A stretch of 64,000 nt of DNA from Maritimibacter sp. DP1N21-5 (GTDB taxonomy: Bacteria > Pseudomonadota > Alphaproteobacteria > Rhodobacterales > Rhodobacteraceae): NCBI RefSeq assembly GCF_019218295.1, contig NZ_JAHUZF010000004.1:124001-188000 (forward strand), in the 5' to 3' direction. The translations under genes were made by a program, and so were the position numbers. Shown piece by piece: positions 1 through 64,000 of this stretch; the stretch's first letter is position 1, and each line of letters begins with the position of its first letter. The notes beneath the pieces are model-generated. The model was not told the origin of the DNA. It saw nothing but the letters and a program-made list of their open reading frames with translations, and did not search any database.

Positions 1-574
1 ATTTCAGGATCTCCTTGCGCCACGGCAGCACGTTGAACATGTCTGCGGACGGAAACGGCGTGTGGTGGAAGAAGCTGATCTTCACGTCCGGGCGCATCTG
101 GCGCAGGTAGCCGGGGACGAGCCAGAGATTGTAGTCGTGGACCCAGACAACGGCCCCCTCGGCGGCCTCGGAGGCGGCAGCCTCGGCAAAGGCCCAGTTC
201 ACTTCGCGGAAGGTCGGCCAGTCGACGGGGTCGTAGTTGTAGCGTTCCTTGAAGCCGTGAAGGATCGGCCAGAACGCCTCTTTCGAAGAAACCTCGTAGA
301 AGCTCTTCACCTGCGCACGGGTCAGCGGCAGCCGCGTCACGGCATATGTCCCATGCGCATCCTCGATCTCGATCCGCCGCTCGAAACCGGGGTTCGAGGT
401 ATCCTGGGCCTCTTTCCAGGCCACCCAGGCGCCCTTCTCGAAGCGTCCGAAAAAGCTCTTCAGTGTCGGCACGATCCCGTTCGGGCTTTTGTTCTCGCGG
501 TATTCGATTGTCCCGTCGACTTCGACTTCCTCATAGGGTTGACGGTGGTAGACGATGACCAGATTGGACGACAT
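1..574 (-). CDS. ggpS: Glucosylglycerol-phosphate synthase, partial (N-terminal 191 residues)
   Basis: GT-B glycosyltransferase of the OtsA/GgpS family (GT20). GgpS transfers glucose from ADP-glucose to sn-glycerol 3-phosphate, the first committed step to the compatible solute glucosylglycerol, in the cytosol. The N-terminus begins MSSNLVIVYHRQPYEEV and continues with SPNGIVPTLKSFF (about residues 30-42), SSKEAFWPILH (96-106), WVHDYNLWLVPGYLRQ (144-159) and FFHHTPFPS (168-176). This block matches my recall of cyanobacterial GgpS more closely than E. coli OtsA. The C-terminal two thirds lie outside the window. The start ATG at 574 directly abuts the stop of the upstream phosphatase gene, so the two are probably translationally coupled. 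A trehalose-6-phosphate synthase role is possible but less likely, because gpsA, which makes the glycerol 3-phosphate acceptor, is in the same operon. Confidence 0.85.
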   Translation of the reverse strand, partial: MSSNLVIVYHRQPYEEVEVDGTIEYRENKSPNGIVPTLKSFFGRFEKGAWVAWKEAQDTSNPGFERRIEIEDAHGTYAVTRLPLTRAQVKSFYEVSSKEAFWPILHGFKERYNYDPVDWPTFREVNWAFAEAAASEAAEGAVVWVHDYNLWLVPGYLRQMRPDVKISFFHHTPFPSADMFNVLPWRKEILK

Positions 575-1363
575 TCAGGCGCCTCCTTTCGGCGGGTTCG
601 GGTGAAGGTCTAGCGCCTCGATGGCCTCCATGATCCCCGACGCCCCGTGACCGGAGGCGAGGTAGACATGGTCCAGAGGCGCGACCTGTTGGATGAGGTC
701 GAGTTCGGAATTTCCCACGGCGACGGCGGGCAAGCCGCAGGCCAGCATGGAAAGGTCGTTGAGCGTATCGCCCGCGACGAGCACGCGCGCTTCGTCCATG
801 CCCAGATGGGCGACGAGCTTGCGGATTGACGGACCTTTGGAAACACCCTTCGGCAGCACGTCGAAGAAGCGGTTGTCCGAAATGAGCCAGTCGAGGCCAA
901 GGTCCTCCACCGTCGTCTTCGCGGCATGGTCGAAGGTGCCGGGGTCGAGGTCGTAGCTCACCCGATACCGGAACGCGGTCGGTTGCAGGCGCAGACCCGG
1001 CGCCGTGTTCAAAGCCTCCCGCACACGTTCACCGCCGTCCGCCCAAAGGGTCGCGATGTCGTGCTCCAGGTCCGGGATCGGCGCGATGGTGCGGCCGCCG
1101 TCGACGGCGGCGATGGTCGTGCCGACGTCACCCACCACGAAGTCGGGCCAGGGCAGCATGCCCGACGCACACATCTCGCCGATGAACATCGGGTCGCGGC
1201 CGGTTACGAAGATGAGGCCCACGCTGTCGCGGTTCGCCTCGATCCAGTCGTAAAGCCGTTTGCGTTCGGTCTCTGCCCCGCCGAGGAAAGTGCCATCGAG
1301 ATCGGTGGCGAGGGTGAACTGGCGCTGTGCGAGCACGGGAAGGGTGTCGGTCATCTGGTTCAT
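575..1363 (-). CDS. HAD-IIB (sucrose-6-phosphate phosphatase-like) phosphatase, probable glucosylglycerol-phosphate phosphatase
   Basis: A 262-residue cytosolic HAD-superfamily phosphatase. Motif I is TDLDGTFLG (about residues 19-27), with nucleophile and acid/base aspartates DxD; motif II is VTGRD; motif III/IV includes the Lys of KGPSIRKL and VAGDTLNDLSML. The IIB cap and overall size resemble the sucrose-phosphatase (S6PP) family. It sits between gpsA (4-bp ATGA overlap at 1360-1363) and ggpS (start codon immediately follows this stop). The inferred job is therefore to dephosphorylate glucosylglycerol-phosphate to glucosylglycerol, the GgpP role. It is not the long cyanobacterial GgpP (StpA) type, so the substrate is inferred from context only. 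A trehalose- or sucrose-phosphate phosphatase would look similar. Confidence 0.8.
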   Translation of the reverse strand: MNQMTDTLPVLAQRQFTLATDLDGTFLGGAETERKRLYDWIEANRDSVGLIFVTGRDPMFIGEMCASGMLPWPDFVVGDVGTTIAAVDGGRTIAPIPDLEHDIATLWADGGERVREALNTAPGLRLQPTAFRYRVSYDLDPGTFDHAAKTTVEDLGLDWLISDNRFFDVLPKGVSKGPSIRKLVAHLGMDEARVLVAGDTLNDLSMLACGLPAVAVGNSELDLIQQVAPLDHVYLASGHGASGIMEAIEALDLHPNPPKGGA

Positions 1364-2475
1364 AGGGCTCTGAATCCTAACGTCGCGGTCGGTGCGGGAT
1401 GATCGAGCAGGATGTCGAGCGCGCGGGGTTCGGCCTCGATCGGCCGGGTCCAGAGCGCGTTGAACGAAGTTTGCAGGTCCGCGCCCTCGTGCAGCACCGC
1501 GTTCACGGTTTCGCAGATCGGCATGGGCACGCGAATGCGACGGGCGAGGTCCACGACGGACCGGGCGTTCACTTCGCCCTCTACCACGACGGGCTTGCCA
1601 TCGAAACAGTCGGCCCGCGCGGTACCTTGGCCAAGCTGCGTGCCCAGCGACATGTTGCGGGACGTGGTGGACGAGCAGGTGAGGGTGAGGTCGCCCGCAC
1701 CCGACAGGCCGGTGACGGTTTCGCGACGGCCACCCAATGCCTCGGCCAGTGTCTTCATCTCGTCGATCCCCCGGGTGATGAGCGCGGCGCGGGTGTTTTC
1801 GGCAAAGCCCGCGCCCGACATCATGCCGCAGGCGATGGCGATGACGTTCTTCACCGCTCCGCCGACCTCGACCCCGATCAGGTCGTCGGAGACATAGGGG
1901 CGAAAGCCGCCGCCGGACATCGACAGCGCGAGGCGAGCGGCGGGGCTGGAGGCCGGGTTCATCCGGTCGCGGTAATGGAAGTTGAAGGCAACTGTCGCGG
2001 CGGTCGGGTGGTCGAGCGCGGTTTCCCGGGCAAAGGTCGGGCCGGAGATCGCGCCGATCGGATGGCCGGGAAGCTCCTCGGCGGCGACCTCGGACAGAAG
2101 CAGACCTGAGCCAAGCTCGATCCCTTTGGCGCAGAGCGCGAGCGGGATACCCGGGGCGATGTTAGGCGCGATGGCGCGACACATGTCGCGCAGCGTAGGC
2201 GACGGGGTGACGATCAGTACGGCCTCGGCCCCGTCGAGCGCCTTCGCTAGATCCGAGGTCGCGTGCATCGGTGGCAGTTCGACGCCGGGGAGGTAATCGG
2301 GATTGGCAAGGGTCCTGTCGATGGTTTCGGCAAGGTCATTGCGTCGCGCCCAGATCGTCACCGACCGGCCGGCGCGGCCCGCGACGCTGGCCAGGGCGGT
2401 GCCCCAGGACCCGCCGCCGATCACGGCAATGCGGGAATAGGGCAGGGTGGACGTTCCCGTCACACTGTCTTTCAT
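1360..2475 (-). CDS. gpsA: NAD(P)-dependent glycerol-3-phosphate dehydrogenase
   Basis: Reduces dihydroxyacetone phosphate to sn-glycerol 3-phosphate. The Rossmann motif IAVIGGGSWGTALAS lies near residues 16-30, and further family motifs are LCAKGIE, ISGPTFARE, GGAVKNVIAIACG, GLSGAGDLTLTC and VVEGEVNARSV. ATG 2475 was chosen because the predicted sequence upstream of it is low-complexity Arg/Ala/Ser-rich and unlike the family; a start at 2568 cannot be excluded. At 371 residues it is longer than the usual 330-340, with a short insert after the PTFARE motif. It is the first gene of the gpsA-phosphatase-ggpS operon and makes the acceptor substrate of GgpS, so it is probably a dedicated osmolyte copy in addition to a housekeeping gpsA elsewhere. 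An ECF-type promoter motif lies 197 bp upstream. Confidence 0.9.
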   Translation of the reverse strand: MKDSVTGTSTLPYSRIAVIGGGSWGTALASVAGRAGRSVTIWARRNDLAETIDRTLANPDYLPGVELPPMHATSDLAKALDGAEAVLIVTPSPTLRDMCRAIAPNIAPGIPLALCAKGIELGSGLLLSEVAAEELPGHPIGAISGPTFARETALDHPTAATVAFNFHYRDRMNPASSPAARLALSMSGGGFRPYVSDDLIGVEVGGAVKNVIAIACGMMSGAGFAENTRAALITRGIDEMKTLAEALGGRRETVTGLSGAGDLTLTCSSTTSRNMSLGTQLGQGTARADCFDGKPVVVEGEVNARSVVDLARRIRVPMPICETVNAVLHEGADLQTSFNALWTRPIEAEPRALDILLDHPAPTATLGFRAL

Positions 2476-2838
2476 CTGGGCCAAAGCCCCTCTGGATTGT
2501 CGTGACTCAGCCGGTGACGGGCGGGCCGACCGAGGGGACGCGGGCACTATGGCTCGCGCGTCCGCCATCCCTGCCGCGCCCCCTCCGATCCGCCCGGAGG
2601 AGCATGAAAACCATGAAGCGCGGCCAATGAGCGTGAGACAAACGTAATCCCTGCCTGTCCCATGTCCAGTGAACGCTGCATCGCAGCGTATGGTTCCGGG
2701 TGGACAGTAGGGGATTTCCGCGAAGGGATGGATTTGCCGACGGGTTGCACAAAAAACAGGCAAACGCGAGATGCGCTCCCGTCTTGCAAACCCTTTGGAA
2801 GCTTCGCAGGGTCATTCGGAAAACGCGGAGGAAACGCC
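2476..2838. other. 363-bp divergent intergenic region between gpsA and the ABM gene
   Basis: No convincing gene is present. It holds the minus-strand GGAAC-N17-CGTT promoter motif (2672-2697), a small hairpin CGCTGC-ATC-GCAGCG at 2674-2688 that falls inside the promoter spacer, and the GGAGG ribosome binding site of the plus-strand ABM gene at about 2827-2832. The proximal part, about 2476-2600, is very GC-rich and would form a roughly 190-nt leader for gpsA if the promoter call is right. Confidence 0.5.
2672..2697 (-). promoter_or_regulatory. ECF (EcfG-type) promoter of the gpsA-ggpS operon
   Basis: Read on the minus strand this is GGAAC (2697-2693), a 17-bp spacer, and CGTT (2675-2672), an exact match to the GGAAC-N16/17-CGTT consensus known for the alphaproteobacterial general-stress sigma factor EcfG. 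Transcription would start near 2665 and enter gpsA. Two further exact copies, at 25981-26006 and 29474-29499, strengthen the call. No transcription data were available. Confidence 0.6.
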
Positions 2839-3126
2839 ATGCATGGGCTGATCGGAAAATTCATTGCCAAGGAGGGCGAGGGCGCGGCACTCGCGGCGAT
2901 CCTGTCTGAAAACGCGGGCGGGATGATGCCCGGGTGCAGGTCCTATATCGTGGCGCAGGACGCCACCGAACCCGATCATATCTGGGTCACGGAAGTCTGG
3001 GACAGTGCCGAGGCGCACAGGGCGTCGCTGGGTCTGCCGTCGGTGCAGGACGCCATCGCGCGGGCGCGTCCGATCATCGCGGGGATGGAACGGCTGGCCG
3101 AAACCGCGCCCGTGGGCGGGATCTGA
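2839..3126 (+). CDS. Antibiotic biosynthesis monooxygenase (ABM)-domain protein
   Basis: A 95-residue single-domain protein of the dimeric alpha/beta barrel ABM fold. It begins MHGLIGKFIAKEGEGAAL and has the typical core around RSYIVAQDATEPDHIWVTEVWDSAEAHRASL, followed by a C-terminal helix. Such proteins act as small cofactor-free monooxygenases or heme/quinone-handling proteins; the substrate here is unknown. The start at 2839 is preceded by a good GGAGG site, while the longer open frame upstream is non-family sequence. The galM start lies only 3 bp after its stop, so the two are probably cotranscribed. Confidence 0.75.
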   Translation: MHGLIGKFIAKEGEGAALAAILSENAGGMMPGCRSYIVAQDATEPDHIWVTEVWDSAEAHRASLGLPSVQDAIARARPIIAGMERLAETAPVGGI

Positions 3127-3129
3127 CGC

Positions 3130-4119
3130 GTGGCGAAGGTCGACACTTTCGGCATCCTGCCGGACGGCACGCCGGTCGAGAGGGTCACGTTGACCGGCGG
3201 CGGGCTGACCGCGCGTGTGCTGACCTATGGCGCCGTGCTGCAGGACCTGCGGCTTGACGGCATAGATCATCCGCTCGTGCTCGGGGCGGAGGAACTCTTG
3301 CCTTACCTCGGGTCGATGACGTGGTTCGGGGCGCTCGTCGGGCGCTTCGCCAACCGGATCGCAGAAGGTCGGCTGGTGATCGACGGGGTGGTGCATCACC
3401 TCGACCGCAATGAAGGCGGGGTGACCTGCATTCATGGCGGGACAAAAGGCACGGGCCAGCAGGTCTGGACCATAGACACGGCGACCGAGGACCGGCTGGT
3501 GCTTGTCCTTGAGGAACCAGGCGGGCACATGGGGTTCCCGGGCGCGCTGTCCATCAGGCTGGAGATTGCGCTGGCCGGCGACGGTGCCCTGTCCTTCGAC
3601 ATGACGGCCAGGACCGATGCGCCGACAGCGGTGAGCCTTGCGCATCACAGCTATTTCAACCTCGACGACGGGGCGGACATTCTGGGCCATCACCTCTGGA
3701 TCGACGCAGACAGCTTCGTCCCGACGGATCGGCACGGCATCCCGACCGGGCTAACGCCGGTCCGGGCGACACCCTTTGATTTCACCACGGAACGCGCCGT
3801 CGCGCCCGGGGGGATCGATCACAATTTTTGTCTGTCCGATGGCGACAGGCCACTGCATGATGTGGCGCGGCTGACCGGCACGAACGGCCTATCCCTGAGC
3901 GTCGCAACCACCGCACCGGGGCTGCAGGTCTATGACGGGGGCCATATTGCGGATCTGCCCGGCCTTGGTGGTCGGCTCTACGGTCCCCACGCGGGCATCG
4001 CGCTCGAAACGCAGGTCTGGCCGGATGCGCCGAACCAGCCGGGTTTTCCCAAGTGGCGTCTCGACCCCGGCGAGACCTATCGTCACAAAGTGGTCTACCA
4101 CTTCCAAACCCCTCGTTGA
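3130..4119 (+). CDS. galM: Aldose 1-epimerase (mutarotase)
   Basis: A 329-residue cytosolic GalM-family enzyme that interconverts alpha and beta anomers of aldohexoses and pentoses. Family motifs are GALVGRFANRIAEG (about residues 74-87), CIHGG (about 104-108), the catalytic His region SLAHHSYFNL (about 172-181), GIDHNFCL, and the C-terminal catalytic Glu region GIALETQVWPDAPNQPGFP. The start is GTG. It follows the ABM gene by 3 bp and precedes xylB, which supports a role in pentose (xylose/arabinose) use. xylB has its own promoter, so galM is probably not the sole route of xylB transcription. Confidence 0.92.
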   Translation: MAKVDTFGILPDGTPVERVTLTGGGLTARVLTYGAVLQDLRLDGIDHPLVLGAEELLPYLGSMTWFGALVGRFANRIAEGRLVIDGVVHHLDRNEGGVTCIHGGTKGTGQQVWTIDTATEDRLVLVLEEPGGHMGFPGALSIRLEIALAGDGALSFDMTARTDAPTAVSLAHHSYFNLDDGADILGHHLWIDADSFVPTDRHGIPTGLTPVRATPFDFTTERAVAPGGIDHNFCLSDGDRPLHDVARLTGTNGLSLSVATTAPGLQVYDGGHIADLPGLGGRLYGPHAGIALETQVWPDAPNQPGFPKWRLDPGETYRHKVVYHFQTPR

Positions 4120-4147
4120 CAGAACTGCCCCGGGTGCAACGCACGCG

Positions 4148-4176
4148 TTGACTCAATCTGTTAGCGCTAATATTTT
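4148..4176 (+). promoter_or_regulatory. Sigma-70 promoter of xylB with a LacI-type operator in the spacer
   Basis: TTGACT (4148-4153) and TATTTT (4171-4176) are separated by exactly 17 bp. The spacer carries the perfect palindrome TTAGCGCTAA (4161-4170), extended to TGTTAGCGCTAATA (4159-4172), the classic half-site pair of LacI/GalR-family repressors. A repressor bound there would occlude RNA polymerase. The predicted start near 4183 leaves a leader of about 40 nt before xylB. The repressor gene is not in this window. Confidence 0.7.
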
Positions 4177-4223
4177 GACGCGTGAAATAAATGCTCCGCG
4201 CAGACGGGGCGAAGGGAGGATGG

Positions 4224-5687
4224 ATGTATCTGGGTCTCGATCTGGGAACCTCGGGGTTGCGCGCGATCTTGACGGATGGAGAGGGCGCCGTCCTCGGCGT
4301 GGCCGAGGCGCATTATCCGAATCCCCATCCCCATCGCGGCTGGTCCGAACAGGACCCGGCCGATTGGATCAGCGCCTGCGAGACCTGCGTGGCTGAACTG
4401 CGTGCGGCACACGGGGCCGCCTTTGCGGCTCTGCGCGGAATCGGTCTTTCGGGGCAGATGCACGGGGCGACGCTCATCGATGCCCAAGACCGCGTGCTGC
4501 GCCCCGCGATCCTGTGGAACGACACCCGCTCGGCGGCGGAGGCAGCGGCCTTCGACGCCGATCCGATGCTGCGCGAGGTGTCGGCAAACATCGTTTTCCC
4601 CGGCTTCACCGCGCCCAAGCTCGCTTGGGTGGCAAAACACGAGCCGGAGGTCTTCGCGCAGGTCGCCAAGGTGCTCTTGCCCAAGGATTACCTGCGGCTC
4701 TGGCTCACCGGCGAATACGTCTCGGACATGTCCGACGCCGCCGGGACCACCTGGCTCGACGTGGGCAAGCGGGATTGGTCGCAGGCGGCGCTCGACGCCA
4801 CGGGAATGCGGCGCGACCAGATGCCGGAGCTTGTGGAAGGCTCGGCACCGGGCGGGATGCTGCGGACGGCGCTCGCGTCCGACTGGGGCGTGCAAGGCTC
4901 GGTCGTCGTGGCCGGCGGCGGCGGCGACAATGCCGCGGCGGCCTGTGGCGCGGGGTGCTTTGCCGAAGGCATGGGCTTCGTGTCTCTTGGTACGTCCGGA
5001 GTGCTCCTCGCGGCACGGGACAGTTTCGCGCCGGCCCCGGAAAGCGCGGTGCATACCTTCTGTCACGCCGTGCCGGATCGCTGGTATCAGATGGGCGTGA
5101 TCCTCTCGGCCACCGACAGCCTGAACTGGCTCGCGCGCGCGGTGAATTCGGAGCCGGGCAAGCTGGCCCAAGCGCTCCCGGATCGTGCCAGCGGCCCCGG
5201 CGACCTCCTCTTCCTGCCCTATCTCTCGGGCGAGCGGACACCGCATAACTCGGCCAAGCTGCGCGGGGCCTTTGTGGGTCTCGACGTGGCGCAAGGCTCC
5301 GAGGCGTTGACACAGGCGGTCATGGAAGGCGTGGCCTACGCTCTGCGCGACAGCTGGGAAGCACTGAAGTCTACCGGGGCGACGCTCGACAGCGTGCTCG
5401 CCGTCGGCGGCGGGGCGCGGTCGCGTTTGTGGCTCGAAACCATTGCCTCGACGCTGAACCTGCCCCTGTCGCTGCCAGCGAGCGGCGAGTTTGGTGCGGC
5501 GCTGGGCGCGGCGCGGCTGGCGATATGCGCAGACACCAGGGCAGATCCGGCAGATGTCATGACCGCGCCCGAGGTGGCCGAGGTGATCGAACCGGACAGG
5601 GACCATGTGGCCGCCTACGAGGCCGGATATCAACGGTATGCGGCGCTTTATCCGGCGCTCGCGGCGGATGCGGAGCGCGCGGCATGA
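4224..5687 (+). CDS. xylB: Xylulokinase
   Basis: FGGY-family carbohydrate kinase of 487 residues that phosphorylates D-xylulose to D-xylulose 5-phosphate for the pentose phosphate pathway. Motifs: N-terminal MYLGLDLGTSGLRAIL (ATP-binding lobe), GLSGQMHGATL (about residues 84-94, xylulokinase substrate loop), ILWNDTRSAAEA, DAAGTTWLDV, the FGGY signature region SGERTPHN and the C-terminal ATP motif LAVGGGARSRLWLE. ATG 4224 is preceded by GGGAGG and gives the family-typical N-terminus; a longer frame from 4191 is less likely. It is controlled by a LacI-type operator. Its stop overlaps the next start by ATGA. Confidence 0.95.
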   Translation: MYLGLDLGTSGLRAILTDGEGAVLGVAEAHYPNPHPHRGWSEQDPADWISACETCVAELRAAHGAAFAALRGIGLSGQMHGATLIDAQDRVLRPAILWNDTRSAAEAAAFDADPMLREVSANIVFPGFTAPKLAWVAKHEPEVFAQVAKVLLPKDYLRLWLTGEYVSDMSDAAGTTWLDVGKRDWSQAALDATGMRRDQMPELVEGSAPGGMLRTALASDWGVQGSVVVAGGGGDNAAAACGAGCFAEGMGFVSLGTSGVLLAARDSFAPAPESAVHTFCHAVPDRWYQMGVILSATDSLNWLARAVNSEPGKLAQALPDRASGPGDLLFLPYLSGERTPHNSAKLRGAFVGLDVAQGSEALTQAVMEGVAYALRDSWEALKSTGATLDSVLAVGGGARSRLWLETIASTLNLPLSLPASGEFGAALGAARLAICADTRADPADVMTAPEVAEVIEPDRDHVAAYEAGYQRYAALYPALAADAERAA

Positions 5688-6991
5688 CACGGGCCTGGAT
5701 CGGCGTACTTTTCCTTCCGGTAGCGGCAAGCGCGGCGGAGGACACGCCGTTCCGCCCGGACCTTGGCCCCGAGCCGGTCTTTGCGACAACCGAGATGGCC
5801 CGGGTCGAGCTGGGGCACCTCCTGTTCTACGACCCGATCCTGTCGGGCAACCGCAACATCGCCTGCTCCACCTGTCACCACCCGACCCTCGGCACCGCCG
5901 ACGGTGTGTCGCTTTCCATCGGCGAGGGCGGGCACATGATGGGGCCGGAACGACACATGACCGCCGACAACCGCCCCGAGCAGCGCATTCCGCGCAATGC
6001 GCCGGGGCTGTGGAACCTTGGCGCCGAAGAGTTCACCGTGATGTTCCATGACGGGCGGCTCGAAGCCGATTCGAACGAGCCCAACGGCATTCGCACGCCG
6101 CTGGGCGCCGAGATGGTCGAGGGGTTCGACAGCATCCTGTCGGCCCAGTCCATGTTCCCCGTGCTCTCGGGTGACGAGATGGCCGGACATTACTCCGAGA
6201 ACGAGGTGAGCGAGGCCGTGCGCCTTGGCTTCCTCGCATCTGAGGGCGGGGCCTGGGACCGACTGGCCGCACGGGTGGCGGCAATCACTGAATATGCCGA
6301 AGCCTTCGACGCCATCGCGCCGGGTCAGCCGATCACCTTTCCCGAGATTTCCAATGTCGTGGCGGATTTCATCCGGTTCGAATGGCGCGCGACCGACTCG
6401 CTCTTCGACCGGATGATGCGGGGAGAGACCACACTGCCGCCCGAGGCGCAGCGAGGCATGGAGCTTTTCTATGGCGAGGCGGGCTGCGCCTCCTGCCATT
6501 CAGGCTGGCTTCAGACCGACCACGACTTCCACGCCATCGGCATGCCGCAGTTCGGGCCGGGCAAGGCGGCGCGCTTCGAGAACCACAAACGCGACGAAGG
6601 CCGGATGCGGGTGACGGGCGATCCGGCGGATGCCTATGCCTTCCGCACGCCCTCACTTCGGAACGTGACTCTGACCGCGCCCTACGGGCACAACGGGGCT
6701 TATCCCACGCTCGAAGGTGTGATTCGCCAACACCTTGATCCGACGGCGGCGCTGAGGGCCTATGTGCTGGAAACAGCTGCCCTCCCGGCCTTCGACGGTG
6801 CCAACGATACATTCGTCATCGCGAACCCGGACGAGGTCGAGCTAATCGCCGCGGCGAACGACCTGCCGGTGCATCCGCTCCCGGACGAGGACGTGGCTGC
6901 GCTTGTCGCTTTCCTCGAAACCCTCACCGACAAGGCCGAGCGTCTGGGTGTGCCCGACAGTGTGCCGTCGGGACTGCCGGTAGATCGCTAG
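5684..6991 (+). CDS. Di-heme cytochrome c peroxidase (MauG/CcpA family)
   Basis: A periplasmic protein of 435 residues with a short signal peptide (MTRAWIGVLFLPVAASAAED) and two CxxCH heme motifs, CSTCHH at about 61-66 and CASCHS at about 268-273, the layout of bacterial di-heme peroxidases, which reduce H2O2 using a cytochrome c or cupredoxin. It is somewhat longer than classic CcpA (about 330), with an extended middle segment. RTPSLRNVTLTAPYGHNG (about 324-341) is the conserved peroxidase segment, and a Met/Tyr heme ligand cannot be assigned by eye. It overlaps xylB by 4 bp (ATGA), an unexpected partner for a sugar kinase. A MauG-like modifying role is an alternative to H2O2 detoxification. 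Confidence 0.88.
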   Translation: MTRAWIGVLFLPVAASAAEDTPFRPDLGPEPVFATTEMARVELGHLLFYDPILSGNRNIACSTCHHPTLGTADGVSLSIGEGGHMMGPERHMTADNRPEQRIPRNAPGLWNLGAEEFTVMFHDGRLEADSNEPNGIRTPLGAEMVEGFDSILSAQSMFPVLSGDEMAGHYSENEVSEAVRLGFLASEGGAWDRLAARVAAITEYAEAFDAIAPGQPITFPEISNVVADFIRFEWRATDSLFDRMMRGETTLPPEAQRGMELFYGEAGCASCHSGWLQTDHDFHAIGMPQFGPGKAARFENHKRDEGRMRVTGDPADAYAFRTPSLRNVTLTAPYGHNGAYPTLEGVIRQHLDPTAALRAYVLETAALPAFDGANDTFVIANPDEVELIAAANDLPVHPLPDEDVAALVAFLETLTDKAERLGVPDSVPSGLPVDR

Positions 6992-6994
6992 GGA

Positions 6995-8395
6995 CTAGCC
7001 CAGCCGTTCTCGCCACGCGGCGATCTGTTCGCGCACCCGCACGGGGGAGGTGCCGCCATAGCTCATCCGCGACGCGACCGAGGCATCGACGGTCAGCACG
7101 TCATAGACGCCCCCGGTGATGTCCGCATGGACGGATTGCATATCGGCGAGCGACAGGTCGGGCAGGTCGCAGCCCTGTTTCTCGGCCATGGCGACCAGCG
7201 AGCCGGTGACGTGATGGGCGTCCCGGAACGGCAGGCCCAGCTCGCGCACGAGCCAGTCGGCAAGGTCGGTGGCGGTGGAAAAGCCCGACGAGGCGGCGGC
7301 GGCGAGCGAATCTTTGTTCGCGGTCAGGTCGGTGACCATCCCGGTCATGGCGGCCAGCGACAGCATCAGGTTGTCGGCGGCGTCAAAGACCTGTTCCTTG
7401 TCTTCCTGCATGTCCTTGGAATAGGCGAGCGGCAGGCCCTTCATGATCGTGAACAGCGCCACCATCGACCCCATGATCCGCCCGATCTTGGCGCGGATCA
7501 GCTCGGCCGCATCGGGGTTCTTCTTCTGCGGCATGATCGACGAACCCGTCGAGAAGCGGTCCGACAGGGTGACGAAGCGGAACTGGGCCGAGGACCAGAT
7601 CACCAGCTCTTCGGCAAAGCGGCTGAGGTGCAGCGCGCAGATCGTGGCGTTCGAGAGAAATTCCAGCGCATGGTCGCGGTCCGACACCGCGTCGAGGCTA
7701 TTGGCCATGGGCCGGTCGAACCCCAGCGCCTGCGCTGTCATGTGGCGGTCGGTCGGGAACCCGGTGCCCGCGAGCGCGGCAGCGCCAAGGGGCGACTCGT
7801 TCATTCGCACTCGCGCGTCCTGAAACCGCGACTTGTCGCGCGCGAACATCTCGACATAGGCCATCATGTGATGGCCCCAAGTGACCGGCTGCGCGGTCTG
7901 GAGGTGCGTGAACCCAGGCATGACCCAATCCGCGCCCGCCTCGGCCTGATCAAGGAAGGCCCGGATGAGCGCGTCGAGCCCTTCGATCGCCGCGTCCACC
8001 TGATCGCGGACCCAGAGACGGAAGTCGGTCGCGACCTGATCGTTGCGCGACCGCGCGGTGTGCAGACGGCCCGCAGGTTCGCCGATGATCTCCTTCAACC
8101 GCGCCTCCACGTTCATGTGGATGTCTTCGAGCGCGGTGGAATACTGAAACGTCCCGGTCTCGATCTCTGACAGAACCGTGAGAAGCCCTTCCCGGATCGC
8201 TTCCGCATCCTTATCAGAGATGATGCCCTGTGCCGCGAGCATCGCCGCATGGGCGCGCGAGCCGGTGATGTCCTGCCGGGCCATGCGCTTGTCGAACCCG
8301 ATGGAGGCATTGATTGCCTCCATGATCGCATCGGGACCCGCGGCAAAGCGCCCGCCCCACATGGTATTCGCCGAATTTTTGGTGTCGTTTGTCAT
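6995..8395 (-). CDS. argH: Argininosuccinate lyase
   Basis: The last enzyme of arginine synthesis, splitting argininosuccinate into arginine and fumarate; cytosolic homotetramer of the fumarase/aspartase superfamily. At 466 residues it has normal family length. Motifs: WGGRF near the N-terminus, [43 protein letters not shown], and the superfamily signature [12 protein letters not shown] (about 284-295). It faces the preceding peroxidase gene tail-to-tail (3 bp apart) and diverges from tlpA with only 22 bp between the two start codons, so each promoter must overlap the other gene. Confidence 0.97.
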
Positions 8396-8417
8396 GGCAC
8401 GGACCTGGGAGAACTGG

Positions 8418-8981
8418 ATGATCTATCGCACGGCTCTATACGCGGCCCTCCTCATGGGTGCAAACGTGGTCTTCGCGGATACGGCGTCGATGGAGGCGCT
8501 GCGCGAGGGGAGCATGACGAAGCTCATGTTCCATTCGGAGCCGAAGGCGGCGAGCGGGGCGACCTTCACGGACGAGGCGGGGGCCGAACGGTCGCTCGCC
8601 GACTACCGGGGCAAGGTGGTGGTGCTGAACTTCTGGGCCACCTGGTGCGCGCCCTGCCGCCACGAAATGCCCATGCTCGACGCCTTGCAGGCTGAATTCG
8701 GCGGCGAGGATTTCGCGGTGGTGACGGTGGCCACAGGGCGGAACAAGCCGATGGCGGTTCAGAAGTTCTTCGACGAGGTCGGCGTGACGAACCTGCCGAA
8801 ACTCTACGACGCGAAGAAGGTGCTCGCCTCACAGATGGGCGTCATGGGCCTCCCCGTGACGGTGATCCTCGACCGGGAGGGGAACGAGGTCGCGCGGATG
8901 ATGGGCGACGCGGATTGGTCGTCTGAGAGCGCCCGCGCAATCGTCGCGGCGATGATCGGCGCAGAGGGGGCGGGCGGCTAG
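8418..8981 (+). CDS. tlpA: TlpA-family periplasmic thiol:disulfide oxidoreductase
   Basis: A 187-residue thioredoxin-fold protein with an N-terminal export/anchor segment ([20 protein letters not shown]) and the active site [14 protein letters not shown] (CAPC at about 77-80), plus the cis-Pro loop MGLPVTVIL. TlpA/ResA proteins keep apocytochrome or copper-chaperone cysteines reduced in the periplasm. ATG 8418 is preferred because GGGAGA lies at the right distance; an in-frame ATG at 8394 would overlap the argH start on the other strand. Nearby heme-protein genes fit a cytochrome-maturation role, but no target is shown. Confidence 0.88.
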
Positions 8982-9061
8982 GAGCCGTCCACGCAGACAC
9001 GCGCAACGCAGGGGACCAGATAACCCTTTGCACAGCGGCCCGGTTTCGCTAGACCGACCCC

Positions 9062-9472
9062 ATGTCGCGCCGCGCCGCCATGCCCCTGTTTCTGACCCGC
9101 TGGATCGTCGCCTTCGCGCTGACGATATCGGCCCTGTTGCCGGCGTCGGTCATGACGACCCGCGATGCTGCTGGGGAATGGACCGTCGTCATCTGCACCG
9201 GCGACGGGCCTCTCGAACTGGCCGTCGATCCCGCGACCGGCGCTCCGATTGGCCCGGCGTCGGACATTCCCGGAGAAGACGGCGCGAGCCAGAAGGGGGC
9301 GCTCTGTCACCTCAACGACCTGCGCTCCGCGCTCGTCGCCTTCGATCTGCCGGGCGTTCGCCTCGCCGCGACCCTCGCCCAGGCTGCGCCGGAGCCGGTG
9401 GCCCTGCCGCTTCCGCCCCGCGCCCCGCGCTTTGACCGCCCGATCCCGAGAGCTCCGCCACTGACCGCCTGA
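9062..9472 (+). CDS. DUF2946-like exported protein
   Basis: A 136-residue protein with a signal or anchor segment at about residues 10-30 (LTRWIVAFALTISALLPASVM), then a region containing VVICTGDG and a second Cys in GALCHLNDL, and a Pro/Arg-rich tail. The two spaced cysteines and layout resemble the DUF2946 family, small exported proteins often found beside metal-uptake or PepSY genes. No clear ribosome binding site precedes ATG 9062, so the start is uncertain. It is followed after 40 bp by the PepSY membrane protein. The function is unknown; metal binding is only a guess from context. Confidence 0.6.
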   Translation: MSRRAAMPLFLTRWIVAFALTISALLPASVMTTRDAAGEWTVVICTGDGPLELAVDPATGAPIGPASDIPGEDGASQKGALCHLNDLRSALVAFDLPGVRLAATLAQAAPEPVALPLPPRAPRFDRPIPRAPPLTA

Positions 9473-9512
9473 TTTCCGTTTCAAATCAGACAGTCAAAAA
9501 GGAGATATCGTC

Positions 9513-10910
9513 ATGACGACGATGGACGCAAATCCTGCGGGCACGACCCGTCAGGCCACTTCATTCTATTTCACCGCATGGCGCTGGCACTTCTGGGCCG
9601 GGCTCTATGTCATTCCCTTTCTCGTGATGCTGGCCCTGACCGGGCTCTGCATGTTCTGGGTCAGCGCGATCACCGAAATCAATGGCGAGCGTGGCTATGT
9701 GACGCCCGGCGAAACGCCCGTGCCGCTGTCGCAACTGACCGCCGCCGCCGAAAGCGCCGTGCCGGGGGGGCAGGCCGGGCAATACATCGCGCCGATGGGT
9801 CCGGACCGGGTGGCGGTGTTCCGCATCAATGCCGGCGAGGCGTCGCAAACCGTGGTCATCAACCCCTATACCGCCGAGGTGATCGAGACCTTTCCTTGGG
9901 ACGCAGGGCTCTACAACCTCGCCAACAACATCCACGGCACGCTTCTGATCGGCGATACCGGCGACCGGCTGATCGAGGTCGCCGCCTCGCTCGCGGTCCT
10001 GCTTGTGCTGTCGGGGCTCTATCTGCATTGGCCGCGCAAGTCGCGTGGCACCAGCCTACGGTCCATGCTCGTTCCCGATGTCACCGCCCGCCGCCGCGCC
10101 CTGTGGAAGTCGCTGCACGGGGTCTTGGGGACGTGGATGTCGGTCGTAATGCTGGTGTTCCTCGTTTCGGGCCTGAGCTGGACCGGGATCTGGGGCGGCA
10201 AGATGGTGCAGGCCTGGAACACCTTTCCGGCCGAAAAATGGGGCGCGCCCCTGTCCGATGCCACCCATGCCGAGATGAACCACGGTCCCGCCGACGAAGT
10301 GCCATGGACGCTCGAACAGACGCCGATGCCGCAAAGCGGATCGCTCGCAGGGCAAAGCGCGGTGGCCATGCCGGTCACGGTCGACGGGGTGGCCGCCTTT
10401 GCCGGCACGCTGGGCTTTCCGGGGCGCTTCCAGATCAGCTTTCCGGCGGATGAAACGGGCGTCTGGACGATCAGCCACGACAGCATGTCCAACGATGGTC
10501 ACAACCCCGCCGCCGACCGCACGCTGCACATCGACCGCTATTCGGGTAACGTGCTGGCCGACGTGCCCTATGCCGACTATTCGCCCTATGCCAAGATGAT
10601 GGCATGGGGCATCGCCTTTCACGAAGGCGATCTGGGGCTCTGGAACCTCGCTCTCAACACGCTGTTCTGCCTGTCGATGATCTTCATCCCGGTGTCGGGT
10701 CTGGTCATGTGGTGGAAACGCCGTCCCAAGGCTGCGCGCCGTGTGGCGGCCCCGCCCAAGGTCGAGGGTCGGCTCTGGGTGCCGGGGGTCGTCGTTCTCG
10801 GGCTAACAGCGCTTGCCTTTCCGCTGGCGGCGGTCGCCCTCGTGGCGGTCGGCGCACTGGATTTTCTGGTGCTGCGCAATATCCCGCGCGTAAAGCGCGC
10901 CCTATCCTGA
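9513..10910 (+). CDS. PepSY-associated transmembrane protein
   Basis: A 465-residue inner-membrane protein of the PepSY_TM (PiuB-like) family. The N-terminal helix (FYFTAWRWHFWAGLYVIPFLVMLALTGLCMFW, about 18-50) is followed by a periplasmic PepSY-type region, then helices near 150-172, 208-230, 378-400 and 425-460. His/Trp-rich motifs such as RWHFWAGLY, NNIHGTLLIGDTGDRLIE and KSLHGVLGTW are typical. Relatives cluster with siderophore or heme receptors and are thought to act as ferric reductases or uptake partners; no receptor gene is near here. A strong AAGGAG site precedes ATG 9513. Confidence 0.85.
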   Translation: MTTMDANPAGTTRQATSFYFTAWRWHFWAGLYVIPFLVMLALTGLCMFWVSAITEINGERGYVTPGETPVPLSQLTAAAESAVPGGQAGQYIAPMGPDRVAVFRINAGEASQTVVINPYTAEVIETFPWDAGLYNLANNIHGTLLIGDTGDRLIEVAASLAVLLVLSGLYLHWPRKSRGTSLRSMLVPDVTARRRALWKSLHGVLGTWMSVVMLVFLVSGLSWTGIWGGKMVQAWNTFPAEKWGAPLSDATHAEMNHGPADEVPWTLEQTPMPQSGSLAGQSAVAMPVTVDGVAAFAGTLGFPGRFQISFPADETGVWTISHDSMSNDGHNPAADRTLHIDRYSGNVLADVPYADYSPYAKMMAWGIAFHEGDLGLWNLALNTLFCLSMIFIPVSGLVMWWKRRPKAARRVAAPPKVEGRLWVPGVVVLGLTALAFPLAAVALVAVGALDFLVLRNIPRVKRALS

Positions 10911-11015
10911 TCGCGCGCCGCCCCGGTTCCATGTCGGGGCGGCCCATCCTTCCCTCGCGTCCCCGTTGACAGCCCTGTGCCGCCCGGCAACCATTCCGGG
11001 CAGGGAGGAGCCGTC

Positions 11016-11402
11016 ATGCCACTCGGTCTGTTGGCCGTCATCGTCGTCGTGGGTCTCGCAGCGATTTTCGCGGTGCTCTACTTCGCCGGGCTGACCCGCG
11101 CGATGGAGCTGACCGAGGCCACGGCGCGGCACGAATTCATCGCCGACAATCCGCCGCTGACGCCCGAAAGCATCACGCTCGCCGCCTCGCGGCAGGCCGC
11201 GCTGATCGAGGCGCAAGGGCTGCATCTTCTCTGGGTCATGGGGGCGGATGTGGCGACGCACCGACTGCTCGGTGCTATTCCGGTCGAAACGCCCGCCGGG
11301 CTGTCGGTGCATATTGCGGATTACGCCGCGCCGCGGGTCTCGCTGGTGCTCACCCCGGATGAAACCCGTGACTGGAAAACCCGAATACAGGAGGCCACCT
11401 GA
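11016..11402 (+). CDS. Membrane-anchored protein of unknown function
   Basis: A 128-residue protein with one N-terminal transmembrane helix (LGLLAVIVVVGLAAIFAVLYFAGLT) and a small soluble domain. I do not recognise a family. ATG 11016 is preceded by GGGAGGAG, supporting this start over one 39 bp upstream. Its stop codon touches the reading frame of the fatty acid hydroxylase gene, and a GGAGG near its end (11390-11394) is placed to start that next gene, so the two are likely coupled. The shared operon suggests an accessory role at the membrane. Confidence 0.65.
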   Translation: MPLGLLAVIVVVGLAAIFAVLYFAGLTRAMELTEATARHEFIADNPPLTPESITLAASRQAALIEAQGLHLLWVMGADVATHRLLGAIPVETPAGLSVHIADYAAPRVSLVLTPDETRDWKTRIQEAT

Positions 11403-11446
11403 TAGACCTGTCCACGCTGAGTTACCCGGATATCGTCTCGCTCGCC

Positions 11447-12337
11447 GTGCCCTTCTTCGTCGCGGCTGTCCTGATCGAGATAGCGTGGATCGTGATCGCC
11501 AAGCGGGGCGGGCGCTACGAGGCGCGGGATGCCATGACCTCGCTCGCGATGGGTGTCGGCAATGTTGTTGCTGGCGTGCTCTTGGGTTTCGTCACCTACG
11601 GGTTTCTCATGTGGCTCTGGGAACTGACACCGCTCGATCTGGGCACGAGCCTCTGGGTCGTTGCCCTGTGCTTCGTGCTGGATGACCTGCGCTATTACTG
11701 GGTGCATCGCTTCGGGCATCGTGTGCGCTGGGTCTGGGCGAGCCACGTGAACCATCATTCCAGCCAACACTACAACCTGACAACGGCGCTCCGGCAGACG
11801 TGGACCGGCACCTTTACCGGCATGATGATCCTTTCCGCCCCCTTGGTGCTACTGGGTTTCCACCCGGCGATGATCCTTTTCGTGGGCGGCCTCAACCTCA
11901 TCTACCAGTTCTGGATCCATACCGAGGCGATCGACAAGCTGCCGCGCTCGTTCGAAGCGGTGATGAACACGCCGTCGCATCACCGGGTCCACCATGGGCG
12001 CAATGCACGCTATCTGGACGCGAACTATGCCGGGGTCTTCATCGTCTGGGACAAGCTCTTCGGGACCTTCGTGCCCGAGCAGGCCGACGAGAGGCCCGAC
12101 TATGGGCTCGTCCATAACATCGGCACCTTCAACCCGATCCGGGTGGCGTTTCATGAATGGGTCGCGATCTGGCGCGACGTGACCCGGCCCGGTCTGACCC
12201 TTCGGCAACGGGCAGAATATGCCTTTCGGCCACCGGGCTGGCGGCATGACGGCGCGGGCGGGTCCGAGCGGATCAAGGCCGACCATGTGGCGCGCCATCC
12301 CGAGGTCGCCGGAACTGCCGGTTTCGAGCGTTACTGA
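11447..12337 (+). CDS. Sterol desaturase / fatty acid hydroxylase family protein
   Basis: A membrane-bound di-iron enzyme (PF04116) that hydroxylates or desaturates lipids; 296 residues from this GTG. The histidine clusters are visible: HRFGH (about 86-90), HVNHH (about 99-103), and HHRVHH (about 178-183), with helices before and between them. GTG 11447 has no good ribosome binding site, but a GGAGG at 11390-11394 sits 7 nt before ATA at 11402, where ATAGACCTG would give an N-terminus (M)DLSTLSYPD. The true start may therefore be 11402 (or CTG 11399). It runs tail-to-tail into the MaoC gene with a 7-bp overlap. Confidence 0.85.
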   Translation: MPFFVAAVLIEIAWIVIAKRGGRYEARDAMTSLAMGVGNVVAGVLLGFVTYGFLMWLWELTPLDLGTSLWVVALCFVLDDLRYYWVHRFGHRVRWVWASHVNHHSSQHYNLTTALRQTWTGTFTGMMILSAPLVLLGFHPAMILFVGGLNLIYQFWIHTEAIDKLPRSFEAVMNTPSHHRVHHGRNARYLDANYAGVFIVWDKLFGTFVPEQADERPDYGLVHNIGTFNPIRVAFHEWVAIWRDVTRPGLTLRQRAEYAFRPPGWRHDGAGGSERIKADHVARHPEVAGTAGFERY

Positions 12338-13116
12338 GCCTCAGCCTCCATCACCAGCCGTCCGTCCGGTGCCCGGACCCAGAGCTTCCTTCCGGCCCGG
12401 CAAAAGGTCAGCGTCTCCTGCACCACCGCAGGCGAGACGGCGCGAAACTTGAACTCGACGAGCAGCCCTAGCTCGCGTTCGGCTTTCAGCATCAGGAGTT
12501 GCGCCAAGAGCGGGCCATGCGTCACCAGCCCGGCATAGCCCTCGACCTCGCGCGCATAGTCGGCGTCGTAATGGATGCGGTGACCATTGAAGGTGAGCGC
12601 GGAATAGCGAAAGAGCAGCGTTGTCGTGAAGTCCACGTCTTCGGCATGCTTGTCAGCCGGGGCCTCCCGCGAGAGAGGCGCGGGTGTGTTCAGGTCGGGG
12701 ACCTCTCGGTAGACGAGATCCTGATATTCCTGAACTCGAAGCTTGCCGTTCTGCGTGATGTCATGGCGCAGCGTGACAAAGGCCAGGGGACCGCTGCGGC
12801 CCTGTTTGCGCTCGGTCTTCTCGACCCTCGAGCGTTTCTCTGCGGTCTCTCCGGCGACAAGCGGACCGTGAAACTCCAGCCGCCCGCCAGCCCACATGCG
12901 GCGCGGCAGGCCCAGATCGGGGATAAGACCCTGACCGACACGGGGATGACCGTCCCGACCAAGCGCCTCGGCGGCGACCGGGTCCCAGAAGTAGATCTGA
13001 TGAAAGAACGGCGGCAGGGCGTCGCCGCGCTCGACTCCGCGACCGAGCCCCAGCGTCACCGCAAGCGCCTGTGCCCGCGACGGGGCCATCCCGTCGGAGA
13101 GGATGACGTCCTTCAT
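12331..13116 (-). CDS. MaoC-like / mesaconyl-CoA hydratase-type hotdog dehydratase
   Basis: A 261-residue protein of the FAS1-like/HTD2 hydratase group (double hotdog). Visible features are an N-terminal hotdog with LPRRMWAGGRLEFHGPL (about 79-95) and a C-terminal one with LLFRYSALTFNGHRIHYDADYA (about 166-187), where the Asn-His-His arrangement is typical of MaoC-type hydratases acting on acyl-CoA. The closest named relatives I recall are mesaconyl-C4-CoA hydratases. ATG 13116 overlaps the stop of the upstream flavin reductase gene by ATGA; the longer open frame is non-family sequence. The substrate is not determinable here. Confidence 0.75.
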   Translation of the reverse strand: MKDVILSDGMAPSRAQALAVTLGLGRGVERGDALPPFFHQIYFWDPVAAEALGRDGHPRVGQGLIPDLGLPRRMWAGGRLEFHGPLVAGETAEKRSRVEKTERKQGRSGPLAFVTLRHDITQNGKLRVQEYQDLVYREVPDLNTPAPLSREAPADKHAEDVDFTTTLLFRYSALTFNGHRIHYDADYAREVEGYAGLVTHGPLLAQLLMLKAERELGLLVEFKFRAVSPAVVQETLTFCRAGRKLWVRAPDGRLVMEAEAQ

Positions 13117-13655
13117 CGCCCGACCTCTGCGCGCAGTCGCTCCATCAGGGCGGACAGGTTCTTTTCCGAGCGTTCGTTCAAGAGCCGTCCGTCGTCTCCG
13201 AAAGCGGTCCCCGAATTGGCGATGAAAACCTCGGGACCATAGACGAGCGCCGGGCGGAACGGCATCACGCACAGGATCAGGTTGTGCATCATGCGTTCGC
13301 CCCCGGCGCGCCCGTCGGAGGCGGCGATGAGGGCGAGTGGCTTGCCCGTCCAGGGGTTGCCCTTGACCCGGCTCACCCAGTCGAGCGCGTTCTTCAGCAC
13401 GCCGGGGATGTTCTTGTTGTACTCGGGCGACGAGATCACGACGGCATCGGCCTTTGCAATCTGTTCGTGCAGGCGCAGGACCGCCTCGGGTATGCCGGGA
13501 CCATCCTGAATGTCCTGATTGAACACCGGAAAGTCGATATCGGCCTCGGTATAGCGGCAGGGGCCGAAGTGGCGAACGGCCTCTTTGAGGAGCAACCGGT
13601 TGGTCGATGCACGCCGCAGTGCGCCGGGAATACCGAGAAGGCTTGGCTCGGACAT
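13113..13655 (-). CDS. NADPH-dependent FMN reductase family protein
   Basis: A 180-residue flavodoxin-like quinone/azo/chromate-reductase type protein. The P-loop-like GIPGALRRASTNRLLL (about 7-22) binds the FMN phosphate, and the family motif VVISSPEYNKNIPGVLKNALDWVSR (about 74-98) is complete. ATG 13655 has GGAGG upstream. It is translationally coupled (4-bp overlap) to the downstream hydratase. Proteins of this family reduce quinones, chromate or flavins at the expense of NAD(P)H; the physiological electron acceptor is unknown. Confidence 0.85.
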   Translation of the reverse strand: MSEPSLLGIPGALRRASTNRLLLKEAVRHFGPCRYTEADIDFPVFNQDIQDGPGIPEAVLRLHEQIAKADAVVISSPEYNKNIPGVLKNALDWVSRVKGNPWTGKPLALIAASDGRAGGERMMHNLILCVMPFRPALVYGPEVFIANSGTAFGDDGRLLNERSEKNLSALMERLRAEVGR

Positions 13656-13693
13656 CTTGTCCTCCGTGACTCGTTGAGCGGGCGCTGCGAACG

Positions 13694-14062
13694 TCAGGTC
13701 GTTTCCACGCAATGCCGGCGGAACGCGCGTTTCAGCATGTCGAGCTCGGCGCGGATGAGTTCCATCTCGGCGCGGAAGTCCTCGTCCAGCGGCTGGCCCA
13801 TGACGATGGTGAAGCTCGCCAGCCGGTCGCCGTCCTTCTGGCTGATGATGAAAGTCTGGACGCCCTCCGACAGAAGCTCGAGCGGGATCGGCACGGAGAC
13901 GCGAAACTGACCCTCGACTTCGGGATCGCCCCGCAGGGTGGCGCCGTCGACCACGAGCCCGTGGTGCGTCACCTCGATATCGGGCGGCGTTTCGGCACCG
14001 GTCAGCACACCTTCCCAGGTGCCCGCATGGATCCGCGTCTTGGTCAGCACGAGATCAGTCAT
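13694..14062 (-). CDS. Conserved protein of unknown function (122 residues)
   Basis: A soluble protein with no transmembrane segment or signal peptide. The N-terminal half is predicted to be beta-rich (IHAGTWEGVLTGAETPPDIEVTHHGLVVDGATL), with a middle region FIISQKDGDRLASFTIVMG and a C-terminal helix that looks coiled-coil (DEDFRAEMELIRAELDMLKRAFRRH). I do not recognise a function. It lies 9 bp downstream of the 254-residue gene at 14072-14836 and is probably cotranscribed with it. Confidence 0.7.
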   Translation of the reverse strand: MTDLVLTKTRIHAGTWEGVLTGAETPPDIEVTHHGLVVDGATLRGDPEVEGQFRVSVPIPLELLSEGVQTFIISQKDGDRLASFTIVMGQPLDEDFRAEMELIRAELDMLKRAFRRHCVETT

Positions 14063-14071
14063 CGCAGTCCT

Positions 14072-14836
14072 CTATACTTCGGCCCGTGGCCGGCGCGAGA
14101 AATTCACGTCGCGCAGCATGACCTGGTTCATTTCCGGCCCTTCGAAGATCAGGTCGATCCAGGCGCGTTCGACCCGCTTTTCATTGAGCTTGGTGTAAGC
14201 GAGGTCGAAATCAACCGAGATTTCCCGGTCTCCCAGTGGCAGTTCGCGCACCATCTGTTCCGTGTTGGGACCGTGCTGCACATTGAGCCGGGCGAAGATT
14301 TCAAGCTTCTTCTCCGTCTCGACCGTGGCGTTCATGCGAAGCAGATGCTTGCGGCCAAGTCCGCGCATCGCGCTTTCGGGAAGGTCGATGACGAGCGACA
14401 GGAAGGAGCCGTCGAACTTGAACACGTCCATGCGCAACCCGAAGGGCGCGAGGTCATCCTCGTGTCCGTTGCGCATCTGCCGGACGGTCAGCTCCGAGAT
14501 CCGGCAATCGTGGAACACGGTCACTTCCTTCCCGATCTTCGTCTTGCTCTCCACGCTCGCCTGCCCGGGCGGAAACAGGGGGCCACGCCAAAGCTCCGGC
14601 CGCCAGGACCAGTCGGAATGGAGGGGCTTGGGAAAGGAGTTCGACCCGATCAGCGGCAGGGCGAGGCGGCCGTTGGACACGTGCAGGACCCGGTCCGTCA
14701 CCTGCCGGAGCTGGGCCGCCCGGGTCTGCACCCGGCGGAGCGCTTCGAGCGGCAGGGAATCGGCGGTGGCGGCGATGCTTTGCCAGCGACGCATGACCAG
14801 ACGGTGCAACAATTTGTCGAAGGGGCCGAACGCCAT
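14072..14836 (-). CDS. Conserved protein of unknown function, possibly DUF6478
   Basis: A 254-residue soluble protein. The N-terminus is Arg- and Leu-rich helical (DKLLHRLVMRRWQSIAATADSLPLEALRRVQTRAAQLRQVTDRVLHV); the rest is predicted beta-rich with WSWRPELWRGPLFPPG, TVFHDCRISELTVRQ and LVIDLPESAMRGLGRKHLLRMNATVE. I recall a similar conserved protein in Rhodobacterales filed as DUF6478, but this is from memory. Its partner is the 122-residue gene just downstream. No role is known to me; the beta-rich body could bind carbohydrate or polysaccharide. Confidence 0.65.
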   Translation of the reverse strand: MAFGPFDKLLHRLVMRRWQSIAATADSLPLEALRRVQTRAAQLRQVTDRVLHVSNGRLALPLIGSNSFPKPLHSDWSWRPELWRGPLFPPGQASVESKTKIGKEVTVFHDCRISELTVRQMRNGHEDDLAPFGLRMDVFKFDGSFLSLVIDLPESAMRGLGRKHLLRMNATVETEKKLEIFARLNVQHGPNTEQMVRELPLGDREISVDFDLAYTKLNEKRVERAWIDLIFEGPEMNQVMLRDVNFSRRPRAEV

Positions 14837-14892
14837 GGGAGCCTAAGTTTCCGTTTGATCAACAGTATCCTGTCTAAAGCAAATTTATTGCC

Positions 14893-15576
14893 TTAGAGCA
14901 AACGCTTGAAGAATGCGCCCAGCCCTTTCTCGCTGGACCGGGCAGGGGTTGCGGGGGCCGGCGCAGTGTCACTGACTGGGTTCGCGGCGCGGATCGTGGC
15001 AATGAAGTCGATCATGAGATCGCGTCCTGCCTGTGAGGTCAGCGTCGAGGGGCGGGTGCCCGACACCGTAACCGTCACGAGCGCATCCTGCACGAGGAAG
15101 ATGCCCCGCCAGTAGTCAGGCGCAAGATCGCCGGTCGCGCCGTCCCGGGCGCGCACGAGGATGAGGTCCGAGGTTCGTTCGAGGCTCAGAACCTCGACCG
15201 CCGCGCCACTGTCGGTGCGCGACAGCGCCCCGCGCCCTGCGTCGGTCTCAAGGAACGTCGCCAGCGTGGCGATCCCTTCGGCCGAAGCGGTCTCGGCTCC
15301 GAAGGCGGGTGCGGCCGCGGCGGTCAGGACCGCAGGCGCCGAAGCAGGAGAAGCCGAGTTCCCCTTACCGCCGCATGCGCCGTAAAGGACGAAGGCCCCG
15401 GTCGCGTCGTCGCGCAGCGTCGAGCGGTCCGCGCAGTAGCCCAACGGCGGCGCAAGGGTCACGCGGCCGTCGAGCACCCGGACCGGCGCGCCGGTCATCC
15501 CGGTCCCGAACCCGGCCCCCGAACAGGCGCTCAGAAGGGTCATGACGGCAATGGCGAGAGGCAGAAGCTGGCGCAT
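14893..15576 (-). CDS. Lipoprotein of unknown function
   Basis: A 227-residue exported lipoprotein. The N-terminus MRQLLPLAIAVMTLLSACSG contains a lipobox (LSAC) with the lipidated Cys at about residue 18. The mature part has an Ala-rich linker, a globular region (RGIFLVQDALVTVTVSG) and a C-terminal Pro/Ala segment ending GLGAFFKRLL. The start at 15576 was chosen because it gives a clean lipoprotein signal. It diverges from the CPBP protease gene. Function unknown. Confidence 0.75.
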   Translation of the reverse strand: MRQLLPLAIAVMTLLSACSGAGFGTGMTGAPVRVLDGRVTLAPPLGYCADRSTLRDDATGAFVLYGACGGKGNSASPASAPAVLTAAAAPAFGAETASAEGIATLATFLETDAGRGALSRTDSGAAVEVLSLERTSDLILVRARDGATGDLAPDYWRGIFLVQDALVTVTVSGTRPSTLTSQAGRDLMIDFIATIRAANPVSDTAPAPATPARSSEKGLGAFFKRLL

Positions 15577-15701
15577 GGGGAGGCCGGAATTTGTGACGTG
15601 GTCCGCATCGGGTCTAGGCAGGGTGACCCCCGGATGCAACCGGGTCCCTTGTTCCCGCGTGGGTCATGGCTATGTTCGGGACAGCGACAGGAGAGTCAGT
15701 C

Positions 15702-16616
15702 ATGCAGTCATTCTGGGAACCAGCCCTGCCGCGCGTTCAGATCTGGCGGACGGTCCTCGGCTTCGCGCTGCTCATCGGGATTTTCTTCGCGGCCACGGCC
15801 GGCGTGTTCCAGCTTGGCGCCTATGTGACGGGCGCCCCGCCGCGCGAGCTGGTCTCCGCGCTCACGCCGCAGTCGACACTGCTCTTTTTCCTGACCTTCA
15901 TCGGGTTTCACCTGGGGCTGCTCATCGTGCTGCCCCTGCTTCACAAGCGTTGGTATCCGTCGCTCTTCGGCCCGTCGCGGCGCATCAACATGGCCCATTT
16001 CGGCTGGGGCGTGCTGGCGACGGTTGCGCTGGCGACCTTCCTGTACGCGTTCATGTATGTCGACCGTCAGTTCCTTGACGAAGAGTTCCGCCCGCGCATC
16101 GTCGCGGTCCGTCCCCTGTCCGAGTGGCTCGTCTGGCTGCTTCCGGCGCTCGCCGTGATCTTCCTGCAGACTTTCGCGGAAGAGGCGGTGTTTCGTGGCT
16201 ATCTGCTGCAGCAACTGCGCGGGCGATTCCGGTCGCCGCTCATCTGGGCGGTCCTGCCGTCCCTGATCTTCGGGCTCCTGCATTTCGATCCGGGCACCTA
16301 TGGCTATGTCAACGCAGGTGCCTATGTCATCAACACGACGACGACCGGCGTGCTCTTGTGCCTGATCACCATTCGCACCGGGAACATCGGGGCGGCGGCC
16401 GGGTTGCACTTCGGAAACAACGCCGCGCTCATCTTCATCGGGATCAAGGGCAATCTCGAAGGCTTCTCGCTCTTCGCGGTCGAGATGGGGCTCGAGTCGG
16501 GCTATACCGCCTGGTCGATCCTGTCGCAGACCGGCTTCACGCTGGTGCTCTTCGCGATCTGGTGGCGCTGGATGAACCGGCGCGACGCGATTGCAAAACC
16601 GGCCCTTGCGGCATAG
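15702..16616 (+). CDS. CPBP-family intramembrane glutamic endopeptidase
   Basis: A polytopic membrane protein of 304 residues with about 7-8 helices. The Abi/CPBP motifs are all present: EEAVFRGYLLQ (about 164-174), FGLLHFDPG (about 200-208) and HFGNN (about 251-255), giving the Glu-Glu, His and His/Asn catalytic set. Bacterial members process prenylated or other membrane proteins; the target is unknown. ATG 15702 has AGGAGA at good spacing. It is upstream of accD by 43 bp and may be cotranscribed. Confidence 0.88.
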   Translation: MQSFWEPALPRVQIWRTVLGFALLIGIFFAATAGVFQLGAYVTGAPPRELVSALTPQSTLLFFLTFIGFHLGLLIVLPLLHKRWYPSLFGPSRRINMAHFGWGVLATVALATFLYAFMYVDRQFLDEEFRPRIVAVRPLSEWLVWLLPALAVIFLQTFAEEAVFRGYLLQQLRGRFRSPLIWAVLPSLIFGLLHFDPGTYGYVNAGAYVINTTTTGVLLCLITIRTGNIGAAAGLHFGNNAALIFIGIKGNLEGFSLFAVEMGLESGYTAWSILSQTGFTLVLFAIWWRWMNRRDAIAKPALAA

Positions 16617-16659
16617 GTAAGCCCGAAACGCGACAGCGGCAGAGGCCAAGGAACCCGCG

Positions 16660-17604
16660 ATGAACTGGATTTCGAACTACGTCCGGCCCCGGATCAATTC
16701 GCTCTTCTCGCGCCGCGAGGTGCCGGAAAATCTGTGGATCAAGTGCCCGGAATGCGGAACGATGCTGTTTCACCGGGAGCTTTCGGACAATCTGAATGTC
16801 TGTTCATCCTGCGATCATCACATGGCGATCACGCCGCGCGAACGCTTCGCGGCACTGTTCGATGGTGGCATCTTCTCGGAAATCTCGGTGCCCGCGCCGA
16901 TCGACGATCCGCTCAAGTTCAAGGACCAGAAGCGCTATCCCGACCGGATGAAGGCCGCCCGTCATTCGACCGGCGAGCGTGAGGCGATGCTGGTGGCCGA
17001 GGGCGAAATCGGGCGCACGCCCATCGTCGCCGCCTGTCAGGACTTCAGCTTCATGGGCGGCTCCATGGGGATGTATGTGGGCAACGCGATCATCGCCGCC
17101 GCCGAACGCGCCGTGGTGATGCGCCGTCCGCTGGTGCTCTTTTCCGCTGCGGGTGGTGCCCGGATGCAGGAAGGGATCCTCTCGCTCATGCAGATGCCCC
17201 GGACGACCGTCGCGGTGGACATGGTGAAGGAGGCGGGGCTGCCCTATATCGTCGTCCTGACCCATCCGACCACCGGCGGCGTCACCGCGAGCTATGCCAT
17301 GCTGGGGGACGTGCATATCGCCGAACCCAATGCGCTTATCTGTTTCGCGGGACCGCGCGTGATCGAACAGACGATCCGCGAGAAGCTGCCCGAAGGGTTC
17401 CAGCGCGCCGAGTACCTTCTGGATCACGGCATGCTCGACCGCGTGACGCACCGCAAAAAACTGCGCGACGAGCTGATCACCATCCTGCGCATGATGATGG
17501 GGATGCCGCCCGCGGTCGCGGGTGACCTTCCCGCACCCGAGGGCGATGCCCTTCCGGCCGAGATCACCGGCCCCGACATCGTGGTGGAGCCTGCGAAAAA
17601 GTGA
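16660..17604 (+). CDS. accD: Acetyl-CoA carboxylase carboxyltransferase subunit beta
   Basis: The beta subunit of acetyl-CoA carboxylase carboxyltransferase, which with AccA moves CO2 from carboxybiotin to acetyl-CoA to start fatty acid synthesis. 314 residues, normal length. The N-terminal zinc ribbon [23 protein letters not shown] has its four cysteines at about 28, 31, 47 and 50. The crotonase-fold core shows [19 protein letters not shown] and [16 protein letters not shown]. The stop overlaps the folC start by 4 bp (GTGA), so the two are translationally coupled. accA is about 30 kb away in this window. Confidence 0.97.
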
Positions 17605-18872
17605 GCACGACCGGCTCTGACGTCATCCTCGACCGGATGATGTCGCTTCATCCGAAGATCATCGACCTGACGCTCGACCGGGTCTGGCGGCTGCTCGAGG
17701 CGTTGGACCATCCCGAGCGTCGTCTGCCGCCGGTGATCCATATCGCCGGGACGAACGGCAAGGGCTCGACGCTGGCCATGATCCGCGCCGGGCTGGAAGC
17801 CGATGGAAAGCGCGTCCATGCCTATACCTCGCCGCATCTCGCAAGGTTTCACGAACGGATCCGGCTCGCGGGCGACCTGATCACCGAGGCACATCTGACC
17901 GAAGTGCTCGACCGCTGTTACGAGGCCAACGGCGGCGCAAGCATCACCTATTTCGAGATCACGACCGTGGCGGCACTCCTCGCCTTTGCTGAAACGCCAG
18001 CGGATTACACGCTGCTCGAGGTGGGGCTTGGCGGGCGGCTCGATGCGACCAATGTGGTGGATCCGGTCCTGTCGGTCATCACCCCGGTCTCCATCGACCA
18101 TACGCAGTATCTTGGCGACACGCTGGCAAGGATCGCGGGCGAGAAGGCCGGGATCATCAAGCGCGGTGTGCCCGTGGTGGTCGGCCCGCAGGACGACGAG
18201 GCGCTTGAGGTGATCGAGGCGACGGCGGCGCGGCTGGGCGCCCCGGTGATCGCGCAGGGTCAGCACTGGCACGTCTGGCAGGAACGCGGGCGGCTGGTGT
18301 TTCAGGACGAAACCGGGCTTCTCGACTTGCCCCTGCCCGCCTTGATCGGCGCCCATCAGATCGACAACGCGGGTGCCGCGCTCGCGTCGCTTCGCGCGCT
18401 CCGCGTGGGCACAGAAGCCTGTGAGGCCGCGATGGTGAACGCAAGCTGGCCTGCAAGGATGCAACGCCTGCGCCAGGGGCCGCTGGTGGAGCTTGCGGGC
18501 GGGGCCGAGCTCTGGCTCGACGGCGGGCACAACCCGGCGGCGGGGCAGGCCATTGCACGCGTGCTCGAAACGCTCACGGACAAGAAGCTCTACCTGATCT
18601 GCGGGATGCTCAACACCAAGGACATCGCCGGCTTCATGAGACCGCTCATGGGGCACGCGGAACGGCTGACGGCGGTATCGATCCCCGGCGAGGCGGCCAC
18701 GCTGTCGGCCGAGGAAACGGCGGCTGCGGCCAGAACGGCGGGGCTTTCGGCGACGACGGCGCCGAGCGTCGCCGAGGCGCTGAGCGCAATCGTCACCGAG
18801 GATCCGGCGGCGCGCGTGCTCATCTGCGGGTCGCTCTACCTCGCCGGTCAGGTCCTGCGCGAGAACGGGTGA
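17601..18872 (+). CDS. folC: Folylpolyglutamate synthase / dihydrofolate synthase
   Basis: A Mur-ligase-family enzyme of 423 residues that adds glutamate to dihydropteroate and then to reduced folates. The ATP P-loop is [15 protein letters not shown] (about 48-62), followed by [17 protein letters not shown], the DATNVV block and the C-terminal [13 protein letters not shown]. The start is GTG 17601, overlapping the accD stop. The accD-folC order is common in proteobacteria. No T-rich terminator was seen immediately after the gene. Confidence 0.96.
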
Positions 18873-18938
18873 CGCCCCTGATGGGTCCGATCCGGAAATA
18901 ATTTTCGCGCTGTCACCTCCGCCGGGTGGTCGCAAATC

Positions 18939-19027
18939 GAATCAAGCCTTTGACACGAATCGCTTTTCTTCCGATTCGGACGCGGCGGCGGCGAATCACA
19001 CTCTATGTTGACCGATTCGGGCGATTC
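18939..19027. promoter_or_regulatory. Cluster of six GANTC (CcrM) methylation sites
   Basis: GANTC occurs at 18939, 18957, 18973, 18993, 19014 and 19023 (start positions). GANTC is the target of the cell-cycle methyltransferase CcrM in alphaproteobacteria. Several sites form inverted repeats: CGAATCG (18956-18962) with CGATTCG (18972-18978), and GCGAATC (18991-18997) with GATTCGC (19023-19029). The arrangement suggests a methylation-sensitive regulatory site or a protein-binding array, not coding sequence. Confidence 0.6.
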
Positions 19028-19118
19028 GCGCACAATACCAGCTATTAACTACGCGGGATCACTGCCAATTCCGGTCCCGCACATGGACCTGTCGAGCAGG
19101 ACAGGACTGGGGGACGGG

Positions 19119-19262
19119 ATGTTGAGGTTGCTTCTGGGCACCGTGCTGGTGCTCGTGGCCACGTATAGCCAGACATTTGCGCAAGACGTTCGGAGCATGC
19201 TCGTTTCGGCAGGCTGCTTCGACGAATTCACAGGCGAATTCGTCAGCCTTCCGCGCGAATAG
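19119..19262 (+). CDS. Possible small secreted peptide (47 residues)
   Basis: A short ORF beginning MLRLLLGTVLVLVATYSQTFAQ, a plausible signal peptide, followed by about 25 residues (DVRSMLVSAGCFDEF...). A weak purine-rich stretch (GGGGACGGG) precedes the ATG. The mature part has one Cys and no recognised family. It sits just downstream of the GANTC cluster, which could carry its promoter. It may equally be a chance ORF. Confidence 0.3.
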   Translation: MLRLLLGTVLVLVATYSQTFAQDVRSMLVSAGCFDEFTGEFVSLPRE

Positions 19263-19278
19263 AAAACAACGATCCTTC

Positions 19279-19301
19279 TGTCGGGTGGCAACGCCCCGAC
19301 A
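19279..19301. terminator. Hairpin between convergent folC and zapE
   Basis: TGTCGGG (19279-19285) pairs perfectly with CCCGACA (19295-19301) over a 9-nt loop. There is no clear T-run on either side, so termination is only inferred from its place at the end of zapE and after folC. Confidence 0.35.
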
Positions 19302-19331
19302 TCTCGTCCAAGCCCAACGCAAGATCGGTGG

Positions 19332-20420
19332 TCACTGGCCCCAGTCCTTGTCCTGCATTTCCCGAAGCCGCGACGCCGTGCGCTCGAACTCGAAGGACCC
19401 TTCGCCCTCGAGGTAGAGGTATTCCGGCTCGGCCGCGGCCGAGGCGACGAGCCGGACATGCGCTTCGTAGAGGGCATCGACCAGCGTCACGAAGCGCTTC
19501 GCTTCGTTGAAGTTCGACCGCCCGAGCGCCGGGATATCCTCGAGCACGAGGACGCGCAGAGCATCGGCGACGGCAAGGTAATCGGCAGGCCCGAGCATCT
19601 TGCCGCAGAGGTCGTGAAACCGCGCGCGGCCCACGCCATTGCGGTAGGCCGGAATGACCACCTCGCGCCCCTTGACCGTGAGCACGAGGGGGGCGGCCTC
19701 TCCACCGCCGATGAGATCCTGCCAGACCGCCTCGATCTCGCGCCGGGCGTCGGCATTGGCCGGGGTGAAATAGACCTGCGCCCCGGTCAGCCGATCCTGC
19801 CGGTAGTCCCGGGGGCTGGCCAGTTCGTGGACCACGAGCTTGTCCTTGATCAGGTCAATGAAGGGCAGGAAAAGCTGGCGGTTGAGCCCGTCCTTGTAAA
19901 GGTCCGAGGGCACGCGGTTGGACGTCGTGACCACCACGACCCCGGCCGCGAAGAGCATCTGGAAGAGCCGCCCCACCACCATGGCATCCGCGATGTCAGT
20001 GATCTGCATCTCGTCCAATGCAAGCAGCCGAAGGTCGCGCGCGATCTTTGCCCCGACCGGGGCGAGCGCGTCGGATTCGCCTGCCTTGCGCGCCTGGTGC
20101 AACCCGTCCTGCACCTCCTGCATGAAGGCGTGGAAATGAACCCGGCGCTTGCCCTCGATGGGAAGGTGGTCGACGAACAGGTCCATGAGCATCGACTTGC
20201 CTCGGCCCACGCCGCCCCAGAGGTAAAGCCCCTTGGGCATATCCTCGGGCTTGTGGAAGAGCCCGGACAGGAACCCCTTCTTCTTCGACCCAGCGGCGAT
20301 CAGCCCGGCCCGTATGTCGTCGAGCAGCGGCAAGGCCGCCTCCTGCGCTGGATCGGGCGTGAGGTCGCCTTTGGCCACCTTTGCGGCATATATCTCTTGC
20401 AGCGTCTCGCTCATGGCCAT
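19332..20420 (-). CDS. zapE: Cell division protein ZapE (AFG1-type AAA ATPase)
   Basis: A 362-residue P-loop ATPase of the AFG1/LACE1 family. ZapE interacts with FtsZ and is needed for division under stress or low oxygen in E. coli. Walker A GLYLWGGVGRGKSMLMDLF (about 64-82), Walker B RLLALDEMQITD (about 131-142), and sensor VVTTSNRVPSDLYKDGLNR are intact. The family motif HFHAFMQEVQ is also present. Cytosolic. It ends next to the convergent hairpin region after folC. Confidence 0.93.
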   Translation of the reverse strand: MAMSETLQEIYAAKVAKGDLTPDPAQEAALPLLDDIRAGLIAAGSKKKGFLSGLFHKPEDMPKGLYLWGGVGRGKSMLMDLFVDHLPIEGKRRVHFHAFMQEVQDGLHQARKAGESDALAPVGAKIARDLRLLALDEMQITDIADAMVVGRLFQMLFAAGVVVVTTSNRVPSDLYKDGLNRQLFLPFIDLIKDKLVVHELASPRDYRQDRLTGAQVYFTPANADARREIEAVWQDLIGGGEAAPLVLTVKGREVVIPAYRNGVGRARFHDLCGKMLGPADYLAVADALRVLVLEDIPALGRSNFNEAKRFVTLVDALYEAHVRLVASAAAEPEYLYLEGEGSFEFERTASRLREMQDKDWGQ

Positions 20421-20528
20421 CCTCTACCGCGCTGGTTCGCATAGGGAAAGCTGATTGGTCACATCATCATTTGTCGTTTGACGCCGCCGGCAATTGCGAC
20501 AATCTGGCGCGGCAACTGGAGGCTCCCC

Positions 20529-21776
20529 ATGGACACAGCGCGCGGCCAGCAAAGCCTGATCACCCCCGTTCTCGTCGCGGGGTGCATCGTCATCATCGTG
20601 AGCTTCGCGATCCGCGCCAGTTTCGGCGTATTCCAGATCCCCATCGCCGAGGACTTCGGCTGGGCGCGGGCGGATTTCTCGCTCGCCATCGCGATCCAGA
20701 ACCTTGCCTGGGGCATTGGCCAGCCGATCTTCGGCGCGATCGCCGAAAAGATCGGGGATCGAAAGGCCATCGTCATCGGCTCGCTCATGTATGCCGCCGG
20801 GCTGCTCTTGTCGTCCTTCGCGACCACGCCGCTCGCGCACCAGATGCTCGAGTTCATTGTCGGCTTCGGTATTGCGGGCACCGGCTTCGGGGTCATCCTC
20901 GCCGTCGTCGGGCGGGCCTCCTCGGACAAGAACCGCTCGATGTCGCTGGCCATCGCGACGGCGGCGGGCAGTGCCGGGCAGGTCTTTGGCGCGCCGCTTG
21001 CCGAATGGATGTTGTCCTTCATGTCGTGGCAGAGCGTCTTCATCGTCTTCGCAGTGGCGATCATCGCGGTGCTGGCGGCGCTCCCCATGATGCGCGCGCC
21101 CACCGTGTCCCGGATGGAGCTCGAGGAAAGCATGGGCACGGTGCTCAAGCGCGCGTTCCGCGATCCGTCCTATACGCTCATCTTTCTCGGCTTTTTCTCC
21201 TGCGGCTACCAGCTCGCCTTCATCACCGCGCATTTCCCCGCTTTCGTGACCGAGATGTGCGGTGCCATCGACCCCTCCGGAACGCTGGCTTCGATCGGCG
21301 TTTCGACCACCTCGGCACTGGGCGCGGTCGCAATTTCACTGATCGGGGCGGCGAACATCGCCGGAACGCTCTTTGCCGGCTGGATGGGGAACCGCTTCTC
21401 GAAGAAATACCTCCTCGCCGCGATCTATACGGGTCGGACCATTGCCGCGGCCGTCTTCATCCTGATGCCGATCACGCCCACCAGCGTCATCGTCTTCTCA
21501 ATCGTCATGGGGAGTCTCTGGCTCGCCACCGTGCCGCTCACCTCCGGGCTCGTAGCGCATCTCTATGGGTTGCGCTACATGGGCACGCTCTATGGAATCG
21601 TCTTCTTCTCGCACCAGCTGGGCAGCTTCCTTGGCGTCTGGCTGGGCGGACGGATGTATGACCTGACGGGGGACTACACCTTTGTCTGGTGGATCGGCGT
21701 GGGGGTGGGGGCCTTCTCGGCCATCGTCCACCTGCCCATCCGGGAACGGCGCTCGCCGGTGATGGTTCCGGCCTAG
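20529..21776 (+). CDS. MFS permease
   Basis: A 415-residue major facilitator with 12 predicted helices and the loop 2-3 motif GAIAEKIGDRKAIVIG (GxxxDrxGxR type). The N-terminus MDTARGQQSLITPVLVAGCIVIIVSFAIRASFG resembles the monocarboxylate/oxalate-formate type branch of MFS. ATG 20529 has GGAGG upstream. It ends with a 4-bp overlap against the convergent Lrp gene. The substrate is unknown; an organic anion is the best guess from family resemblance. Confidence 0.85.
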   Translation: MDTARGQQSLITPVLVAGCIVIIVSFAIRASFGVFQIPIAEDFGWARADFSLAIAIQNLAWGIGQPIFGAIAEKIGDRKAIVIGSLMYAAGLLLSSFATTPLAHQMLEFIVGFGIAGTGFGVILAVVGRASSDKNRSMSLAIATAAGSAGQVFGAPLAEWMLSFMSWQSVFIVFAVAIIAVLAALPMMRAPTVSRMELEESMGTVLKRAFRDPSYTLIFLGFFSCGYQLAFITAHFPAFVTEMCGAIDPSGTLASIGVSTTSALGAVAISLIGAANIAGTLFAGWMGNRFSKKYLLAAIYTGRTIAAAVFILMPITPTSVIVFSIVMGSLWLATVPLTSGLVAHLYGLRYMGTLYGIVFFSHQLGSFLGVWLGGRMYDLTGDYTFVWWIGVGVGAFSAIVHLPIRERRSPVMVPA

Positions 21777-22252
21777 GTCGGAAGCGCCGTGGTCTTGAAG
21801 ACCGTGCGCAGCGCAAAGCTCGACTGCATGCCCAGAACGCCGGGCAGCCGGGCGAGCTTCTGTCGGTGGACCCGGGCGAAGTCGTCGGTGTCGCGCGCCA
21901 CGACCTTCAGGATGTAATCCGCCGAGCCGGCCATCAGGTGGCACTCGAGCACCTCCGGAACCAGGGCCACCTCGCGTTCGAAGGCCTCCAGCAGTTCGTC
22001 GGCCTGACCGGAGAGCTTGATCTCGACGAAGACCATCGTGGGATAACCGATCCTCCGCGGGTTCAGGAGCGCGACATAATCCCGGATATAGCCGTCCTTC
22101 TCGAGCCGCTGCACCCGTCGGTGACATGCCGAGGCGGACAGATGAACCTTTTCCGACAGTTCGGCATTCGACATGCGCCCGGTGCGCTGAAGCGCGGCAA
22201 GGATGCGGCGGTCGATATCGTCCAGCGCCTCGTCAACGGTAGAATTTTGCAT
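21773..22252 (-). CDS. Lrp/AsnC-family transcriptional regulator of alanine dehydrogenase
   Basis: A 159-residue regulator with an N-terminal winged HTH (LDDIDRRILAALQRTGRMSNAELSEKVHLSASACHRRVQRLEKDGYI, about 9-55) and a C-terminal RAM ligand-binding domain containing LMAGSADYILKVVARDTDDF. It diverges from ald across 109 bp, the usual arrangement for an AldR-type activator of alanine catabolism that senses alanine. DNA binding to that intergenic region is inferred, not shown. Confidence 0.9.
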   Translation of the reverse strand: MQNSTVDEALDDIDRRILAALQRTGRMSNAELSEKVHLSASACHRRVQRLEKDGYIRDYVALLNPRRIGYPTMVFVEIKLSGQADELLEAFEREVALVPEVLECHLMAGSADYILKVVARDTDDFARVHRQKLARLPGVLGMQSSFALRTVFKTTALPT

Positions 22253-22361
22253 GAAGACCTTTCCTTGTGCGCGTTCCTTCGATCATTTCGTCTCACGGAA
22301 CGATGAAATTCAACCCGTTTGCGTGGGTTTCGCGGGAAGATGGGGCAAAGAGGAGGACCAA
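22253..22361. promoter_or_regulatory. Divergent lrp/ald control region
   Basis: A 109-bp region with an imperfect dyad around ATTTCGT (22285-22291) and ACGATGAAAT (22300-22309), a plausible Lrp-type operator, and a GAGGAGG ribosome binding site for ald at about 22350-22356. No strong sigma-70 boxes stand out by eye. Confidence 0.35.
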
Positions 22362-23480
22362 ATGCTCATCGGATGCCCGAAAGAAATCAAGCCGCAGGAA
22401 TACCGCGTCGGCGTGACCCCCGCTGCCGCCGGCGAGGCCGTTTCGCATGGCCACGAGGTGATCATCGAAACGCAGGCGGGGCAGGGCTCGGGCTTCACGG
22501 ACGAGGATTACCGCGCGGTCGGTGCGACCATCGTGAGCACCGCCGAAGAGGTCTTCGCCCGCGCCGACATGGTCGTGAAGGTGAAAGAACCGCAGGCGGT
22601 GGAGCGCAGGCAACTGCGCGAAGGGCAGCTTCTGTTCACCTATCTCCATCTCGCGCCCGATCCGGATCAGACCCGCGACCTTCTGGACAGCGGCGTGACG
22701 GCCATCGCCTATGAAACCGTGCTTGACCGGGATGGCCGCCTTCCCCTGCTCGCGCCGATGTCCGAAGTCGCGGGCAAGCTCGCGCCCCAGGTGGGTGCCT
22801 GGACGCTGCAAAAGGCCAACGGCGGACGCGGGGTTCTGCTGGGCGGTGTGCCCGGGGTGACACCGGGCCGGGTCGTCGTGCTTGGCGGCGGCGTCGTCGG
22901 CACCCAGGCCGCCCGCGTGGCCGCAGGCATGGGCGCGCAGGTCACCGTCTTCGACATGTCGCTGCAGCGCCTGCGTCAGCTCGACGACATGTTCCGGGGA
23001 GAGTTCTCGACCGCCTTTTCTTCGAAAGCGCGACTGGCAGAGGCGCTCTCCAGCGCCGACATGGTGATCGGTGCCGTGCTCATACCCGGAGCCGCGGCAC
23101 CCAAGCTGGTCACGCGCGCCGACCTTGGCCGCATGAAACCGGGGGCCGTGCTCGTCGACGTTGCCATCGACCAGGGCGGGTGCTTCGAAACCTCGCGGCC
23201 CACCACACACCAGGACCCGATCTACGAGGTCGACGGCATCATGCACTATTGCGTCGCCAACATGCCGGGCGCCGTCGCCCGAACCTCGACCCTCGCGCTC
23301 GGCAACGCCACGCTCCCCTACATGCTGCGTCTCGCCGACCTCGGCTGGCGCGAGGCTTGTCTCGCCGACGAGGGCCTTGCCGCCGGGCTCAACACCCACG
23401 CCGGCCAGCTCACCAACTACGCCGTCGGTCGGGCGTTGGAGATCGACGTGATTTCGCCGCAGGTTGCGTTGAAATCATGA
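22362..23480 (+). CDS. ald: Alanine dehydrogenase
   Basis: NAD-dependent L-alanine dehydrogenase of 372 residues that converts alanine to pyruvate and ammonia. It starts [23 protein letters not shown] (typical substrate-site Arg and Lys), then VKVKEPQ (catalytic Lys at about 75), FTYLHLAPD (catalytic His at about 96), and the NAD Rossmann motif [28 protein letters not shown] (about 170-197). The longer upstream frame overlaps lrp and is not family sequence. The gene is paired with a divergent Lrp regulator. Confidence 0.96.
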
Positions 23481-23503
23481 CGAGACATTGTCGGGGAGAG
23501 TGA

Positions 23504-23580
23504 TGGTAGCGTGGGGCGGACTTGAACCGCCGACCCCAGCATTATGAGTGCTGTGCTCTAACCAGCTGAGCTACCACGCC
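23504..23580 (-). tRNA. tRNA-Met (CAT anticodon, elongator type)
   Basis: A 77-nt cloverleaf on the minus strand including an encoded CCA. Acceptor GGCGTGG pairs with CCACGCT (G-U at position 1-72); the D arm is GCTC-AGCTGGTTA-GAGC; the anticodon loop CTCATAA is closed by CAGCA/TGCTG; the T arm is GGCGG-TTCAAGT-CCGCC. The CAT anticodon and GGCG acceptor fit elongator tRNA-Met. A tRNA-Ile2 with modified CAT is possible but usually begins GGGCC. Confidence 0.93.
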
Positions 23581-23653
23581 ATCACAGGGGGGGCAGATAC
23601 CGCCACCTGCGGGGCCTGTCAACACGCATTCGGCAGGAAACGCGCGGTGGTCG

Positions 23654-24118
23654 TCACTGCCTCAGATATTTCGACGAACACCAACCGACGGTGCCGCTCT
23701 GATGCCGCACGCGGACCCATTCTCCGGCGCGTTCGAGGATGCGGACTTCCTCGCCGTTGTACATCGGTCCGATGATGGAATAGCGGGTGCCGGGGCCCGT
23801 GCGCAGGTTGAGGAAACCGTCCCCCGGCGAATAGACGTAGTAATAGGGCGACACCGCCAGCGCGGCGAGGTAGCGGGCGGAACACCAGCCGACCGTGCCG
23901 CTGTCATGGCGCACGCGCACCCAGCTTCCGGCGCTTTCAAGGATGGTGACGCGGCTTCCGTGGCCCATGCGCCCGATGATGTCGAATTGTTCGCCCGGCC
24001 CGGTGCGCAGGTTCAGAAAGCCGTCTCGCGGCGAGTTGACGGCGTGAGTCTGTGCCGTGGCGGGTCCGGCCAGGGTAATGGCAGCGAGGCCTGTGGCGAT
24101 GAAAATCCTGCGGTCCAA
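23654..24118 (-). CDS. Exported protein with two bacterial SH3 domains
   Basis: A periplasmic protein with a signal peptide (DRRIFIATGLAAITLAGPATAQ) and two tandem SH3_3 repeats of about 60 residues, each with DGFLNLRTGPG...IIG.M..G..V.ILE.AG.WVRVRH.SGTVGWCS.+YL. Such domains bind peptidoglycan or metal-rich ligands at the cell envelope. TTG at 24118 was chosen as the start because it follows GGAGGGGAGG and gives a clean signal peptide; an ATG at 24157 would add a non-family leader. It is flanked by tRNA-Met and mscS. Confidence 0.8.
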   Translation of the reverse strand: MDRRIFIATGLAAITLAGPATAQTHAVNSPRDGFLNLRTGPGEQFDIIGRMGHGSRVTILESAGSWVRVRHDSGTVGWCSARYLAALAVSPYYYVYSPGDGFLNLRTGPGTRYSIIGPMYNGEEVRILERAGEWVRVRHQSGTVGWCSSKYLRQ

Positions 24119-24172
24119 TGCGACCTCCCCTCCTGCTGAATGAGGGAAGGATAGCATGGAATCGGGCGCGCG

Positions 24173-25048
24173 CTACTCTGCCGCGCGCTGGGTCTGCGCC
24201 ACGGCGAGCGAGGTGCCGGGATCGGACTGGACCCAGGACACCTGTTGCGGGAAGGGGATCGACAGGCCGGCGGCGTCGAAGCGTTCCTTGACCGCCTTGG
24301 TCATGGCGAACTTCAGGTCCCAGTAGTCGGCGGCGGCGGCCCAGATGCGCATGGTCAGATCGACGGAGGAATCGCCAAGGTTGGTCACGCGCACCCAGGG
24401 CTCCGGGTCGTCCATGACGCGGGCATCGGCCTTTGCCATCTCGAGCATGACCTCCATGGCGCGGTCCATGTCGTCGGAATAATCAATGCCCACGGTCAGG
24501 TCGACGCGGCGGGTGTCATGGGCCGAGTAGTTCGTGATGATCGCGCCCCATGCCTTGCCGTTGGGGACAATGATCTGGATGTTGTCCGGCGTCGCAAGCT
24601 CGGTGAAGAAAAGGTTGATCTCCTTCACGGTGCCCGATGTGCTGTCGATCGAGATGTACTGGCCGTTGCGATAGGGCCGGAAGAGGATGATCATGAAACC
24701 CGCCGCGAGGTCGCCCAGCGTGCCCTGAAGCGCGAGGCCGATGGCCAGCGTTGCGGCGCCGAGCATGGCGACGAGCGAGGTGACTTCGACCCCGAAGACA
24801 TTGAGGACCGTGATCCCCACGATGCCGAGCAGCACCCAGCGCACCATCGAGGCGATGAAGTTCCCGACGGTCGGGTCGATGCGTTTGGCGTTGTCGACGC
24901 GTTTCTTGACCATGCGGCTGATGGCGGCGGCGATGATCCAGCCGACGATGAGGATGAGAAGCGCCTTCACGCCGTCGAGCAGATAGGGGATCAGCTCTCC
25001 GAAGCGGTCGAGCCATGTGGCAACTTGCTGTTGGATTTGCTCTTCCAT
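24173..25048 (-). CDS. mscS: Small-conductance mechanosensitive channel MscS
   Basis: A 291-residue inner-membrane channel that opens on hypo-osmotic shock to release solutes. Three N-terminal helices include the pore-lining TM3 segment VAMLGAATLAIGLALQGTLGDLAAGFMII (about 94-122), with the Ala/Gly packing typical of MscS, followed by the cytoplasmic beta domain (DSTSGTVKEINLFFTEL, PNGKAWGAIITNYSA). It is next to mscL, with a strong terminator between them. Together with ggpS these genes suggest an osmotic-adaptation theme. Confidence 0.93.
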   Translation of the reverse strand: MEEQIQQQVATWLDRFGELIPYLLDGVKALLILIVGWIIAAAISRMVKKRVDNAKRIDPTVGNFIASMVRWVLLGIVGITVLNVFGVEVTSLVAMLGAATLAIGLALQGTLGDLAAGFMIILFRPYRNGQYISIDSTSGTVKEINLFFTELATPDNIQIIVPNGKAWGAIITNYSAHDTRRVDLTVGIDYSDDMDRAMEVMLEMAKADARVMDDPEPWVRVTNLGDSSVDLTMRIWAAAADYWDLKFAMTKAVKERFDAAGLSIPFPQQVSWVQSDPGTSLAVAQTQRAAE

Positions 25049-25089
25049 TATGTCCGGGTCCTTTGGTCTTGCGGTTCTTCGGCAAACGA

Positions 25090-25115
25090 AAAGGGCCCGC
25101 CGGGGCGGGCCCTTT
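25090..25115 (-). terminator. Intrinsic terminator of mscL
   Basis: A perfect 11-bp stem, AAAGGGCCCGC with GCGGGCCCTTT, around a 4-nt loop (25101-25104). On the minus strand it is followed by a T-rich stretch (TTTTCGTTT). It lies just downstream of mscL and upstream of mscS, so it separates the two genes. Confidence 0.85.
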
Positions 25116-25134
25116 GCAGTGAGTCAGTGGTCCG

Positions 25135-25569
25135 TCAGCGCGCCTTGAGCGCGTCGCGGATTTCCGTGAGTAGTGCCACTTCCGGCGGCGGCGGCGGAGC
25201 TTCCTTGGGGGTTTCGACCTTGGGTCCTTCGGCGGCCGCCTTGATCTTGTTGACCATGCGCACGAGCATGAAGACCACGAAGGCGATGATCAGGAAATTG
25301 ATCAGGGCCATGATGAAGCTGCCATAGGCAAAGATCGACGCGCCGGATTCCCGCGCCGCTTCGAGCGATGCGCCCTCGGGGACATCGCCGGAGAGCACGG
25401 CATAGTTGTTGGTGAAGTCGATGCCGCCGGTGAAGAGCCCGATGATCGGGTTGATCAGGTCCGCGACAAGCGACGTGACGATGGCGGTAAAGGCCGCGCC
25501 AACGATAATACCGACGGCCATGTCCATGACATTGCCGCGCGCAATGAAGTCTCTGAATTCCTTGAGCAT
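25135..25569 (-). CDS. mscL: Large-conductance mechanosensitive channel MscL
   Basis: A 144-residue homopentameric membrane channel, the last-resort valve on severe hypo-osmotic shock. It starts [35 protein letters not shown] (N-terminal helix and pore helix TM1 with the GxxGxxxG-type motif), TM2 is [27 protein letters not shown], and the C-terminus is a Pro-rich linker plus a helical bundle ([12 protein letters not shown]). ATG 25569 gives the canonical N-terminus; the longer frame is not used. Confidence 0.96.
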
Positions 25570-25666
25570 TTCGCCCCTCACTGTCCAAAAGCGCCGTTGC
25601 ATCGGCTGTCGCGAATGCTAGCACAATTCGAACATCTGGCAAAGGATCGTTTCCCCACGCGCCAAA

Positions 25667-25694
25667 GGCGGCCGGGAGAGGGCTCCCGACCGCC
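25667..25694 (-). terminator. Intrinsic terminator of the PLDc_N gene
   Basis: GGCGGCCGGGAG (25667-25678) pairs with CTCCCGACCGCC (25683-25694) with one G-T pair and a 4-nt loop. On the minus strand it is followed by TTTGG. It lies between the PLDc_N gene and mscL. Confidence 0.7.
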
Positions 25695-25732
25695 TCATGT
25701 CGTGTCTTGAAGGACCCTGGCCTCAAGAAGCC

Positions 25733-25924
25733 TTACACCGTCCGGGCGCTCGATTTCGGGCCGGCCACGAGCCAGATGATGAAGCCGAGCAGCGGCAGGA
25801 TGATCACAAGCAGGGCCCAGAGAACCTTGGACCCGGTCGAGGCACCCGACGAGAAGATCGAGATCAGCGCCCAGATGTCGAGCGCGAGGAGGATGAGGCC
25901 AAAGAAGCCGGAAAGTTCGAACAT
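25733..25924 (-). CDS. Small membrane protein with PLDc_N (phospholipase D N-terminal-like) domain
   Basis: A 63-residue protein with two helices (MFELSGFFGLILLALDIWALISIFSSG and KVLWALLVIILPLLGFIIWLVAGPKS). The W-x-llvilP-lGfiiWlv pattern is typical of PLDc_N (PF13396), small stand-alone envelope proteins of unknown role. ATG 25924 has GGAGA upstream. A GGAAC-N17-CGTT promoter motif lies 57 bp before the start, so it is probably stress-induced. Confidence 0.85.
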   Translation of the reverse strand: MFELSGFFGLILLALDIWALISIFSSGASTGSKVLWALLVIILPLLGFIIWLVAGPKSSARTV

Positions 25925-25980
25925 GTTTGTCTCCGTTCTGTCTGACACCCTGAGGGGGGCGAGGGAGGAATTGTCCATAG

Positions 25981-26006
25981 AACGCCGGGCAGGGGTTCTT
26001 GGTTCC
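25981..26006 (-). promoter_or_regulatory. ECF (EcfG-type) promoter of the PLDc_N gene
   Basis: On the minus strand: GGAAC (26006-26002), 17-bp spacer, CGTT (25984-25981). This is identical in spacing to the motif before gpsA. The predicted start is near 25974, giving a leader of about 50 nt to ATG 25924. Confidence 0.65.
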
Positions 26007-26180
26007 AAATGGGCGCTCCCCTGCCGATTGCGGGGGGAGTTCTGCCGACGCGGCGGCAAGGTTTCGCTGTCCCTTGGCAAGGCGCTGCTGAAATCGACGC
26101 GCTTGCGTCGGGGCGCTCGCAAAGCCGGAGGCAAGGGCACAGGTTGGACCCGTAAATGATCCGAAACGAAAGGAACGATC

Positions 26181-26600
26181 ATGACATCGAAGAAAACGCT
26201 CGCCCTTCCGACCCTTGCCATTGTGGCCGCATTCGGGGTCACGGGCATCGCCAACGCTCAGGCGATGAGCTTTTCCGGTATTGATGCGAATGCGGATGGC
26301 ACGCTCGACATGACCGAGCTTCAGGCGACCTTCGGCGCGAATGCCGAGCTTGCCTTGCAGACCTATGACATGAACGGCGACGGCATGGTCGAAGTGGACG
26401 AGGCCCGTGAAGTCGCGATGCGCGGGTCGGTTACGACCAACAGCGCGATGGAACAGACTGCGGATGCCGCAGGCGATACGCTCGACCAGACGCTTCAGGA
26501 CGCCGAAGACGTGCTGGACGAAGAAGCCGCGAGCATGGCCGAAGACGGTATGGGGCTCGAACTAGGCGCGGAAGCGACCGGTGAGACCTCCTCGAATTGA
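26181..26600 (+). CDS. Exported EF-hand calcium-binding protein
   Basis: A 139-residue periplasmic protein with a signal peptide (MTSKKTLALPTLAIVAAFGVTGIANAQA) and two EF-hand loops, DANADGTLDMTEL (about 33-45) and DMNGDGMVEVDEA (about 62-74), with Asp/Asn/Glu at the coordinating positions. The C-terminal third is acidic and helical (DQTLQDAEDVLDEEAASMAED). The AAAGGAACG before the start is a ribosome binding site. It is followed by two hairpins, the second a strong terminator. The calcium-dependent role is unknown. Confidence 0.85.
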   Translation: MTSKKTLALPTLAIVAAFGVTGIANAQAMSFSGIDANADGTLDMTELQATFGANAELALQTYDMNGDGMVEVDEAREVAMRGSVTTNSAMEQTADAAGDTLDQTLQDAEDVLDEEAASMAEDGMGLELGAEATGETSSN

Positions 26601-26607
26601 CCCCCGC

Positions 26608-26634
26608 CACTGACGTTCCCCCTTCGCGTCAGTG
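26608..26634 (+). terminator. Hairpin after the EF-hand gene
   Basis: CACTGACG (26608-26615) pairs with CGTCAGTG (26627-26634) over an 11-nt loop. It has no T-run of its own and immediately precedes the stronger terminator. Confidence 0.5.
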
Positions 26635-26637
26635 CTG

Positions 26638-26670
26638 CCCCCGGTTGGCTTGGCCGACCGGGGGATTTTT
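26638..26670 (+). terminator. Intrinsic terminator after the EF-hand gene
   Basis: CCCCCGGTTGGC (26638-26649) pairs with GCCGACCGGGGG (26653-26664), one G-T pair, a 3-nt loop, then ATTTTTG. This is a textbook rho-independent terminator on the plus strand, placed before the convergent pheT. Confidence 0.9.
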
Positions 26671-26684
26671 GTATGTGAACCGGC

Positions 26685-29090
26685 CTAGCCCCGCAGCGTG
26701 CCGCCGGTGGCCTTGGTCACCTTCTCGACGATCCTGGCCGACAGTGCCTCGAGGTCCTTCTCGGTCAGCGTCGCGTCCTTCGGCTGGATGCGCACGGTGA
26801 TGGCGAGCGATTTCAGGCCTTCGTCCCCGAGCTTGCCCCCGGTGAACTGATCGAAGACGCGGACCTCTTCGATCAACACCTTGTCCGCGCCCGCCGCCGC
26901 ATTGACGAGCGTCAGCGCGTCCACATCAGCGGCCACGACGAAGGCGAAGTCGCGTTCGACCGGCTGCAGGTCAGAAATGGTCAACGCGGGCCGCGAGGCC
27001 GAGGTCGATTTCGGGAAGGGAATGGTTTCCGGGTAGAGCGTGAAGGCAACGGCATTGCCTTTCACGCCCATCTCGGCGAGCACCTTGGGGTGCACCTCGC
27101 CGAAGACGCCCATCACCACCTTGGGCCCGAGGCAAAGTTTGCCGTGACGCCCGGGGTGCCACCAGCTCTCTGCCCCGCGCTGGATCTGCATCTTGGCGGG
27201 CGCGCCCATGGCCGACAGGATTGCCTCGGCATCGGCTTTCGCGTCATAGACATCCACCGACCGGCTCTCGCCGTGAACGTCTTTGGGGCCGGTCTTGCCG
27301 ACCAGCAACCCGGAGATACGCAGGGTCTGTTCGCCCGGCTCGCCGCCGTGCCAGGCCGCGCCAACCTCGAAGAGTGCGAGGTCCGCGAACCCGCGCGCCT
27401 GATTGCGGGCGGCGGCTTGCAGAAGACCCGGCAGAAGATCCGGGCGCATGTGCGACATCTCGGACGAGATCGGGTTGTCGAGTTCCGTCGCCCGGCCCTC
27501 GGCCCCGAACATCGCCGCCGACTTCGCGTCGATGAAGCTGTAGGTCACGCATTCGTTGTAGCCCAACGCGGCAGCCGTGCGGCGACCGATGTTCTCGCGC
27601 TTCTGGAGGGGCGTCAGGATCGGCTTTGGTACACCCGTGTTGGCGCGCGCGAGCGGCTTGCCTTCGAGCTTGGTGAGCGAGGCGATGCGCGCGACCTCCT
27701 CGATCAGGTCGGCCTCGCCTTGCACGTCGGGGCGCCATGAGGGGACATGGGCCATGTCGCCCTCCATCTCGAACCCCAGCGCGGTGAGCGACGCGCGCTG
27801 GGTCTCCGGGGCAATCTCCATGCCGACGAGAGACGAACAGCGCGCGGTGTCGAGCTTGTAGGCGCGGGCGGTGTCAGGCACTTCTCCCGCCGTCACCACG
27901 TCCGAGGCCTCGCCCCCGCAGAGGTCGAGGATCATCTGGGTGGCCAGTTCGATGGCCAGCGGGTTGAACGCCGGGTCGATGCCGCGTTCGTTGCGGTAGC
28001 GCGCGTCCGAGTTGATCTTGAGCGCGCGGCCCGTCTTGGCGATCTGGATGGTGTCCCAGACGGCGGCCTCGACGAACACGTTCACGGTGTCCTCGGTGCA
28101 GCCGGTTTCCTCGCCCCCCATGATGCCCGCAACGCTTTCAACGCCATGGTCGTCCGAAATCACGACGGCGCCGGGGGCGCAGGTATAGGTCTTTTCGTCG
28201 AGCGCGAGCAGCGTCTCGCCGCCCACGGTCTTGTGGATGCGCAGGTTGCCATGGACCTTGTCCGCATCAAAGACGTGCAGCGGGCGGTTCTGGTCGTAGG
28301 TGAAGAAGTTGGTCACATCGACGAGCGCCGAGATCGGGCGCAGACCGATGGCCTTGAGCCGCTGTTGCAGCCAGACGGGCGAGGGGCCGTTCTTGACGCC
28401 CCGGATCACCCGTCCCTGGAATATGTGACAGCCATTCTCGCCCTCGGTATCGCCGTCGATGGTGACGGTGATCGGGCAGGGGAAAGTGCCTTCTACATGC
28501 GCGGTCGGCTCGGGCTTCAAAGTGCCCAGACCCCGCGCGGCGAGGTCACGGGCGATGCCCCGGACCCCCAGCGCATCGGGGCGGTTCGGGGTGATGGCGA
28601 TCTCGATGACCGGGTCGACCCGCGCCGGATCGTTCGCCGCGAGCCAGTCGATGAACTTCTGCCCGACCTCGCCGGAGGGCAATTCGATGATGCCGTTGTG
28701 TTCGTCCGACAGCTCAAGCTCGCGTTCCGACGCCATCATGCCGTGGCTTTCGACGCCGCGGATCTTGCCCACCGACAGCGTCGTGTCGATGCCGGGGACG
28801 TAATCGCCGGGTTTGGCCAGAACGACCGTAATTCCGGCGCGCGCATTGGGCGCACCGCAGACGATGGTCTTGTCGCCCTCGTCGGTTTCCACCGTGCAGA
28901 CGCGCAGCCGGTCGGCGTCGGGGTGTTGTTCGGCGTGCTTGATCCTGGCCAGCGTAAAGGTCGACAGCTTGTCACCGGGGTTCTCGATCCCCTCGACCTC
29001 CAGACCGAGGTCGGTCAGCGTTTCCGCGATCTCGTCAACCGAGGCGGTGGTGTCGAGGTGGTCGTGAAGCCACGAGAGGGTGAATTTCAT
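26685..29090 (-). CDS. pheT: Phenylalanine--tRNA ligase beta subunit
   Basis: The large subunit of the alpha2-beta2 phenylalanyl-tRNA synthetase, 801 residues, normal length. It contains the N-terminal MKFTLSWLHDHLDT, the tRNA-binding OB domain (KIKHAEQHPDADRLRVC type), the B3/B4 editing domain (ALVDVTNFFTYDQNRPLHVFDADKV), the B5 domain (SLVGMEIAPETQRASLTALGFEM) and the C-terminal anticodon-binding FDX-ACB domain (ISDLQPVERDFAFVV). ATG 29090 is the family start. In this genome pheT is separated from pheS by three extra genes. Confidence 0.96.
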   Translation of the reverse strand: MKFTLSWLHDHLDTTASVDEIAETLTDLGLEVEGIENPGDKLSTFTLARIKHAEQHPDADRLRVCTVETDEGDKTIVCGAPNARAGITVVLAKPGDYVPGIDTTLSVGKIRGVESHGMMASERELELSDEHNGIIELPSGEVGQKFIDWLAANDPARVDPVIEIAITPNRPDALGVRGIARDLAARGLGTLKPEPTAHVEGTFPCPITVTIDGDTEGENGCHIFQGRVIRGVKNGPSPVWLQQRLKAIGLRPISALVDVTNFFTYDQNRPLHVFDADKVHGNLRIHKTVGGETLLALDEKTYTCAPGAVVISDDHGVESVAGIMGGEETGCTEDTVNVFVEAAVWDTIQIAKTGRALKINSDARYRNERGIDPAFNPLAIELATQMILDLCGGEASDVVTAGEVPDTARAYKLDTARCSSLVGMEIAPETQRASLTALGFEMEGDMAHVPSWRPDVQGEADLIEEVARIASLTKLEGKPLARANTGVPKPILTPLQKRENIGRRTAAALGYNECVTYSFIDAKSAAMFGAEGRATELDNPISSEMSHMRPDLLPGLLQAAARNQARGFADLALFEVGAAWHGGEPGEQTLRISGLLVGKTGPKDVHGESRSVDVYDAKADAEAILSAMGAPAKMQIQRGAESWWHPGRHGKLCLGPKVVMGVFGEVHPKVLAEMGVKGNAVAFTLYPETIPFPKSTSASRPALTISDLQPVERDFAFVVAADVDALTLVNAAAGADKVLIEEVRVFDQFTGGKLGDEGLKSLAITVRIQPKDATLTEKDLEALSARIVEKVTKATGGTLRG

Positions 29091-29157
29091 CGAGACGGTC
29101 CTTTGCGCGTGCCTCGCGCGATTTACGGCAATTGGCCGGGATTGAAAAGCCTGCGGC

Positions 29158-29439
29158 TCAGGGTTCGGCCCGTTGTGCAAGGTATTCGACATGCCCCATG
29201 CGATAGAGGCGGATCTCGCGCAGCAATCGAAGGCTGGGCTTGGCGGCGAAGAGCAGGGAGCCTGCGAGGTAAACCCAGATCACCGTCGCTTCGTCCACCC
29301 CGAGGATATACATGAGCGACCCCGCGACGAAGGCGAGCGACGCGCCGAAGTCCACGGCGGTATAGATCAATTGGAAGCGGGCATAGACCGTTCTGGACGC
29401 TTCGCTGCGTTGTCGGTTGGCATGGCGAAAAAGACCCAT
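29158..29439 (-). CDS. YrhK-domain small membrane protein (copy 1)
   Basis: A 93-residue protein with two helices (FGASLAFVAGSLMYILG and ATVIWVYLAGSLLFAAKPSLRLLREI). It is clearly homologous to the gene at 29935-30213: both share RSEASR..YAR(F/Y), a central pair of helices, and AGSLLFAAKPS/GSLAFAAKPT.RL.RE(I/V).LYR. The pattern resembles YrhK-like proteins (PF14145), of unknown function. Its start is 35 bp downstream of a GGAAC-N17-CGTT motif, which points to stress-sigma control. Confidence 0.8.
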   Translation of the reverse strand: MGLFRHANRQRSEASRTVYARFQLIYTAVDFGASLAFVAGSLMYILGVDEATVIWVYLAGSLLFAAKPSLRLLREIRLYRMGHVEYLAQRAEP

Positions 29440-29473
29440 GGGACCTCCGTTTGTCTGGCGTTGCGACGCGCCT

Positions 29474-29499
29474 AACGAGAGGGCTCCGGGAGAAGTTCC
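29474..29499 (-). promoter_or_regulatory. ECF (EcfG-type) promoter of the first YrhK gene
   Basis: On the minus strand: GGAAC (29499-29495), 17-bp spacer, CGTT (29477-29474). The predicted start is near 29467, giving a leader of about 28 nt to ATG 29439. Read-through would also reach pheT. Confidence 0.65.
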
Positions 29500-29512
29500 A
29501 GCCCTGCGCAGA

Positions 29513-29935
29513 TCAGCGCGTGGCGAGGTCCTCGACCAGCTCGAATTCCTCGAAAAGCAGCATCATCTCGGGGTCGAAGCCGCCGTTTCTCTTGAAATAC
29601 CGCTCGTGGTTCTTGCGCCAGCTTTCGAACGATGCGTCCTCACCTTCCTTGAGGGCGAGGTCCTCGGGCACGTCGCAGAACCGGATCTCGGTCAGCTTGA
29701 CCGTCCGGATGACCAGCGCGGGCGACCCGTCCCAGTTCATCGCGATATCGGCGCGGCCCACCTTGGGCATCGCGCCCGGGTCGTCGTCGAAATCGGCCAG
29801 CGCCGCGCAGGTCGCGGTCTTCCTGCCCGACCGCACGAGGGCCAGAAGCTCGGCGCAAAGCCTGGGGTTGTCGCCGAAGGTGAAGTTACCGGCGCCCGGG
29901 TAGGTGTCGTTGAGGTCTTCCATCTCGTCGGTCAT
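29513..29935 (-). CDS. ASCH-domain protein
   Basis: A 140-residue soluble protein. The ASCH core is visible: FTFGDNPRLCAELLALVRSGRKTATCAALADF (the GxKxxT element is GRKTAT) and WDGSPALVIRTVKLTEIRFCDVPEDLALKEGE, and the C-terminal WRKNHERYF is also characteristic. ASCH proteins bind RNA or act on modified nucleosides; the YqfB type is an N4-acetylcytidine amidohydrolase. The start overlaps the stop of the upstream YrhK gene by 1 bp (TGATG), so it is cotranslated with it. Confidence 0.85.
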   Translation of the reverse strand: MTDEMEDLNDTYPGAGNFTFGDNPRLCAELLALVRSGRKTATCAALADFDDDPGAMPKVGRADIAMNWDGSPALVIRTVKLTEIRFCDVPEDLALKEGEDASFESWRKNHERYFKRNGGFDPEMMLLFEEFELVEDLATR

Positions 29936-30213
29936 CACGTGTCCCTTTCGGCAAGCGTTTCGAGGTCGCCCAAGCGGTAGAGTTTGACCTCCCGGATCAG
30001 GCGGATCGTGGGCTTGGCAGCAAAGGCGAGGGAGCCGATCACGAAGAGCCATGTGGCGGCGTATTGCGTGGTGTTGGAGAAGAAGAGGAACGACCCGATC
30101 AGGAAACAGGCCGCCGCGAGAAAGTCGACGCCAGTATGGGCGACCTCATACCGCGCGTAGAGTTTGCGGGAGGCCTCGGAGCGGGTGCGGTTGTCGGGGT
30201 GGAAGAGGGGCAT
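29935..30213 (-). CDS. YrhK-domain small membrane protein (copy 2)
   Basis: A 92-residue paralogue of the gene at 29158-29439, with helices FLAAACFLIGSFLFFSN and AATWLFVIGSLAFAAKPTIRLIREV and the shared motifs RSEASRKLYARYEV and LYRLGDLETLAE. It is coupled to the ASCH gene by a 1-bp stop/start overlap. The function is unknown. No ECF motif was seen directly upstream of this copy; a complex palindrome (30255-30335) lies there instead. Confidence 0.8.
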   Translation of the reverse strand: MPLFHPDNRTRSEASRKLYARYEVAHTGVDFLAAACFLIGSFLFFSNTTQYAATWLFVIGSLAFAAKPTIRLIREVKLYRLGDLETLAERDT

Positions 30214-30254
30214 GGGCTACATTTAGCGGTGCGATGCCCGGTCCAGCAAGCCCA

Positions 30255-30335
30255 CCGGATCGCTTGCGATCCGGTTTGCGCCCGACCCGCCCCCAAGGCG
30301 GGCGCAAGCGCCCACCCTCGTGCCGGGCGCAAACC
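30255..30335. repeat. Nested palindromic element between pheS and the YrhK gene
   Basis: CCGGATCGC-TT-GCGATCCGG forms a perfect 9-bp hairpin (30255-30274). GGTTTGCGCCCG (30273-30284) is the exact inverse of CGGGCGCAAACC (30324-30335), and CCCGCC/GGCGGG (about 30286-30302) pairs inside. It resembles a REP-like or double-terminator structure at the end of pheS. No T-run was seen. Confidence 0.65.
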
Positions 30336-30352
30336 TCTGTTCGTCTTGGGCC

Positions 30353-31423
30353 TTAGCGGTTCACCCCACCCCGCATCGTTGGCACGTCCAGCGCGGCAAA
30401 ACCGTAATGCCGCAGCCAGCGCAGGTCGCTGTCAAAGAACGCGCGCAGGTCGGGGATGCCGTATTTCAGCATCGCGATCCGGTCGATGCCCATGCCGAAG
30501 GCGAAGCCCTGCCAGTCCGCCGGGTTCACGCCCGCATACTCCAGCACTTTGGGGTGGACCATGCCGGAGCCCAGCACTTCGAGCCAGTCGTTGCCTTCGC
30601 CCACTTTCACCGTGCCGCCCTCGAACGAACATTGCACGTCGACCTCTGCCGAGGGTTCGGTGAAGGGGAAGTGCGAGGCGCGGAAGCGGGTTTTGACCTC
30701 GGTGCCGAAGAAGGCGGTGAAGAACTCCTCGAGCACCCATTTGAGGTTCGCCATGGAGATGTCCTTGTCGATGGCCAGCCCCTCGATCTGGTGGAACATG
30801 GGCGTGTGGGTCTGGTCGTAGTCTGACCGATAGACGCGGCCCGGCGCGATAACGCGGATCGGCGCGCCCTGCGCCATCATCGACCGGATCTGCACGGGCG
30901 AGGTATGGGTGCGCAGCACGTGGGGCGGGCGATTGTCGCCCTCGGCCCGGTGCATGTAGAAGGTGTCATGCTCCTGCCGCGCGGGGTGGTGCGGTGGGAT
31001 GTTGAGCGCGTCGAAGTTGTGCCAGTCGTCCTCGATCTGCGGACCCTCGGCCACGGCGAAACCCATGTCGGCGAAGATCGCGCTGACTTCCTCGGTCACC
31101 TGGCTCACCGGATGGATCGTGCCCATCCGACGGCCCCGCGACGGCAGCGTCACGTCGAGCCACTCCGCCGCCAGCCGTTCATTGAGCGCGGCGTCCCCGA
31201 GCGCCACCTTCTTGGCAGTGAGCGCCGAATTGATCTCGTCCTTCAGTGCATTGAGCTTGGGACCCTGCTCCTGCCGCTCCTCCGGCGTCATCTTGCCCAG
31301 CTCGCGCATGGCCAGCGCCACTTCGCCCTTCTTGCCCACGGCTTGCAGGCGAATGTCCTCCAGCGTCGCTTCGTCGCCAGCGGCATTGATGAGGCCAAGG
31401 TATTTCGTCTTCAGATCGTCCAT
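30353..31423 (-). CDS. pheS: Phenylalanine--tRNA ligase alpha subunit
   Basis: The catalytic subunit of phenylalanyl-tRNA synthetase, class IIc, 356 residues. An N-terminal coiled-coil arm ([16 protein letters not shown]...) is followed by the catalytic motifs: [26 protein letters not shown], motif 2 [18 protein letters not shown] ([15 protein letters not shown]), [25 protein letters not shown], and motif 3 [21 protein letters not shown] 31423 gives the family N-terminus. It follows rplT after a terminator. Confidence 0.97.
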
Positions 31424-31501
31424 CGGGGGTCCCCGTTTTTCAGCTTGCCCTCTGCTAGCACAGACGCGGTGCGATGCAAGACTGGTGGGCGCATAAGGAA
31501 A

Positions 31502-31525
31502 GGGCCGCACGTTCCCGCGCGGCCC
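31502..31525 (-). terminator. Terminator of rpmI-rplT
   Basis: GGGCCGC (31502-31508) pairs with GCGGCCC (31519-31525); on the minus strand TTTCCTT follows. It lies just after rplT and before pheS. Confidence 0.75.
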
Positions 31526-31550
31526 CTCAATTCAGTTCCCAATCCTCAGA

Positions 31551-31916
31551 TCAGGCAGCCAGCGCGGCTTTCGCCTTGTCGACGATCGCGCCGAAGGCTT
31601 CCGGCTCGTGCACGGCGAGATCGGCGAGGACCTTGCGGTCGACTTCGATGCCGGCGGTCGCGAGACCGTTGATGAAGCGCGAATAGGTCAGCGCTTCGTC
31701 ATGCGCGCGCACGGCGGCGTTGATGCGCTGGATCCACAGCGAGCGGAAGTTCCGCTTGCGCTGCTTGCGGTCGCGCGTCGCGTACTGGTTGGCCTTGTCG
31801 ACGGCCTGGGTCGCGGTCTTGAAGGTCTTGGAGCGACGGCCATAGTAGCCTTTCGCAGCCTTCAGGACTTTCTTGTGACGTGCGTGGGTGACGGTTCCGC
31901 CTTTGACTCGGGACAT
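31551..31916 (-). CDS. rplT: 50S ribosomal protein L20
   Basis: A 121-residue rRNA-binding protein required for early 50S assembly. The basic N-terminus ([35 protein letters not shown]) and [21 protein letters not shown] with the globular C-terminal domain are standard. It follows rpmI by 13 bp. The usual infC partner is not upstream in this window. Confidence 0.98.
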
Positions 31917-31929
31917 GTCTTAGCTCCTC

Positions 31930-32130
31930 TTAGCGATCGTAGGGCATCATCGACTTGACGATTTTCGCGTCAGGAGCCGACATGACAGTGGTACCGCGAG
32001 CGTTGCGGATGAATTTCTTGTGGCGTTTGATCATGCCGTGGCGTTTGCCGGCCTGAGCCGTGATGACCTTGCCGGTCGCAGACACCTTGAACCGCTTCTT
32101 GCAGCTCGATTTGGTCTTCATCTTGGGCAT
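31930..32130 (-). CDS. rpmI: 50S ribosomal protein L35
   Basis: A 66-residue basic ribosomal protein ([43 protein letters not shown]...). ATG 32130 is preceded by GGAGA. It is the first gene of the rpmI-rplT operon and has a good sigma-70 promoter upstream. Confidence 0.97.
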
Positions 32131-32204
32131 TTGCGTCTCCATTCTATTCTGACGTTAGGCGCGACTCGGCATGCCGCATTGGCCGGCCGCGCATGGAAGT
32201 GCGC

Positions 32205-32233
32205 CGTATAAGGGGGGTTGTCCCGTCTGGCAA
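32205..32233 (-). promoter_or_regulatory. Sigma-70 promoter of rpmI-rplT
   Basis: On the minus strand: TTGCCA (32233-32228), exactly 17 bp, TATACG (32210-32205). The start would be near 32198, giving a leader of about 68 nt to rpmI. Confidence 0.7.
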
Positions 32234-32254
32234 GGGGGTTCAGGCTCTTTCCGC

Positions 32255-32476
32255 CTAAAGGTAATGCCCGATCACCGTGATGAAGCTCGTCGGCAGGTCC
32301 TGCCAGTCGTAGCCTCCCGGTTTCTCGCGCCAGGCATAGCCCATGAGCCCGCCGCCCATCAGGACCAAGATGCCCGACACGATGGGCAGGCGCCGGTCGA
32401 TCCAAGCGTTGATCGTCGCCGGGATGGCGAGGGCGAGGATCGTGATACCGATCGCCATGTGCAGGTCGTAGGGCAT
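32255..32476 (-). CDS. Small membrane protein of unknown function (73 residues)
   Basis: Two hydrophobic helices (LHMAIGITILALAIPATINAWI and IVSGILVLMGGGLMGYAW) and a polar C-terminus ending DLPTSFITVIGHYL. ATG 32476 has GGAG upstream. It lies 41 bp downstream of pyk on the same strand and upstream of rpmI. I do not recognise a family. Confidence 0.7.
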   Translation of the reverse strand: MPYDLHMAIGITILALAIPATINAWIDRRLPIVSGILVLMGGGLMGYAWREKPGGYDWQDLPTSFITVIGHYL

Positions 32477-32517
32477 GGGACACTCCGTCCCGGCAGGCCT
32501 CACCGGGTGCGCGCAGG

Positions 32518-33963
32518 CTACTCCGGGTCGGTCGCGAAGATCAAACGCTCCGCGCAGGGCGCGACGCGCAGGATGTTCGTGGTGCCGGGCACGTTGAAGG
32601 GCACGCCCGCGGTGACGACGATCTGGTCGTTCTCGGTGGCGATGCCGCTGTCGCGCGCGGCCCGGGCGGCGGCGACCACGGCCATCTTGAAGCGGTCCAC
32701 CTTGTCGGTGAGGAAGCTCTGCACGGCCCAGGTGAGGCACAGGCGCCGCGCCGTGCCCACGAGCGGCGTGAGCGCGATGATCGGCACCTCGGGCCGTTCC
32801 CGCGCGACGAGCGAAGCGGTCGTGCCGGACTGGGTGAAACAGGCGATGGCCTGGATGTCGGTGGCTTCCGCGATCTCGCGCGCGGCGGACACGATGCCGT
32901 CGGCGATGGTCTTGCGTTCGACATAGCGGGAGTTGTTGAGGACCTGCCGATAGGTCGGGTCGCTTTCCACCTCATGCGCGATCTTCGTCATGGTCGACAC
33001 CGCTTCGCGCGGGTAGTTCCCGGCCGCCGATTCCGCCGAGAGCATCACGGCGTCCGCACCTTCGTAGATCGCATTGGCCACGTCCGAGACCTCGGCCCGC
33101 GTGGGCACCGGGCTTTCGATCATGGACTCCATCATCTGGGTGGCGACGATCACCGGTTTGCCGGCGCGCCGGCAGGCATGGACGAGGCGCTTCTGGATCG
33201 GCGGCACGTTCTGGACCGGAAGCTCCACACCCAGATCTCCCCGCGCCACCATGATCGCGTCGCAGACTGCGAGGATATCGTCGAAGGCGCGCACGGCGGC
33301 GGGCTTTTCGATCTTGGCGAGCACGGCGGCACGACCCTTGGCCAGCGCGCGGGCCTCTTCCACGTCGGCAGGGCGCTGCACGAAAGACAGCGCAAGCCAG
33401 TCCACGCCCAGTTCGCAGGCGAACTCGAGGTCGGCCTTGTCCTTGTCCGACAACGCAGCCAGCGGCAGCACCACGTCGGGCACGTTCACGCCTTTGCGGT
33501 CGGAAATCGTGCCGCCCACGATCACCTCGCAGTTGGCGAAATCGTCTCCGCAGTCCTTCACCTTCAGCCGCATCTTGCCGTCGTTGACGAGCAGGGTCGA
33601 ACCCGGCTCCAGCGCCTCGAAAATCTCCTTGTGCGGCAAGCAGACGCGGTGGCTGTCACCGGGTTTCTTGTCCAGATCGAAGCGGAAATCCTGCCCGTCC
33701 TCGAGATCGGCGGCCTCGGCCACGAAGGTGCCGCAGCGCAGTTTCGGACCCTGGAGGTCGGCGAGAATGGCGATCGGCCGGCCCAGGTCCGCTTCCACCT
33801 GCCGGATCGTCGCGTGCCTCTCTCGGTGATCTTCGTGCCCGCCATGCGACATGTTGAGCCGGAACACATCCGCGCCCGCTTCGGCGAGCGCCCGGATCAT
33901 CTCATAGGTGGAGGAGGCCGGGCCAAGGGTCGCGACGATCTTGGTATTGCGGGAAGGGGACAT
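32518..33963 (-). CDS. pyk: Pyruvate kinase
   Basis: A 481-residue glycolytic enzyme that makes pyruvate and ATP from phosphoenolpyruvate and ADP. Motifs: KIVATLGPASS at the N-terminus, RLNMSHGGHEDH, ILADLQGPKLRCG, KIEKPAAV (active-site Lys), VARGDLGVELPVQNVPPIQK (about 240-259) and MMESMIESPVPTRAEVSDVANAIYEGADAVMLSAESAAGNYP. The C-terminal domain shows a regulatory region with FTQSGTTASLVARERP. Cytosolic tetramer. It is transcribed toward the small membrane protein and rpmI. Confidence 0.97.
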   Translation of the reverse strand: MSPSRNTKIVATLGPASSTYEMIRALAEAGADVFRLNMSHGGHEDHRERHATIRQVEADLGRPIAILADLQGPKLRCGTFVAEAADLEDGQDFRFDLDKKPGDSHRVCLPHKEIFEALEPGSTLLVNDGKMRLKVKDCGDDFANCEVIVGGTISDRKGVNVPDVVLPLAALSDKDKADLEFACELGVDWLALSFVQRPADVEEARALAKGRAAVLAKIEKPAAVRAFDDILAVCDAIMVARGDLGVELPVQNVPPIQKRLVHACRRAGKPVIVATQMMESMIESPVPTRAEVSDVANAIYEGADAVMLSAESAAGNYPREAVSTMTKIAHEVESDPTYRQVLNNSRYVERKTIADGIVSAAREIAEATDIQAIACFTQSGTTASLVARERPEVPIIALTPLVGTARRLCLTWAVQSFLTDKVDRFKMAVVAAARAARDSGIATENDQIVVTAGVPFNVPGTTNILRVAPCAERLIFATDPE

Positions 33964-34134
33964 GGGACCTCGGGTTTTGCGATGTTTGCGGTAACGGTCG
34001 AGATGTCTCTAAACCGGGTGGACGAGTGGCGCAACGGCAAGCCGGCGCTCGGCAGACAAAAGCGGGCGTATTCGTCCTCTTTTCATCCCGCCGACTGTCC
34101 GTTAGGCAATGTTGGCGATAACCGTGACAGGCGC

Positions 34135-34875
34135 ATGACCTACCATCCTTTTCATACCTTCGGCGCGGACCGGACCGGTCGCTGGCTGATCACCTGCGAC
34201 CACGCACAGAATTTCGTGCCCGAAGCCGTGGCGGGGGGCGATCTGGGCATTGCGCCCGAGGATATGGCCCGCCACATCGCTTTCGACCCGGGCGCCGCGG
34301 GGGTGTCGCTCGCGCTGGGCGAATTGCTCGACGCCTCGGTTGTCTGCTCGAACTTCTCCCGCCTCGTGATCGACCCGAACCGGGGCGAAGATGATCCGAC
34401 GCTGGTGATGAAGCTCTATGACGGCACGATCATCCCGGCCAATCGTCATGCCGACGCGGCCGAGGTCCAGCGGCGACTGAACTTGTGCTACCGCCCCTAT
34501 CATCAGGAAGTCGCGCGTCTCGCGGCGCGGCGCGAGGACACGCTTTACTGCGCCGTCCATTCCTTCACCCGCCAGCTTCGGGGCCGCGATCCAAGACCGT
34601 GGCAGGTGGGGGTGCTCTTTGCGCGCGACGAACGCCTCACCGCGCCGCTGATCGCTTTGCTCGAAGCCGAGGGGGATCTTTGCGTCGGCGCGAACGAGCC
34701 CTATGGCGGGCATCTGGACGGTGACAGCGTCGACCGTCATGCGATCCGCCACAACCGTCCGAACGTGCTTGTGGAAGTGCGAAACGACCTGATCCGGACC
34801 GAGGACCAGCAGCGTCAGTGGGCCGCGCGTCTGGCGCCGCTCCTTGAAGAGGCGGCCCGATTGGCACAAGTCTAG
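34135..34875 (+). CDS. N-formylglutamate amidohydrolase family protein
   Basis: A 246-residue metal-dependent hydrolase (FGase family, HutG-like). The first metal-site motif is WLITCDHAQNFVPEA, followed by DPGAAGVSLALGELLDASVVCSNFSRLVIDPNRG, CAVHSFTR and the C-terminal VLVEVRNDLIRT. No other hut genes are near, so an acyl-glutamate or related substrate outside histidine catabolism is possible. The start at 34135 gives a family-like length; the long upstream open frame is antisense to pyk. DUF1244 follows after 17 bp. Confidence 0.87.
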   Translation: MTYHPFHTFGADRTGRWLITCDHAQNFVPEAVAGGDLGIAPEDMARHIAFDPGAAGVSLALGELLDASVVCSNFSRLVIDPNRGEDDPTLVMKLYDGTIIPANRHADAAEVQRRLNLCYRPYHQEVARLAARREDTLYCAVHSFTRQLRGRDPRPWQVGVLFARDERLTAPLIALLEAEGDLCVGANEPYGGHLDGDSVDRHAIRHNRPNVLVEVRNDLIRTEDQQRQWAARLAPLLEEAARLAQV

Positions 34876-34892
34876 GGAAAACGGAGGATCCC

Positions 34893-35204
34893 ATGGACGA
34901 CCAGACCCGCATCGAACTCGAAGCCGCTGCGTTCCGGCGCTTGCGCCAGCACCTCATGGAAGACCGGCCCGAGGTGCAGAACATCGACCTCATGAACCTT
35001 GCCGGGTTCTGCCGGAACTGCCTGTCGCGCTGGTATCAGGAAGCCGCGAACGAGCGCGGCATCGAGATGAGCAAGGACGAGGGACGCGAGATTTTCTATG
35101 GCATGCCCTATGACGACTGGAAGGCCAGCCAGCAGACCGAAGCCTCGCCCGAGAAACAGGCCGCCTTCGAGGTCGCGTTCAAGGAAAACGTGCTGAAAGA
35201 GTGA
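34893..35204 (+). CDS. DUF1244 protein
   Basis: A 103-residue soluble protein with the invariant core RRLRQHLMEDRPEVQNIDLMNLAGFCRNCLSRWYQEAANERG(I)EMSKDEGREIFYGMPYDDWK, characteristic of DUF1244 (PF06844). The C-N-C pair FCRNC suggests a metal or redox site, but its role is unknown. A GGAGG ribosome binding site precedes ATG 34893. It is cotranscribed with the amidohydrolase gene. Confidence 0.92.
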   Translation: MDDQTRIELEAAAFRRLRQHLMEDRPEVQNIDLMNLAGFCRNCLSRWYQEAANERGIEMSKDEGREIFYGMPYDDWKASQQTEASPEKQAAFEVAFKENVLKE

Positions 35205-35213
35205 TCCTGTGGC

Positions 35214-35244
35214 GCAGCGGAGCGGGAGAACCGCGCCCCGCTGC
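35214..35244. terminator. Bidirectional hairpin between DUF1244 and hupE
   Basis: GCAGCGG (35214-35220) pairs with CCGCTGC (35238-35244), with further internal G/C pairing. It sits in the short gap between convergent genes; no T-run is present. Confidence 0.4.
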
Positions 35245-35255
35245 CCAATTGGTGG

Positions 35256-35831
35256 TCAGCCGGCCACCACGACCCAGAGTCCGCCCAGCGCGGTCAGCAC
35301 GCCCAGCCCCCGGAGGATATTGGCGCCACGGAGCGCGCGTCCTGCCATGATCGCGACCACGACCCCGAAGGCGTGAAGGAGCGCGGTGGAGATGGCAAAG
35401 CCGATCCCGAAGGCAAGGGCGCCCGCGGACCCAAGCTCGCCGCCATGTGCATGGCCGTGGAACAGACCGAAGAAACCGACGGCAGTCGCGGCCGCCCAGA
35501 CGGGAAGACGGAACGCGAAGGCCAGGGCGAGGCCCAGGGCGAAGACCGAGACAAGGATCATCGGCTCGACGAAGGGCAGGGGCACGCCCGCGACGGCAGC
35601 GAAATATCCCAGGATCATCGCACCGACAAAGGCTGCGGGTAGCGCCACGATCGCCCGCCCGCCAAGCGACACGGCCCAAAGCCCCACCGCGACCATGGCC
35701 AGGATATGATCGAGTCCGAAGACCGGGTGCGACAGCCCCGCCATGACCGATCCGTGCTCGTTCGGATCGAGATGCGCGAGCGCCGGTGAGGCGGCAAGCG
35801 TGAGGGCGAGTGTCGGGAGGATGCGTTTCAT
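35256..35831 (-). CDS. hupE: HupE/UreJ-family membrane protein (putative Ni/Co permease)
   Basis: A 191-residue inner-membrane protein with a signal-like N-terminus (MKRILPTLALTLAASPALAH) and six further helices. Family motifs are HPVFGLDHILAM (the HPxxGxDH signature, about 35-46) and FGLFHGHAHGG (His-rich, about 120-130). HupE and UreJ import nickel or cobalt for hydrogenase or urease. Neither enzyme is encoded in the window, so the metal and client are unknown. Confidence 0.9.
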   Translation of the reverse strand: MKRILPTLALTLAASPALAHLDPNEHGSVMAGLSHPVFGLDHILAMVAVGLWAVSLGGRAIVALPAAFVGAMILGYFAAVAGVPLPFVEPMILVSVFALGLALAFAFRLPVWAAATAVGFFGLFHGHAHGGELGSAGALAFGIGFAISTALLHAFGVVVAIMAGRALRGANILRGLGVLTALGGLWVVVAG

Positions 35832-35955
35832 TCTGGGTCCTTTCCTGAGTTGACCGGATACCTCGGTGGGAGTCGTATCCTTGACGCGGCTTCACCATGG
35901 TGCGCGAGCACCGGAAAGACAAACGCTTTGTGACGCGTGAAGTCTGCCAATAATT

Positions 35956-35990
35956 GCACAGAAACTGTTGGGAAATACCATCTTCTGTGC
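35956..35990. promoter_or_regulatory. Inverted repeat between divergent hupE and DODA genes
   Basis: GCACAGAA (35956-35963) and TTCTGTGC (35983-35990) are perfect inverse copies, 27 bp centre to centre, in the AT-rich gap between the two divergent genes. It looks like a dimeric-regulator operator; the regulator is unknown. Confidence 0.5.
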
Positions 35991-36034
35991 GGCGATAACG
36001 GCACTAGATTGGTGCCAACGGAAAGGAACCCATC

Positions 36035-36829
36035 ATGACCCGGATGCCCACCTATTTCATTTCCCACGGCGGCGGCCCCTGGCCGTGGATCCCCGACATG
36101 CGCCGGGGCTTCGCCAAGCTCGAACGATCACTCGCGGCGATGCCCGACGAACTTCCCGAACCGCCCAAAGCGATTCTCATGATCTCCGGTCATTGGGAAG
36201 CCGACGAGGTGCGCGTGATGCATGCCGCGAAGCCGCCGATGGAATACGACTATTTCGGCTTCCCGCCGCACACCTACCAGATCACCTATCCCGCCCCGGG
36301 TGCGCCCGAGCTTGCGGAACGGACCGCAGAGCTGATCCGCGACGCCGGGTTCGACGTGACGCTCGACGAGACGCAGGGCTTCGACCACGGCACCTTCGTG
36401 CCCGCCTATATCATGTATCCCGAGGCACAGGTCCCGGTCTATCAGGTTTCGCTTCTCGCCAATTACTCGCCCGAGCAGCACTTTGCGATCGGCCGCGCAC
36501 TTGCACCGCTGCGCGACGAAGGCGTCCTGATCGTCGGGTCGGGGCTGTCCTACCATAATCTGCGCAACTTCGGTCCGCAGGCCAAGGCGCCGTCGATGGC
36601 CTTCGACGACTGGCTGGGCAAGACGCTCGATGCGGCACCTGACGCTCGCACCGAGGCGCTCGTGGATTGGGAAACGGCGCCCTACGCACGCATCTGCCAC
36701 GCGCAGGAGGATCACCTCGTGCCACTCTTCGTGGCGCTCGGCGCGGCCGAGGGTGCGACGGCCACCCGGACCTACCACGAAGACGACATCTTCGGTGGCG
36801 TCACGGCCTCGAGCTGGCGGTTTGACTGA
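36035..36829 (+). CDS. DODA-type extradiol ring-opening dioxygenase (YgiD-like)
   Basis: A 264-residue class III extradiol dioxygenase fold (LigB/DODA family). The metal-site segments are YFISHGGGPWPW (His at about 10), ISGHWEAD (His at about 53), and HLVPLFVALGAAEG near the C-terminus (His at about 229). Bacterial members open catechol-type rings or deglycate; E. coli YgiD has DOPA dioxygenase activity. The substrate here is unknown. It diverges from hupE. Confidence 0.88.
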   Translation: MTRMPTYFISHGGGPWPWIPDMRRGFAKLERSLAAMPDELPEPPKAILMISGHWEADEVRVMHAAKPPMEYDYFGFPPHTYQITYPAPGAPELAERTAELIRDAGFDVTLDETQGFDHGTFVPAYIMYPEAQVPVYQVSLLANYSPEQHFAIGRALAPLRDEGVLIVGSGLSYHNLRNFGPQAKAPSMAFDDWLGKTLDAAPDARTEALVDWETAPYARICHAQEDHLVPLFVALGAAEGATATRTYHEDDIFGGVTASSWRFD

Positions 36830-36866
36830 TCTTGCGCCGATGGCGCCGGGCGGTCACGGTGGCCCC

Positions 36867-37271
36867 ATGGCGATCACCGGCGTCAACCATATCACCCTTG
36901 CCGTTACCGACCTCGACCGGTCGGTGGCGTTCTATCGCGATCGGCTTGGATTGCGGCTGCGGGCGGTCTGGTCCGAAGGGGCCTATCTCACCTCCGGCGC
37001 GCTCTGGCTTTGTCTGAGTCTAGCGCCCAGGGTGGACGTGCGCGGAGACTATAGCCACATCGCTTTCGACGTGTCCGAGCAAGATTTCCCGCTGCTGGTC
37101 GAGAGACTCGGCGTGGATGCAACGCTCTGGCAGGACAACGTCAGCGAAGGGGCGTCGACCTATCTGCTCGATCCGGACGGCCACAAGCTGGAGCTCCACG
37201 TCGGCGGGATCGACGCGCGCCTGGACCATTACCGCAAGCATCCCGAAAAGGGCGTCACGGTTCTGGACTGA
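36867..37271 (+). CDS. FosA-like glyoxalase-superfamily protein
   Basis: A 134-residue vicinal-oxygen-chelate protein closely resembling FosA-type fosfomycin glutathione transferase. Shared positions include NHITLAVTDLDRSVAFYRD, GAYLTSGALWLCLS, the metal His in YSHIAFDV, SEGASTYLLDPDGHKLELHVGGI (metal Glu and substrate-binding Ser/Tyr) and a C-terminal Arg. ATG 36867 gives the FosA-like start; an ATG at 36840 is possible. No clear ribosome binding site is seen for either. Other glutathione-dependent reactions are possible. Confidence 0.8.
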   Translation: MAITGVNHITLAVTDLDRSVAFYRDRLGLRLRAVWSEGAYLTSGALWLCLSLAPRVDVRGDYSHIAFDVSEQDFPLLVERLGVDATLWQDNVSEGASTYLLDPDGHKLELHVGGIDARLDHYRKHPEKGVTVLD

Positions 37272-37850
37272 TCAATCGTCCTTCGCGCGCTGCCGGTTGG
37301 CAAACTCCGTCGTGCCGCCCGTCGCGAGGATCGTCGCCTGTTCGACCCAGTTGTCGCGGCTCACCCGGCCCTTGAAGCCGGTCAGGTTTTCGTCGACCCA
37401 GGCGACTTCCGCCGGAGTCCAGGCGGCGATCTGGTCGAAGTGATAGAACCCCAGGCCGTTCACCATTGCCATGAGCTTGGGACCTACACCGCGAATGAGC
37501 GTCAGGTCGTCGGGCCGGTCGCCGCGCGGGGCGTCGAGGGTGGTGGGCATGGTCGCGTGAGTCCGCTCGGGATGAGCCTGCGTCAATTCACCAGTGTCGG
37601 ACGCCGGCGCGGAAGCCCCGCGATCCGCTTTCGCCGCTGCCAGTCGATCCTCGAGTTCCGCAATTCGTGCCGATTTCTCCTCCCCCGCCCTCCGACAGGC
37701 GGCGAGGTCGGCCAGGAGACGCGATTCCTGGCTGGTGTCGGGTGCGCTCCGCCTGCCCCAGAGAATCCAGCCTGCGATCAGGCCGACTCCGGCGGCGAGC
37801 GCCAGGAGCACTGCCATTTCGGAAAGGAGAAAACCCCAGTTGGTGAACAT
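37272..37850 (-). CDS. Membrane-anchored protein with helix-hairpin-helix domain
   Basis: A 192-residue protein with an N-terminal helix (MAVLLALAAGVGLIAGWILWG, about 12-32), a coiled-coil stretch (SRLLADLAACRRAGEEKSARIAELEDRLAAAKAD), and a C-terminal HhH domain (DDLTLIRGVGPKLMAMVNGLGFYHFDQIAAWTPAEVAWVDENLTGFKGR). This HhH type also occurs fused to ribosomal L21 and NuoE homologues in alphaproteobacteria. It follows the OmpA/BON gene by 35 bp. A role linking envelope and nucleic acid is speculative. Confidence 0.8.
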   Translation of the reverse strand: MFTNWGFLLSEMAVLLALAAGVGLIAGWILWGRRSAPDTSQESRLLADLAACRRAGEEKSARIAELEDRLAAAKADRGASAPASDTGELTQAHPERTHATMPTTLDAPRGDRPDDLTLIRGVGPKLMAMVNGLGFYHFDQIAAWTPAEVAWVDENLTGFKGRVSRDNWVEQATILATGGTTEFANRQRAKDD

Positions 37851-37885
37851 TTCTGCCTCATGACTGTTTGGCTGTTCGTCGCCCC

Positions 37886-39325
37886 TCAGGGCCAGGTAAA
37901 GGTCGTGCGGCGGTTCGCGGCGCGGCCTTGGTCTGTCGCATTGTCGGCCACCGGCTCGGTCGCGCCATAGCCGAAGGCCTGCACCTTGTTCGCAGGCACA
38001 CCGCGCGCGACCACTGCGTCGCGCACCGCATTCGCGCGGGCAATGGACAAGCGGTAGTTCTCCATCTCGTCCCCCAGATCGTCGGTGTGTCCGCCGATCT
38101 GGACCTGCATTCCCATGCCCTTTGTGCAGAGGAGAAGCAGCCCCGCCAGATCGTTCACGACAGCGATGGAGGCGGCGTCGATCTGCGCGGACCCCGAGAC
38201 GAAGCCGATGGTCCGGCCAGCCTGGATGGTCTGAGCCTTCGTGGTGCAATTGGCCCGCGAGACCTCGAGGTCCGGGAGCGTGAGCCAGTAGCCCGCGCTC
38301 GCGACTTCCGAAGCGCCGGTGGCGGCGTTGGTGCGCGTCGCGCCGTCCTGGGGGGCCTCGCCGCCCCTGACCGTGATGTCCTGCGTGTTCAGCGCGGCCT
38401 TCAACGCCTCGGCCACCTGCGCCGGACCAAGTCCGGGCGCGGCCTCGGCTTCGGCGAACATCGCGCCATTTTCGACCCGCAACGACAGCCAGTTCAGGTC
38501 GGGCAAGACCGTGGACAGGGCCTCAAGACGGGCGTCGAGCCCGGCAAACGTCCCGTAGGTCGGCGTCACATCGCCGCCGGTGTCCAACCCGCCAAGGCTC
38601 TCGCGCAGGCCATCGACGCCCAGCGTCTCGGGCACCGCGCCGTTCACCACGATCCCCTCCGCCGCATCATAGCGCAGGTCGAAGGCCACCTGACCGGTGT
38701 CGCGCACGTCGATCGACACAAGCCGCTCGAAACCTTCCGGCAGCGCCTCGAGCGCGACGGCGGCGGCTTTCGCCTCTTCCGGGGTCTTGGCGAGGCCCGA
38801 CAAGATGGCCGAGGTCCCGGCCAGCGCGAAAGACCCCTCGTCGAGGACCGCCAGCGCCGCATGCCCGGCCAGCATCGCTCCCGACCAACCCTCCGGCGCA
38901 CCGGAGGCAAGCGGAAGGGTGTCTGCCCCCGGCACGCCCTGTGCCGCGAGTGTCTCGGCAAGGGCAGCGCTGGGCGCGTTTCCGGTCACGGCGATGCTGC
39001 CGTCCGCCCCCTTGGCGATGGCACTGTCATAGGGCGCGGCGACAGGAAGCACTGTCACGTCCGCCGTGTCCACGACCCGACGCCCGTCAACCTCGTCCAG
39101 CGCGTCCTTGATGACGCCAAGCTCCTCGGGCGTATCGGCGGTGCCCGAGAGGGAGATGTCGCGACCCGATACGGTGACCGCCATGGGATGGATGGCACCC
39201 GTGACGACACCGCCCGCGGCGGCGCGGATTTCGTCCTCGATCCGTGGTGCCTGATGCTGCGCGCTCCAGAGCGCGAGACCGCCTATCCCGACGATCAGCA
39301 CGAATGCTGCCCCGATTACCCGCAT
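37886..39325 (-). CDS. OmpA-family protein with BON-like repeats
   Basis: A 479-residue envelope protein with an N-terminal anchor (MRVIGAAFVLIVGIGGLALWSA), two or more BON-like repeats (VTVSGRDISLSGTADTPEELGVIKDAL and the Gly/Ala-rich repeats after it), and a C-terminal OmpA domain (IGFVSGSAQIDAASIAVVNDLAGLLL..VQIGGHTDDLGDEMENYRLSIARANAVRDAVVARGVPANKVQAFGYGATEPVADN), which binds peptidoglycan. It probably forms an operon with the HhH gene. Confidence 0.88.
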   Translation of the reverse strand: MRVIGAAFVLIVGIGGLALWSAQHQAPRIEDEIRAAAGGVVTGAIHPMAVTVSGRDISLSGTADTPEELGVIKDALDEVDGRRVVDTADVTVLPVAAPYDSAIAKGADGSIAVTGNAPSAALAETLAAQGVPGADTLPLASGAPEGWSGAMLAGHAALAVLDEGSFALAGTSAILSGLAKTPEEAKAAAVALEALPEGFERLVSIDVRDTGQVAFDLRYDAAEGIVVNGAVPETLGVDGLRESLGGLDTGGDVTPTYGTFAGLDARLEALSTVLPDLNWLSLRVENGAMFAEAEAAPGLGPAQVAEALKAALNTQDITVRGGEAPQDGATRTNAATGASEVASAGYWLTLPDLEVSRANCTTKAQTIQAGRTIGFVSGSAQIDAASIAVVNDLAGLLLLCTKGMGMQVQIGGHTDDLGDEMENYRLSIARANAVRDAVVARGVPANKVQAFGYGATEPVADNATDQGRAANRRTTFTWP

Positions 39326-39423
39326 GTCGTCCCCCTGTCCGGTCTAGGTGCCGGGCCTGTCACAAGGTGTCGCCTCGTATACAGCAGGCCTGAGGGACGG
39401 CCAAAAATCAAGTTAAATCAGGG

Positions 39424-40287
39424 TCAGACCCCGGCTTTGCGGCTTTCTTCGAGGTAAATCTCGCGCAGACGGGCCGCCATGGGGCCCGGTGCCCCGGTGC
39501 CGATCGCAGCACCGTCGATCTCGACCACCGGCAGCACGAAGGTGGATGCCGAGGTGATGAAGGCCTCGTCGGCGTCCTGTGCCTCTTCGATAGTGAAGGG
39601 CCGTTCCACCACCGTCATCTGCGCTTCCCTGGCGAAGCGGAGCACGGCGGCGCGGGTGATCCCATGCAGGATATGTGTGGACAGTTCCCGCGTGATGATC
39701 GTGCCGTTCTTGACGATATAGGCGTTGTTCGAGGTGCCTTCGGTCACCACGCCGTCCTCGACCAGCCAGGCATCGTCGCAGCCCTGCTTCTTGGCCATCA
39801 TCTTGCCCATGGAGGGGTAGAGAAGCTGGACCGTCTTGATGTCGCGGCGCGCCCAGCGCATGTCCTCGATGGAAATGACCTTGAGGCCCGTCTTGGCCGC
39901 CGGACTGTCGGCGAGGCCGGGTTTGTTCTGGGTGAAGAGCACCAGCGTCGGCTTCACTTTCTCCGGGTCTGGGAACACGAAATCGCGGTCGCCGGCGGAG
40001 CCGCGGCTGACCTGAAGATAGATCATGCCTTCGTCGATCTCGTTCAGTCGGACAAGCTCACGGTGAATCTCGAGCAGGTCGTCAAAGGCCGCGGGCTTCT
40101 GCATGTCGAGCTCGCCCAGCGAGCGTTCGAGCCGCGCGATGTGGCCGGAGAAGTCGATGATCTTGCCGCCAAGGACGGAGGTCACCTCGTAGACGCCATC
40201 GGCCATAAGGAAAGACCGGTCGAAGATCGAGACCTTCGCCTCTTCCTCGGGAAGGTACTCGCCATTGACGTAAACGGTTCGGCTCAT
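39424..40287 (-). CDS. dat: D-amino-acid transaminase
   Basis: A PLP class-IV aminotransferase of 287 residues that interconverts D-alanine and 2-oxoglutarate with pyruvate and D-glutamate. It starts MSRTVYVNGEYLPEEEAKVSIFDRSFLMADGVYEV (typical of D-amino-acid transaminase), the PLP Lys is in RRDIKTVQLLYPSMGKMMAK (K at about 145), and EGTSNNAYIVKNGTI and the C-terminal ITSASTFVLPVVEIDG are conserved. It lies 10 bp after dgcA in the dgcN-dgcA operon and would feed D-glutamate into that pathway. Branched-chain transaminase is a less likely alternative. Confidence 0.88.
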   Translation of the reverse strand: MSRTVYVNGEYLPEEEAKVSIFDRSFLMADGVYEVTSVLGGKIIDFSGHIARLERSLGELDMQKPAAFDDLLEIHRELVRLNEIDEGMIYLQVSRGSAGDRDFVFPDPEKVKPTLVLFTQNKPGLADSPAAKTGLKVISIEDMRWARRDIKTVQLLYPSMGKMMAKKQGCDDAWLVEDGVVTEGTSNNAYIVKNGTIITRELSTHILHGITRAAVLRFAREAQMTVVERPFTIEEAQDADEAFITSASTFVLPVVEIDGAAIGTGAPGPMAARLREIYLEESRKAGV

Positions 40288-40297
40288 GTTCGGACTC

Positions 40298-41263
40298 CTA
40301 TCCCCAGAGGCTGGGCGAGGACGGATGGACCCCGGCCTCGTCGAATTGCAAAGGTTCCGGGCGGTCTTGGGCCAGCAGAAGCGGCCCGTCAAGGTCCGTC
40401 ACCATCGCGCCCTGCGCGACGAGCACCGCGGGTGCCATGGCGAGGCTCGTGCCGACCATGCAGCCGACCATGATCCCGTAGCCCTCCGTCAGCGCCGCCT
40501 CGCGCAGGCGCAATGCCTCGGTCAGACCGCCGGTTTTGTCGAGCTTGATGTTGACCACGTCGTATTTGCCCTTGAGCGCGGCAAGGCTCGCAGTGTCATG
40601 TGCGCTTTCGTCGGCGCAGACCGGCACCGGACGCTCCATTCCGAGGAGCGCCTCGTCATCAGAGGCGGGCAGGGGCTGTTCCACCAGCGCCACGCCGAGA
40701 CGCACCAGATGCGGCGCGAGATCGGCATAGACCTCCGCGCTCCAGCCTTCGTTCGCATCCACGATGATCCGCGATCTGGGCGCGCCCCGGCGCACGGCTT
40801 CGAGCCGTGCCATGTCGTCGGGCGTGCCGAGCTTGATCTTGAGGAGCGGGCGATGGGCGTGCCTGCGCGCGGCCGCCTCCATCGCGTCAGGCTCGCCCAG
40901 GGACAGGGTGTAGGCGGTGATCTCCGGCCCGGGCTTCGTCAGCCCGGCGAGTTCCCACGCCCGCTTGCCGGCGCGTTTCGCCTCGAGGTCCCAGAGCGCG
41001 CAATCCACGGCGTTGCGGGCGGCCCCGGCAGGCAGCAAGTCCATCAGCGACGCCCGGTCGAATTCCTCGGGCAGCCCCTCGATCTCCGCCGTCACGCTGT
41101 CCAGCGTCTCGCCATAGCGCTTGTAGGGCACGCATTCGCCCCAGCCCTTGTGCGTCCCGTCCGACAGCCGCACGGTCAGCACATCCGCATGGGTCTTGGA
41201 CCCCCGCGAAATGGTAAAGACCTCGGCCAAGGGAAAACTCTCGGACGTCACGGACAGGTGCAT
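40298..41263 (-). CDS. dgcA: N-acetyl-D-glutamate racemase / dipeptide epimerase DgcA
   Basis: A 321-residue enolase-superfamily enzyme of the dipeptide-epimerase branch. Motifs: RGSKTHADVLTVRLSDG, the lobe motif GGARNAVDCALWDLEAK-like (AARNAVDCALWDLEAKRAG), the catalytic KIK (LLKIKLG), metal ligands VDANEGW, VEQPLP and ADESAHD, and the second Lys in NIKLDKTGGL. In marine bacteria DgcA racemises N-acetyl-D-Glu made by DgcN. It is in an operon with dgcN and D-amino-acid transaminase. L-Ala-D/L-Glu epimerase is the alternative. Confidence 0.88.
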   Translation of the reverse strand: MHLSVTSESFPLAEVFTISRGSKTHADVLTVRLSDGTHKGWGECVPYKRYGETLDSVTAEIEGLPEEFDRASLMDLLPAGAARNAVDCALWDLEAKRAGKRAWELAGLTKPGPEITAYTLSLGEPDAMEAAARRHAHRPLLKIKLGTPDDMARLEAVRRGAPRSRIIVDANEGWSAEVYADLAPHLVRLGVALVEQPLPASDDEALLGMERPVPVCADESAHDTASLAALKGKYDVVNIKLDKTGGLTEALRLREAALTEGYGIMVGCMVGTSLAMAPAVLVAQGAMVTDLDGPLLLAQDRPEPLQFDEAGVHPSSPSLWG

Positions 41264-41271
41264 CGGCTGCT

Positions 41272-41324
41272 CCTTCACTGCTTCACAAATACCTCACGGG
41301 GGTGCGGGGGTGTGAAACCCCCGC
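41272..41324. repeat. Hairpin-plus-tail intergenic element, copy 1
   Basis: Plus strand: CTTCACTGCTTCAC-AAATACCTCACGGGGGT leads into the perfect hairpin GCGGGGGT (41304-41311)/ACCCCCGC (41317-41324). It aligns with the element at 53155-53209 (same order: CTTC tract, AATA.CTC, CGGG/GGGT, hairpin). It lies between dgcN and dgcA. From memory, similar palindromes recur in Rhodobacterales intergenic DNA. Confidence 0.6.
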
Positions 41325-41350
41325 TGCCTGCCGCTGCCACGCGCGTGACC

Positions 41351-42355
41351 TTAGCCGAGCGCGACCAGCGCATCTACCAGCCTGGCCGAGCCAAAGCGGT
41401 AGGGATCGGTCGCGGGCAGGCCCATCTCGGCCTCGACCTTTGCGAGATAGACCTTCGCCTCCTCCTCGCTCATGTGCTGGGTGTTGACCGAGATCCCGAC
41501 CACCTCGCAGGCCGGGTTTCCGACCCGCGCCAGCGGCAGCGCGGTGTCGCGCAGTGTCTCGAGCGACGGCAGCTTGTAGCTCGGCAGGCCCCGCATATGG
41601 TCGCGGGTCGGTTCATGGCAGAGGATCAGTGCATCGGGCTGGCCGCCGTGCACCAGCGCCAGCGTCACGCCGGAATAGCTGACGTGAAAGAGCGAGCCCT
41701 GCCCCTCGATCATGTCCCAATGGTCGTCGTCGTTGTCGGGCGTGAGCCACTCGATGGACCCCGCCATGAAATCCGCGATCACGGCATCGAGTGGCACGCC
41801 GTCGCCGGTGATGAGGATGCCGGTCTGGCCGGTGGCGCGGAAACTCGACTTGAGGCCGCGCGCCTTCATCTCGGCGTCCATTGCCATCGCTGTATACATC
41901 TTGCCCACTGAACAATCGGTGCCCACGGCGAGACAACGCTTGCCGCGCCGTTTCTCGCCATTCGCGATCGGATATTTCACCGAGGGCACCCGCACGTCGT
42001 GCAGCGTCCGGCCAAAAGTCTTGGCGACCTCCACAAGGTCGGCTTCGTCGCGCAGGAGGTTGTGCAGCCCGGAAGCGATATCGAAGCCCGCTTCCAGCGC
42101 GTCGATCAGCACGCGCTTCCAGGCCTGCGAAATCACGCCGCCCCGGTTCGCGACCCCGATGACCAGCGTCTTCGCTCCGGCGGCTTTCGCCTCGTCCAGC
42201 GTCATGTCGGGCAGTTTCATGTCGGCCTTGCAGCCCTCCATGCGGAACTGGCCGACGGCATTGTCCGGACGCCAGTCCTTGATGCCCTGCGCGACCTTGG
42301 CGGCGAGTCCATCCGGCGCATCGCCGAGAAAAAGTAGGTAGGGGGTCTGTATCAT
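41351..42355 (-). CDS. dgcN: D-glutamate N-acetyltransferase DgcN
   Basis: A 334-residue protein of the DUF1611 family with a P-loop-like C-terminal domain (VGTDCSVGKMYTAMAMDAEM, about 145-164) and the motifs SIEWLTPDNDDDHWDMIEGQGSLFHVSYSGVTLALVHGGQPD and CHEPTRDHMRGLPSYKLPSLE. DgcN is reported to acetylate D-glutamate in marine bacteria as the first step of its catabolism. It is followed by dgcA and D-amino-acid transaminase, giving a D-Ala/D-Glu degradation operon. It diverges from mcl1. Confidence 0.9.
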   Translation of the reverse strand: MIQTPYLLFLGDAPDGLAAKVAQGIKDWRPDNAVGQFRMEGCKADMKLPDMTLDEAKAAGAKTLVIGVANRGGVISQAWKRVLIDALEAGFDIASGLHNLLRDEADLVEVAKTFGRTLHDVRVPSVKYPIANGEKRRGKRCLAVGTDCSVGKMYTAMAMDAEMKARGLKSSFRATGQTGILITGDGVPLDAVIADFMAGSIEWLTPDNDDDHWDMIEGQGSLFHVSYSGVTLALVHGGQPDALILCHEPTRDHMRGLPSYKLPSLETLRDTALPLARVGNPACEVVGISVNTQHMSEEEAKVYLAKVEAEMGLPATDPYRFGSARLVDALVALG

Positions 42356-42608
42356 GCTTCACTCCACTGTCAGGGGCAGGATGGCTGACCTTCCTAACGA
42401 TTGCCTCGCGATTTCGGTTGCAGGAGCGCGGATTTTTGCACGGTCTTCGCGCAGAAGTGGGTTTTCGTCGAATTTTTTTGCAGGTATCGGATCACCCTAT
42501 GCCGCAACGCGGCGTCCATCTGCTGCACCTGCGAGAATCGCTTGGCATCTCTTGCGCAATAATCTATCCCGGATCGCGAATTGGACGTAACAAACTTGCG
42601 AGGCGATC
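42356..42608. promoter_or_regulatory. Divergent dgcN/mcl1 control region
   Basis: A 253-bp AT-richer gap. Two direct repeats TTTTTGCA (42433-42440 and 42475-42482) are 42 bp apart, about four helical turns, so they would face the same side of the DNA. A perfect palindrome TTGCGCAA lies at 42552-42559. These motifs resemble operators of the RamB/ScfR-type regulators of acetate and acyl-CoA pathways. A near-ECF motif (GCAAC-N17-CGTT, minus strand 42421-42396) has one mismatch and is only noted. Confidence 0.45.
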
Positions 42609-43568
42609 ATGTCTTTCCGAATCCAGCCCGCCGCTCCGGCCCGTCCGAACCGCTGCCAGCTCTTCGGCCCCGGCTCGAACACCAAGCTCTTCGCGAAAAT
42701 GGCAGCCTCCGACGCGGATGTGATCAACCTCGATCTGGAGGACTCGGTGTCGCCCTCGGACAAGGACACGGCCCGCGCCAACGTGATCGAGGCGATCAAC
42801 ACCGTGGACTGGGGGAAAAAGACGCTCTCGGTGCGTATCAACGGTCTCGACACCCCCTATTGGTATCGCGACGTGGTCGATGTGCTCGAACAGGGAGGCG
42901 ACAGGCTTGACCAGATCATGATCCCGAAGGTGGGGTGCGCGGGTGACATCTATGCCGTCGATGCTCTGGTGACGGCGATCGAGCGCGCCAAGGGCCGCAC
43001 CAAGCCGATCAACTTCGAGGTCATTATCGAAAGCGCGGCAGGCATCGCCCATGTGGAGGAAATCGCGGCGGCCTCGCCCCGGCTGGTCGCCATGTCTCTG
43101 GGTGCGGCCGATTTCGCGGCCTCGATGGGCATGCAGACCACCGGGATCGGCGGCACGCAGGAAGACTACTACATGCTCCGCGAGGGCCAGAAGTACTGGT
43201 CGGATCCGTGGCACTGGGCGCAGACCGCCATCGTCGCGGCCTGCCGGACGCATGGGCTTCTGCCGGTGGACGGGCCCTTTGGCGATTTCTCGGACGACGA
43301 CGGCTTTATCGCGCAGTCGCTGCGCTCTGCCACGCTCGGCATGGTCGGGAAATGGGCGATCCACCCGAAACAGATCGCGCTGGCCAACCAGGTCTTCACG
43401 CCATCCGAGGCCAAGGTGGCCGAAGCGCGCGAAATCCTCGCCGCGATGGAAGAAGCCAAGGCGACCGGCGCGGGCGCGACGGTCTACAAGGGCCGGCTGG
43501 TCGACATCGCGTCGATCAAGCAGGCCGAGGTGATCGTGAAACAGGCGGAACTGATCTCCGGAGCGTAA
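42609..43568 (+). CDS. mcl1: L-malyl-CoA / beta-methylmalyl-CoA lyase
   Basis: A 319-residue CitE-family lyase that splits beta-methylmalyl-CoA to glyoxylate and propionyl-CoA, and L-malyl-CoA to acetyl-CoA and glyoxylate, in the ethylmalonyl-CoA pathway. The sequence matches Rhodobacter Mcl1 closely from memory, from MSFRIQPAAPARPNRCQLFGPGS through VINLDLEDSV, RINGLDTP, IESAAGIAHVEEIAA, GIGGTQEDYYML, HWAQTAIVAACRTHGLLPVDGPFGDF and GMVGKWAIHPKQIALAN. It marks assimilation of acetate or C2 compounds without a glyoxylate bypass. The start is ATG 42609. Confidence 0.96.
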   Translation: MSFRIQPAAPARPNRCQLFGPGSNTKLFAKMAASDADVINLDLEDSVSPSDKDTARANVIEAINTVDWGKKTLSVRINGLDTPYWYRDVVDVLEQGGDRLDQIMIPKVGCAGDIYAVDALVTAIERAKGRTKPINFEVIIESAAGIAHVEEIAAASPRLVAMSLGAADFAASMGMQTTGIGGTQEDYYMLREGQKYWSDPWHWAQTAIVAACRTHGLLPVDGPFGDFSDDDGFIAQSLRSATLGMVGKWAIHPKQIALANQVFTPSEAKVAEAREILAAMEEAKATGAGATVYKGRLVDIASIKQAEVIVKQAELISGA

Positions 43569-43578
43569 ACGCAACACT

Positions 43579-43604
43579 GCCCGTCCGGTCCCTGCCGGGC
43601 GGGC
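43579..43604. terminator. Hairpin between convergent mcl1 and zinc-ribbon gene
   Basis: GCCCGTCCGG (43579-43588) pairs with CCGGGCGGGC (43595-43604) with one G-T pair and a 6-nt loop. No T-run, but it lies in the 48-bp gap between convergent genes. Confidence 0.5.
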
Positions 43605-43616
43605 GCCGACCCCAGG

Positions 43617-44477
43617 TCAACTGGCCTGTGCCGCGCTTTCCAAACGTGCGACGGCGTCGACCACCATCGCATTGATCCAGGCGATGAACCCGTTCACGAG
43701 GTCGACATATTGCGCCATGATCCCTGCGCTTGCCGGCAGGAGGTCGACGATCCTCGGCGCGAGCAGGTAGAGCCCCAGCGCCAGTGCCGCGAGGATCAGG
43801 ACGGCTGAGAAACCGCGCCGGAAGCCGGACGACCCCTTCTGGGCAAATTCGCTGATCTCGGGGGTGGGCGCCGGGTCGCTGTGGTCGGTCCCCCGGTTTC
43901 CGTCGAGGGTGGAGTTGATCTCTTCGATGTCGGGGAAAACCTCGCGCCCGCGCCGTTCGGCCAGCGTGGCCGGCTCGGGCTCCGGTTCGGGTTCCGGCTC
44001 GACCTCGGGTTCGAGGGTCTCGCCCTCTTCGATGCCGCGCATGCGGGCCATCCGTTCACGCGCGATCCGGCGACGTTCGGCTTCCGGGTCGCCGTAGGCG
44101 CCTATGCCAAGCTCCTCCTGCACCTCCACGCTTTCGCGCGACCGGGCGTCCAGCTCGCGCTGGGCTTCGGTTTCGAGGATGTCGCGTACGTTGTCCGACA
44201 TCGGGCGACGGGGCGGCGCAGGATGCGGCGGCTCGTCGGTGATGTCTTCTGGCAGATCGTCGTCGTCTTCGTCCGCGTCGACATAGTCGGCGTGATCGTC
44301 CTCGGGCAGCGGCGCTGGCTCCGAGCCGGCATCGTCCGCGTCACCGACCCCCCAGTTCGCCGGGCGCTGGAACCATGCGTGCCCGCAATTCGAGCATTGG
44401 ACGTCACGCCCACCCTCGGGGATCACGCGATCATCGACCTCGTATTGCGCACCGCAATTCGGGCATACCAACCGCAT
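43617..44477 (-). CDS. Zinc-ribbon (MJ0042-type) membrane protein
   Basis: A 286-residue protein that begins with a zinc ribbon (MRLVCPNCGAQYEVDDRVIPEGGRDVQCSNCGHAW; CxxC...CxxC at about 5, 8, 28, 31), continues with a long acidic linker including an EPEPEPEP repeat (about 160-170), and ends with a transmembrane helix (VLILAALALGLYLLAPRIVDLL) and a short helical tail. MJ0042-type proteins are common in alphaproteobacteria and of unknown function. It is divergent from ftsE. Confidence 0.85.
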   Translation of the reverse strand: MRLVCPNCGAQYEVDDRVIPEGGRDVQCSNCGHAWFQRPANWGVGDADDAGSEPAPLPEDDHADYVDADEDDDDLPEDITDEPPHPAPPRRPMSDNVRDILETEAQRELDARSRESVEVQEELGIGAYGDPEAERRRIARERMARMRGIEEGETLEPEVEPEPEPEPEPATLAERRGREVFPDIEEINSTLDGNRGTDHSDPAPTPEISEFAQKGSSGFRRGFSAVLILAALALGLYLLAPRIVDLLPASAGIMAQYVDLVNGFIAWINAMVVDAVARLESAAQAS

Positions 44478-44654
44478 TCGCCCTGATCCCCCGCTCTCGC
44501 ATTTTGTCGTGGCAGGCGAAGCACCTGCCATTTGGCCATACTATGGGGAGCAAATCATGAAGAATCAAACCATTGCAATCGCGCCGTTGCAACAATCTGA
44601 CCTGTGGGGCAAAACTGTGCAGAGCCGAACGGGGAGGCCAAAAGGGGGCGTCAA

Positions 44655-45329
44655 GTGATCGAGTTTCAGGAAGTCTCCTATGGCTATCGCGGAGGCGGCC
44701 CGCTTCTCGCGGATATTTCGCTAAAGCTCGCGCCGGGATCGTTCCATTTTCTCACCGGGCCCTCAGGGGCCGGCAAGACCACGCTGATGAAGCTGTGCTA
44801 CGGCGCGCTTGTGCCGACGAGCGGGCGGATGATGCTGTTCGATCAGGACGTGCGCCAGATGACGCGCGACGACGTGGCCGAGACGCGCCGCCGGATCGGC
44901 GTCGTCCATCAGGACGTGCAGTTTCTCGACCATCTGTCCCTTGCCGAAAACGTTGCGCTGCCGCTCATGGTGTCGGGCAACAAGGCGGATATGGCCGACC
45001 TTGACGACCTTCTGGGCTGGGTGGGGCTATCGGGTCAGATCGAGGCGCTTCCCCCCGAACTGTCGGGCGGCGAACGCCAGCGGGCCGCGCTGGCCCGTGC
45101 CGTGATCATGTCACCCGAGGTCATCCTGGCCGATGAACCGACGGGCAACGTCGATTGGGAGATGTCGCTCAGGCTTCTCCAGCTCCTGGTCGAACTCAAC
45201 CGCATGGGCAAGACGGTGCTCATTGCGACCCATGACATGAACCTGATCCGGCAGGCTCGCGGGCAGGTGCAGGCGCGGGTGCTGCGGATCTCCAACAACC
45301 GGGTGCAACTGGCGGGGGCGGACCTGTGA
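44655..45329 (+). CDS. ftsE: Cell division ATP-binding protein FtsE
   Basis: The ABC ATPase of the FtsEX complex, which controls septal peptidoglycan hydrolases. 224 residues: Walker A GPSGAGKTT (about 35-43), Q-loop HQDVQF, signature LSGGERQRAALARA (about 138-151), Walker B VILADEPTGNVD, H-loop IATHDMNL. GTG 44655 gives the family-typical N-terminus VIEFQEVSYGYRGG; an ATG at 44604 would add 17 residues. It overlaps ftsX by GTGA. Confidence 0.93.
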   Translation: MIEFQEVSYGYRGGGPLLADISLKLAPGSFHFLTGPSGAGKTTLMKLCYGALVPTSGRMMLFDQDVRQMTRDDVAETRRRIGVVHQDVQFLDHLSLAENVALPLMVSGNKADMADLDDLLGWVGLSGQIEALPPELSGGERQRAALARAVIMSPEVILADEPTGNVDWEMSLRLLQLLVELNRMGKTVLIATHDMNLIRQARGQVQARVLRISNNRVQLAGADL

Positions 45330-46234
45330 TCGAGCGTTTCCTCACCCCGCTGCTCGCGCTCATCGGCGGCGATGCCCAGGCCGACCGGGTCGTGCCGCCC
45401 ACCGGCTTCACCGCGCGCCTTACGCTCTTCGCCTCGGGTGCGATGGCGTTCCTCGCGGTCTTCGCACTCGCGCTGTCTCTGGCCACCGGGCGGCTTGCCG
45501 ACCGCTGGGGCGAGGCGCTGGCGCAATCCTCCACCATTCGTGTCTCTGCGCCGGATGGGCAAGTCGAACAACAGGTGCTGGCCGTCATGTCGGTGCTCGA
45601 AACCACCCCCGGCATCGCCAATGCCCGTGTGCTGACCGACGAGGAACAGCGCGCGCTCCTCGAGCCCTGGTTCGGGCCCGACCTGCCGATCGACACGTTG
45701 CCCGTGCCCAAGCTCATCGAAGTGATCGAAGAGGGGGAGGGCTACGATTCCGACGGGCTGCGTCAGCGGCTTGCCGGTGAAGCGCCCGGCGCGGTGCTGG
45801 ACGACCATACGCGGTGGCGCGAGCCGCTGGTGCGTGCCGCTTCGCGTCTGCGCGGGCTGGGCGCGATCTCGATCGTCCTCATTGCCGCCACGACGGGGGC
45901 CATGATCACGCTCGCGGCCAATGCCGCCCTTGCCGCAAATGCGCAGGTCATCCATGTGCTGCGCCTCGTCGGCGCGATGGACAGCTATATCGCCGGAGCC
46001 TTCGTTCGGCGCTTCACGCTGCGCGCGCTCGCGGGGTCGGCCATCGGGACCCTCGTGGGCACGGTAATGATCCTGCTCCTGCCCTCGGCGGACGTCGGAG
46101 GTGGTTTCCTGACCGGCCTCGGGTTCCGGGGCTGGCATTGGCTCCTGCCTCTCGCTATTCCGGTCCTCGCCGCGCTGGTCGCTTTCGCCGCGACCCGTCG
46201 CGCGGCGCTGGTCACGTTACGGGAATTGTCCTGA
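45326..46234 (+). CDS. ftsX: Cell division protein FtsX
   Basis: The membrane subunit of FtsEX, 302 residues, with four helices: one near the N-terminus (LTLFASGAMAFLAVFALALSLATG), an extracytoplasmic domain of about 115 residues, then three C-terminal helices (ISIVLIAATTGAMITLAANAAL, ALAGSAIGTLVGTVMILLLP and WLLPLAIPVLAALVAFAA). GTG start overlaps ftsE by 4 bp; the stop overlaps plsC by 1 bp. Confidence 0.9.
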   Translation: MIERFLTPLLALIGGDAQADRVVPPTGFTARLTLFASGAMAFLAVFALALSLATGRLADRWGEALAQSSTIRVSAPDGQVEQQVLAVMSVLETTPGIANARVLTDEEQRALLEPWFGPDLPIDTLPVPKLIEVIEEGEGYDSDGLRQRLAGEAPGAVLDDHTRWREPLVRAASRLRGLGAISIVLIAATTGAMITLAANAALAANAQVIHVLRLVGAMDSYIAGAFVRRFTLRALAGSAIGTLVGTVMILLLPSADVGGGFLTGLGFRGWHWLLPLAIPVLAALVAFAATRRAALVTLRELS

Positions 46235-46968
46235 TGCAATGGCTTCGGTCGTTACTGTTCATCGCTCTCATGTATGTGGTGATGGGGGTCATGGGGATCG
46301 CCTATTTCATCCCCACGCTGATCAATCGGGACATGGCCTATGTCGCGGTGGATCATTACACCAAGACGGTGCGCTGGCTTGCTCATCACATCGTCGGCCT
46401 GCGCTCGGAAATCCGGGGGACAGTGCCGACCGACGAGGTCCTGATCTGCTCCAAGCATCAGAGCTTCTTCGACATCATCCTGATCGTCTCGGCGGTTCCG
46501 CGTCCGAAATTCATCATGAAGAAGCAGCTCAAATGGGCGCCGGTCCTTGGCTATTACGCCAAGGCCATCGGTTGCGTGCCGGTCGACCGGGGCAAGCGGG
46601 GCGCGGCGGTGAAGCAGATGCTCGCCGATGTCGCCTCGGGGCGATCGCGACCGGGACAGCTAATCATCTTCCCGCAAGGCACGCGGGTCGCCGCCGGGGC
46701 CAAGAAACCCTACAAGGTGGGGGCCGCGGCGCTTTATTCCGGCTCGGGACAGACCGCCATTCCGGCGGCCACCAACGTGGGTGTCTTCTGGCCGCGCCAC
46801 GGAATCCTGCGCAAACCCGGTCTGGCCGTGGTCGAGTTTCTTGATCCCATCGAGCCGGGGCTGGAGGTGACCGCCTTTACGATGAAGCTGGAACAGGTGA
46901 TCGAGGAGAACTCGAACCGTCTGATGCGGGAGGCGGGGTTCGACCCTGACATTCATGCGGCGGATTGA
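46234..46968 (+). CDS. plsC: 1-acyl-sn-glycerol-3-phosphate acyltransferase
   Basis: Adds an acyl chain to lysophosphatidate in phospholipid synthesis. 244 residues: one N-terminal helix (WLRSLLFIALMYVVMGVMGIAYFI), the catalytic HX4D motif in CSKHQSFFDIIL (about 70-81), KKQLKWAPVLGYYAKAIGCVPVDRG, and a variant of the EGTR motif, FPQGTR. ATG 46234 overlaps the ftsX stop by 1 bp (TGATG). The next gene starts 14 bp inside its end. Confidence 0.93.
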   Translation: MQWLRSLLFIALMYVVMGVMGIAYFIPTLINRDMAYVAVDHYTKTVRWLAHHIVGLRSEIRGTVPTDEVLICSKHQSFFDIILIVSAVPRPKFIMKKQLKWAPVLGYYAKAIGCVPVDRGKRGAAVKQMLADVASGRSRPGQLIIFPQGTRVAAGAKKPYKVGAAALYSGSGQTAIPAATNVGVFWPRHGILRKPGLAVVEFLDPIEPGLEVTAFTMKLEQVIEENSNRLMREAGFDPDIHAAD

Positions 46969-47566
46969 GGATATCGCATCGCTGGAAGCGATCTACGATA
47001 CCGCCAAACCCTCGGACGCGGCGATCCGCAAGGTGACCGCGCATCTCACGCCAGCCTATCGTCGCTGGATCGAAGCCTCGCGATTCTGCGTGGTCTCGAC
47101 CGCCGGGCCGGAAGGAACCGACACTTCGCCGCGGGGGAACGATGGTCCCGTCGTGCGGATCGTCGATCCCGTGACGCTGGTGCTGCCGGACTGGCGGGGC
47201 AACAAGCGGCTCGATACGCTGCGCAATATCGTTCGCGACGGGCGCATCTCGGTGATGTTCTTCGTGCCCGGCTCGGGCAATGTGGTGCGTGTGAACGGGC
47301 AGGCCATGGTCACCGACGACGCGGCGCTTTGTGCAAGCTTCGAGCAGCAGGGCAAGCACCCGCAGACCTGCACCGTGATCTCGGTCACCGAGGTTTATGC
47401 ACAATGTGCCCGCGCGATCATGCGTGCGGGTCTTTGGTCGGGCGCGGACGAGAGCGCCGGGCTTCCCACCATGGGTGAGATGCTGCGGGACGCGACGAAG
47501 GGCGAGGTGGACGGCGAAGGCTACGACCTCGATTGGGCCGCGCGGGCAAAAGATACGATGTGGTAG
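46955..47566 (+). CDS. Pyridoxamine 5'-phosphate oxidase family (MSMEG_1061-like) FMN protein
   Basis: A 203-residue split-barrel flavin-binding protein. Features: LTPAYRRWIEASRFCVVSTAGPEGTDTSPRGNDGPVVRIVDPVTLVLPDWRGNKRLDTLRNIV, typical of the MSMEG_1061 FMN-dependent PPOX subgroup, and VPGSGNVVRVNGQAMV. Related enzymes reduce small molecules or detoxify with F420 or FMN; no substrate is known. It ends 10 bp from the convergent accA and starts inside plsC, so it is in the ftsEX-plsC operon. Confidence 0.85.
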   Translation: MRRIEDIASLEAIYDTAKPSDAAIRKVTAHLTPAYRRWIEASRFCVVSTAGPEGTDTSPRGNDGPVVRIVDPVTLVLPDWRGNKRLDTLRNIVRDGRISVMFFVPGSGNVVRVNGQAMVTDDAALCASFEQQGKHPQTCTVISVTEVYAQCARAIMRAGLWSGADESAGLPTMGEMLRDATKGEVDGEGYDLDWAARAKDTMW

Positions 47567-47576
47567 AAAGCCCCGG

Positions 47577-48539
47577 TCAGGCTGCCAGACCTTTGGACCC
47601 CATGGAGAGGAACTTTTCGCGACGGGATTTGCGCAGCGCGTCGGGCTTTTTCTTGGCGAGCGCCTTCAACTCGGTCTCGATGGCCTGCCCGACAGCGGCG
47701 ATGGTATCCTTCCGGCCGCGATGGGCACCGCCCACGGGCTCCGGGATGATCCGGTCGATCACGCCCAGCGACTTGAGGTCCTGAGCGGTCAGCCGCAGCG
47801 CCTCGGCGGCTTCGCGCATCTTTTCGGCGTCCTTCCACAGGATCGCGGCGCAGCCTTCGGGCGAAATCACCGAATAGACCGAATGCTCGAGCATCATGAC
47901 CGTATTGCCCGATGCGAAAGCCACCGCGCCGCCTGAACCGCCCTCGCCGATGATCACCGAAATCAGCGGCACCCGCAGCGACAGGCATTTCTGCGTCGAG
48001 CGCGCGATGGCCTCGGACTGGCCACGCTCTTCCGCGCCCTTGCCGGGATAGGCGCCCGACGTGTCCACGAGTGCGATGACCGGAAGGCCGAAGCGGTCGG
48101 CAAGGTCCATGAGCCGGATCGCCTTGCGGTAGCCTTCGGGCCGGGCCATGCCGAAGTTCCGCTCGATGCGGCTCTTCGTGTCGTGGCCCTTTTCCAGGCC
48201 GATCACCACGACCGGCTGATCGCCCAGCCGCGCGAGACCGCCCATCACCGCGTGGTCGTCGGCGAAGTTCCGGTCACCGGCCAGCGGCGTGTATTCGGTG
48301 AAGAGCGCTTCGATATAGTCCTTGCAGTGGGGCCGCTCGGGATGACGCGCAACCTGGCATTTGCGCCAGGGGGTCAGGCCCTTGTAGAGGTCCTTGAGCA
48401 TCTGCTCGGCCTTGCGGTCGAGCGCCTTTGCCTCGCCTTCCACATCCATCTCGGCATTCGCCCGCGCCATGGCGCGGAGTTCCTCGGCCTTGCCTTCGAT
48501 CTCAGCAAGCGGCTTTTCGAAGTCGAGATAGTTGGTCAT
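47577..48539 (-). CDS. accA: Acetyl-CoA carboxylase carboxyltransferase subunit alpha
   Basis: The alpha subunit of acetyl-CoA carboxylase carboxyltransferase, partner of AccD. 320 residues. [24 protein letters not shown] at the N-terminus, then [53 protein letters not shown] [24 protein letters not shown] and [44 protein letters not shown] 48539 is the family start; the longer frame is not used. Confidence 0.97.
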
Positions 48540-48659
48540 CGGATGCCTCAACGTGGTTTGGCCCGATATAAGGTGGGGAAGGGGCTGATTGCAACTCGGC
48601 AAGATTTGTGACCCCGACCCGTGGCATGTCTGCGGGGCAGCAAGAAGGCGGAAGACGGC

Positions 48660-49496
48660 ATGGCCAATGACTATGATCAGCGATTGCTCCGGGTTCTGGA
48701 CTATGTCTACGAGCATCTGGACGGCGACCTGTCGCTCGACGCCCTGTCTGACGTCGCGGCCCTGTCGCGGTTCCATTTTCACCGCGTGTTCACGGCAATC
48801 ACCGGCGAATCCATTGCCGTCTTCATCCGGCGGGTGCGGCTGCACCGGGCGGGAATCCTGCTACTGACAACGGACAGGACCGTGGCCGAGATCGCTGCCA
48901 CGGTCGGATACCCGAACCCGAAAAGCTTTGCGCGGACCTTCCGGGAGGGGTTCGGTCGCACGCCCGCGGAATTTCGCGCACATGGGACGCCGTTGCCTCC
49001 ACTGCGGCTTGGCAAACAAGGAGTGACGCAGATGTATGACGTGCAAATCACCGACGAACCGGACCGGCGTCTCGCGGTCGTGTCCCACAGGGGTTCCTAT
49101 CTCGGGATCGGGCAGGCCTTCGACAAGGCGGGAACCACCGTCATGGCGCGTGGAATGGGACCGAACCTTGGGGCGATGCTCGGCGTCTACTTCAGCGATC
49201 CGCAGAACGTGGCGGAAGAGGATCTGGAGAGCGCCGCCGGGTTCGAGATTGCCGAAGGGGTCGAGATCGCGCCACCTTTGGAAGAGCTGCGTCTGCTGGG
49301 TGGAAAACATGCGGTCCTGCGCCATGTGGGGCCCTACACGGGGCTTGCGGCGGCCTATCAGTATCTCTACGCCGACTGGCTTCCCGGTTCGGGCGAGGTG
49401 CCGCGCGACGGACCGCCTTGGGAGCTCTACGTCAACACGCCGATGGACACGGCGCCCGAAACGCTCGTGACGCTGATCGGGATGCCGCTGGCATGA
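48660..49496 (+). CDS. AraC-family regulator fused to a GyrI-like sensor
   Basis: A 278-residue protein with an N-terminal AraC DNA-binding domain (two HTH motifs, about 5-105: [40 protein letters not shown] and [33 protein letters not shown]) and a C-terminal GyrI-like ligand-binding domain (about 120-278: [61 protein letters not shown]). The architecture is that of E. coli Rob-type and GyrI-fused multidrug or stress sensors. It overlaps the next gene by ATGA. Confidence 0.9.
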
Positions 49497-49836
49497 GTGA
49501 TGCGGCGCAGGGGCTCGCCGCGCTGCGCGCCCTGATCCTGCAAGTGGCGGCCGAGAACAGCATTGCAGTCGAGGAGGCCATTCGCTGGGGGCAGCGGCCT
49601 TCGTCGCGCCGAAAGGATGCTCGCTCCGGATCGGGGTGCCACGGGATGGCCGGGGACTCGCGCTCTTCACCCACTGCCGGACCCCGCTCATCGACACCTT
49701 CCGGGACCGGACGGGCGCCGCCTTCCGGACCGAAGGCACACGGGCGGTTCTGTTCGACGACGTGGAAGATCTGGACGGCACGGCCCTCGCGCCCCTCATA
49801 CTCGGGGCGCTGACCTATCATGAGAGGACATCATGA
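49493..49836 (+). pseudogene. DUF1801 protein interrupted by a one-base deletion
   Basis: Frame 1 from ATG 49493 gives [34 protein letters not shown], then turns to nonsense at about 49594. The next frame continues the family sequence AAFVAPKGCSLRIGVPRDGRGLALFTHC... to the stop at 49834-49836. Adding one C after 49594 would read WGQPAFVAPKGCSLRIG, matching DUF1801 (YdhG-like) proteins. The gene is therefore broken or the base is a sequencing error. It overlaps the start of the next gene by ATGA. Confidence 0.75.
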
Positions 49837-50426
49837 CCGACAAGCTCGACCTGAAGAAGACCGACAAGACCTATTACGGTGGCAAGCCGGGCGAGTGGGC
49901 GCGGGTGACGATCCCGCCTTGCCGCTATCTCTCTGTGAGCGGGCAAGGCGCGCCGGAAGATGCAGCCTATGCGGCGGCGATGGAACGGCTCTATCCCGTG
50001 GCTTATGGCGTGAAGTTCGCGAAGAAGGCCGAGGGCCGGGATTTCGTGGTCCCGCCCCTCTCGACGCAATGGTGGGCCGACGACCCAAGCGCTTTTGGCG
50101 AAGGACGCCGGGACGAATGGCATTGGCAGGCGCTCATTCGGATGCCGGACTTCGTGGAAGCCTCGGACGTCGGGAAGGCGGCGGAGGAAAAGGGCGTAAC
50201 CGGGGTCTCGCTGATCAATCTGATCGAAGGCGAGTGCTTCCAGACGGTACACATCGGCCCCTACAGCGATGAAGGTCCGACCCTGGTGCGCCTGCATGAA
50301 GAGGTCATGCCGGAAGCGCAGGTGACATTTGGCCAGCCTCACCACGAGATTTACCTCTCCGACCCACGCCGCGCGGCCCCGGAAAAGCTGCGCACCGTCA
50401 TTCGGCAACCGGTCGTCCCGCTCTAG
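49833..50426 (+). CDS. GyrI-like small-molecule-binding protein
   Basis: A 197-residue soluble protein of the GyrI-like family (no DNA-binding domain). Typical segments: KLDLKKTDKTYYGGKPGEWARVTIPPCRYLSVSGQGAPEDAAYAAAMERLYPVAYGVKFAKK, WHWQALIRMPDFVE, FQTVHIGPYSDEGPTLVRLHEEVM and HHEIYLSDPRRAAPEKLRTVIRQPV. The closest families are GyrI-like domain proteins of about 200 residues thought to sequester or hydrolyse small molecules. It is in an operon with the AraC/GyrI regulator and the broken DUF1801 gene. Confidence 0.88.
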   Translation: MTDKLDLKKTDKTYYGGKPGEWARVTIPPCRYLSVSGQGAPEDAAYAAAMERLYPVAYGVKFAKKAEGRDFVVPPLSTQWWADDPSAFGEGRRDEWHWQALIRMPDFVEASDVGKAAEEKGVTGVSLINLIEGECFQTVHIGPYSDEGPTLVRLHEEVMPEAQVTFGQPHHEIYLSDPRRAAPEKLRTVIRQPVVPL

Positions 50427-50474
50427 AATGATGCGCCGCGTGGCGTATCGCCCTGTGGACGGGATCCCAAACGG

Positions 50475-53006
50475 TCAGAAGAAATCGAGCAGGCGTTCGA
50501 GATAATCGCGCTCGACCTGCGGCCGTTCCGTTTCGCCTGAGCGCCGGCGCAGCTCTTCCATGAGTTCCTCGGCCCGGCGGTAGACGTCTTCGCCATCGGC
50601 CAGCGGGCTGTCGGACCCCAGCGCCCCGCGTTCGCCGGCCTCCCGGCCCAGCGGGTCGCGCTGGTCGCGTCCGTCGGGACCGCCGCGCTGGTCACCCTGG
50701 CCGCCCTGCTGTTGCTGGTCGCCCTGCTGGTTCTGGGCTTCCTGCCGCATCGCGTCCTCGAGATTGCGCATGCCCTCGCGCATTTCTTCCATCGCTTCGG
50801 CCTGCCGATCGAGCGCCTCCGAGTTGTTGCCGTCACGCAGCGCCTCGGCCGCCTCGTCCATCGCGCGCCCGGCCCGGTCGAGCGCATCGCGCGCCGCGTC
50901 GCCTTCTTCGGTGCCCGCGCCCGGCAGATTGTCGCGCTGACGCTGCAACTGGCCCTGAAGCTGGCGCTGGCGTCCAGCGAGGTCGCCGTCCTGACCCTGA
51001 CCTGGCTGGTTCTCGCCCTGCTGCTGGCCTTGGCCCTCGCCCGGCTGGTCCTGACCCTGCTGTTGGCCTTGTCCCTGTTGCTGACCCTGCTGCTGTCCGG
51101 GATTGCCCTGCTGTTCCTGGAAGGTGTCGTCCGACAGGTCCCGCTGTTCGCGCAGGGTGTCCTGCAATCCGCGCATCGCCTGCTGACCCGGAGATTGCTG
51201 ACCCTCGCCGCCCTGGCCCTGGGTCATCTGCATATTCTCCATCATCTGCTGGAGCATCTGGAGCATCTGCGCGGCTTCCTCCGTCCGCCCTTCGCGCATC
51301 AACTCCTCGATGCGGTCCATCATGTCCTGCAGGTCCTGCTGGGTCATCTCCATGGTTTCGCCCTGATCGGGCTGGTCCGTGCCGTCCTGCGGTTGGGCGT
51401 TTTCGGCCAGTTGCTGCATGTAGTCGCGCATCGCTTCGCGCAGCTCGTCCATAAGCTCCGACAACTCGTCCGGCGTGGCACCCTGCCGCATCGCTTCCTG
51501 AAGCCGCTCCTGCGCCCGACGCAGCCGCTCCAGCGCGTCGTTCAGCGCGCCTTCCTCAAGCTCGATGGCCAGATCCCAGAGCGCTTGCGCCACCTCGTCG
51601 CGGACCGACGGATTGAAATCGTTCTCCTCCATCGCGTTGACGCTCGCGCGCAGCACAAGCGCCTGGCTTTCCTTCGGGAAGAACCCGGCGGGCCGGTTCG
51701 ACACCGCCCGCAGGAGCCGTGCCGAGGAGGCCGCGTTGTCGATGGACCAAAGGATATCCCGCCGCTGTTCGATCACCGCGCGCGCAATGGGGTTCAGGAA
51801 CCGACGCCCCGGCAGGACCATTTCCATCGGCGCGCTGTCACCTGTCTGACCGGCGGCATCCACGGCGGTCAGGGTCACCCGCACCGGCAGTTCCGCCCAG
51901 GGGTGCTCGGCGAAGTTCTCGACAAGGATCTCACGGACCTCTTCCCGCGACCCACGGAAGGGCATGGGAAGGTCGACGACGATCGCCTCGCGCGGCTCCG
52001 GTGTGGCGGCAAGGCCGAAGTCTCGGCTGACGGCGTCGAGGTTCAGGTCCACCCGCGCCTGACCGGTGGCCACGCCATAGTCGTCGGTCGCGATGAACCC
52101 CTGCTGCATTTCGCCGCCGATCGACCGGGTCAGGTCCCCGTCGAAGGTAATGGCCGGGTCCGCGTCGTCGAGCGCCGCGATATCCCAGGTGTCCCCGTTG
52201 ATCGTCAGTGCGCCATCTTCGTCCACGGTGAAGAGCCGCGTCGGCATCGGTTCCGTCGCGGGCTCGTCCGACCAAGTCTCGGTGATGTCGATCTCGTCGA
52301 TGATCCCGTAAAGGCGCAGGGTGATCCGGCTGCCTTCGGGCACTTCGAGATATCCGGGCGCCTGGTCGCCAAGATAGAGGGTCGGCTTGCCGGTATAGGA
52401 CGGAGGTTCGATCCACCCCTCCCAGGAGGCCTGCGCGACCTCCTCCCCGGAACCCGGCACCAGTCCCGAGAGACCCGGCCCCGCCGCCCGCACGCCGAAA
52501 AGAACGGCCACGACCAGGGCAACCATCGCCATGAGCCGGAAGGCAAAAGGATCGCGCGGCGCGAGATCGGGTTTTGGCGCCTGGCCCTTCGCGGCATCGA
52601 GCCGCGCCGCCATGCGGGCGAGGTGCGTCTCCCAGACTGCGCGGGAGGCCGGGTCCGCGGCACCGATCGCCTGCGCGTCCGACAGCGCGGCAATGGGTGC
52701 GCCGGGCAGGCTCGCATCAAGACGGGCAAGGGCTTCGGCCTTCGTCGGCGCGCGGTAGCGCGCGAAGCCATAGACCAGAGCGGCGAGCCCCGTGGTCGCC
52801 ACGACAACCGCAATGCCGCGCATCAGTGACATCGGCGCAACGGCGGACAGCCCCGAGAACATCCAGGCGAGTGCAAAGAACAGGACGGTCAGGAGCGGCC
52901 AGAAGGCGCGCAGAAGGCGCTCCAGATACATGCCGGCCCGCGTCAGGCGGAGTGCCCGCTTCACACGGGCAAGGGCATCATTGGGCAGGCTGTCGTAACG
53001 GTCCAT
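50475..53006 (-). CDS. DUF4175 (TIGR02302) membrane protein
   Basis: A protein of about 843 residues with two N-terminal helix pairs (LLRAFWPLLTVLFFALAWMFSGLSAVAPMSLMRGIAVVVATTGLAALVYGF and AFRLMAMVALVVAVLFGVRAAGPGLSGLV), a middle extracytoplasmic region of beta domains, and a C-terminal helical section rich in Gln, Gly, Glu and Met (about 500-790), including a GQQQGQQQGQGQQQGQ low-complexity run. This matches the alphaproteobacterial TIGR02302 family, of unknown function. ATG 53006 is used rather than an upstream start because it gives the family N-terminus MDRYDSLPNDALARVKRALRLTR. It lies next to lysA. Confidence 0.88.
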   Translation of the reverse strand: MDRYDSLPNDALARVKRALRLTRAGMYLERLLRAFWPLLTVLFFALAWMFSGLSAVAPMSLMRGIAVVVATTGLAALVYGFARYRAPTKAEALARLDASLPGAPIAALSDAQAIGAADPASRAVWETHLARMAARLDAAKGQAPKPDLAPRDPFAFRLMAMVALVVAVLFGVRAAGPGLSGLVPGSGEEVAQASWEGWIEPPSYTGKPTLYLGDQAPGYLEVPEGSRITLRLYGIIDEIDITETWSDEPATEPMPTRLFTVDEDGALTINGDTWDIAALDDADPAITFDGDLTRSIGGEMQQGFIATDDYGVATGQARVDLNLDAVSRDFGLAATPEPREAIVVDLPMPFRGSREEVREILVENFAEHPWAELPVRVTLTAVDAAGQTGDSAPMEMVLPGRRFLNPIARAVIEQRRDILWSIDNAASSARLLRAVSNRPAGFFPKESQALVLRASVNAMEENDFNPSVRDEVAQALWDLAIELEEGALNDALERLRRAQERLQEAMRQGATPDELSELMDELREAMRDYMQQLAENAQPQDGTDQPDQGETMEMTQQDLQDMMDRIEELMREGRTEEAAQMLQMLQQMMENMQMTQGQGGEGQQSPGQQAMRGLQDTLREQRDLSDDTFQEQQGNPGQQQGQQQGQGQQQGQDQPGEGQGQQQGENQPGQGQDGDLAGRQRQLQGQLQRQRDNLPGAGTEEGDAARDALDRAGRAMDEAAEALRDGNNSEALDRQAEAMEEMREGMRNLEDAMRQEAQNQQGDQQQQGGQGDQRGGPDGRDQRDPLGREAGERGALGSDSPLADGEDVYRRAEELMEELRRRSGETERPQVERDYLERLLDFF

Positions 53007-53154
53007 CCGGGCCTTTCGCGAGTCAGCGTCCGGATCCTGGCACCGGACATCACGCCCGAACCCTAGCGCGCCCGTGTCAGGCGTCAAAGGCTCACACGCA
53101 GGTATGACCGCAAAGTGATGGAAAGCCGCTCAGGTCCGCGCGCCCGCGCCCCTG

Positions 53155-53209
53155 CTTCCATCTTTCCCCAATATCTCCGGGAGGGTCCGGGAGGGCAGCG
53201 CCCTCCCGG
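53155..53209. repeat. Hairpin-plus-tail intergenic element, copy 2
   Basis: The perfect 10-bp hairpin CCGGGAGGGC (53187-53196)/GCCCTCCCGG (53200-53209) follows CTTCCATCTTTCCCC-AATATCTCC-GGGAGGGT. It aligns with 41272-41324 in order and spacing. It lies between the DUF4175 gene and lysA, 36 bp after lysA's stop; it may also act as a transcript end for lysA. Confidence 0.65.
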
Positions 53210-53245
53210 CTTCGCGTCGCCTGCGTCAGCAAGCGGCGCAATATC

Positions 53246-54511
53246 TCAAAGCCACTCGGGAATTTCGTCCCGGGCCAGCATCTCGTCGAAGGTCGGACGC
53301 CGGCGGATCACCGCGAAATGGTCGCCGTCGACCAGCACTTCGGGGATCAGGGGCCGCGAGTTGTATTCGCTCGCCATCACCGCGCCGTAGGCTCCTGCCG
53401 AGCGAAACGCGACCAGATCGCCGTCTTTCAGCGGCGGCAGGTTTCGCGCCTTGGCAAAGGTGTCGCCGGTTTCACAGACTGGGCCGACGATGTCATGCGG
53501 CACCTGATCGACGCCGACATCGGCTTCGATCACCGGGACGATGTCGTGGTGCGCGTCGTACATCGACGGGCGCACGAGGTCATTCATCGCCGCGTCGAGG
53601 ATCAGGAAATCCCGGCCTTCGCCATGCTTGAGATAGATGACGGACGCCACCATCAGGCCCGCGTTTCCCGCGATGAGTCGCCCGGGCTCGATCTCGACCT
53701 CGCATCCCAGGTGCCCGACGGTCTCGCGAATGACCTGACCGTAGTCCGACGGCAGCGGCGGCACTTCGTTCGAGCGTTCATAAGGAATGCCCAGACCGCC
53801 GCCCAGATCGAGGCGGATGATCTCGTGCCCGTCCGCGCGCAGCACCTCGGTCAGCGCCGCGACCTTCTCGAAGGCCGCGCGGAAAGGCGCGAGATCCGTG
53901 AGCTGGCTCCCGATGTGCACGTCGATGCCCACGGCGCGCAGGCCGGGCAGGGCGGCGATCTCGGCATAGACCTCGCGCGCCCGCGCGATCGGGATGCCGA
54001 ACTTGTTCTCGCTCTTGCCGGTGGCGATCTTGGCATGGGTCTTGGCGTCCACATCCGGGTTCACGCGCACCGTGACCGGGGCTTCGACGCCCAACTCGCT
54101 CGCCACCTGCGACAATGCCCGCATTTCGGGTTCGCTCTCGAGGTTGAACTGGCGGATCCCGTGGGTAAGCGCCAGCCTCATCTCCTCGCGCGTCTTGCCG
54201 ACGCCCGAGAACACGATCCGGTCGCCCGGCACGCCCGCCGCGATGGCACGGCGATACTCGCCGCCCGACACGACATCCATTCCGGCGCCCATATCCGACA
54301 GGAGCTTGATGACGGCGAGGTTCGAATTGGCCTTCATCGCGTAGCAGACAAGGTGGTCCATGCCGGACAGCGCCTGATCGAAGACCTCGAAATGGCGCCG
54401 CAGCGTCGCCGCTGAATAAAGATAGAACGGTGTTCCCACGACCCGCGCGATATCGGGGATCGAGACGTCCTCGGCATGCAGCACGCCGTCCTTGTAGAGA
54501 AAATGGTCCAC
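53246..54511 (-). CDS. lysA: Diaminopimelate decarboxylase
   Basis: A PLP fold-III enzyme of 421 residues making L-lysine from meso-diaminopimelate. Motifs: the PLP Lys in VCYAMKANSNLAVIKLL (about 55-71), GEYRRAIAAG, NPDVDAKTHAKIATGKSENKFGI, GIDVHIGSQLTDLAPF, DLGGGLGIPYE, EPGRLIAGNAGLM and GPVCETGDTFAKARNLPPLKDGDLVAFRSAGAYG. The start is GTG 54511 (GAGGG just upstream), giving the family N-terminus VDHFLYKDGVLHAEDV; the longer ATG is a non-family extension. Confidence 0.95.
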   Translation of the reverse strand: MDHFLYKDGVLHAEDVSIPDIARVVGTPFYLYSAATLRRHFEVFDQALSGMDHLVCYAMKANSNLAVIKLLSDMGAGMDVVSGGEYRRAIAAGVPGDRIVFSGVGKTREEMRLALTHGIRQFNLESEPEMRALSQVASELGVEAPVTVRVNPDVDAKTHAKIATGKSENKFGIPIARAREVYAEIAALPGLRAVGIDVHIGSQLTDLAPFRAAFEKVAALTEVLRADGHEIIRLDLGGGLGIPYERSNEVPPLPSDYGQVIRETVGHLGCEVEIEPGRLIAGNAGLMVASVIYLKHGEGRDFLILDAAMNDLVRPSMYDAHHDIVPVIEADVGVDQVPHDIVGPVCETGDTFAKARNLPPLKDGDLVAFRSAGAYGAVMASEYNSRPLIPEVLVDGDHFAVIRRRPTFDEMLARDEIPEWL

Positions 54512-54756
54512 GCCCGGCCCTCGCTCCTTGGCCCCGTTCACTGTCGCGTCACGCCCTACACCGCGCCGCATGCCATATCAACACGGGGCAGAGCGCCAGA
54601 CGGCGAGCCAAGCTGGCCGTTTTGCCCTCACCGCCGTTTCCGCGCCTTATCCAATCCGTCGAATGACCCCGGTTTCGACCCGTGCCTTCCACAGTCCTGC
54701 CCGATTTCGCCGCGATACAATTCCGTGTTGGGGCGATGACTGTAGAAAGACCTGAA

Positions 54757-55662
54757 ATGGACCGATTGACCGAAATGGAAGCCTTCGCCACCGTCGTGGA
54801 CCAGGGCGGCTTTACGGACGCGGCGAAGAAAATGGGGATCTCAAAGTCCGCCGTCTCCAAGCACGTCTCTTCTCTCGAAGCCCGCCTCGGCGCGCGGCTT
54901 CTCAACCGCACGACGCGCCGCGTGTCGCCGACCGAAATCGGTCTGGCCTACTATGATCGCGCCCGCAGGGTGCTGAACGATGCGGGTGAGGCCGATGCCC
55001 TCGTCACCTCCATGCAATCCGCGCCCTCGGGTCTGTTGCGGATTTCCGTCAACACCGACTTCGGCGTGAATCACCTCTCGCCCGTCCTTGGACAGTTCCT
55101 TCAGGACTTCCCGGACGTGAACGTGAACATGGTGCTGAACAATCGCTACGTCGAACTCATCTCGGAAGGCTTCGACATGGCCATCCGGGTGGGCGAGATG
55201 GAAGACAGCTCCCTGCGCGCCCGCAAGATCGCGGAAACCACGCGTCGCATGGTGGGCAGCCCGAATTACTTCCAGAAATACGGGCGCCCGATGCGGATCG
55301 ACGATCTGAACGAACACAAGCTTCTGCATTATTCTTCGCAATCGTCGGGGAACGTCTGGAAGGTTCCGGCCCCCTCGGGCGAGGTGCGTCAGGTCCGCAC
55401 GGCCGGCTGGCTTTCCGTGAACGACGGGCAATCGCTTCTCAATGCCGCCATCGCCGGCCTTGGCATCGCTTACCTGCCGTCCTTCCTCTATGCCGACGCT
55501 CTTGAAAAAGGGCTGGTCGAGGACGCGATACCCGACCTGCCTCAGGATGTGGTCGGCATCTATGCCGTCTACCCGCCGGGCCGTTTCACCCAGCCCAAGG
55601 TGCGCGCCTTCATCGACTTCCTCGTGACCGCCTTTCAGGAAAAAGGCCCCGACAGCTGGTAA
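54757..55662 (+). CDS. LysR-family transcriptional regulator
   Basis: A 301-residue LysR regulator. HTH: LTEMEAFATVVDQGGFTDAAKKMGISKSAVSKHVSSLEARLGARLLNRTTRRVSPTEIG (about 3-61), then a periplasmic-binding-protein-like effector domain (SGLLRISVNTDFGVNHLSPVLGQFLQDFPDVNVNMVLNNRYVELISEGFDMAIRVG). The subtype resembles regulators that act on nearby oxidoreductases. ATG 54757 is used; an ATG at 54736 is possible. It is followed by a terminator and then by the SDR gene. Confidence 0.9.
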   Translation: MDRLTEMEAFATVVDQGGFTDAAKKMGISKSAVSKHVSSLEARLGARLLNRTTRRVSPTEIGLAYYDRARRVLNDAGEADALVTSMQSAPSGLLRISVNTDFGVNHLSPVLGQFLQDFPDVNVNMVLNNRYVELISEGFDMAIRVGEMEDSSLRARKIAETTRRMVGSPNYFQKYGRPMRIDDLNEHKLLHYSSQSSGNVWKVPAPSGEVRQVRTAGWLSVNDGQSLLNAAIAGLGIAYLPSFLYADALEKGLVEDAIPDLPQDVVGIYAVYPPGRFTQPKVRAFIDFLVTAFQEKGPDSW

Positions 55663-55705
55663 CACCGGCACAGCGAATTTCCCCAGCCTGAACACTTAGG
55701 CAACT

Positions 55706-55744
55706 GGAGCGCCAAGCGGGTGGCAGCCTGCGGCGCTCCTTTTC
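55706..55744 (+). terminator. Intrinsic terminator of the LysR gene
   Basis: GGAGCGCC (55706-55713) pairs with GGCGCTCC (55732-55739), followed by TTTTCT. It lies 44 bp after the LysR stop. Confidence 0.8.
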
Positions 55745-55748
55745 TATT

Positions 55749-55776
55749 GTCAGACAAAGGCCGCCCATTGTCTGAC
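55749..55776. promoter_or_regulatory. Inverted repeat upstream of the SDR gene
   Basis: GTCAGACAA (55749-55757) and TTGTCTGAC (55768-55776) are perfect inverses with 10 bp between them, a likely operator. A further palindrome CGTCAATTGACG lies at 55798-55809. Both lie between the LysR terminator and the SDR start. Confidence 0.55.
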
Positions 55777-55865
55777 GCCGCAGGGATGCGTCACTCCCGT
55801 CAATTGACGCTCATTCCCTCCTGTGCATTCGTAGGAGCGAAAAGCTGTTACGCAACGAGGATCAC

Positions 55866-56660
55866 ATGGAGCTCAGTGGGAAAACCGTCGTCGTGACTGG
55901 CGCCGGCAGCGGCATTGGACGGGAACTTGCCCTCGCCTGTCTGGCGCGTGGCGCAAAGGTCGCGGCGGTGGACCTTCGGATGGAGGGTCTTGCCGAGACC
56001 GCCAAAATCGCCGGGGCGGGCGACAGGCTCTCGCTGCACGAAGCCAACATCGCGGATCGCGAGGCGGTTCTGGCCTTGCCTGCGGCGATCGAGGCACGGC
56101 TTGGCCCCGTGGATGTCCTGATCAACAACGCAGGCATCATCCAGCCCTTCGTCGATTTCGCGGATCTGGAGATGGAGGTGATCGACCGGCTCATCGCGGT
56201 GAACCTGTCGGGACCGATCAACATGACAAAGGCATTCCTGCCGGGGCTCCTCTCGCGCCCCGAGGCGCATCTGGTAAATGTGGCCAGCATGGGCGGGTTC
56301 ATCCCCTTCCCGGGTCAGACCATGTACTCCGCAACGAAGGCGGCCGTGAAGCTCATGACCGAAGGCATCTATGCCGAGACCGTCGACACGACGCTTGGCG
56401 TGTCGGTCGTGATGCCCGGCGCGGTGAACACGAACATCGCGGGCAACTCGGGTATCGAAATGCGCGGCTCGGCCGATGCCTCCAGCGCGCAGATGACGTC
56501 GGCGCCGGATGCGGCGAAGATCATACTGGACGGGATCGAAGCCGGGAAACTGCACATCCTTGTCGGCTCGGACGCCAAGATGCTCTTCCGTCTCGTCCGT
56601 CTCGCACCGGCCTGGGCGATCCGCTTCATCCAGAGGCAGATGGCGAAAATGGGGAAGTGA
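55866..56660 (+). CDS. Short-chain dehydrogenase/reductase
   Basis: A classical SDR of 264 residues. Cofactor motif TGAGSGIGREL (about 11-21), NNAG (about 90-93), catalytic Ser in VASMGGF (about 139) and YSATKAAVK (Tyr about 155, Lys about 159). The Asp at the end of beta2 (VAAVDLRM) favours NAD over NADP. The substrate is unknown. It follows the LysR gene and is likely under the inverted-repeat operator at 55749-55776; its C-terminus (RLAPAWAIRFIQRQMAKMGK) may touch the membrane. Confidence 0.9.
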   Translation: MELSGKTVVVTGAGSGIGRELALACLARGAKVAAVDLRMEGLAETAKIAGAGDRLSLHEANIADREAVLALPAAIEARLGPVDVLINNAGIIQPFVDFADLEMEVIDRLIAVNLSGPINMTKAFLPGLLSRPEAHLVNVASMGGFIPFPGQTMYSATKAAVKLMTEGIYAETVDTTLGVSVVMPGAVNTNIAGNSGIEMRGSADASSAQMTSAPDAAKIILDGIEAGKLHILVGSDAKMLFRLVRLAPAWAIRFIQRQMAKMGK

Positions 56661-56663
56661 CCG

Positions 56664-57623
56664 TCACTCGGTGCTGACGAGGATCGCCTCGACGCGGCGG
56701 TTCAGAGTCCGACCTTCTTCGGTCTGGTTGGAGGCCAGCGGCGCGAGGTAGCCCATGCCTTCGGCCTCGAGTTGCGATGCGGGCACGCCATAGTCGGTGA
56801 CCAGACGTTCCAGCACGCTCGTCGCCCGTCGTTTCGAGACCGCGATATTCGCCGCCAGCGACCCCTCCGCATCCGTATGGCCGACGAGCGCGACGCGCTT
56901 CGTCGCATTGGCCTTCAGGTACCCGGCCAGCGATGCGAGGCTGTCGTAACGCCCGTCACCGAGCGCGGACGAGCCGGTTTCAAAGCGCAGGTCCGAGAGG
57001 ACGAAGCGGCCCACCTGTTCCATGGCTGCCCCGACGTCGGCGGGCGGAGCGGTACCGGGGGCCACCTGCGTTTGGGGCTCTTCGGGCGCGGCAGCCTGTC
57101 CCATGGACGCCGCGACGGTGGTGCCGGGGCGCAGGTCGTTGCGGCTCACGCGGATCACCTGCACGAAGCCGGCGCTGGCCGAACGTGAGACGAGGAGCGA
57201 CGCGTATTCGCCGCTGTCGCCCGGCATATGGGCCGAGACGAACTGATAATCGCCAAGGTCGACATGCATTTCGGGCTCGCGGATCACGTCGGTGTCGAAG
57301 CGGAAATCGAAGCCGCCGCAGCTCTTCTGGTCGCACTCGAAAAGAATGTCGTAGCCGTCGTCGATCAACTGCTGGCGCAGGGTCACGAGCAACTGGTAGC
57401 TCGACTGTCCCGTGCCCCCGATGCGCCAGGCCTGTCGCATGATGGTCCCGGCCGCGCGCACGACCGGGAGGCTGTCACCGTTGTGCGCCCCGATGGGCAG
57501 GGCATATGTGCCGGATTGTTCGACCGTTTCCGACCGCAGCACCGCCCCGTCAGGCAACCGCACATCCGCCGCCGCGGGCGGCGCCGCGAGCAAGGCGAGG
57601 GCGATCAGATGGCGAAGCGTCAT
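56664..57623 (-). CDS. OmpA-family peptidoglycan-associated protein
   Basis: A 319-residue secreted protein with a signal peptide (MTLRHLIALALLAAPPAAADV), a unique N-terminal domain containing two Cys (FECDQKSCGGF), and a C-terminal OmpA domain: LRFETGSSALGDGRYDSLASLAGYLKANATKRVALVGHTDAEGSLAANIAVSKRRATSVLERLVTDYGVPASQLEAEGMGYLAPLASN...RRVEAIL. It binds peptidoglycan. It lies tail-to-tail with the SDR gene. Confidence 0.88.
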   Translation of the reverse strand: MTLRHLIALALLAAPPAAADVRLPDGAVLRSETVEQSGTYALPIGAHNGDSLPVVRAAGTIMRQAWRIGGTGQSSYQLLVTLRQQLIDDGYDILFECDQKSCGGFDFRFDTDVIREPEMHVDLGDYQFVSAHMPGDSGEYASLLVSRSASAGFVQVIRVSRNDLRPGTTVAASMGQAAAPEEPQTQVAPGTAPPADVGAAMEQVGRFVLSDLRFETGSSALGDGRYDSLASLAGYLKANATKRVALVGHTDAEGSLAANIAVSKRRATSVLERLVTDYGVPASQLEAEGMGYLAPLASNQTEEGRTLNRRVEAILVSTE

Positions 57624-57629
57624 GGGGGT

Positions 57630-58208
57630 CTAACGCGCGAGGGCGTGGTATTCGTCGTTCGGTTGCATATCCGTGGCGGCAGCGACCCGGTTGGACATGT
57701 TGTAAAACCCGGCCACGCTCGCAATGTCGAAGATGTCCCTGTCCGAAAATCCCGCGTCGCGCAAGGCCTGCCGGTCCCCGTCGTCGATCTTCGCCGGCGT
57801 CTCGGTCAGCTTTTCGGCGAAATGGAGCATGGCGGATTGGCGGGCATCAAGATCGGCGGCGCGAAAGTTCATGACCATGGCCTCTCCGAGCTTCGGGTCC
57901 CCCGACAGTTGCCGCACGGCCGCACCATGGGCGACGAGGCAATACCAGCACTTGTTCACCGATGACACGACCACCGCAATCATCTCGCGCTCGAGCTTGG
58001 TCAGGCCGGACTCGCCCAGCATGAGGTCGTTGTACATCGCCGTGAAGGCGTTCAGTTTCGTGATGTCATGGGTATAGGCGCGCAGCACATTTGGCACCAT
58101 GCCGAGCTTGTCCTGGCAGATGTCGAAGTATTTCTGCGTCGCCTCGGGAAGCGGGTCCACCGGGGTAAGGTCCAGGGCCATCATCGTCTTGCCTGCAGTC
58201 GTCGCCAT
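57630..58208 (-). CDS. AhpD/carboxymuconolactone-decarboxylase-family peroxidase-related protein
   Basis: A 192-residue CMD-family helical protein with the AhpD-type active site NKCWYCLVAHGAAVR (CxxC...H, about 98-110), as in uncharacterised peroxidase-related enzymes. Such proteins act as alkylhydroperoxidase partners or disulfide reductases. ATG 58208 has AAGGAGG upstream. It lies 6 bp after the OmpA gene's upstream side and 4 bp before the GNAT gene, so it shares an operon with them. Confidence 0.85.
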   Translation of the reverse strand: MATTAGKTMMALDLTPVDPLPEATQKYFDICQDKLGMVPNVLRAYTHDITKLNAFTAMYNDLMLGESGLTKLEREMIAVVVSSVNKCWYCLVAHGAAVRQLSGDPKLGEAMVMNFRAADLDARQSAMLHFAEKLTETPAKIDDGDRQALRDAGFSDRDIFDIASVAGFYNMSNRVAAATDMQPNDEYHALAR

Positions 58209-58212
58209 CGTC

Positions 58213-58953
58213 TCATTCCTCCTTGATCCGGTAGTGGTACTGACCACGAAGGCTCATGCCCAAGGAAGCGTAAAGTGGATTGGCGGCGTGGTTTCCCTTC
58301 GTCACGGCCAGCCCCACCATTTGGGCGCCGTGGTCCAGCCCCCAGATCGCGGCACGTTTGAGGAGCCGGCGGGCAACGCCCTTGCGGCGCGCGTCGGGAA
58401 GAACGTGGAGCGCATGGACCATGGCGATATCGCCGTCGATCGCGACAAAGGCCGCGCCGCCGGGGTAATCACCGGCGCGCTCGATCATGGCCGTTTTCGG
58501 ATGTGGGCACCGCTCCATGACCGCCTGTCTGGCCGCGTCGATCTGACCGTCCGCAAAGATGTCGCGGATCAGGCCAAGGGGCGGCCACATCGCGAAACCG
58601 CCGCCCATCGGCAACTTGCCGTCCCCGGCGAGGAGCTTCGCCTCGATCACGTAGAGGTTCGTCGGATCCTTGATGGCGTAGCCGTGGGTTTCGAGCAGGT
58701 GGTCGAGCTTGTCTTCGTGATCGCGGACCATGATCTGCGGCACCTGACCGAAAGACCGCATCGCGGCTTCGGCGGCGGGCAGGTCGACCTCGGTCACGGG
58801 CCAGTCCTCGGTCGCCGAGGACACGCGCGATCCGCCGTTCTGACCCTCGCGAATGGTCCAGGCGCCGACGTGCTGGACACTGGCGGCGGGCCAGGTGGCG
58901 AGCACCGCGTCGATCAGCCGGCGGGCATCTGGCAGGGGCAGGGGCTGGGTCAT
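58213..58953 (-). CDS. GNAT-family N-acetyltransferase
   Basis: A 246-residue acetyltransferase; the C-terminal GNAT core carries the acetyl-CoA motif VLPDARRKGVARRLLKRAAIWGLDHGAQMVGLAVTKGNHAANPLYASLGM (about 184-233). The N-terminal 140 residues form an additional domain. The substrate is unknown. It overlaps the CinA-like gene by 4 bp (ATGA), so the two are translationally coupled. Confidence 0.87.
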   Translation of the reverse strand: MTQPLPLPDARRLIDAVLATWPAASVQHVGAWTIREGQNGGSRVSSATEDWPVTEVDLPAAEAAMRSFGQVPQIMVRDHEDKLDHLLETHGYAIKDPTNLYVIEAKLLAGDGKLPMGGGFAMWPPLGLIRDIFADGQIDAARQAVMERCPHPKTAMIERAGDYPGGAAFVAIDGDIAMVHALHVLPDARRKGVARRLLKRAAIWGLDHGAQMVGLAVTKGNHAANPLYASLGMSLRGQYHYRIKEE

Positions 58954-59690
58954 GCGCCGTGCCCCGGAAAGAGGTCGCAGAGCGCGACCATGGCGGCGGA
59001 AACCTGACCCCCGTCCTGCCCGCGGATCACGATGTTCGACCCGAAGACGCCGTTGGTGGAATAGGGATAGGACCCGATGGACAACTGCGGATACTCGGCG
59101 GCGAGCGTGCGCAGCGGCCCGGCGATTTCCCCTTCGGGCATCTGGATGCGCAGCGATTGCGACAGGAGCGGCGCGCCGCCCTTGATGGTCGGCAGGACGC
59201 TGGCCACCATCGCCTCGAAGACGCTGGGGACGCCGGCCATCACGTGGACGTTCCCGATCGTGAAGCCGGGCGCGATCGAAACCGGGTTCTCGATCAGCGT
59301 CGCACTGTCGGGAATACGCGCCATGCGCATGCGTCCCTCGGTCGCCTCAACCCCGCGGCTTTCGAAATAGGCGAGCAGAAGGTCGCGGGCGTCGGGCCGG
59401 ATGTCGATATGGTCGCCAAAGGCCTCGGCTACGGCGTCGGCGGTGATGTCGTCATGGGTCGGCCCGATCCCGCCAGAGGTGAAGACGTGATCGAAGGCGT
59501 CAGACAGCGCCTGCACCGCGGCGACGATGGCGGCATGATCGTCGGACACGACCCGGGCCTCGGCAAGCGTGACACCATGTTCGGTGAGTTGCCGGGCAAG
59601 GAAATGAAGGTTGGAATCGCGCGTGCGACCCGAGAGGATCTCGTCCCCAATGACGAGCATCGCGGCGGTCGGGTTCGGGCTGGCGGTCAT
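58950..59690 (-). CDS. CinA-like molybdopterin-binding (MoCF) domain protein
   Basis: A 246-residue protein of the MoeA/MogA-like MoCF_biosynth domain, as in CinA N-terminal halves: LVIGDEILSGRTRDSNLHFLARQLTEHGVTLAEARVVSDDHAAIVAAVQAL and FTSGGIGPTHDDITADAVAEAFG. Stand-alone proteins of this type are linked to nicotinamide/ADP-ribose pyrophosphate handling or are of unknown role. ATG 59690 has AAGGAT upstream. The first gene of the operon with GNAT and AhpD-like. Confidence 0.88.
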   Translation of the reverse strand: MTASPNPTAAMLVIGDEILSGRTRDSNLHFLARQLTEHGVTLAEARVVSDDHAAIVAAVQALSDAFDHVFTSGGIGPTHDDITADAVAEAFGDHIDIRPDARDLLLAYFESRGVEATEGRMRMARIPDSATLIENPVSIAPGFTIGNVHVMAGVPSVFEAMVASVLPTIKGGAPLLSQSLRIQMPEGEIAGPLRTLAAEYPQLSIGSYPYSTNGVFGSNIVIRGQDGGQVSAAMVALCDLFPGHGA

Positions 59691-59837
59691 GTCGTGCATC
59701 CTTTTTGCCGAGAGTAGTCGCTTTTTTGAAACGTCAAAAGAGGGGATGCGCGGGGCGGATTGACGTGGTGCGTTAACCATTGCGCCGGGGGGAAGTGGAC
59801 TAACGGCATGTTTTTGATGATGTAATCCGAATTTCAG

Positions 59838-59876
59838 GATTCTGGAATTCCGGAATCCCAGAATTCCGGAATCCCG
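59838..59876. repeat. 16-bp tandem repeat with three GANTC sites
   Basis: GAATTCCGGAATCCCA (59845-59860) is repeated at 59861-59876 with one change. GANTC sites occur at 59838, 59853 and 59869. The unit is itself palindromic around GGAATTCC. It lies in the 317-bp divergent gap between the CinA-like gene and sfsA (59691-60007), which holds no gene. Confidence 0.65.
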
Positions 59877-60007
59877 AAGCCCGGTGCCACGACACCCGCC
59901 TTTCGCACACCGAACCCTCCCTGCGCGGACCCGACCTACGCCTGCTATCGCCCGCCCGCTCCGCTCCCTCTCTGGACATCGCTTGGTCCTCACTCCACCC
60001 TGCCGCC

Positions 60008-60712
60008 ATGGACTTCGCCACCCCCCTGATCCCTGCCACCCTCCTACGCCGCTACAAACGTTTCTTGGCCGATTGCCGGCTCGAGGATGGGACCGAGATC
60101 ACCGCGCATTGTGCCAATCCCGGCTCGATGATGGGCCTTGCGGACCCCGGTCTGCGCATCTGGCTCGAACCCAACGACGATCCGAAGAAGAAGCTCAAGT
60201 TCGGCTGGCGGCTGGTCGAGCATGCCGACGGCAGCTTCACGGGCGTGGACACGGCGCTCCCCAACCGCATGTTGAAGCAGGCCTTTATGGCTGGCATCGT
60301 GCCGGACCTCGCGGGTTATACCACTGTCCGCCCCGAAGTGGCCTATGGCGACAGAAGCCGCGTTGATTTCCTGCTGACCGGCGACGCCCTTCCGCAAGCC
60401 TGGGTCGAGGTCAAGTCCGTGACGCTGGCGCGTGTGCCGGGTCGTGCGGAGTTTCCCGACAGCGTCACCGCGCGTGGCACGCGGCATATGGAGGACCTCG
60501 CCAAAATGGCCCGGGCGGGCGACCGGGCCGTGATCTTCTACCTCGTGCAACGCAGCGACGCGACGGAGGTCCGCATCGCTGCCGACATCGACCCGACCTA
60601 TGCGCGGGCGGTCGAGGTGGCTGTGGCGGCGGGGGTGGAGCCCGTCGCCTATGGCACCCGCATCTCGCCGACGGGGGTCACGCTGGGCGAACGACTCCCC
60701 GTGATCCTTTGA
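60008..60712 (+). CDS. sfsA: Sugar fermentation stimulation protein SfsA
   Basis: A 234-residue protein; SfsA family, DNA-binding or nuclease-like, originally linked to sugar metabolism in E. coli. Motifs: LLRRYKRFLADCRLEDGTEITAHCANPGSMMGL, YGDRSRVDFLL, AWVEVKSVTLAR, FPDSVTARGTRHMEDLAKM and VIFYLVQRSDATEVRIAADIDPTYARAVEVA. Full length. The exact role is unclear. It is one of the sfsA/map neighbours typical of Rhodobacterales. Confidence 0.94.
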   Translation: MDFATPLIPATLLRRYKRFLADCRLEDGTEITAHCANPGSMMGLADPGLRIWLEPNDDPKKKLKFGWRLVEHADGSFTGVDTALPNRMLKQAFMAGIVPDLAGYTTVRPEVAYGDRSRVDFLLTGDALPQAWVEVKSVTLARVPGRAEFPDSVTARGTRHMEDLAKMARAGDRAVIFYLVQRSDATEVRIAADIDPTYARAVEVAVAAGVEPVAYGTRISPTGVTLGERLPVIL

Positions 60713-60724
60713 CCCGTCCGACGC

Positions 60725-61387
60725 TCATTCAGGGCCCGGAGGATTCGGGATGGTGTAGCCTGGGAGGAGCGTGACCGTGGTCACCCGCGTCTCCTCTTTC
60801 ACCTCCGGAGCCCAGCTTTCAGAGAGCCTGTGCTCCTCGATTCTGAGCCGCTGTTTGGTGACGGGATCGACATAGAGGACGTGCGTCGCCTCCCACCAGC
60901 TGCCACCCCCTGGCGGTTCGACCCGCGCGAAGAAGCCGAACCGCAGCGCCTCGCGCCCGTCCAGATCGACGGTCCCGTCGCATCGCACATCGCGCAGCGA
61001 TGCCTGCACGCTGGCATTCAGACCCCGCGCAAAGTCGACCGGATCATAGTCGATGTCCTGCCCCATGGGCTCCCACGGTCCCTCCCAACTGGCGCCCTGA
61101 TAGAAGCTCCCGTCGAAGAGCAGATAGAATCCGTTCGGGGTCTCGTTCAGCACCCGCGCCGGGCTTTCCCAGCGGGCGGTGTTGTAGAAGACCTTCGTGC
61201 CATCCGGATATTCCCAGACGACCTGATGCTCCTGCGGGACAAGGTTCGAGGGGTCCATGACACCGTCCGGTGCGCCGTAGAGCGCACGGATCTCGTCCTC
61301 ACAGGCGTCGGCGAAGGCCGCGGAACCGATCCCGGAAAAAGCGAGCGGGACGACGAGGGACAGGCGGGTGAAACGGGACATGGGCAT
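60725..61387 (-). CDS. Exported protein of unknown function
   Basis: A 220-residue secreted protein with a signal peptide (MSRFTRLSLVVPLAFSGIGSAAFA) and a mature part containing CEDEIRALY, WEYPDGTKVFYNTARWESPARVLNETPNGFYLLFDGSFYQGASWEGPW and VRCDGTVDLDG. It looks beta-rich with two Cys (possibly disulfide-linked). No family recognised. Start at 61387 or 61381. It lies tail-to-tail with sfsA and divergent from map. Confidence 0.75.
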   Translation of the reverse strand: MPMSRFTRLSLVVPLAFSGIGSAAFADACEDEIRALYGAPDGVMDPSNLVPQEHQVVWEYPDGTKVFYNTARWESPARVLNETPNGFYLLFDGSFYQGASWEGPWEPMGQDIDYDPVDFARGLNASVQASLRDVRCDGTVDLDGREALRFGFFARVEPPGGGSWWEATHVLYVDPVTKQRLRIEEHRLSESWAPEVKEETRVTTVTLLPGYTIPNPPGPE

Positions 61388-61594
61388 TCGTCAATTCATG
61401 CTGAAATCGGATCCAGACTAGAACCGGCACCCCCTGTCTGGCAAGGCGGAGGTGGGATCGTCCGGCCGGCGGTGGACCGCGCCGCGCTGCGCAAACGGCC
61501 CTCGCAGCGCGTCCAATGCGACTGCGACGGGCCCCCGCACCGTTGTCTCCCCCGGCGTTCTGGCCTATTTATCTGGAAATCTCAGGAGACTCCC

Positions 61595-62401
61595 TTGGAC
61601 CACAAAACCCGTATCACGCGCGAAGGTATCCGGCTTTACGACACGTCCGATTTTGCTGGCATGCGGGCGGCCGGGCGGCTTGCCGCGGATATCCTCGACC
61701 GGATCGCGCCCTTGGTGCAGCCCGGCGTTACCACCGGTGAACTCGATGCGGCCATCGAAGCGATGGTCACCGACGCCGGCGCGACTTCGGCGACGATCGG
61801 CTACAAGGGCTACAAACACGCCTCCTGCATCTCGATCAACCACGTGGTCTGTCACGGCATCCCGAGCGACAAGAAGCTCAAGGACGGTGACATCCTCAAC
61901 ATCGACGTGACGGTGATCGTGGACGGCTGGTATGGCGACACCTCGCGCATGTATGTGGCAGGTGCCCTGCCGCGCAAGGCAGAGCGGCTCATCGAGGTGA
62001 CGCATGACGCGCTGATGCTCGGGATCGAGGCGGCGAAACCCGGCAACACCTTCGGCGACATCGGTTTCGCCATCCAGAGCTTCGTGGAAAAGAACCGCAT
62101 GAGCGTCGTGCGCGATTTCTGCGGTCACGGGCTTGGGCAGGTGTTCCACGCGCCGCCGAACGTCCTCCATTACGGCCGTCCTGGCACCGGACCGGTTCTG
62201 CAGGAAGGCATGTTCTTCACCATCGAACCCATGGTGAACCTCGGACGGCCCGAAACCAAGGTGCTTGCCGACGATTGGACCGCCGTCACGCGCGACAAGT
62301 CGCTGTCGGCCCAGTTCGAGCATTCCATCGGCATCACGGCGGACGGCTGCGAGATCTTTACCCTGTCGCCCGCCGGGAAGTTTCATCCGACCTACGGCTA
62401 G
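61595..62401 (+). CDS. map: Methionine aminopeptidase
   Basis: Removes the initiator Met from nascent proteins. 268 residues, type I. Metal-site motifs: INHVVCHGIPSD (His), LNIDVTVIVDGWYGDTSRM (two Asp), CGHGLGQVFHAPPN (His), FFTIEPMV (Glu) and the C-terminal QFEHSIGITADGCEIFTLS (Glu). The start is TTG 61595, chosen because CAGGAGA lies at the right distance and the N-terminus matches the family; no ATG fits. It overlaps the convergent DUF2189 gene by 4 bp. Confidence 0.93.
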   Translation: MDHKTRITREGIRLYDTSDFAGMRAAGRLAADILDRIAPLVQPGVTTGELDAAIEAMVTDAGATSATIGYKGYKHASCISINHVVCHGIPSDKKLKDGDILNIDVTVIVDGWYGDTSRMYVAGALPRKAERLIEVTHDALMLGIEAAKPGNTFGDIGFAIQSFVEKNRMSVVRDFCGHGLGQVFHAPPNVLHYGRPGTGPVLQEGMFFTIEPMVNLGRPETKVLADDWTAVTRDKSLSAQFEHSIGITADGCEIFTLSPAGKFHPTYG

Positions 62402-63285
62402 AGCCGGTTGTCGCGCTCCATGTCGTCGAAGCGCACCGCCCGGCGATAGAGGTGCCACGTGGCGTGGCCCAGGATCGGGAGCACCACAATCAGCCCTAGG
62501 AACAGCGGGGCCGAGCCGATGGCCAGAAGCATGGCCACGATGAAACCCCACAAGAGGACGACGCCGGGACTGGCCCGCGCCACCCGGATCGAGGTGCTCA
62601 CCGCGACCGGAAGCCCGACCTTGCGGTCGACCAGCATCGGCGCCGCGACGAAGGTCGTCACGAGCGCCACACAGGCGAAGACGAACCCCGCGCCCATGCC
62701 GATGACGATCATGCTCCATCCGGCTTCGGTCGTCAGCACGTCGGACAGGAACGGCAGGAGCGCGCCGTAACTCCCGCCCATCGTCGCGCCATGGATCGTG
62801 TCGGCGGTCCAGAGCCAGAGGAAGAACAGGATGCCCAGATAGCCGGCCATTGCCAGAAGCGGCACGATGGTGTCCGCGCGCAGGGCAGCGAAAGCGTCGA
62901 ACCAGTTGGCCGTGCCGCGAAGTTCCCGCGTGCGTGACATCGCATAAAGCCCGATCGACAGGATCGGACCGACGAGCGCGAAGCCCGCCGCGATGGGGAA
63001 GAGAAGCGGCACCAGTGCTTCGTTGAAGGCGAGCCCCGCGAGCGCCACGCCGATGATCGGATAGATCAGGACGAGAAACATCACGTCGGTGCGCATGGTG
63101 CTGAAATCGCGGACCCCGGCCTGCATCGCGCGCCTTAGGTCCGTGACCGTCAGCCGTCGCACCCGCGCGGCGGTCATGTCGTGGCTTCCGAGCGTCTCTA
63201 TGCCGTGCTCGACGCTGCGTGCGCCGCGCCCGATCGCGCCCAGTCCGACGGATATCGGATTTCCGATGGTCTTGCTTGTGGACAT
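62398..63285 (-). CDS. DUF2189 integral membrane protein
   Basis: A 295-residue inner-membrane protein with six or seven helices, e.g. MFLVLIYPIIGVALAGLAF, LVPLLFPIAAGFALVGPILSIGLYAMS, IVPLLAMAGYLGILFFLWLW, GWSMIVIGMGAGFVFACVALVTTFVAAPMLVD and VVLLWGFIVAMLLAIGSAPLFLGLIVVLPILGHATWHLYRRAV. The pattern ELRGTANWFDAF and GHATWHLYRR matches DUF2189 (PF09955). ATG 63285 has GGGAGGAG upstream. The function is unknown. Confidence 0.9.
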   Translation of the reverse strand: MSTSKTIGNPISVGLGAIGRGARSVEHGIETLGSHDMTAARVRRLTVTDLRRAMQAGVRDFSTMRTDVMFLVLIYPIIGVALAGLAFNEALVPLLFPIAAGFALVGPILSIGLYAMSRTRELRGTANWFDAFAALRADTIVPLLAMAGYLGILFFLWLWTADTIHGATMGGSYGALLPFLSDVLTTEAGWSMIVIGMGAGFVFACVALVTTFVAAPMLVDRKVGLPVAVSTSIRVARASPGVVLLWGFIVAMLLAIGSAPLFLGLIVVLPILGHATWHLYRRAVRFDDMERDNRL

Positions 63286-63573
63286 GGTCTCCTCCCTCGT
63301 CCGTCTTCCAAACGGCCGGAGACCGGAACCGGGGTTTGAGGTCAGGCCAATGTCACCCCGGGCGGGCAGCGGCCTTGAGCAAGCATAACACAGAGGGCCG
63401 CGTTTTGCGCGCACGATTACGGGTCGTTGGGGAGAGGCTTTCTGCTGCTTGACGTTGCGAGACCTGAAGCAGGACCGTCCTGACCCTTGCCGGACGGGCA
63501 TCGAGAGGCCACAGTCCGTCCTGGAAGGAGCGCCCACCAACGCCTGTGACGACCGTTGAAAGGGAGGCGCCAC

Positions 63574-64000
63574 ATGTCGAAAACCACGTCTTATCTGGGC
63601 TGGAAAGTCGATTTCTCCGAGCCCCGGGGCGAGCCCGCGTATTGCTCGCCCGATAGCGTGACCTGGATGATCTACAAGAACCCCGTGGCGCTGGCCGTCG
63701 GGGGCGTGGCGGCCGTCCTGCTCGAATTTGCCGATCCGCGGATCAGGTCCGGGGTCTGGAATCACTCGGTCTATCCGACCGACCCGCTCGGACGGTCCAA
63801 GCGCACCGGCATGGCGGCGATGATCGGGGCCTATGGTCCCTCCTCGGCCGCAAGGCGTGTGATCAAGGGCGTGAACAACATGCATGCGCGCGTGTCGGGC
63901 GAGACGCCCGACGGGCTTGCCTATGCCGCCACGGACCCCGCGCTCCTCGACTGGGTCAGCGCGACGGCGCTCTATGGCTTCGTGACCGCCTACCACCGCT
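63574..64000 (+). CDS. Oxygenase MpaB family (DUF2236) protein, partial at the window end
   Basis: The first 142 residues of a protein that runs off the window. MSKTTSYLGWKVDFSEPRGEPAYCSPDSVTWMIYKNPVALAVGGVAAVLLEFADPRIRSGVWNHSVYPTDPLGRSKRTGMAAMIGAYGPSSAARRVIKGVNNMHARVSGETPDGLAYAATDPALLDWVSATALYGFVTAYHR. The LEFADPRIRSGVWNHS, Y.TDPL.R...T, HARV.G and W.SATALYGF segments are those of DUF2236/MpaB heme-dependent oxygenases. GGGAGG precedes the ATG. Confidence 0.85.
   Translation, partial: MSKTTSYLGWKVDFSEPRGEPAYCSPDSVTWMIYKNPVALAVGGVAAVLLEFADPRIRSGVWNHSVYPTDPLGRSKRTGMAAMIGAYGPSSAARRVIKGVNNMHARVSGETPDGLAYAATDPALLDWVSATALYGFVTAYHR

Follow-up and report, generated by a model that had tools for sequence, protein, structure and literature searches.

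Introduction

In the general stress response of Alphaproteobacteria, NepR sequesters the sigma factor EcfG, phosphorylated PhyR binds NepR, and the free EcfG joins RNA polymerase (PMC5830050, in the available part of the text). EcfG control of trehalose synthesis and of mscS has been published (accessible parts of PMC6599016 and PMC7083833), and the genome of Sphingopyxis granuli TFA was described as encoding two EcfG and two NepR (PMC7083833, partial text). The Rhodobacterales experiment that we found, performed in R. sphaeroides, indicated no major role of PhyR in general stress (PMC5830050, available part), and this result is counted here against an EcfG reading. Switches of this type are well known, but few studies have dealt with these target genes or with this bacterial group.

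Here, we analyzed a 64,000-base stretch of DNA (hereafter, the window), which corresponds to positions 124001-188000 of contig 4 in a 3.86-Mb Maritimibacter genome of 7 contigs. The genome resembles the known PhyR-NepR-EcfG response in its three regulators, its HWE/HisKA_2 kinases, the divergent arrangement of phyR and nepR-ecfG, and the motif GGAAC-N16/17-CGTT. Unlike the published cases, in which the osmolyte is trehalose (PMC6599016, accessible part), the osmolyte here is predicted to be glucosylglycerol. Judging from the sequence, we assign a probability of about 0.9 to the reading that three sites in the window serve as promoters in the alphaproteobacterial general stress response; as predicted, they are additional members of this known EcfG response.

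Three EcfG-type sites in the window

A motif scan returned exactly three matches to GGAAC-N17-CGTT in the 64,000 bases, reproducing the positions, minus strand, and spacer length that a first-pass annotation had claimed (Table 1). All three lie outside called genes, and each points into a minus-strand gene as had been proposed, with 196, 56, and 34 bp from the end of the -10 box to the predicted start codon at sites 1, 2, and 3, respectively. Genes were called with our own codon-usage script, which was compared by eye with the genes of the window alone; by these calls, intergenic DNA makes up 6,079 of the 64,000 bases. Dinucleotide shuffles of the window (n = 100) contained a mean of 0.61 N17 matches, and three or more were reached in 2 of the 100. 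When this mean was scaled to the intergenic share, assuming even density, approximately 0.06 intergenic matches were expected, in line with the earlier estimate of well under one. Across spacers N15-N18, the window contained five matches against 2.29 expected, a number reached by 10 of the 100 shuffles; the two beyond N17 were an N15 match at 21279 (+) and an N16 match at 21745 (-), the latter within a called gene.

Table 1. Positions of the predicted promoters, associated elements, and genes in the window
Feature	Position	Strand	Remark
ggpS 5' part, glucosylglycerol-phosphate synthase	1..574	-	rest beyond the left edge of the window
ggpP-like HAD phosphatase, S6PP family	575..1363	-	PF05116, 142.3 bits
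gpsA, NAD(P)H-dependent glycerol-3-phosphate dehydrogenase	1360..2475	-	NF000942, 364.7 bits (cut-off 257)
sigma70-like promoter TGGACA-N16-TACGTT	2641..2668	-	just downstream of promoter 1
EcfG-type promoter 1 (predicted)	2672..2697 (GGAAC 2693-2697, CGTT 2672-2675)	-	upstream of gpsA-ggpP-ggpS
palindrome ACGCTGC-GAT-GCAGCGT	2673..2689		in spacer and -10 of promoter 1; possible operator
mscS, candidate regulon neighbour	24173..25048	-	profile match
mscL, candidate regulon neighbour	25135..25569	-	profile match
sigma70-like promoter TTGCCA-N16-TAGCAT	25615..25642	-	ahead of mscL; 9/12 consensus bases
14-bp hairpin, possible attenuator	25665..25696	-	between PLDc_N and mscL
PLDc_N small membrane protein, 63 aa	25733..25924	-	PF13396, 42.3 bits
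EcfG-type promoter 2 (predicted)	25981..26006	-	upstream of the PLDc_N gene
pheT	26685..29090	-	67 bp after YrhK1
YrhK1 membrane protein, 93 aa	29158..29439	-	PF14145, 48.0 bits
EcfG-type promoter 3 (predicted)	29474..29499	-	upstream of YrhK1, inside pheS-pheT gene group

Distribution of the motif in the genome

Genome-wide, GGAAC-N16/17-CGTT matched 102 times versus 71 for a reversed-pattern control, and GGAAC-N18/19-CGTT matched 39 times versus 73. We placed 100 of the 102 N16/17 matches (two were unlisted) and 37 of the 39 N18/19 matches (two on contig 7 were excluded) relative to genes, in stretches with a coding density of 0.87. As a result, 61/100 N16/17 matches were intergenic versus 5/37 for N18/19 (Fisher p = 6.6e-7), indicating that genes do not contain the motif as often as intergenic DNA does. 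Similarly, 52/100 versus 2/37 lay within 300 bp upstream of a same-strand start (Fisher p = 1.4e-7). The remaining 39 placed N16/17 matches were inside genes, and for 9 of the 61 intergenic ones, the next 300 bp contained no start on the same strand. At the 52 promoter-placed sites, the median distance from the -10 box to the start codon was 36 bp, with 40 sites at 20-70 bp, and a C followed GGAAC in 29 of the 52 versus 6 of the 39 genic matches. Both spacings were promoter-placed (18 N16 and 34 N17); the proposed EcfG regulon is thereby supported with an amended spacing, N16 and N17 both being used rather than N17 alone.

In the related genomes, totals for N16/17 versus N18/19 were 535 versus 442 in the genus mates G001-G007, a small raw excess, and 484 versus 417 in eight other members of the family that have a NepR match (that of G008 being below the family cut-off), and 560 versus 598 in nine family genomes without such a match. 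The totals of these three genome sets agree in direction with the EcfG reading. In 18 of 25 genomes, the reversed-pattern control gave more matches than the motif did, the exceptions being G000-G005 and G011, so this control gives no support outside those seven. Whole-genome counts were rejected as sole evidence, since 39/100 placed matches are genic and the control is higher in these 18 genomes.

The genes behind the promoter-placed sites were also inspected. We searched 47 of the 52 immediate downstream genes against Pfam, and the other five (phyR, nepR, gpsA, PLDc_N, and YrhK1) were examined separately. The matches included CsbD, OsmC, a Dps-like ferritin, DJ-1/PfpI, and a pyridoxamine-oxidase-like protein (PF16242), together with Hva1_TUDOR, DUF883, a transglycosylase-associated protein, hemerythrin, and PhoH. 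CsbD, OsmC, Dps-like, DJ-1/PfpI, and others among these are families tied to stress. In Sphingopyxis granuli, csbD and osmC are EcfG targets (PMC7083833, in the part available). Ordinary genes were found as well, namely those for solute-binding proteins, aldehyde dehydrogenases, a formate/nitrite transporter, a cytochrome oxidase subunit, and an acyl-CoA dehydrogenase; some sites ahead of metabolic or transport genes may be chance sites. No Pfam family was assigned to 18 of the 47 scanned genes.

Two PhyR-NepR-EcfG cores

The search for phyR, nepR, and ecfG homologues that the first-pass annotation had suggested found each of them twice in this genome. A genome profile search gave two NepR matches over the family cut-off, on contigs 3 and 6, each with an EcfG-type sigma gene after it and phyR opposite on the other strand. 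With scores of 360.5 and 346.9 bits, the two PhyR-family proteins exceeded the cut-off of 240, and both the sigma-like and the receiver domains were detected. The sigma factors carry Sigma70_r2 and r4_2 domains and matched NF009198 (PRK12546) at 315.6 and 311.4 bits (cut-off 270); from their position beside nepR and phyR, we read this match as EcfG. Downstream of both ecfG genes lies a HisKA_2/HWE kinase gene, and the genome has four HWE matches in all.

Core 1 (contig 3) has overlapping divergent exact motifs between nepR and phyR, one per direction. Core 2 (contig 6) shows the same divergent layout but with CGTA in place of CGTT, and the 15 kb around it contain four exact motifs, all N16. 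Genus mates G001-G007 have one NepR match each. Between the two cores, PhyR is 62.6% and EcfG 67.4% identical, and the core 2 PhyR groups with that of G009, another genus, with support of 92/87; its EcfG had no resolved placement in the tree. These identities and the PhyR grouping indicate that core 2 is not a recent copy of core 1, as far as the sequences tell, and that it may have been acquired from elsewhere. In this respect the genome differs from Sphingopyxis granuli TFA, in that each EcfG here has its own phyR, nepR, and kinase. A division of labor in which the second EcfG reads N16 and the first N17 was considered and rejected, because several relatives with one nepR likewise have N16 at their core promoters, and because promoter-placed sites in this genome use both spacings.

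Site 2 and the mechanosensitive channel genes

We regard site 2 as an almost certain prediction of an EcfG promoter. A PLDc_N homologue was present in 15 of 41 genomes, with no match in the genus genomes G006 and G007. The exact motif was located within 400 bp upstream in 8 of the 15 loci and was absent there in the other 7. All six genus loci with the gene carry it, 47-63 bp upstream and with differing spacers, as do 2 of the 9 further loci. In G008, G016, and G017, PLDc_N lies 4.5-5 kb from nepR.

The order PLDc_N-mscL-mscS is kept in 5 of the 6 genus loci, and mscS alone follows PLDc_N in G002. The locus thus recalls the published EcfG-dependent mscS genes (PMC6599016 and PMC7083833, in the sections available) in that PLDc_N precedes channel genes; it differs in that mscL is set apart from PLDc_N by an intervening hairpin and a sigma70-like promoter. 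The hairpin region (106 nt) had a minimum free energy of -49.1 kcal/mol (z = -2.99), although a terminator scan made no terminator call at 25665..25696. The reading of mscL and mscS as members of the EcfG regulon was thereby weakened; their order is kept, but the hairpin and the sigma70-like promoter favor a separate start, and the channels are not counted as members.

Site 3 in the pheS-pheT gene group

At site 3, an EcfG promoter is very highly probable. YrhK1 lies in the interval between pheS and pheT, together with ASCH and YrhK2 genes, and the exact motif lies 34 bp upstream in all three YrhK1 orthologues (G000, G004, and G005; 74-100% identity). A simple scan found neither a terminator nor a sigma70-like promoter in the gap between YrhK1 and pheT, so read-through into pheT is possible. 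The YrhK family in general was rejected as motif-bearing, since only 1 of 12 other rows has an upstream motif (L063, in a genome without a NepR match).

We take B. subtilis yrhK and PF14145 to be one family from the family name. The arrangement predicted here is then similar to the Bacillus subtilis sigV operon, where a YrhK-family gene is under an ECF sigma factor (PMC8287880, partial text). Unlike in that case, where SigV answers lysozyme via another circuit, YrhK1 is located between pheS and pheT.

Site 1 and the ggp operon

The osmolyte operon that the first-pass annotation named gpsA-ggpS is gpsA-ggpP-ggpS, with ggpP (575-1363) sitting between the two genes. ggpS scored 659 bits against TIGR02398 (cut-off 569) and 434.1 bits against the OtsA model TIGR02400, below its cut-off of 564.85, and is thus distinguished at the sequence level from the trehalose synthase otsA. 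The family match of ggpP is to the S6PP HAD group alone, and operon context suggests glucosylglycerol phosphate as its substrate.

Five of the eight genus loci (G000, G001, G003, G004, and G005) have an exact promoter 1; G006 has one mismatch, G007 has lost the -10 box, and G002 has lost both boxes. The palindrome GCTGC-NNN-GCAGC, in a fixed place, is perfect in four of the eight loci and has one mismatch in the other four. Nineteen nucleotides after the start of the palindrome lies the sigma70-like element, which at one fixed offset reads TTGnnn-N16-TAnnnT in 6/8 loci and TGGACA-N16-TACGTT in 2/8, including the window. Its TTG/CTG form occurred in 17 of 2963 background 70-bp windows, and a stricter scan found no sigma70-type site at 2641..2668. 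The ggp operon probably also has a housekeeping promoter, for which the palindrome could be an operator. Together, the palindrome and the conserved sigma70-like promoter lower the weight of site 1 but do not reduce it to nil. An EcfG promoter at site 1 is likely, and this prediction is the weakest of the three, being exact in five of the eight loci and overlapping a second conserved element.

A wider comparison used named ggp loci from the best 80 of 471 relatives, of which 78 were used and two lacked full upstream sequence; the stretch from 1,040 to 1,750 bp before ggpP was scanned in each. On the coding strand of these 78 regions from the best 80 of 471 relatives, N16 occurred in 8 and N17 in 6, and each of the other 14 spacings within 10-25 occurred in 0 or 1. 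The opposite strand of the same best-80 set had six loci with N16 and four with N17, so that a neighbouring gene transcribed divergently may also be a target. Outside Maritimibacter, 13 of 76 regions (best 80 of 471) carried the exact N16/17 motif and 63 did not. The 13, still within the best 80, included four from Salipiger, two from Mangrovicoccus, with Donghicola, Tropicimonas, Pseudoruegeria, and others among the remainder; because genera repeat, not all are independent. A same-strand gpsA followed the motif in 13/13, at 38-170 bp in 12 (best 80 of 471). Across the 78 loci from the best 80 of 471, gpsA was directly upstream of ggpP in 72 and not in 6.

A known riboswitch in the ggp leader was rejected, as no Rfam match was obtained. 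Consensus folding of the eight ggp leaders gave 30 pairs, 11 of them with double changes, with an RNAalifold covariation term of 0; a second alignment gave a shifted consensus fold.

Discussion

Random boxes that happen to precede genes are a very improbable source of the three sites. Such a reading can draw on the 2 of 100 window shuffles that reach three matches and on the 39 of 100 placed genome matches inside genes. However, 61/100 matches are intergenic versus 5/37 for N18/19, the boxes are kept at a similar distance in genus mates while their spacers diverge, and the ggp regions from the best 80 of 471 relatives contain N16 in 8/78 and N17 in 6/78 versus at most one for any other spacing of 10-25. 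It is also improbable, though less so than chance, that the second, divergent EcfG on contig 6 recognizes the three sites in place of the genus-wide EcfG on contig 3. The genome has two complete cores, and the motif itself fails to separate the two EcfG; nevertheless, G001-G005 keep the PLDc_N site with one NepR match each, the four exact motifs in the vicinity of core 2 use N16, unlike the N17 of the window sites, and CGTA replaces CGTT in the divergent sites of core 2 itself.

For site 1 only, the ggp operon might be run mainly by the sigma70-like promoter and a regulator at the palindrome, with the EcfG boxes secondary or being lost. We consider this unlikely, although more probable than either explanation above: the sigma70-like element is found at one offset in 8/8 genus loci, and the EcfG boxes are exact in just five and degenerate in G006, G007, and G002. 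On the other hand, the exact N16/17 motif with a same-strand gpsA downstream in 13/76 ggp regions outside Maritimibacter (best 80 of 471) argues for EcfG control at this site.

The preferred reading is thus an EcfG-type response. The motif, the machinery genes, the upstream enrichment, and the conservation across species were observed directly; for the partner switch, EcfG binding, and stress induction in this organism, we infer the following course. In unstressed cells, NepR would hold the ECF sigma factor EcfG. Upon stress, a HisKA_2/HWE sensor kinase would lead to phosphorylation of PhyR, whose sigma-like domain would take NepR off EcfG, and the released EcfG would bring RNA polymerase to GGAAC-N16/17-CGTT. 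Expression of gpsA-ggpP-ggpS would then rise, yielding glycerol-3-phosphate and subsequently glucosylglycerol, and the PLDc_N membrane peptide and the YrhK membrane protein would increase, possibly along with pheT by read-through. Approximately 49 other promoter-placed sites would be raised together with the three window sites; overall, the response would supply a compatible solute along with small membrane proteins and proteins with a protective role. As far as we found, the sequence departs from the published model in nothing but the doubled core.

The predicted regulon of about 50 promoter-placed sites stands in an order with a contrary report, that for R. sphaeroides. It would link general stress to the production of a solute that protects against salt and to two membrane families that are uncharacterised (PLDc_N peptides and YrhK), and the footprints fix precise positions for the predicted transcription starts. 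In the literature searched, available in part, neither gpsA-ggpP-ggpS nor YrhK was found as a published EcfG target, and no paper combining EcfG with glucosylglycerol was found there, most subscription papers lying outside that literature.

A broader picture is possible, though less likely than not. Glucosylglycerol synthesis in many marine Rhodobacterales might be an EcfG output, and the Maritimibacter promoter might be a composite, in which EcfG -35 and -10 boxes enclose a palindromic operator and are closely followed by a conserved sigma70-like promoter and by a leader that is also conserved and perhaps structured, combining osmotic and general-stress signals; this genome additionally has a second, foreign-looking PhyR-NepR-EcfG-kinase core. 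In Tropicimonas L152, the motif is followed by a PLDc_N gene, whose product is 70% identical to that of the window, and then by gpsA-ggpP, with 356 bp between motif and gpsA; two of the window's three targets are thus joined there behind one predicted promoter.

Second stress-response core and a bacteriophytochrome locus

A complete second phyR and nepR-ecfG-kinase locus (core 2) was found on contig 6 of the Maritimibacter sp. DP1N21-5 genome, whereas NepR matches numbered just one per genome in seven genus mates. A Dps-like gene adjoins core 2, and its divergent EcfG-type sites carry CGTA as the -10 element. On the same contig, an EcfG-type site (318009) is followed by a short gene and then by a bacteriophytochrome gene, whose 880-aa product contains HWE kinase and receiver domains. 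Pfam search of the short gene gave no match, but judged by eye it reads like a heme oxygenase. The arrangement suggests that red light would be an input into the stress response, and that the bacteriophytochrome gene would also be its output.

Locations of the analyzed features
Feature	Location	Strand
Core 2	L002 / L035, fetched stretches (contig 6, ~190.7-195 kb)	
Bacteriophytochrome gene and heme-oxygenase-like gene	L280:1274-3916 and 3861-4559, fetched stretch (contig 6, ~314.8-318.1 kb)	
N16 motif, PLDc_N, then gpsA-ggpP	L152 (Tropicimonas sediminicola) 3365-3800	all same
gpsA leader, 140-160 nt	window 2476-2635	minus
YrhK gene region between pheS and pheT	window 29158-30213	minus

Conservation of the window targets

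In Tropicimonas sediminicola, a single N16 motif heads PLDc_N and then gpsA-ggpP; thus, two targets that are separate in the window form one gene group there. Among the 78 named ggp loci with full upstream sequence (from the best 80 of 471 relatives), exact motifs were also observed upstream of gpsA on the opposite strand (N16, 6/78; N17, 4/78; the two counts may share loci). These point away from gpsA, so a neighbouring gene transcribed divergently may be among the conserved targets of EcfG. Sequence blocks of the gpsA leader are kept across eight genus loci, as is a possible hairpin; the leader matched no Rfam family.

YrhK genes occupy the pheS-pheT interval in each of the seven genus genomes with a YrhK match, often accompanied by an ASCH gene, and the gene contents of this interval differ among the seven.
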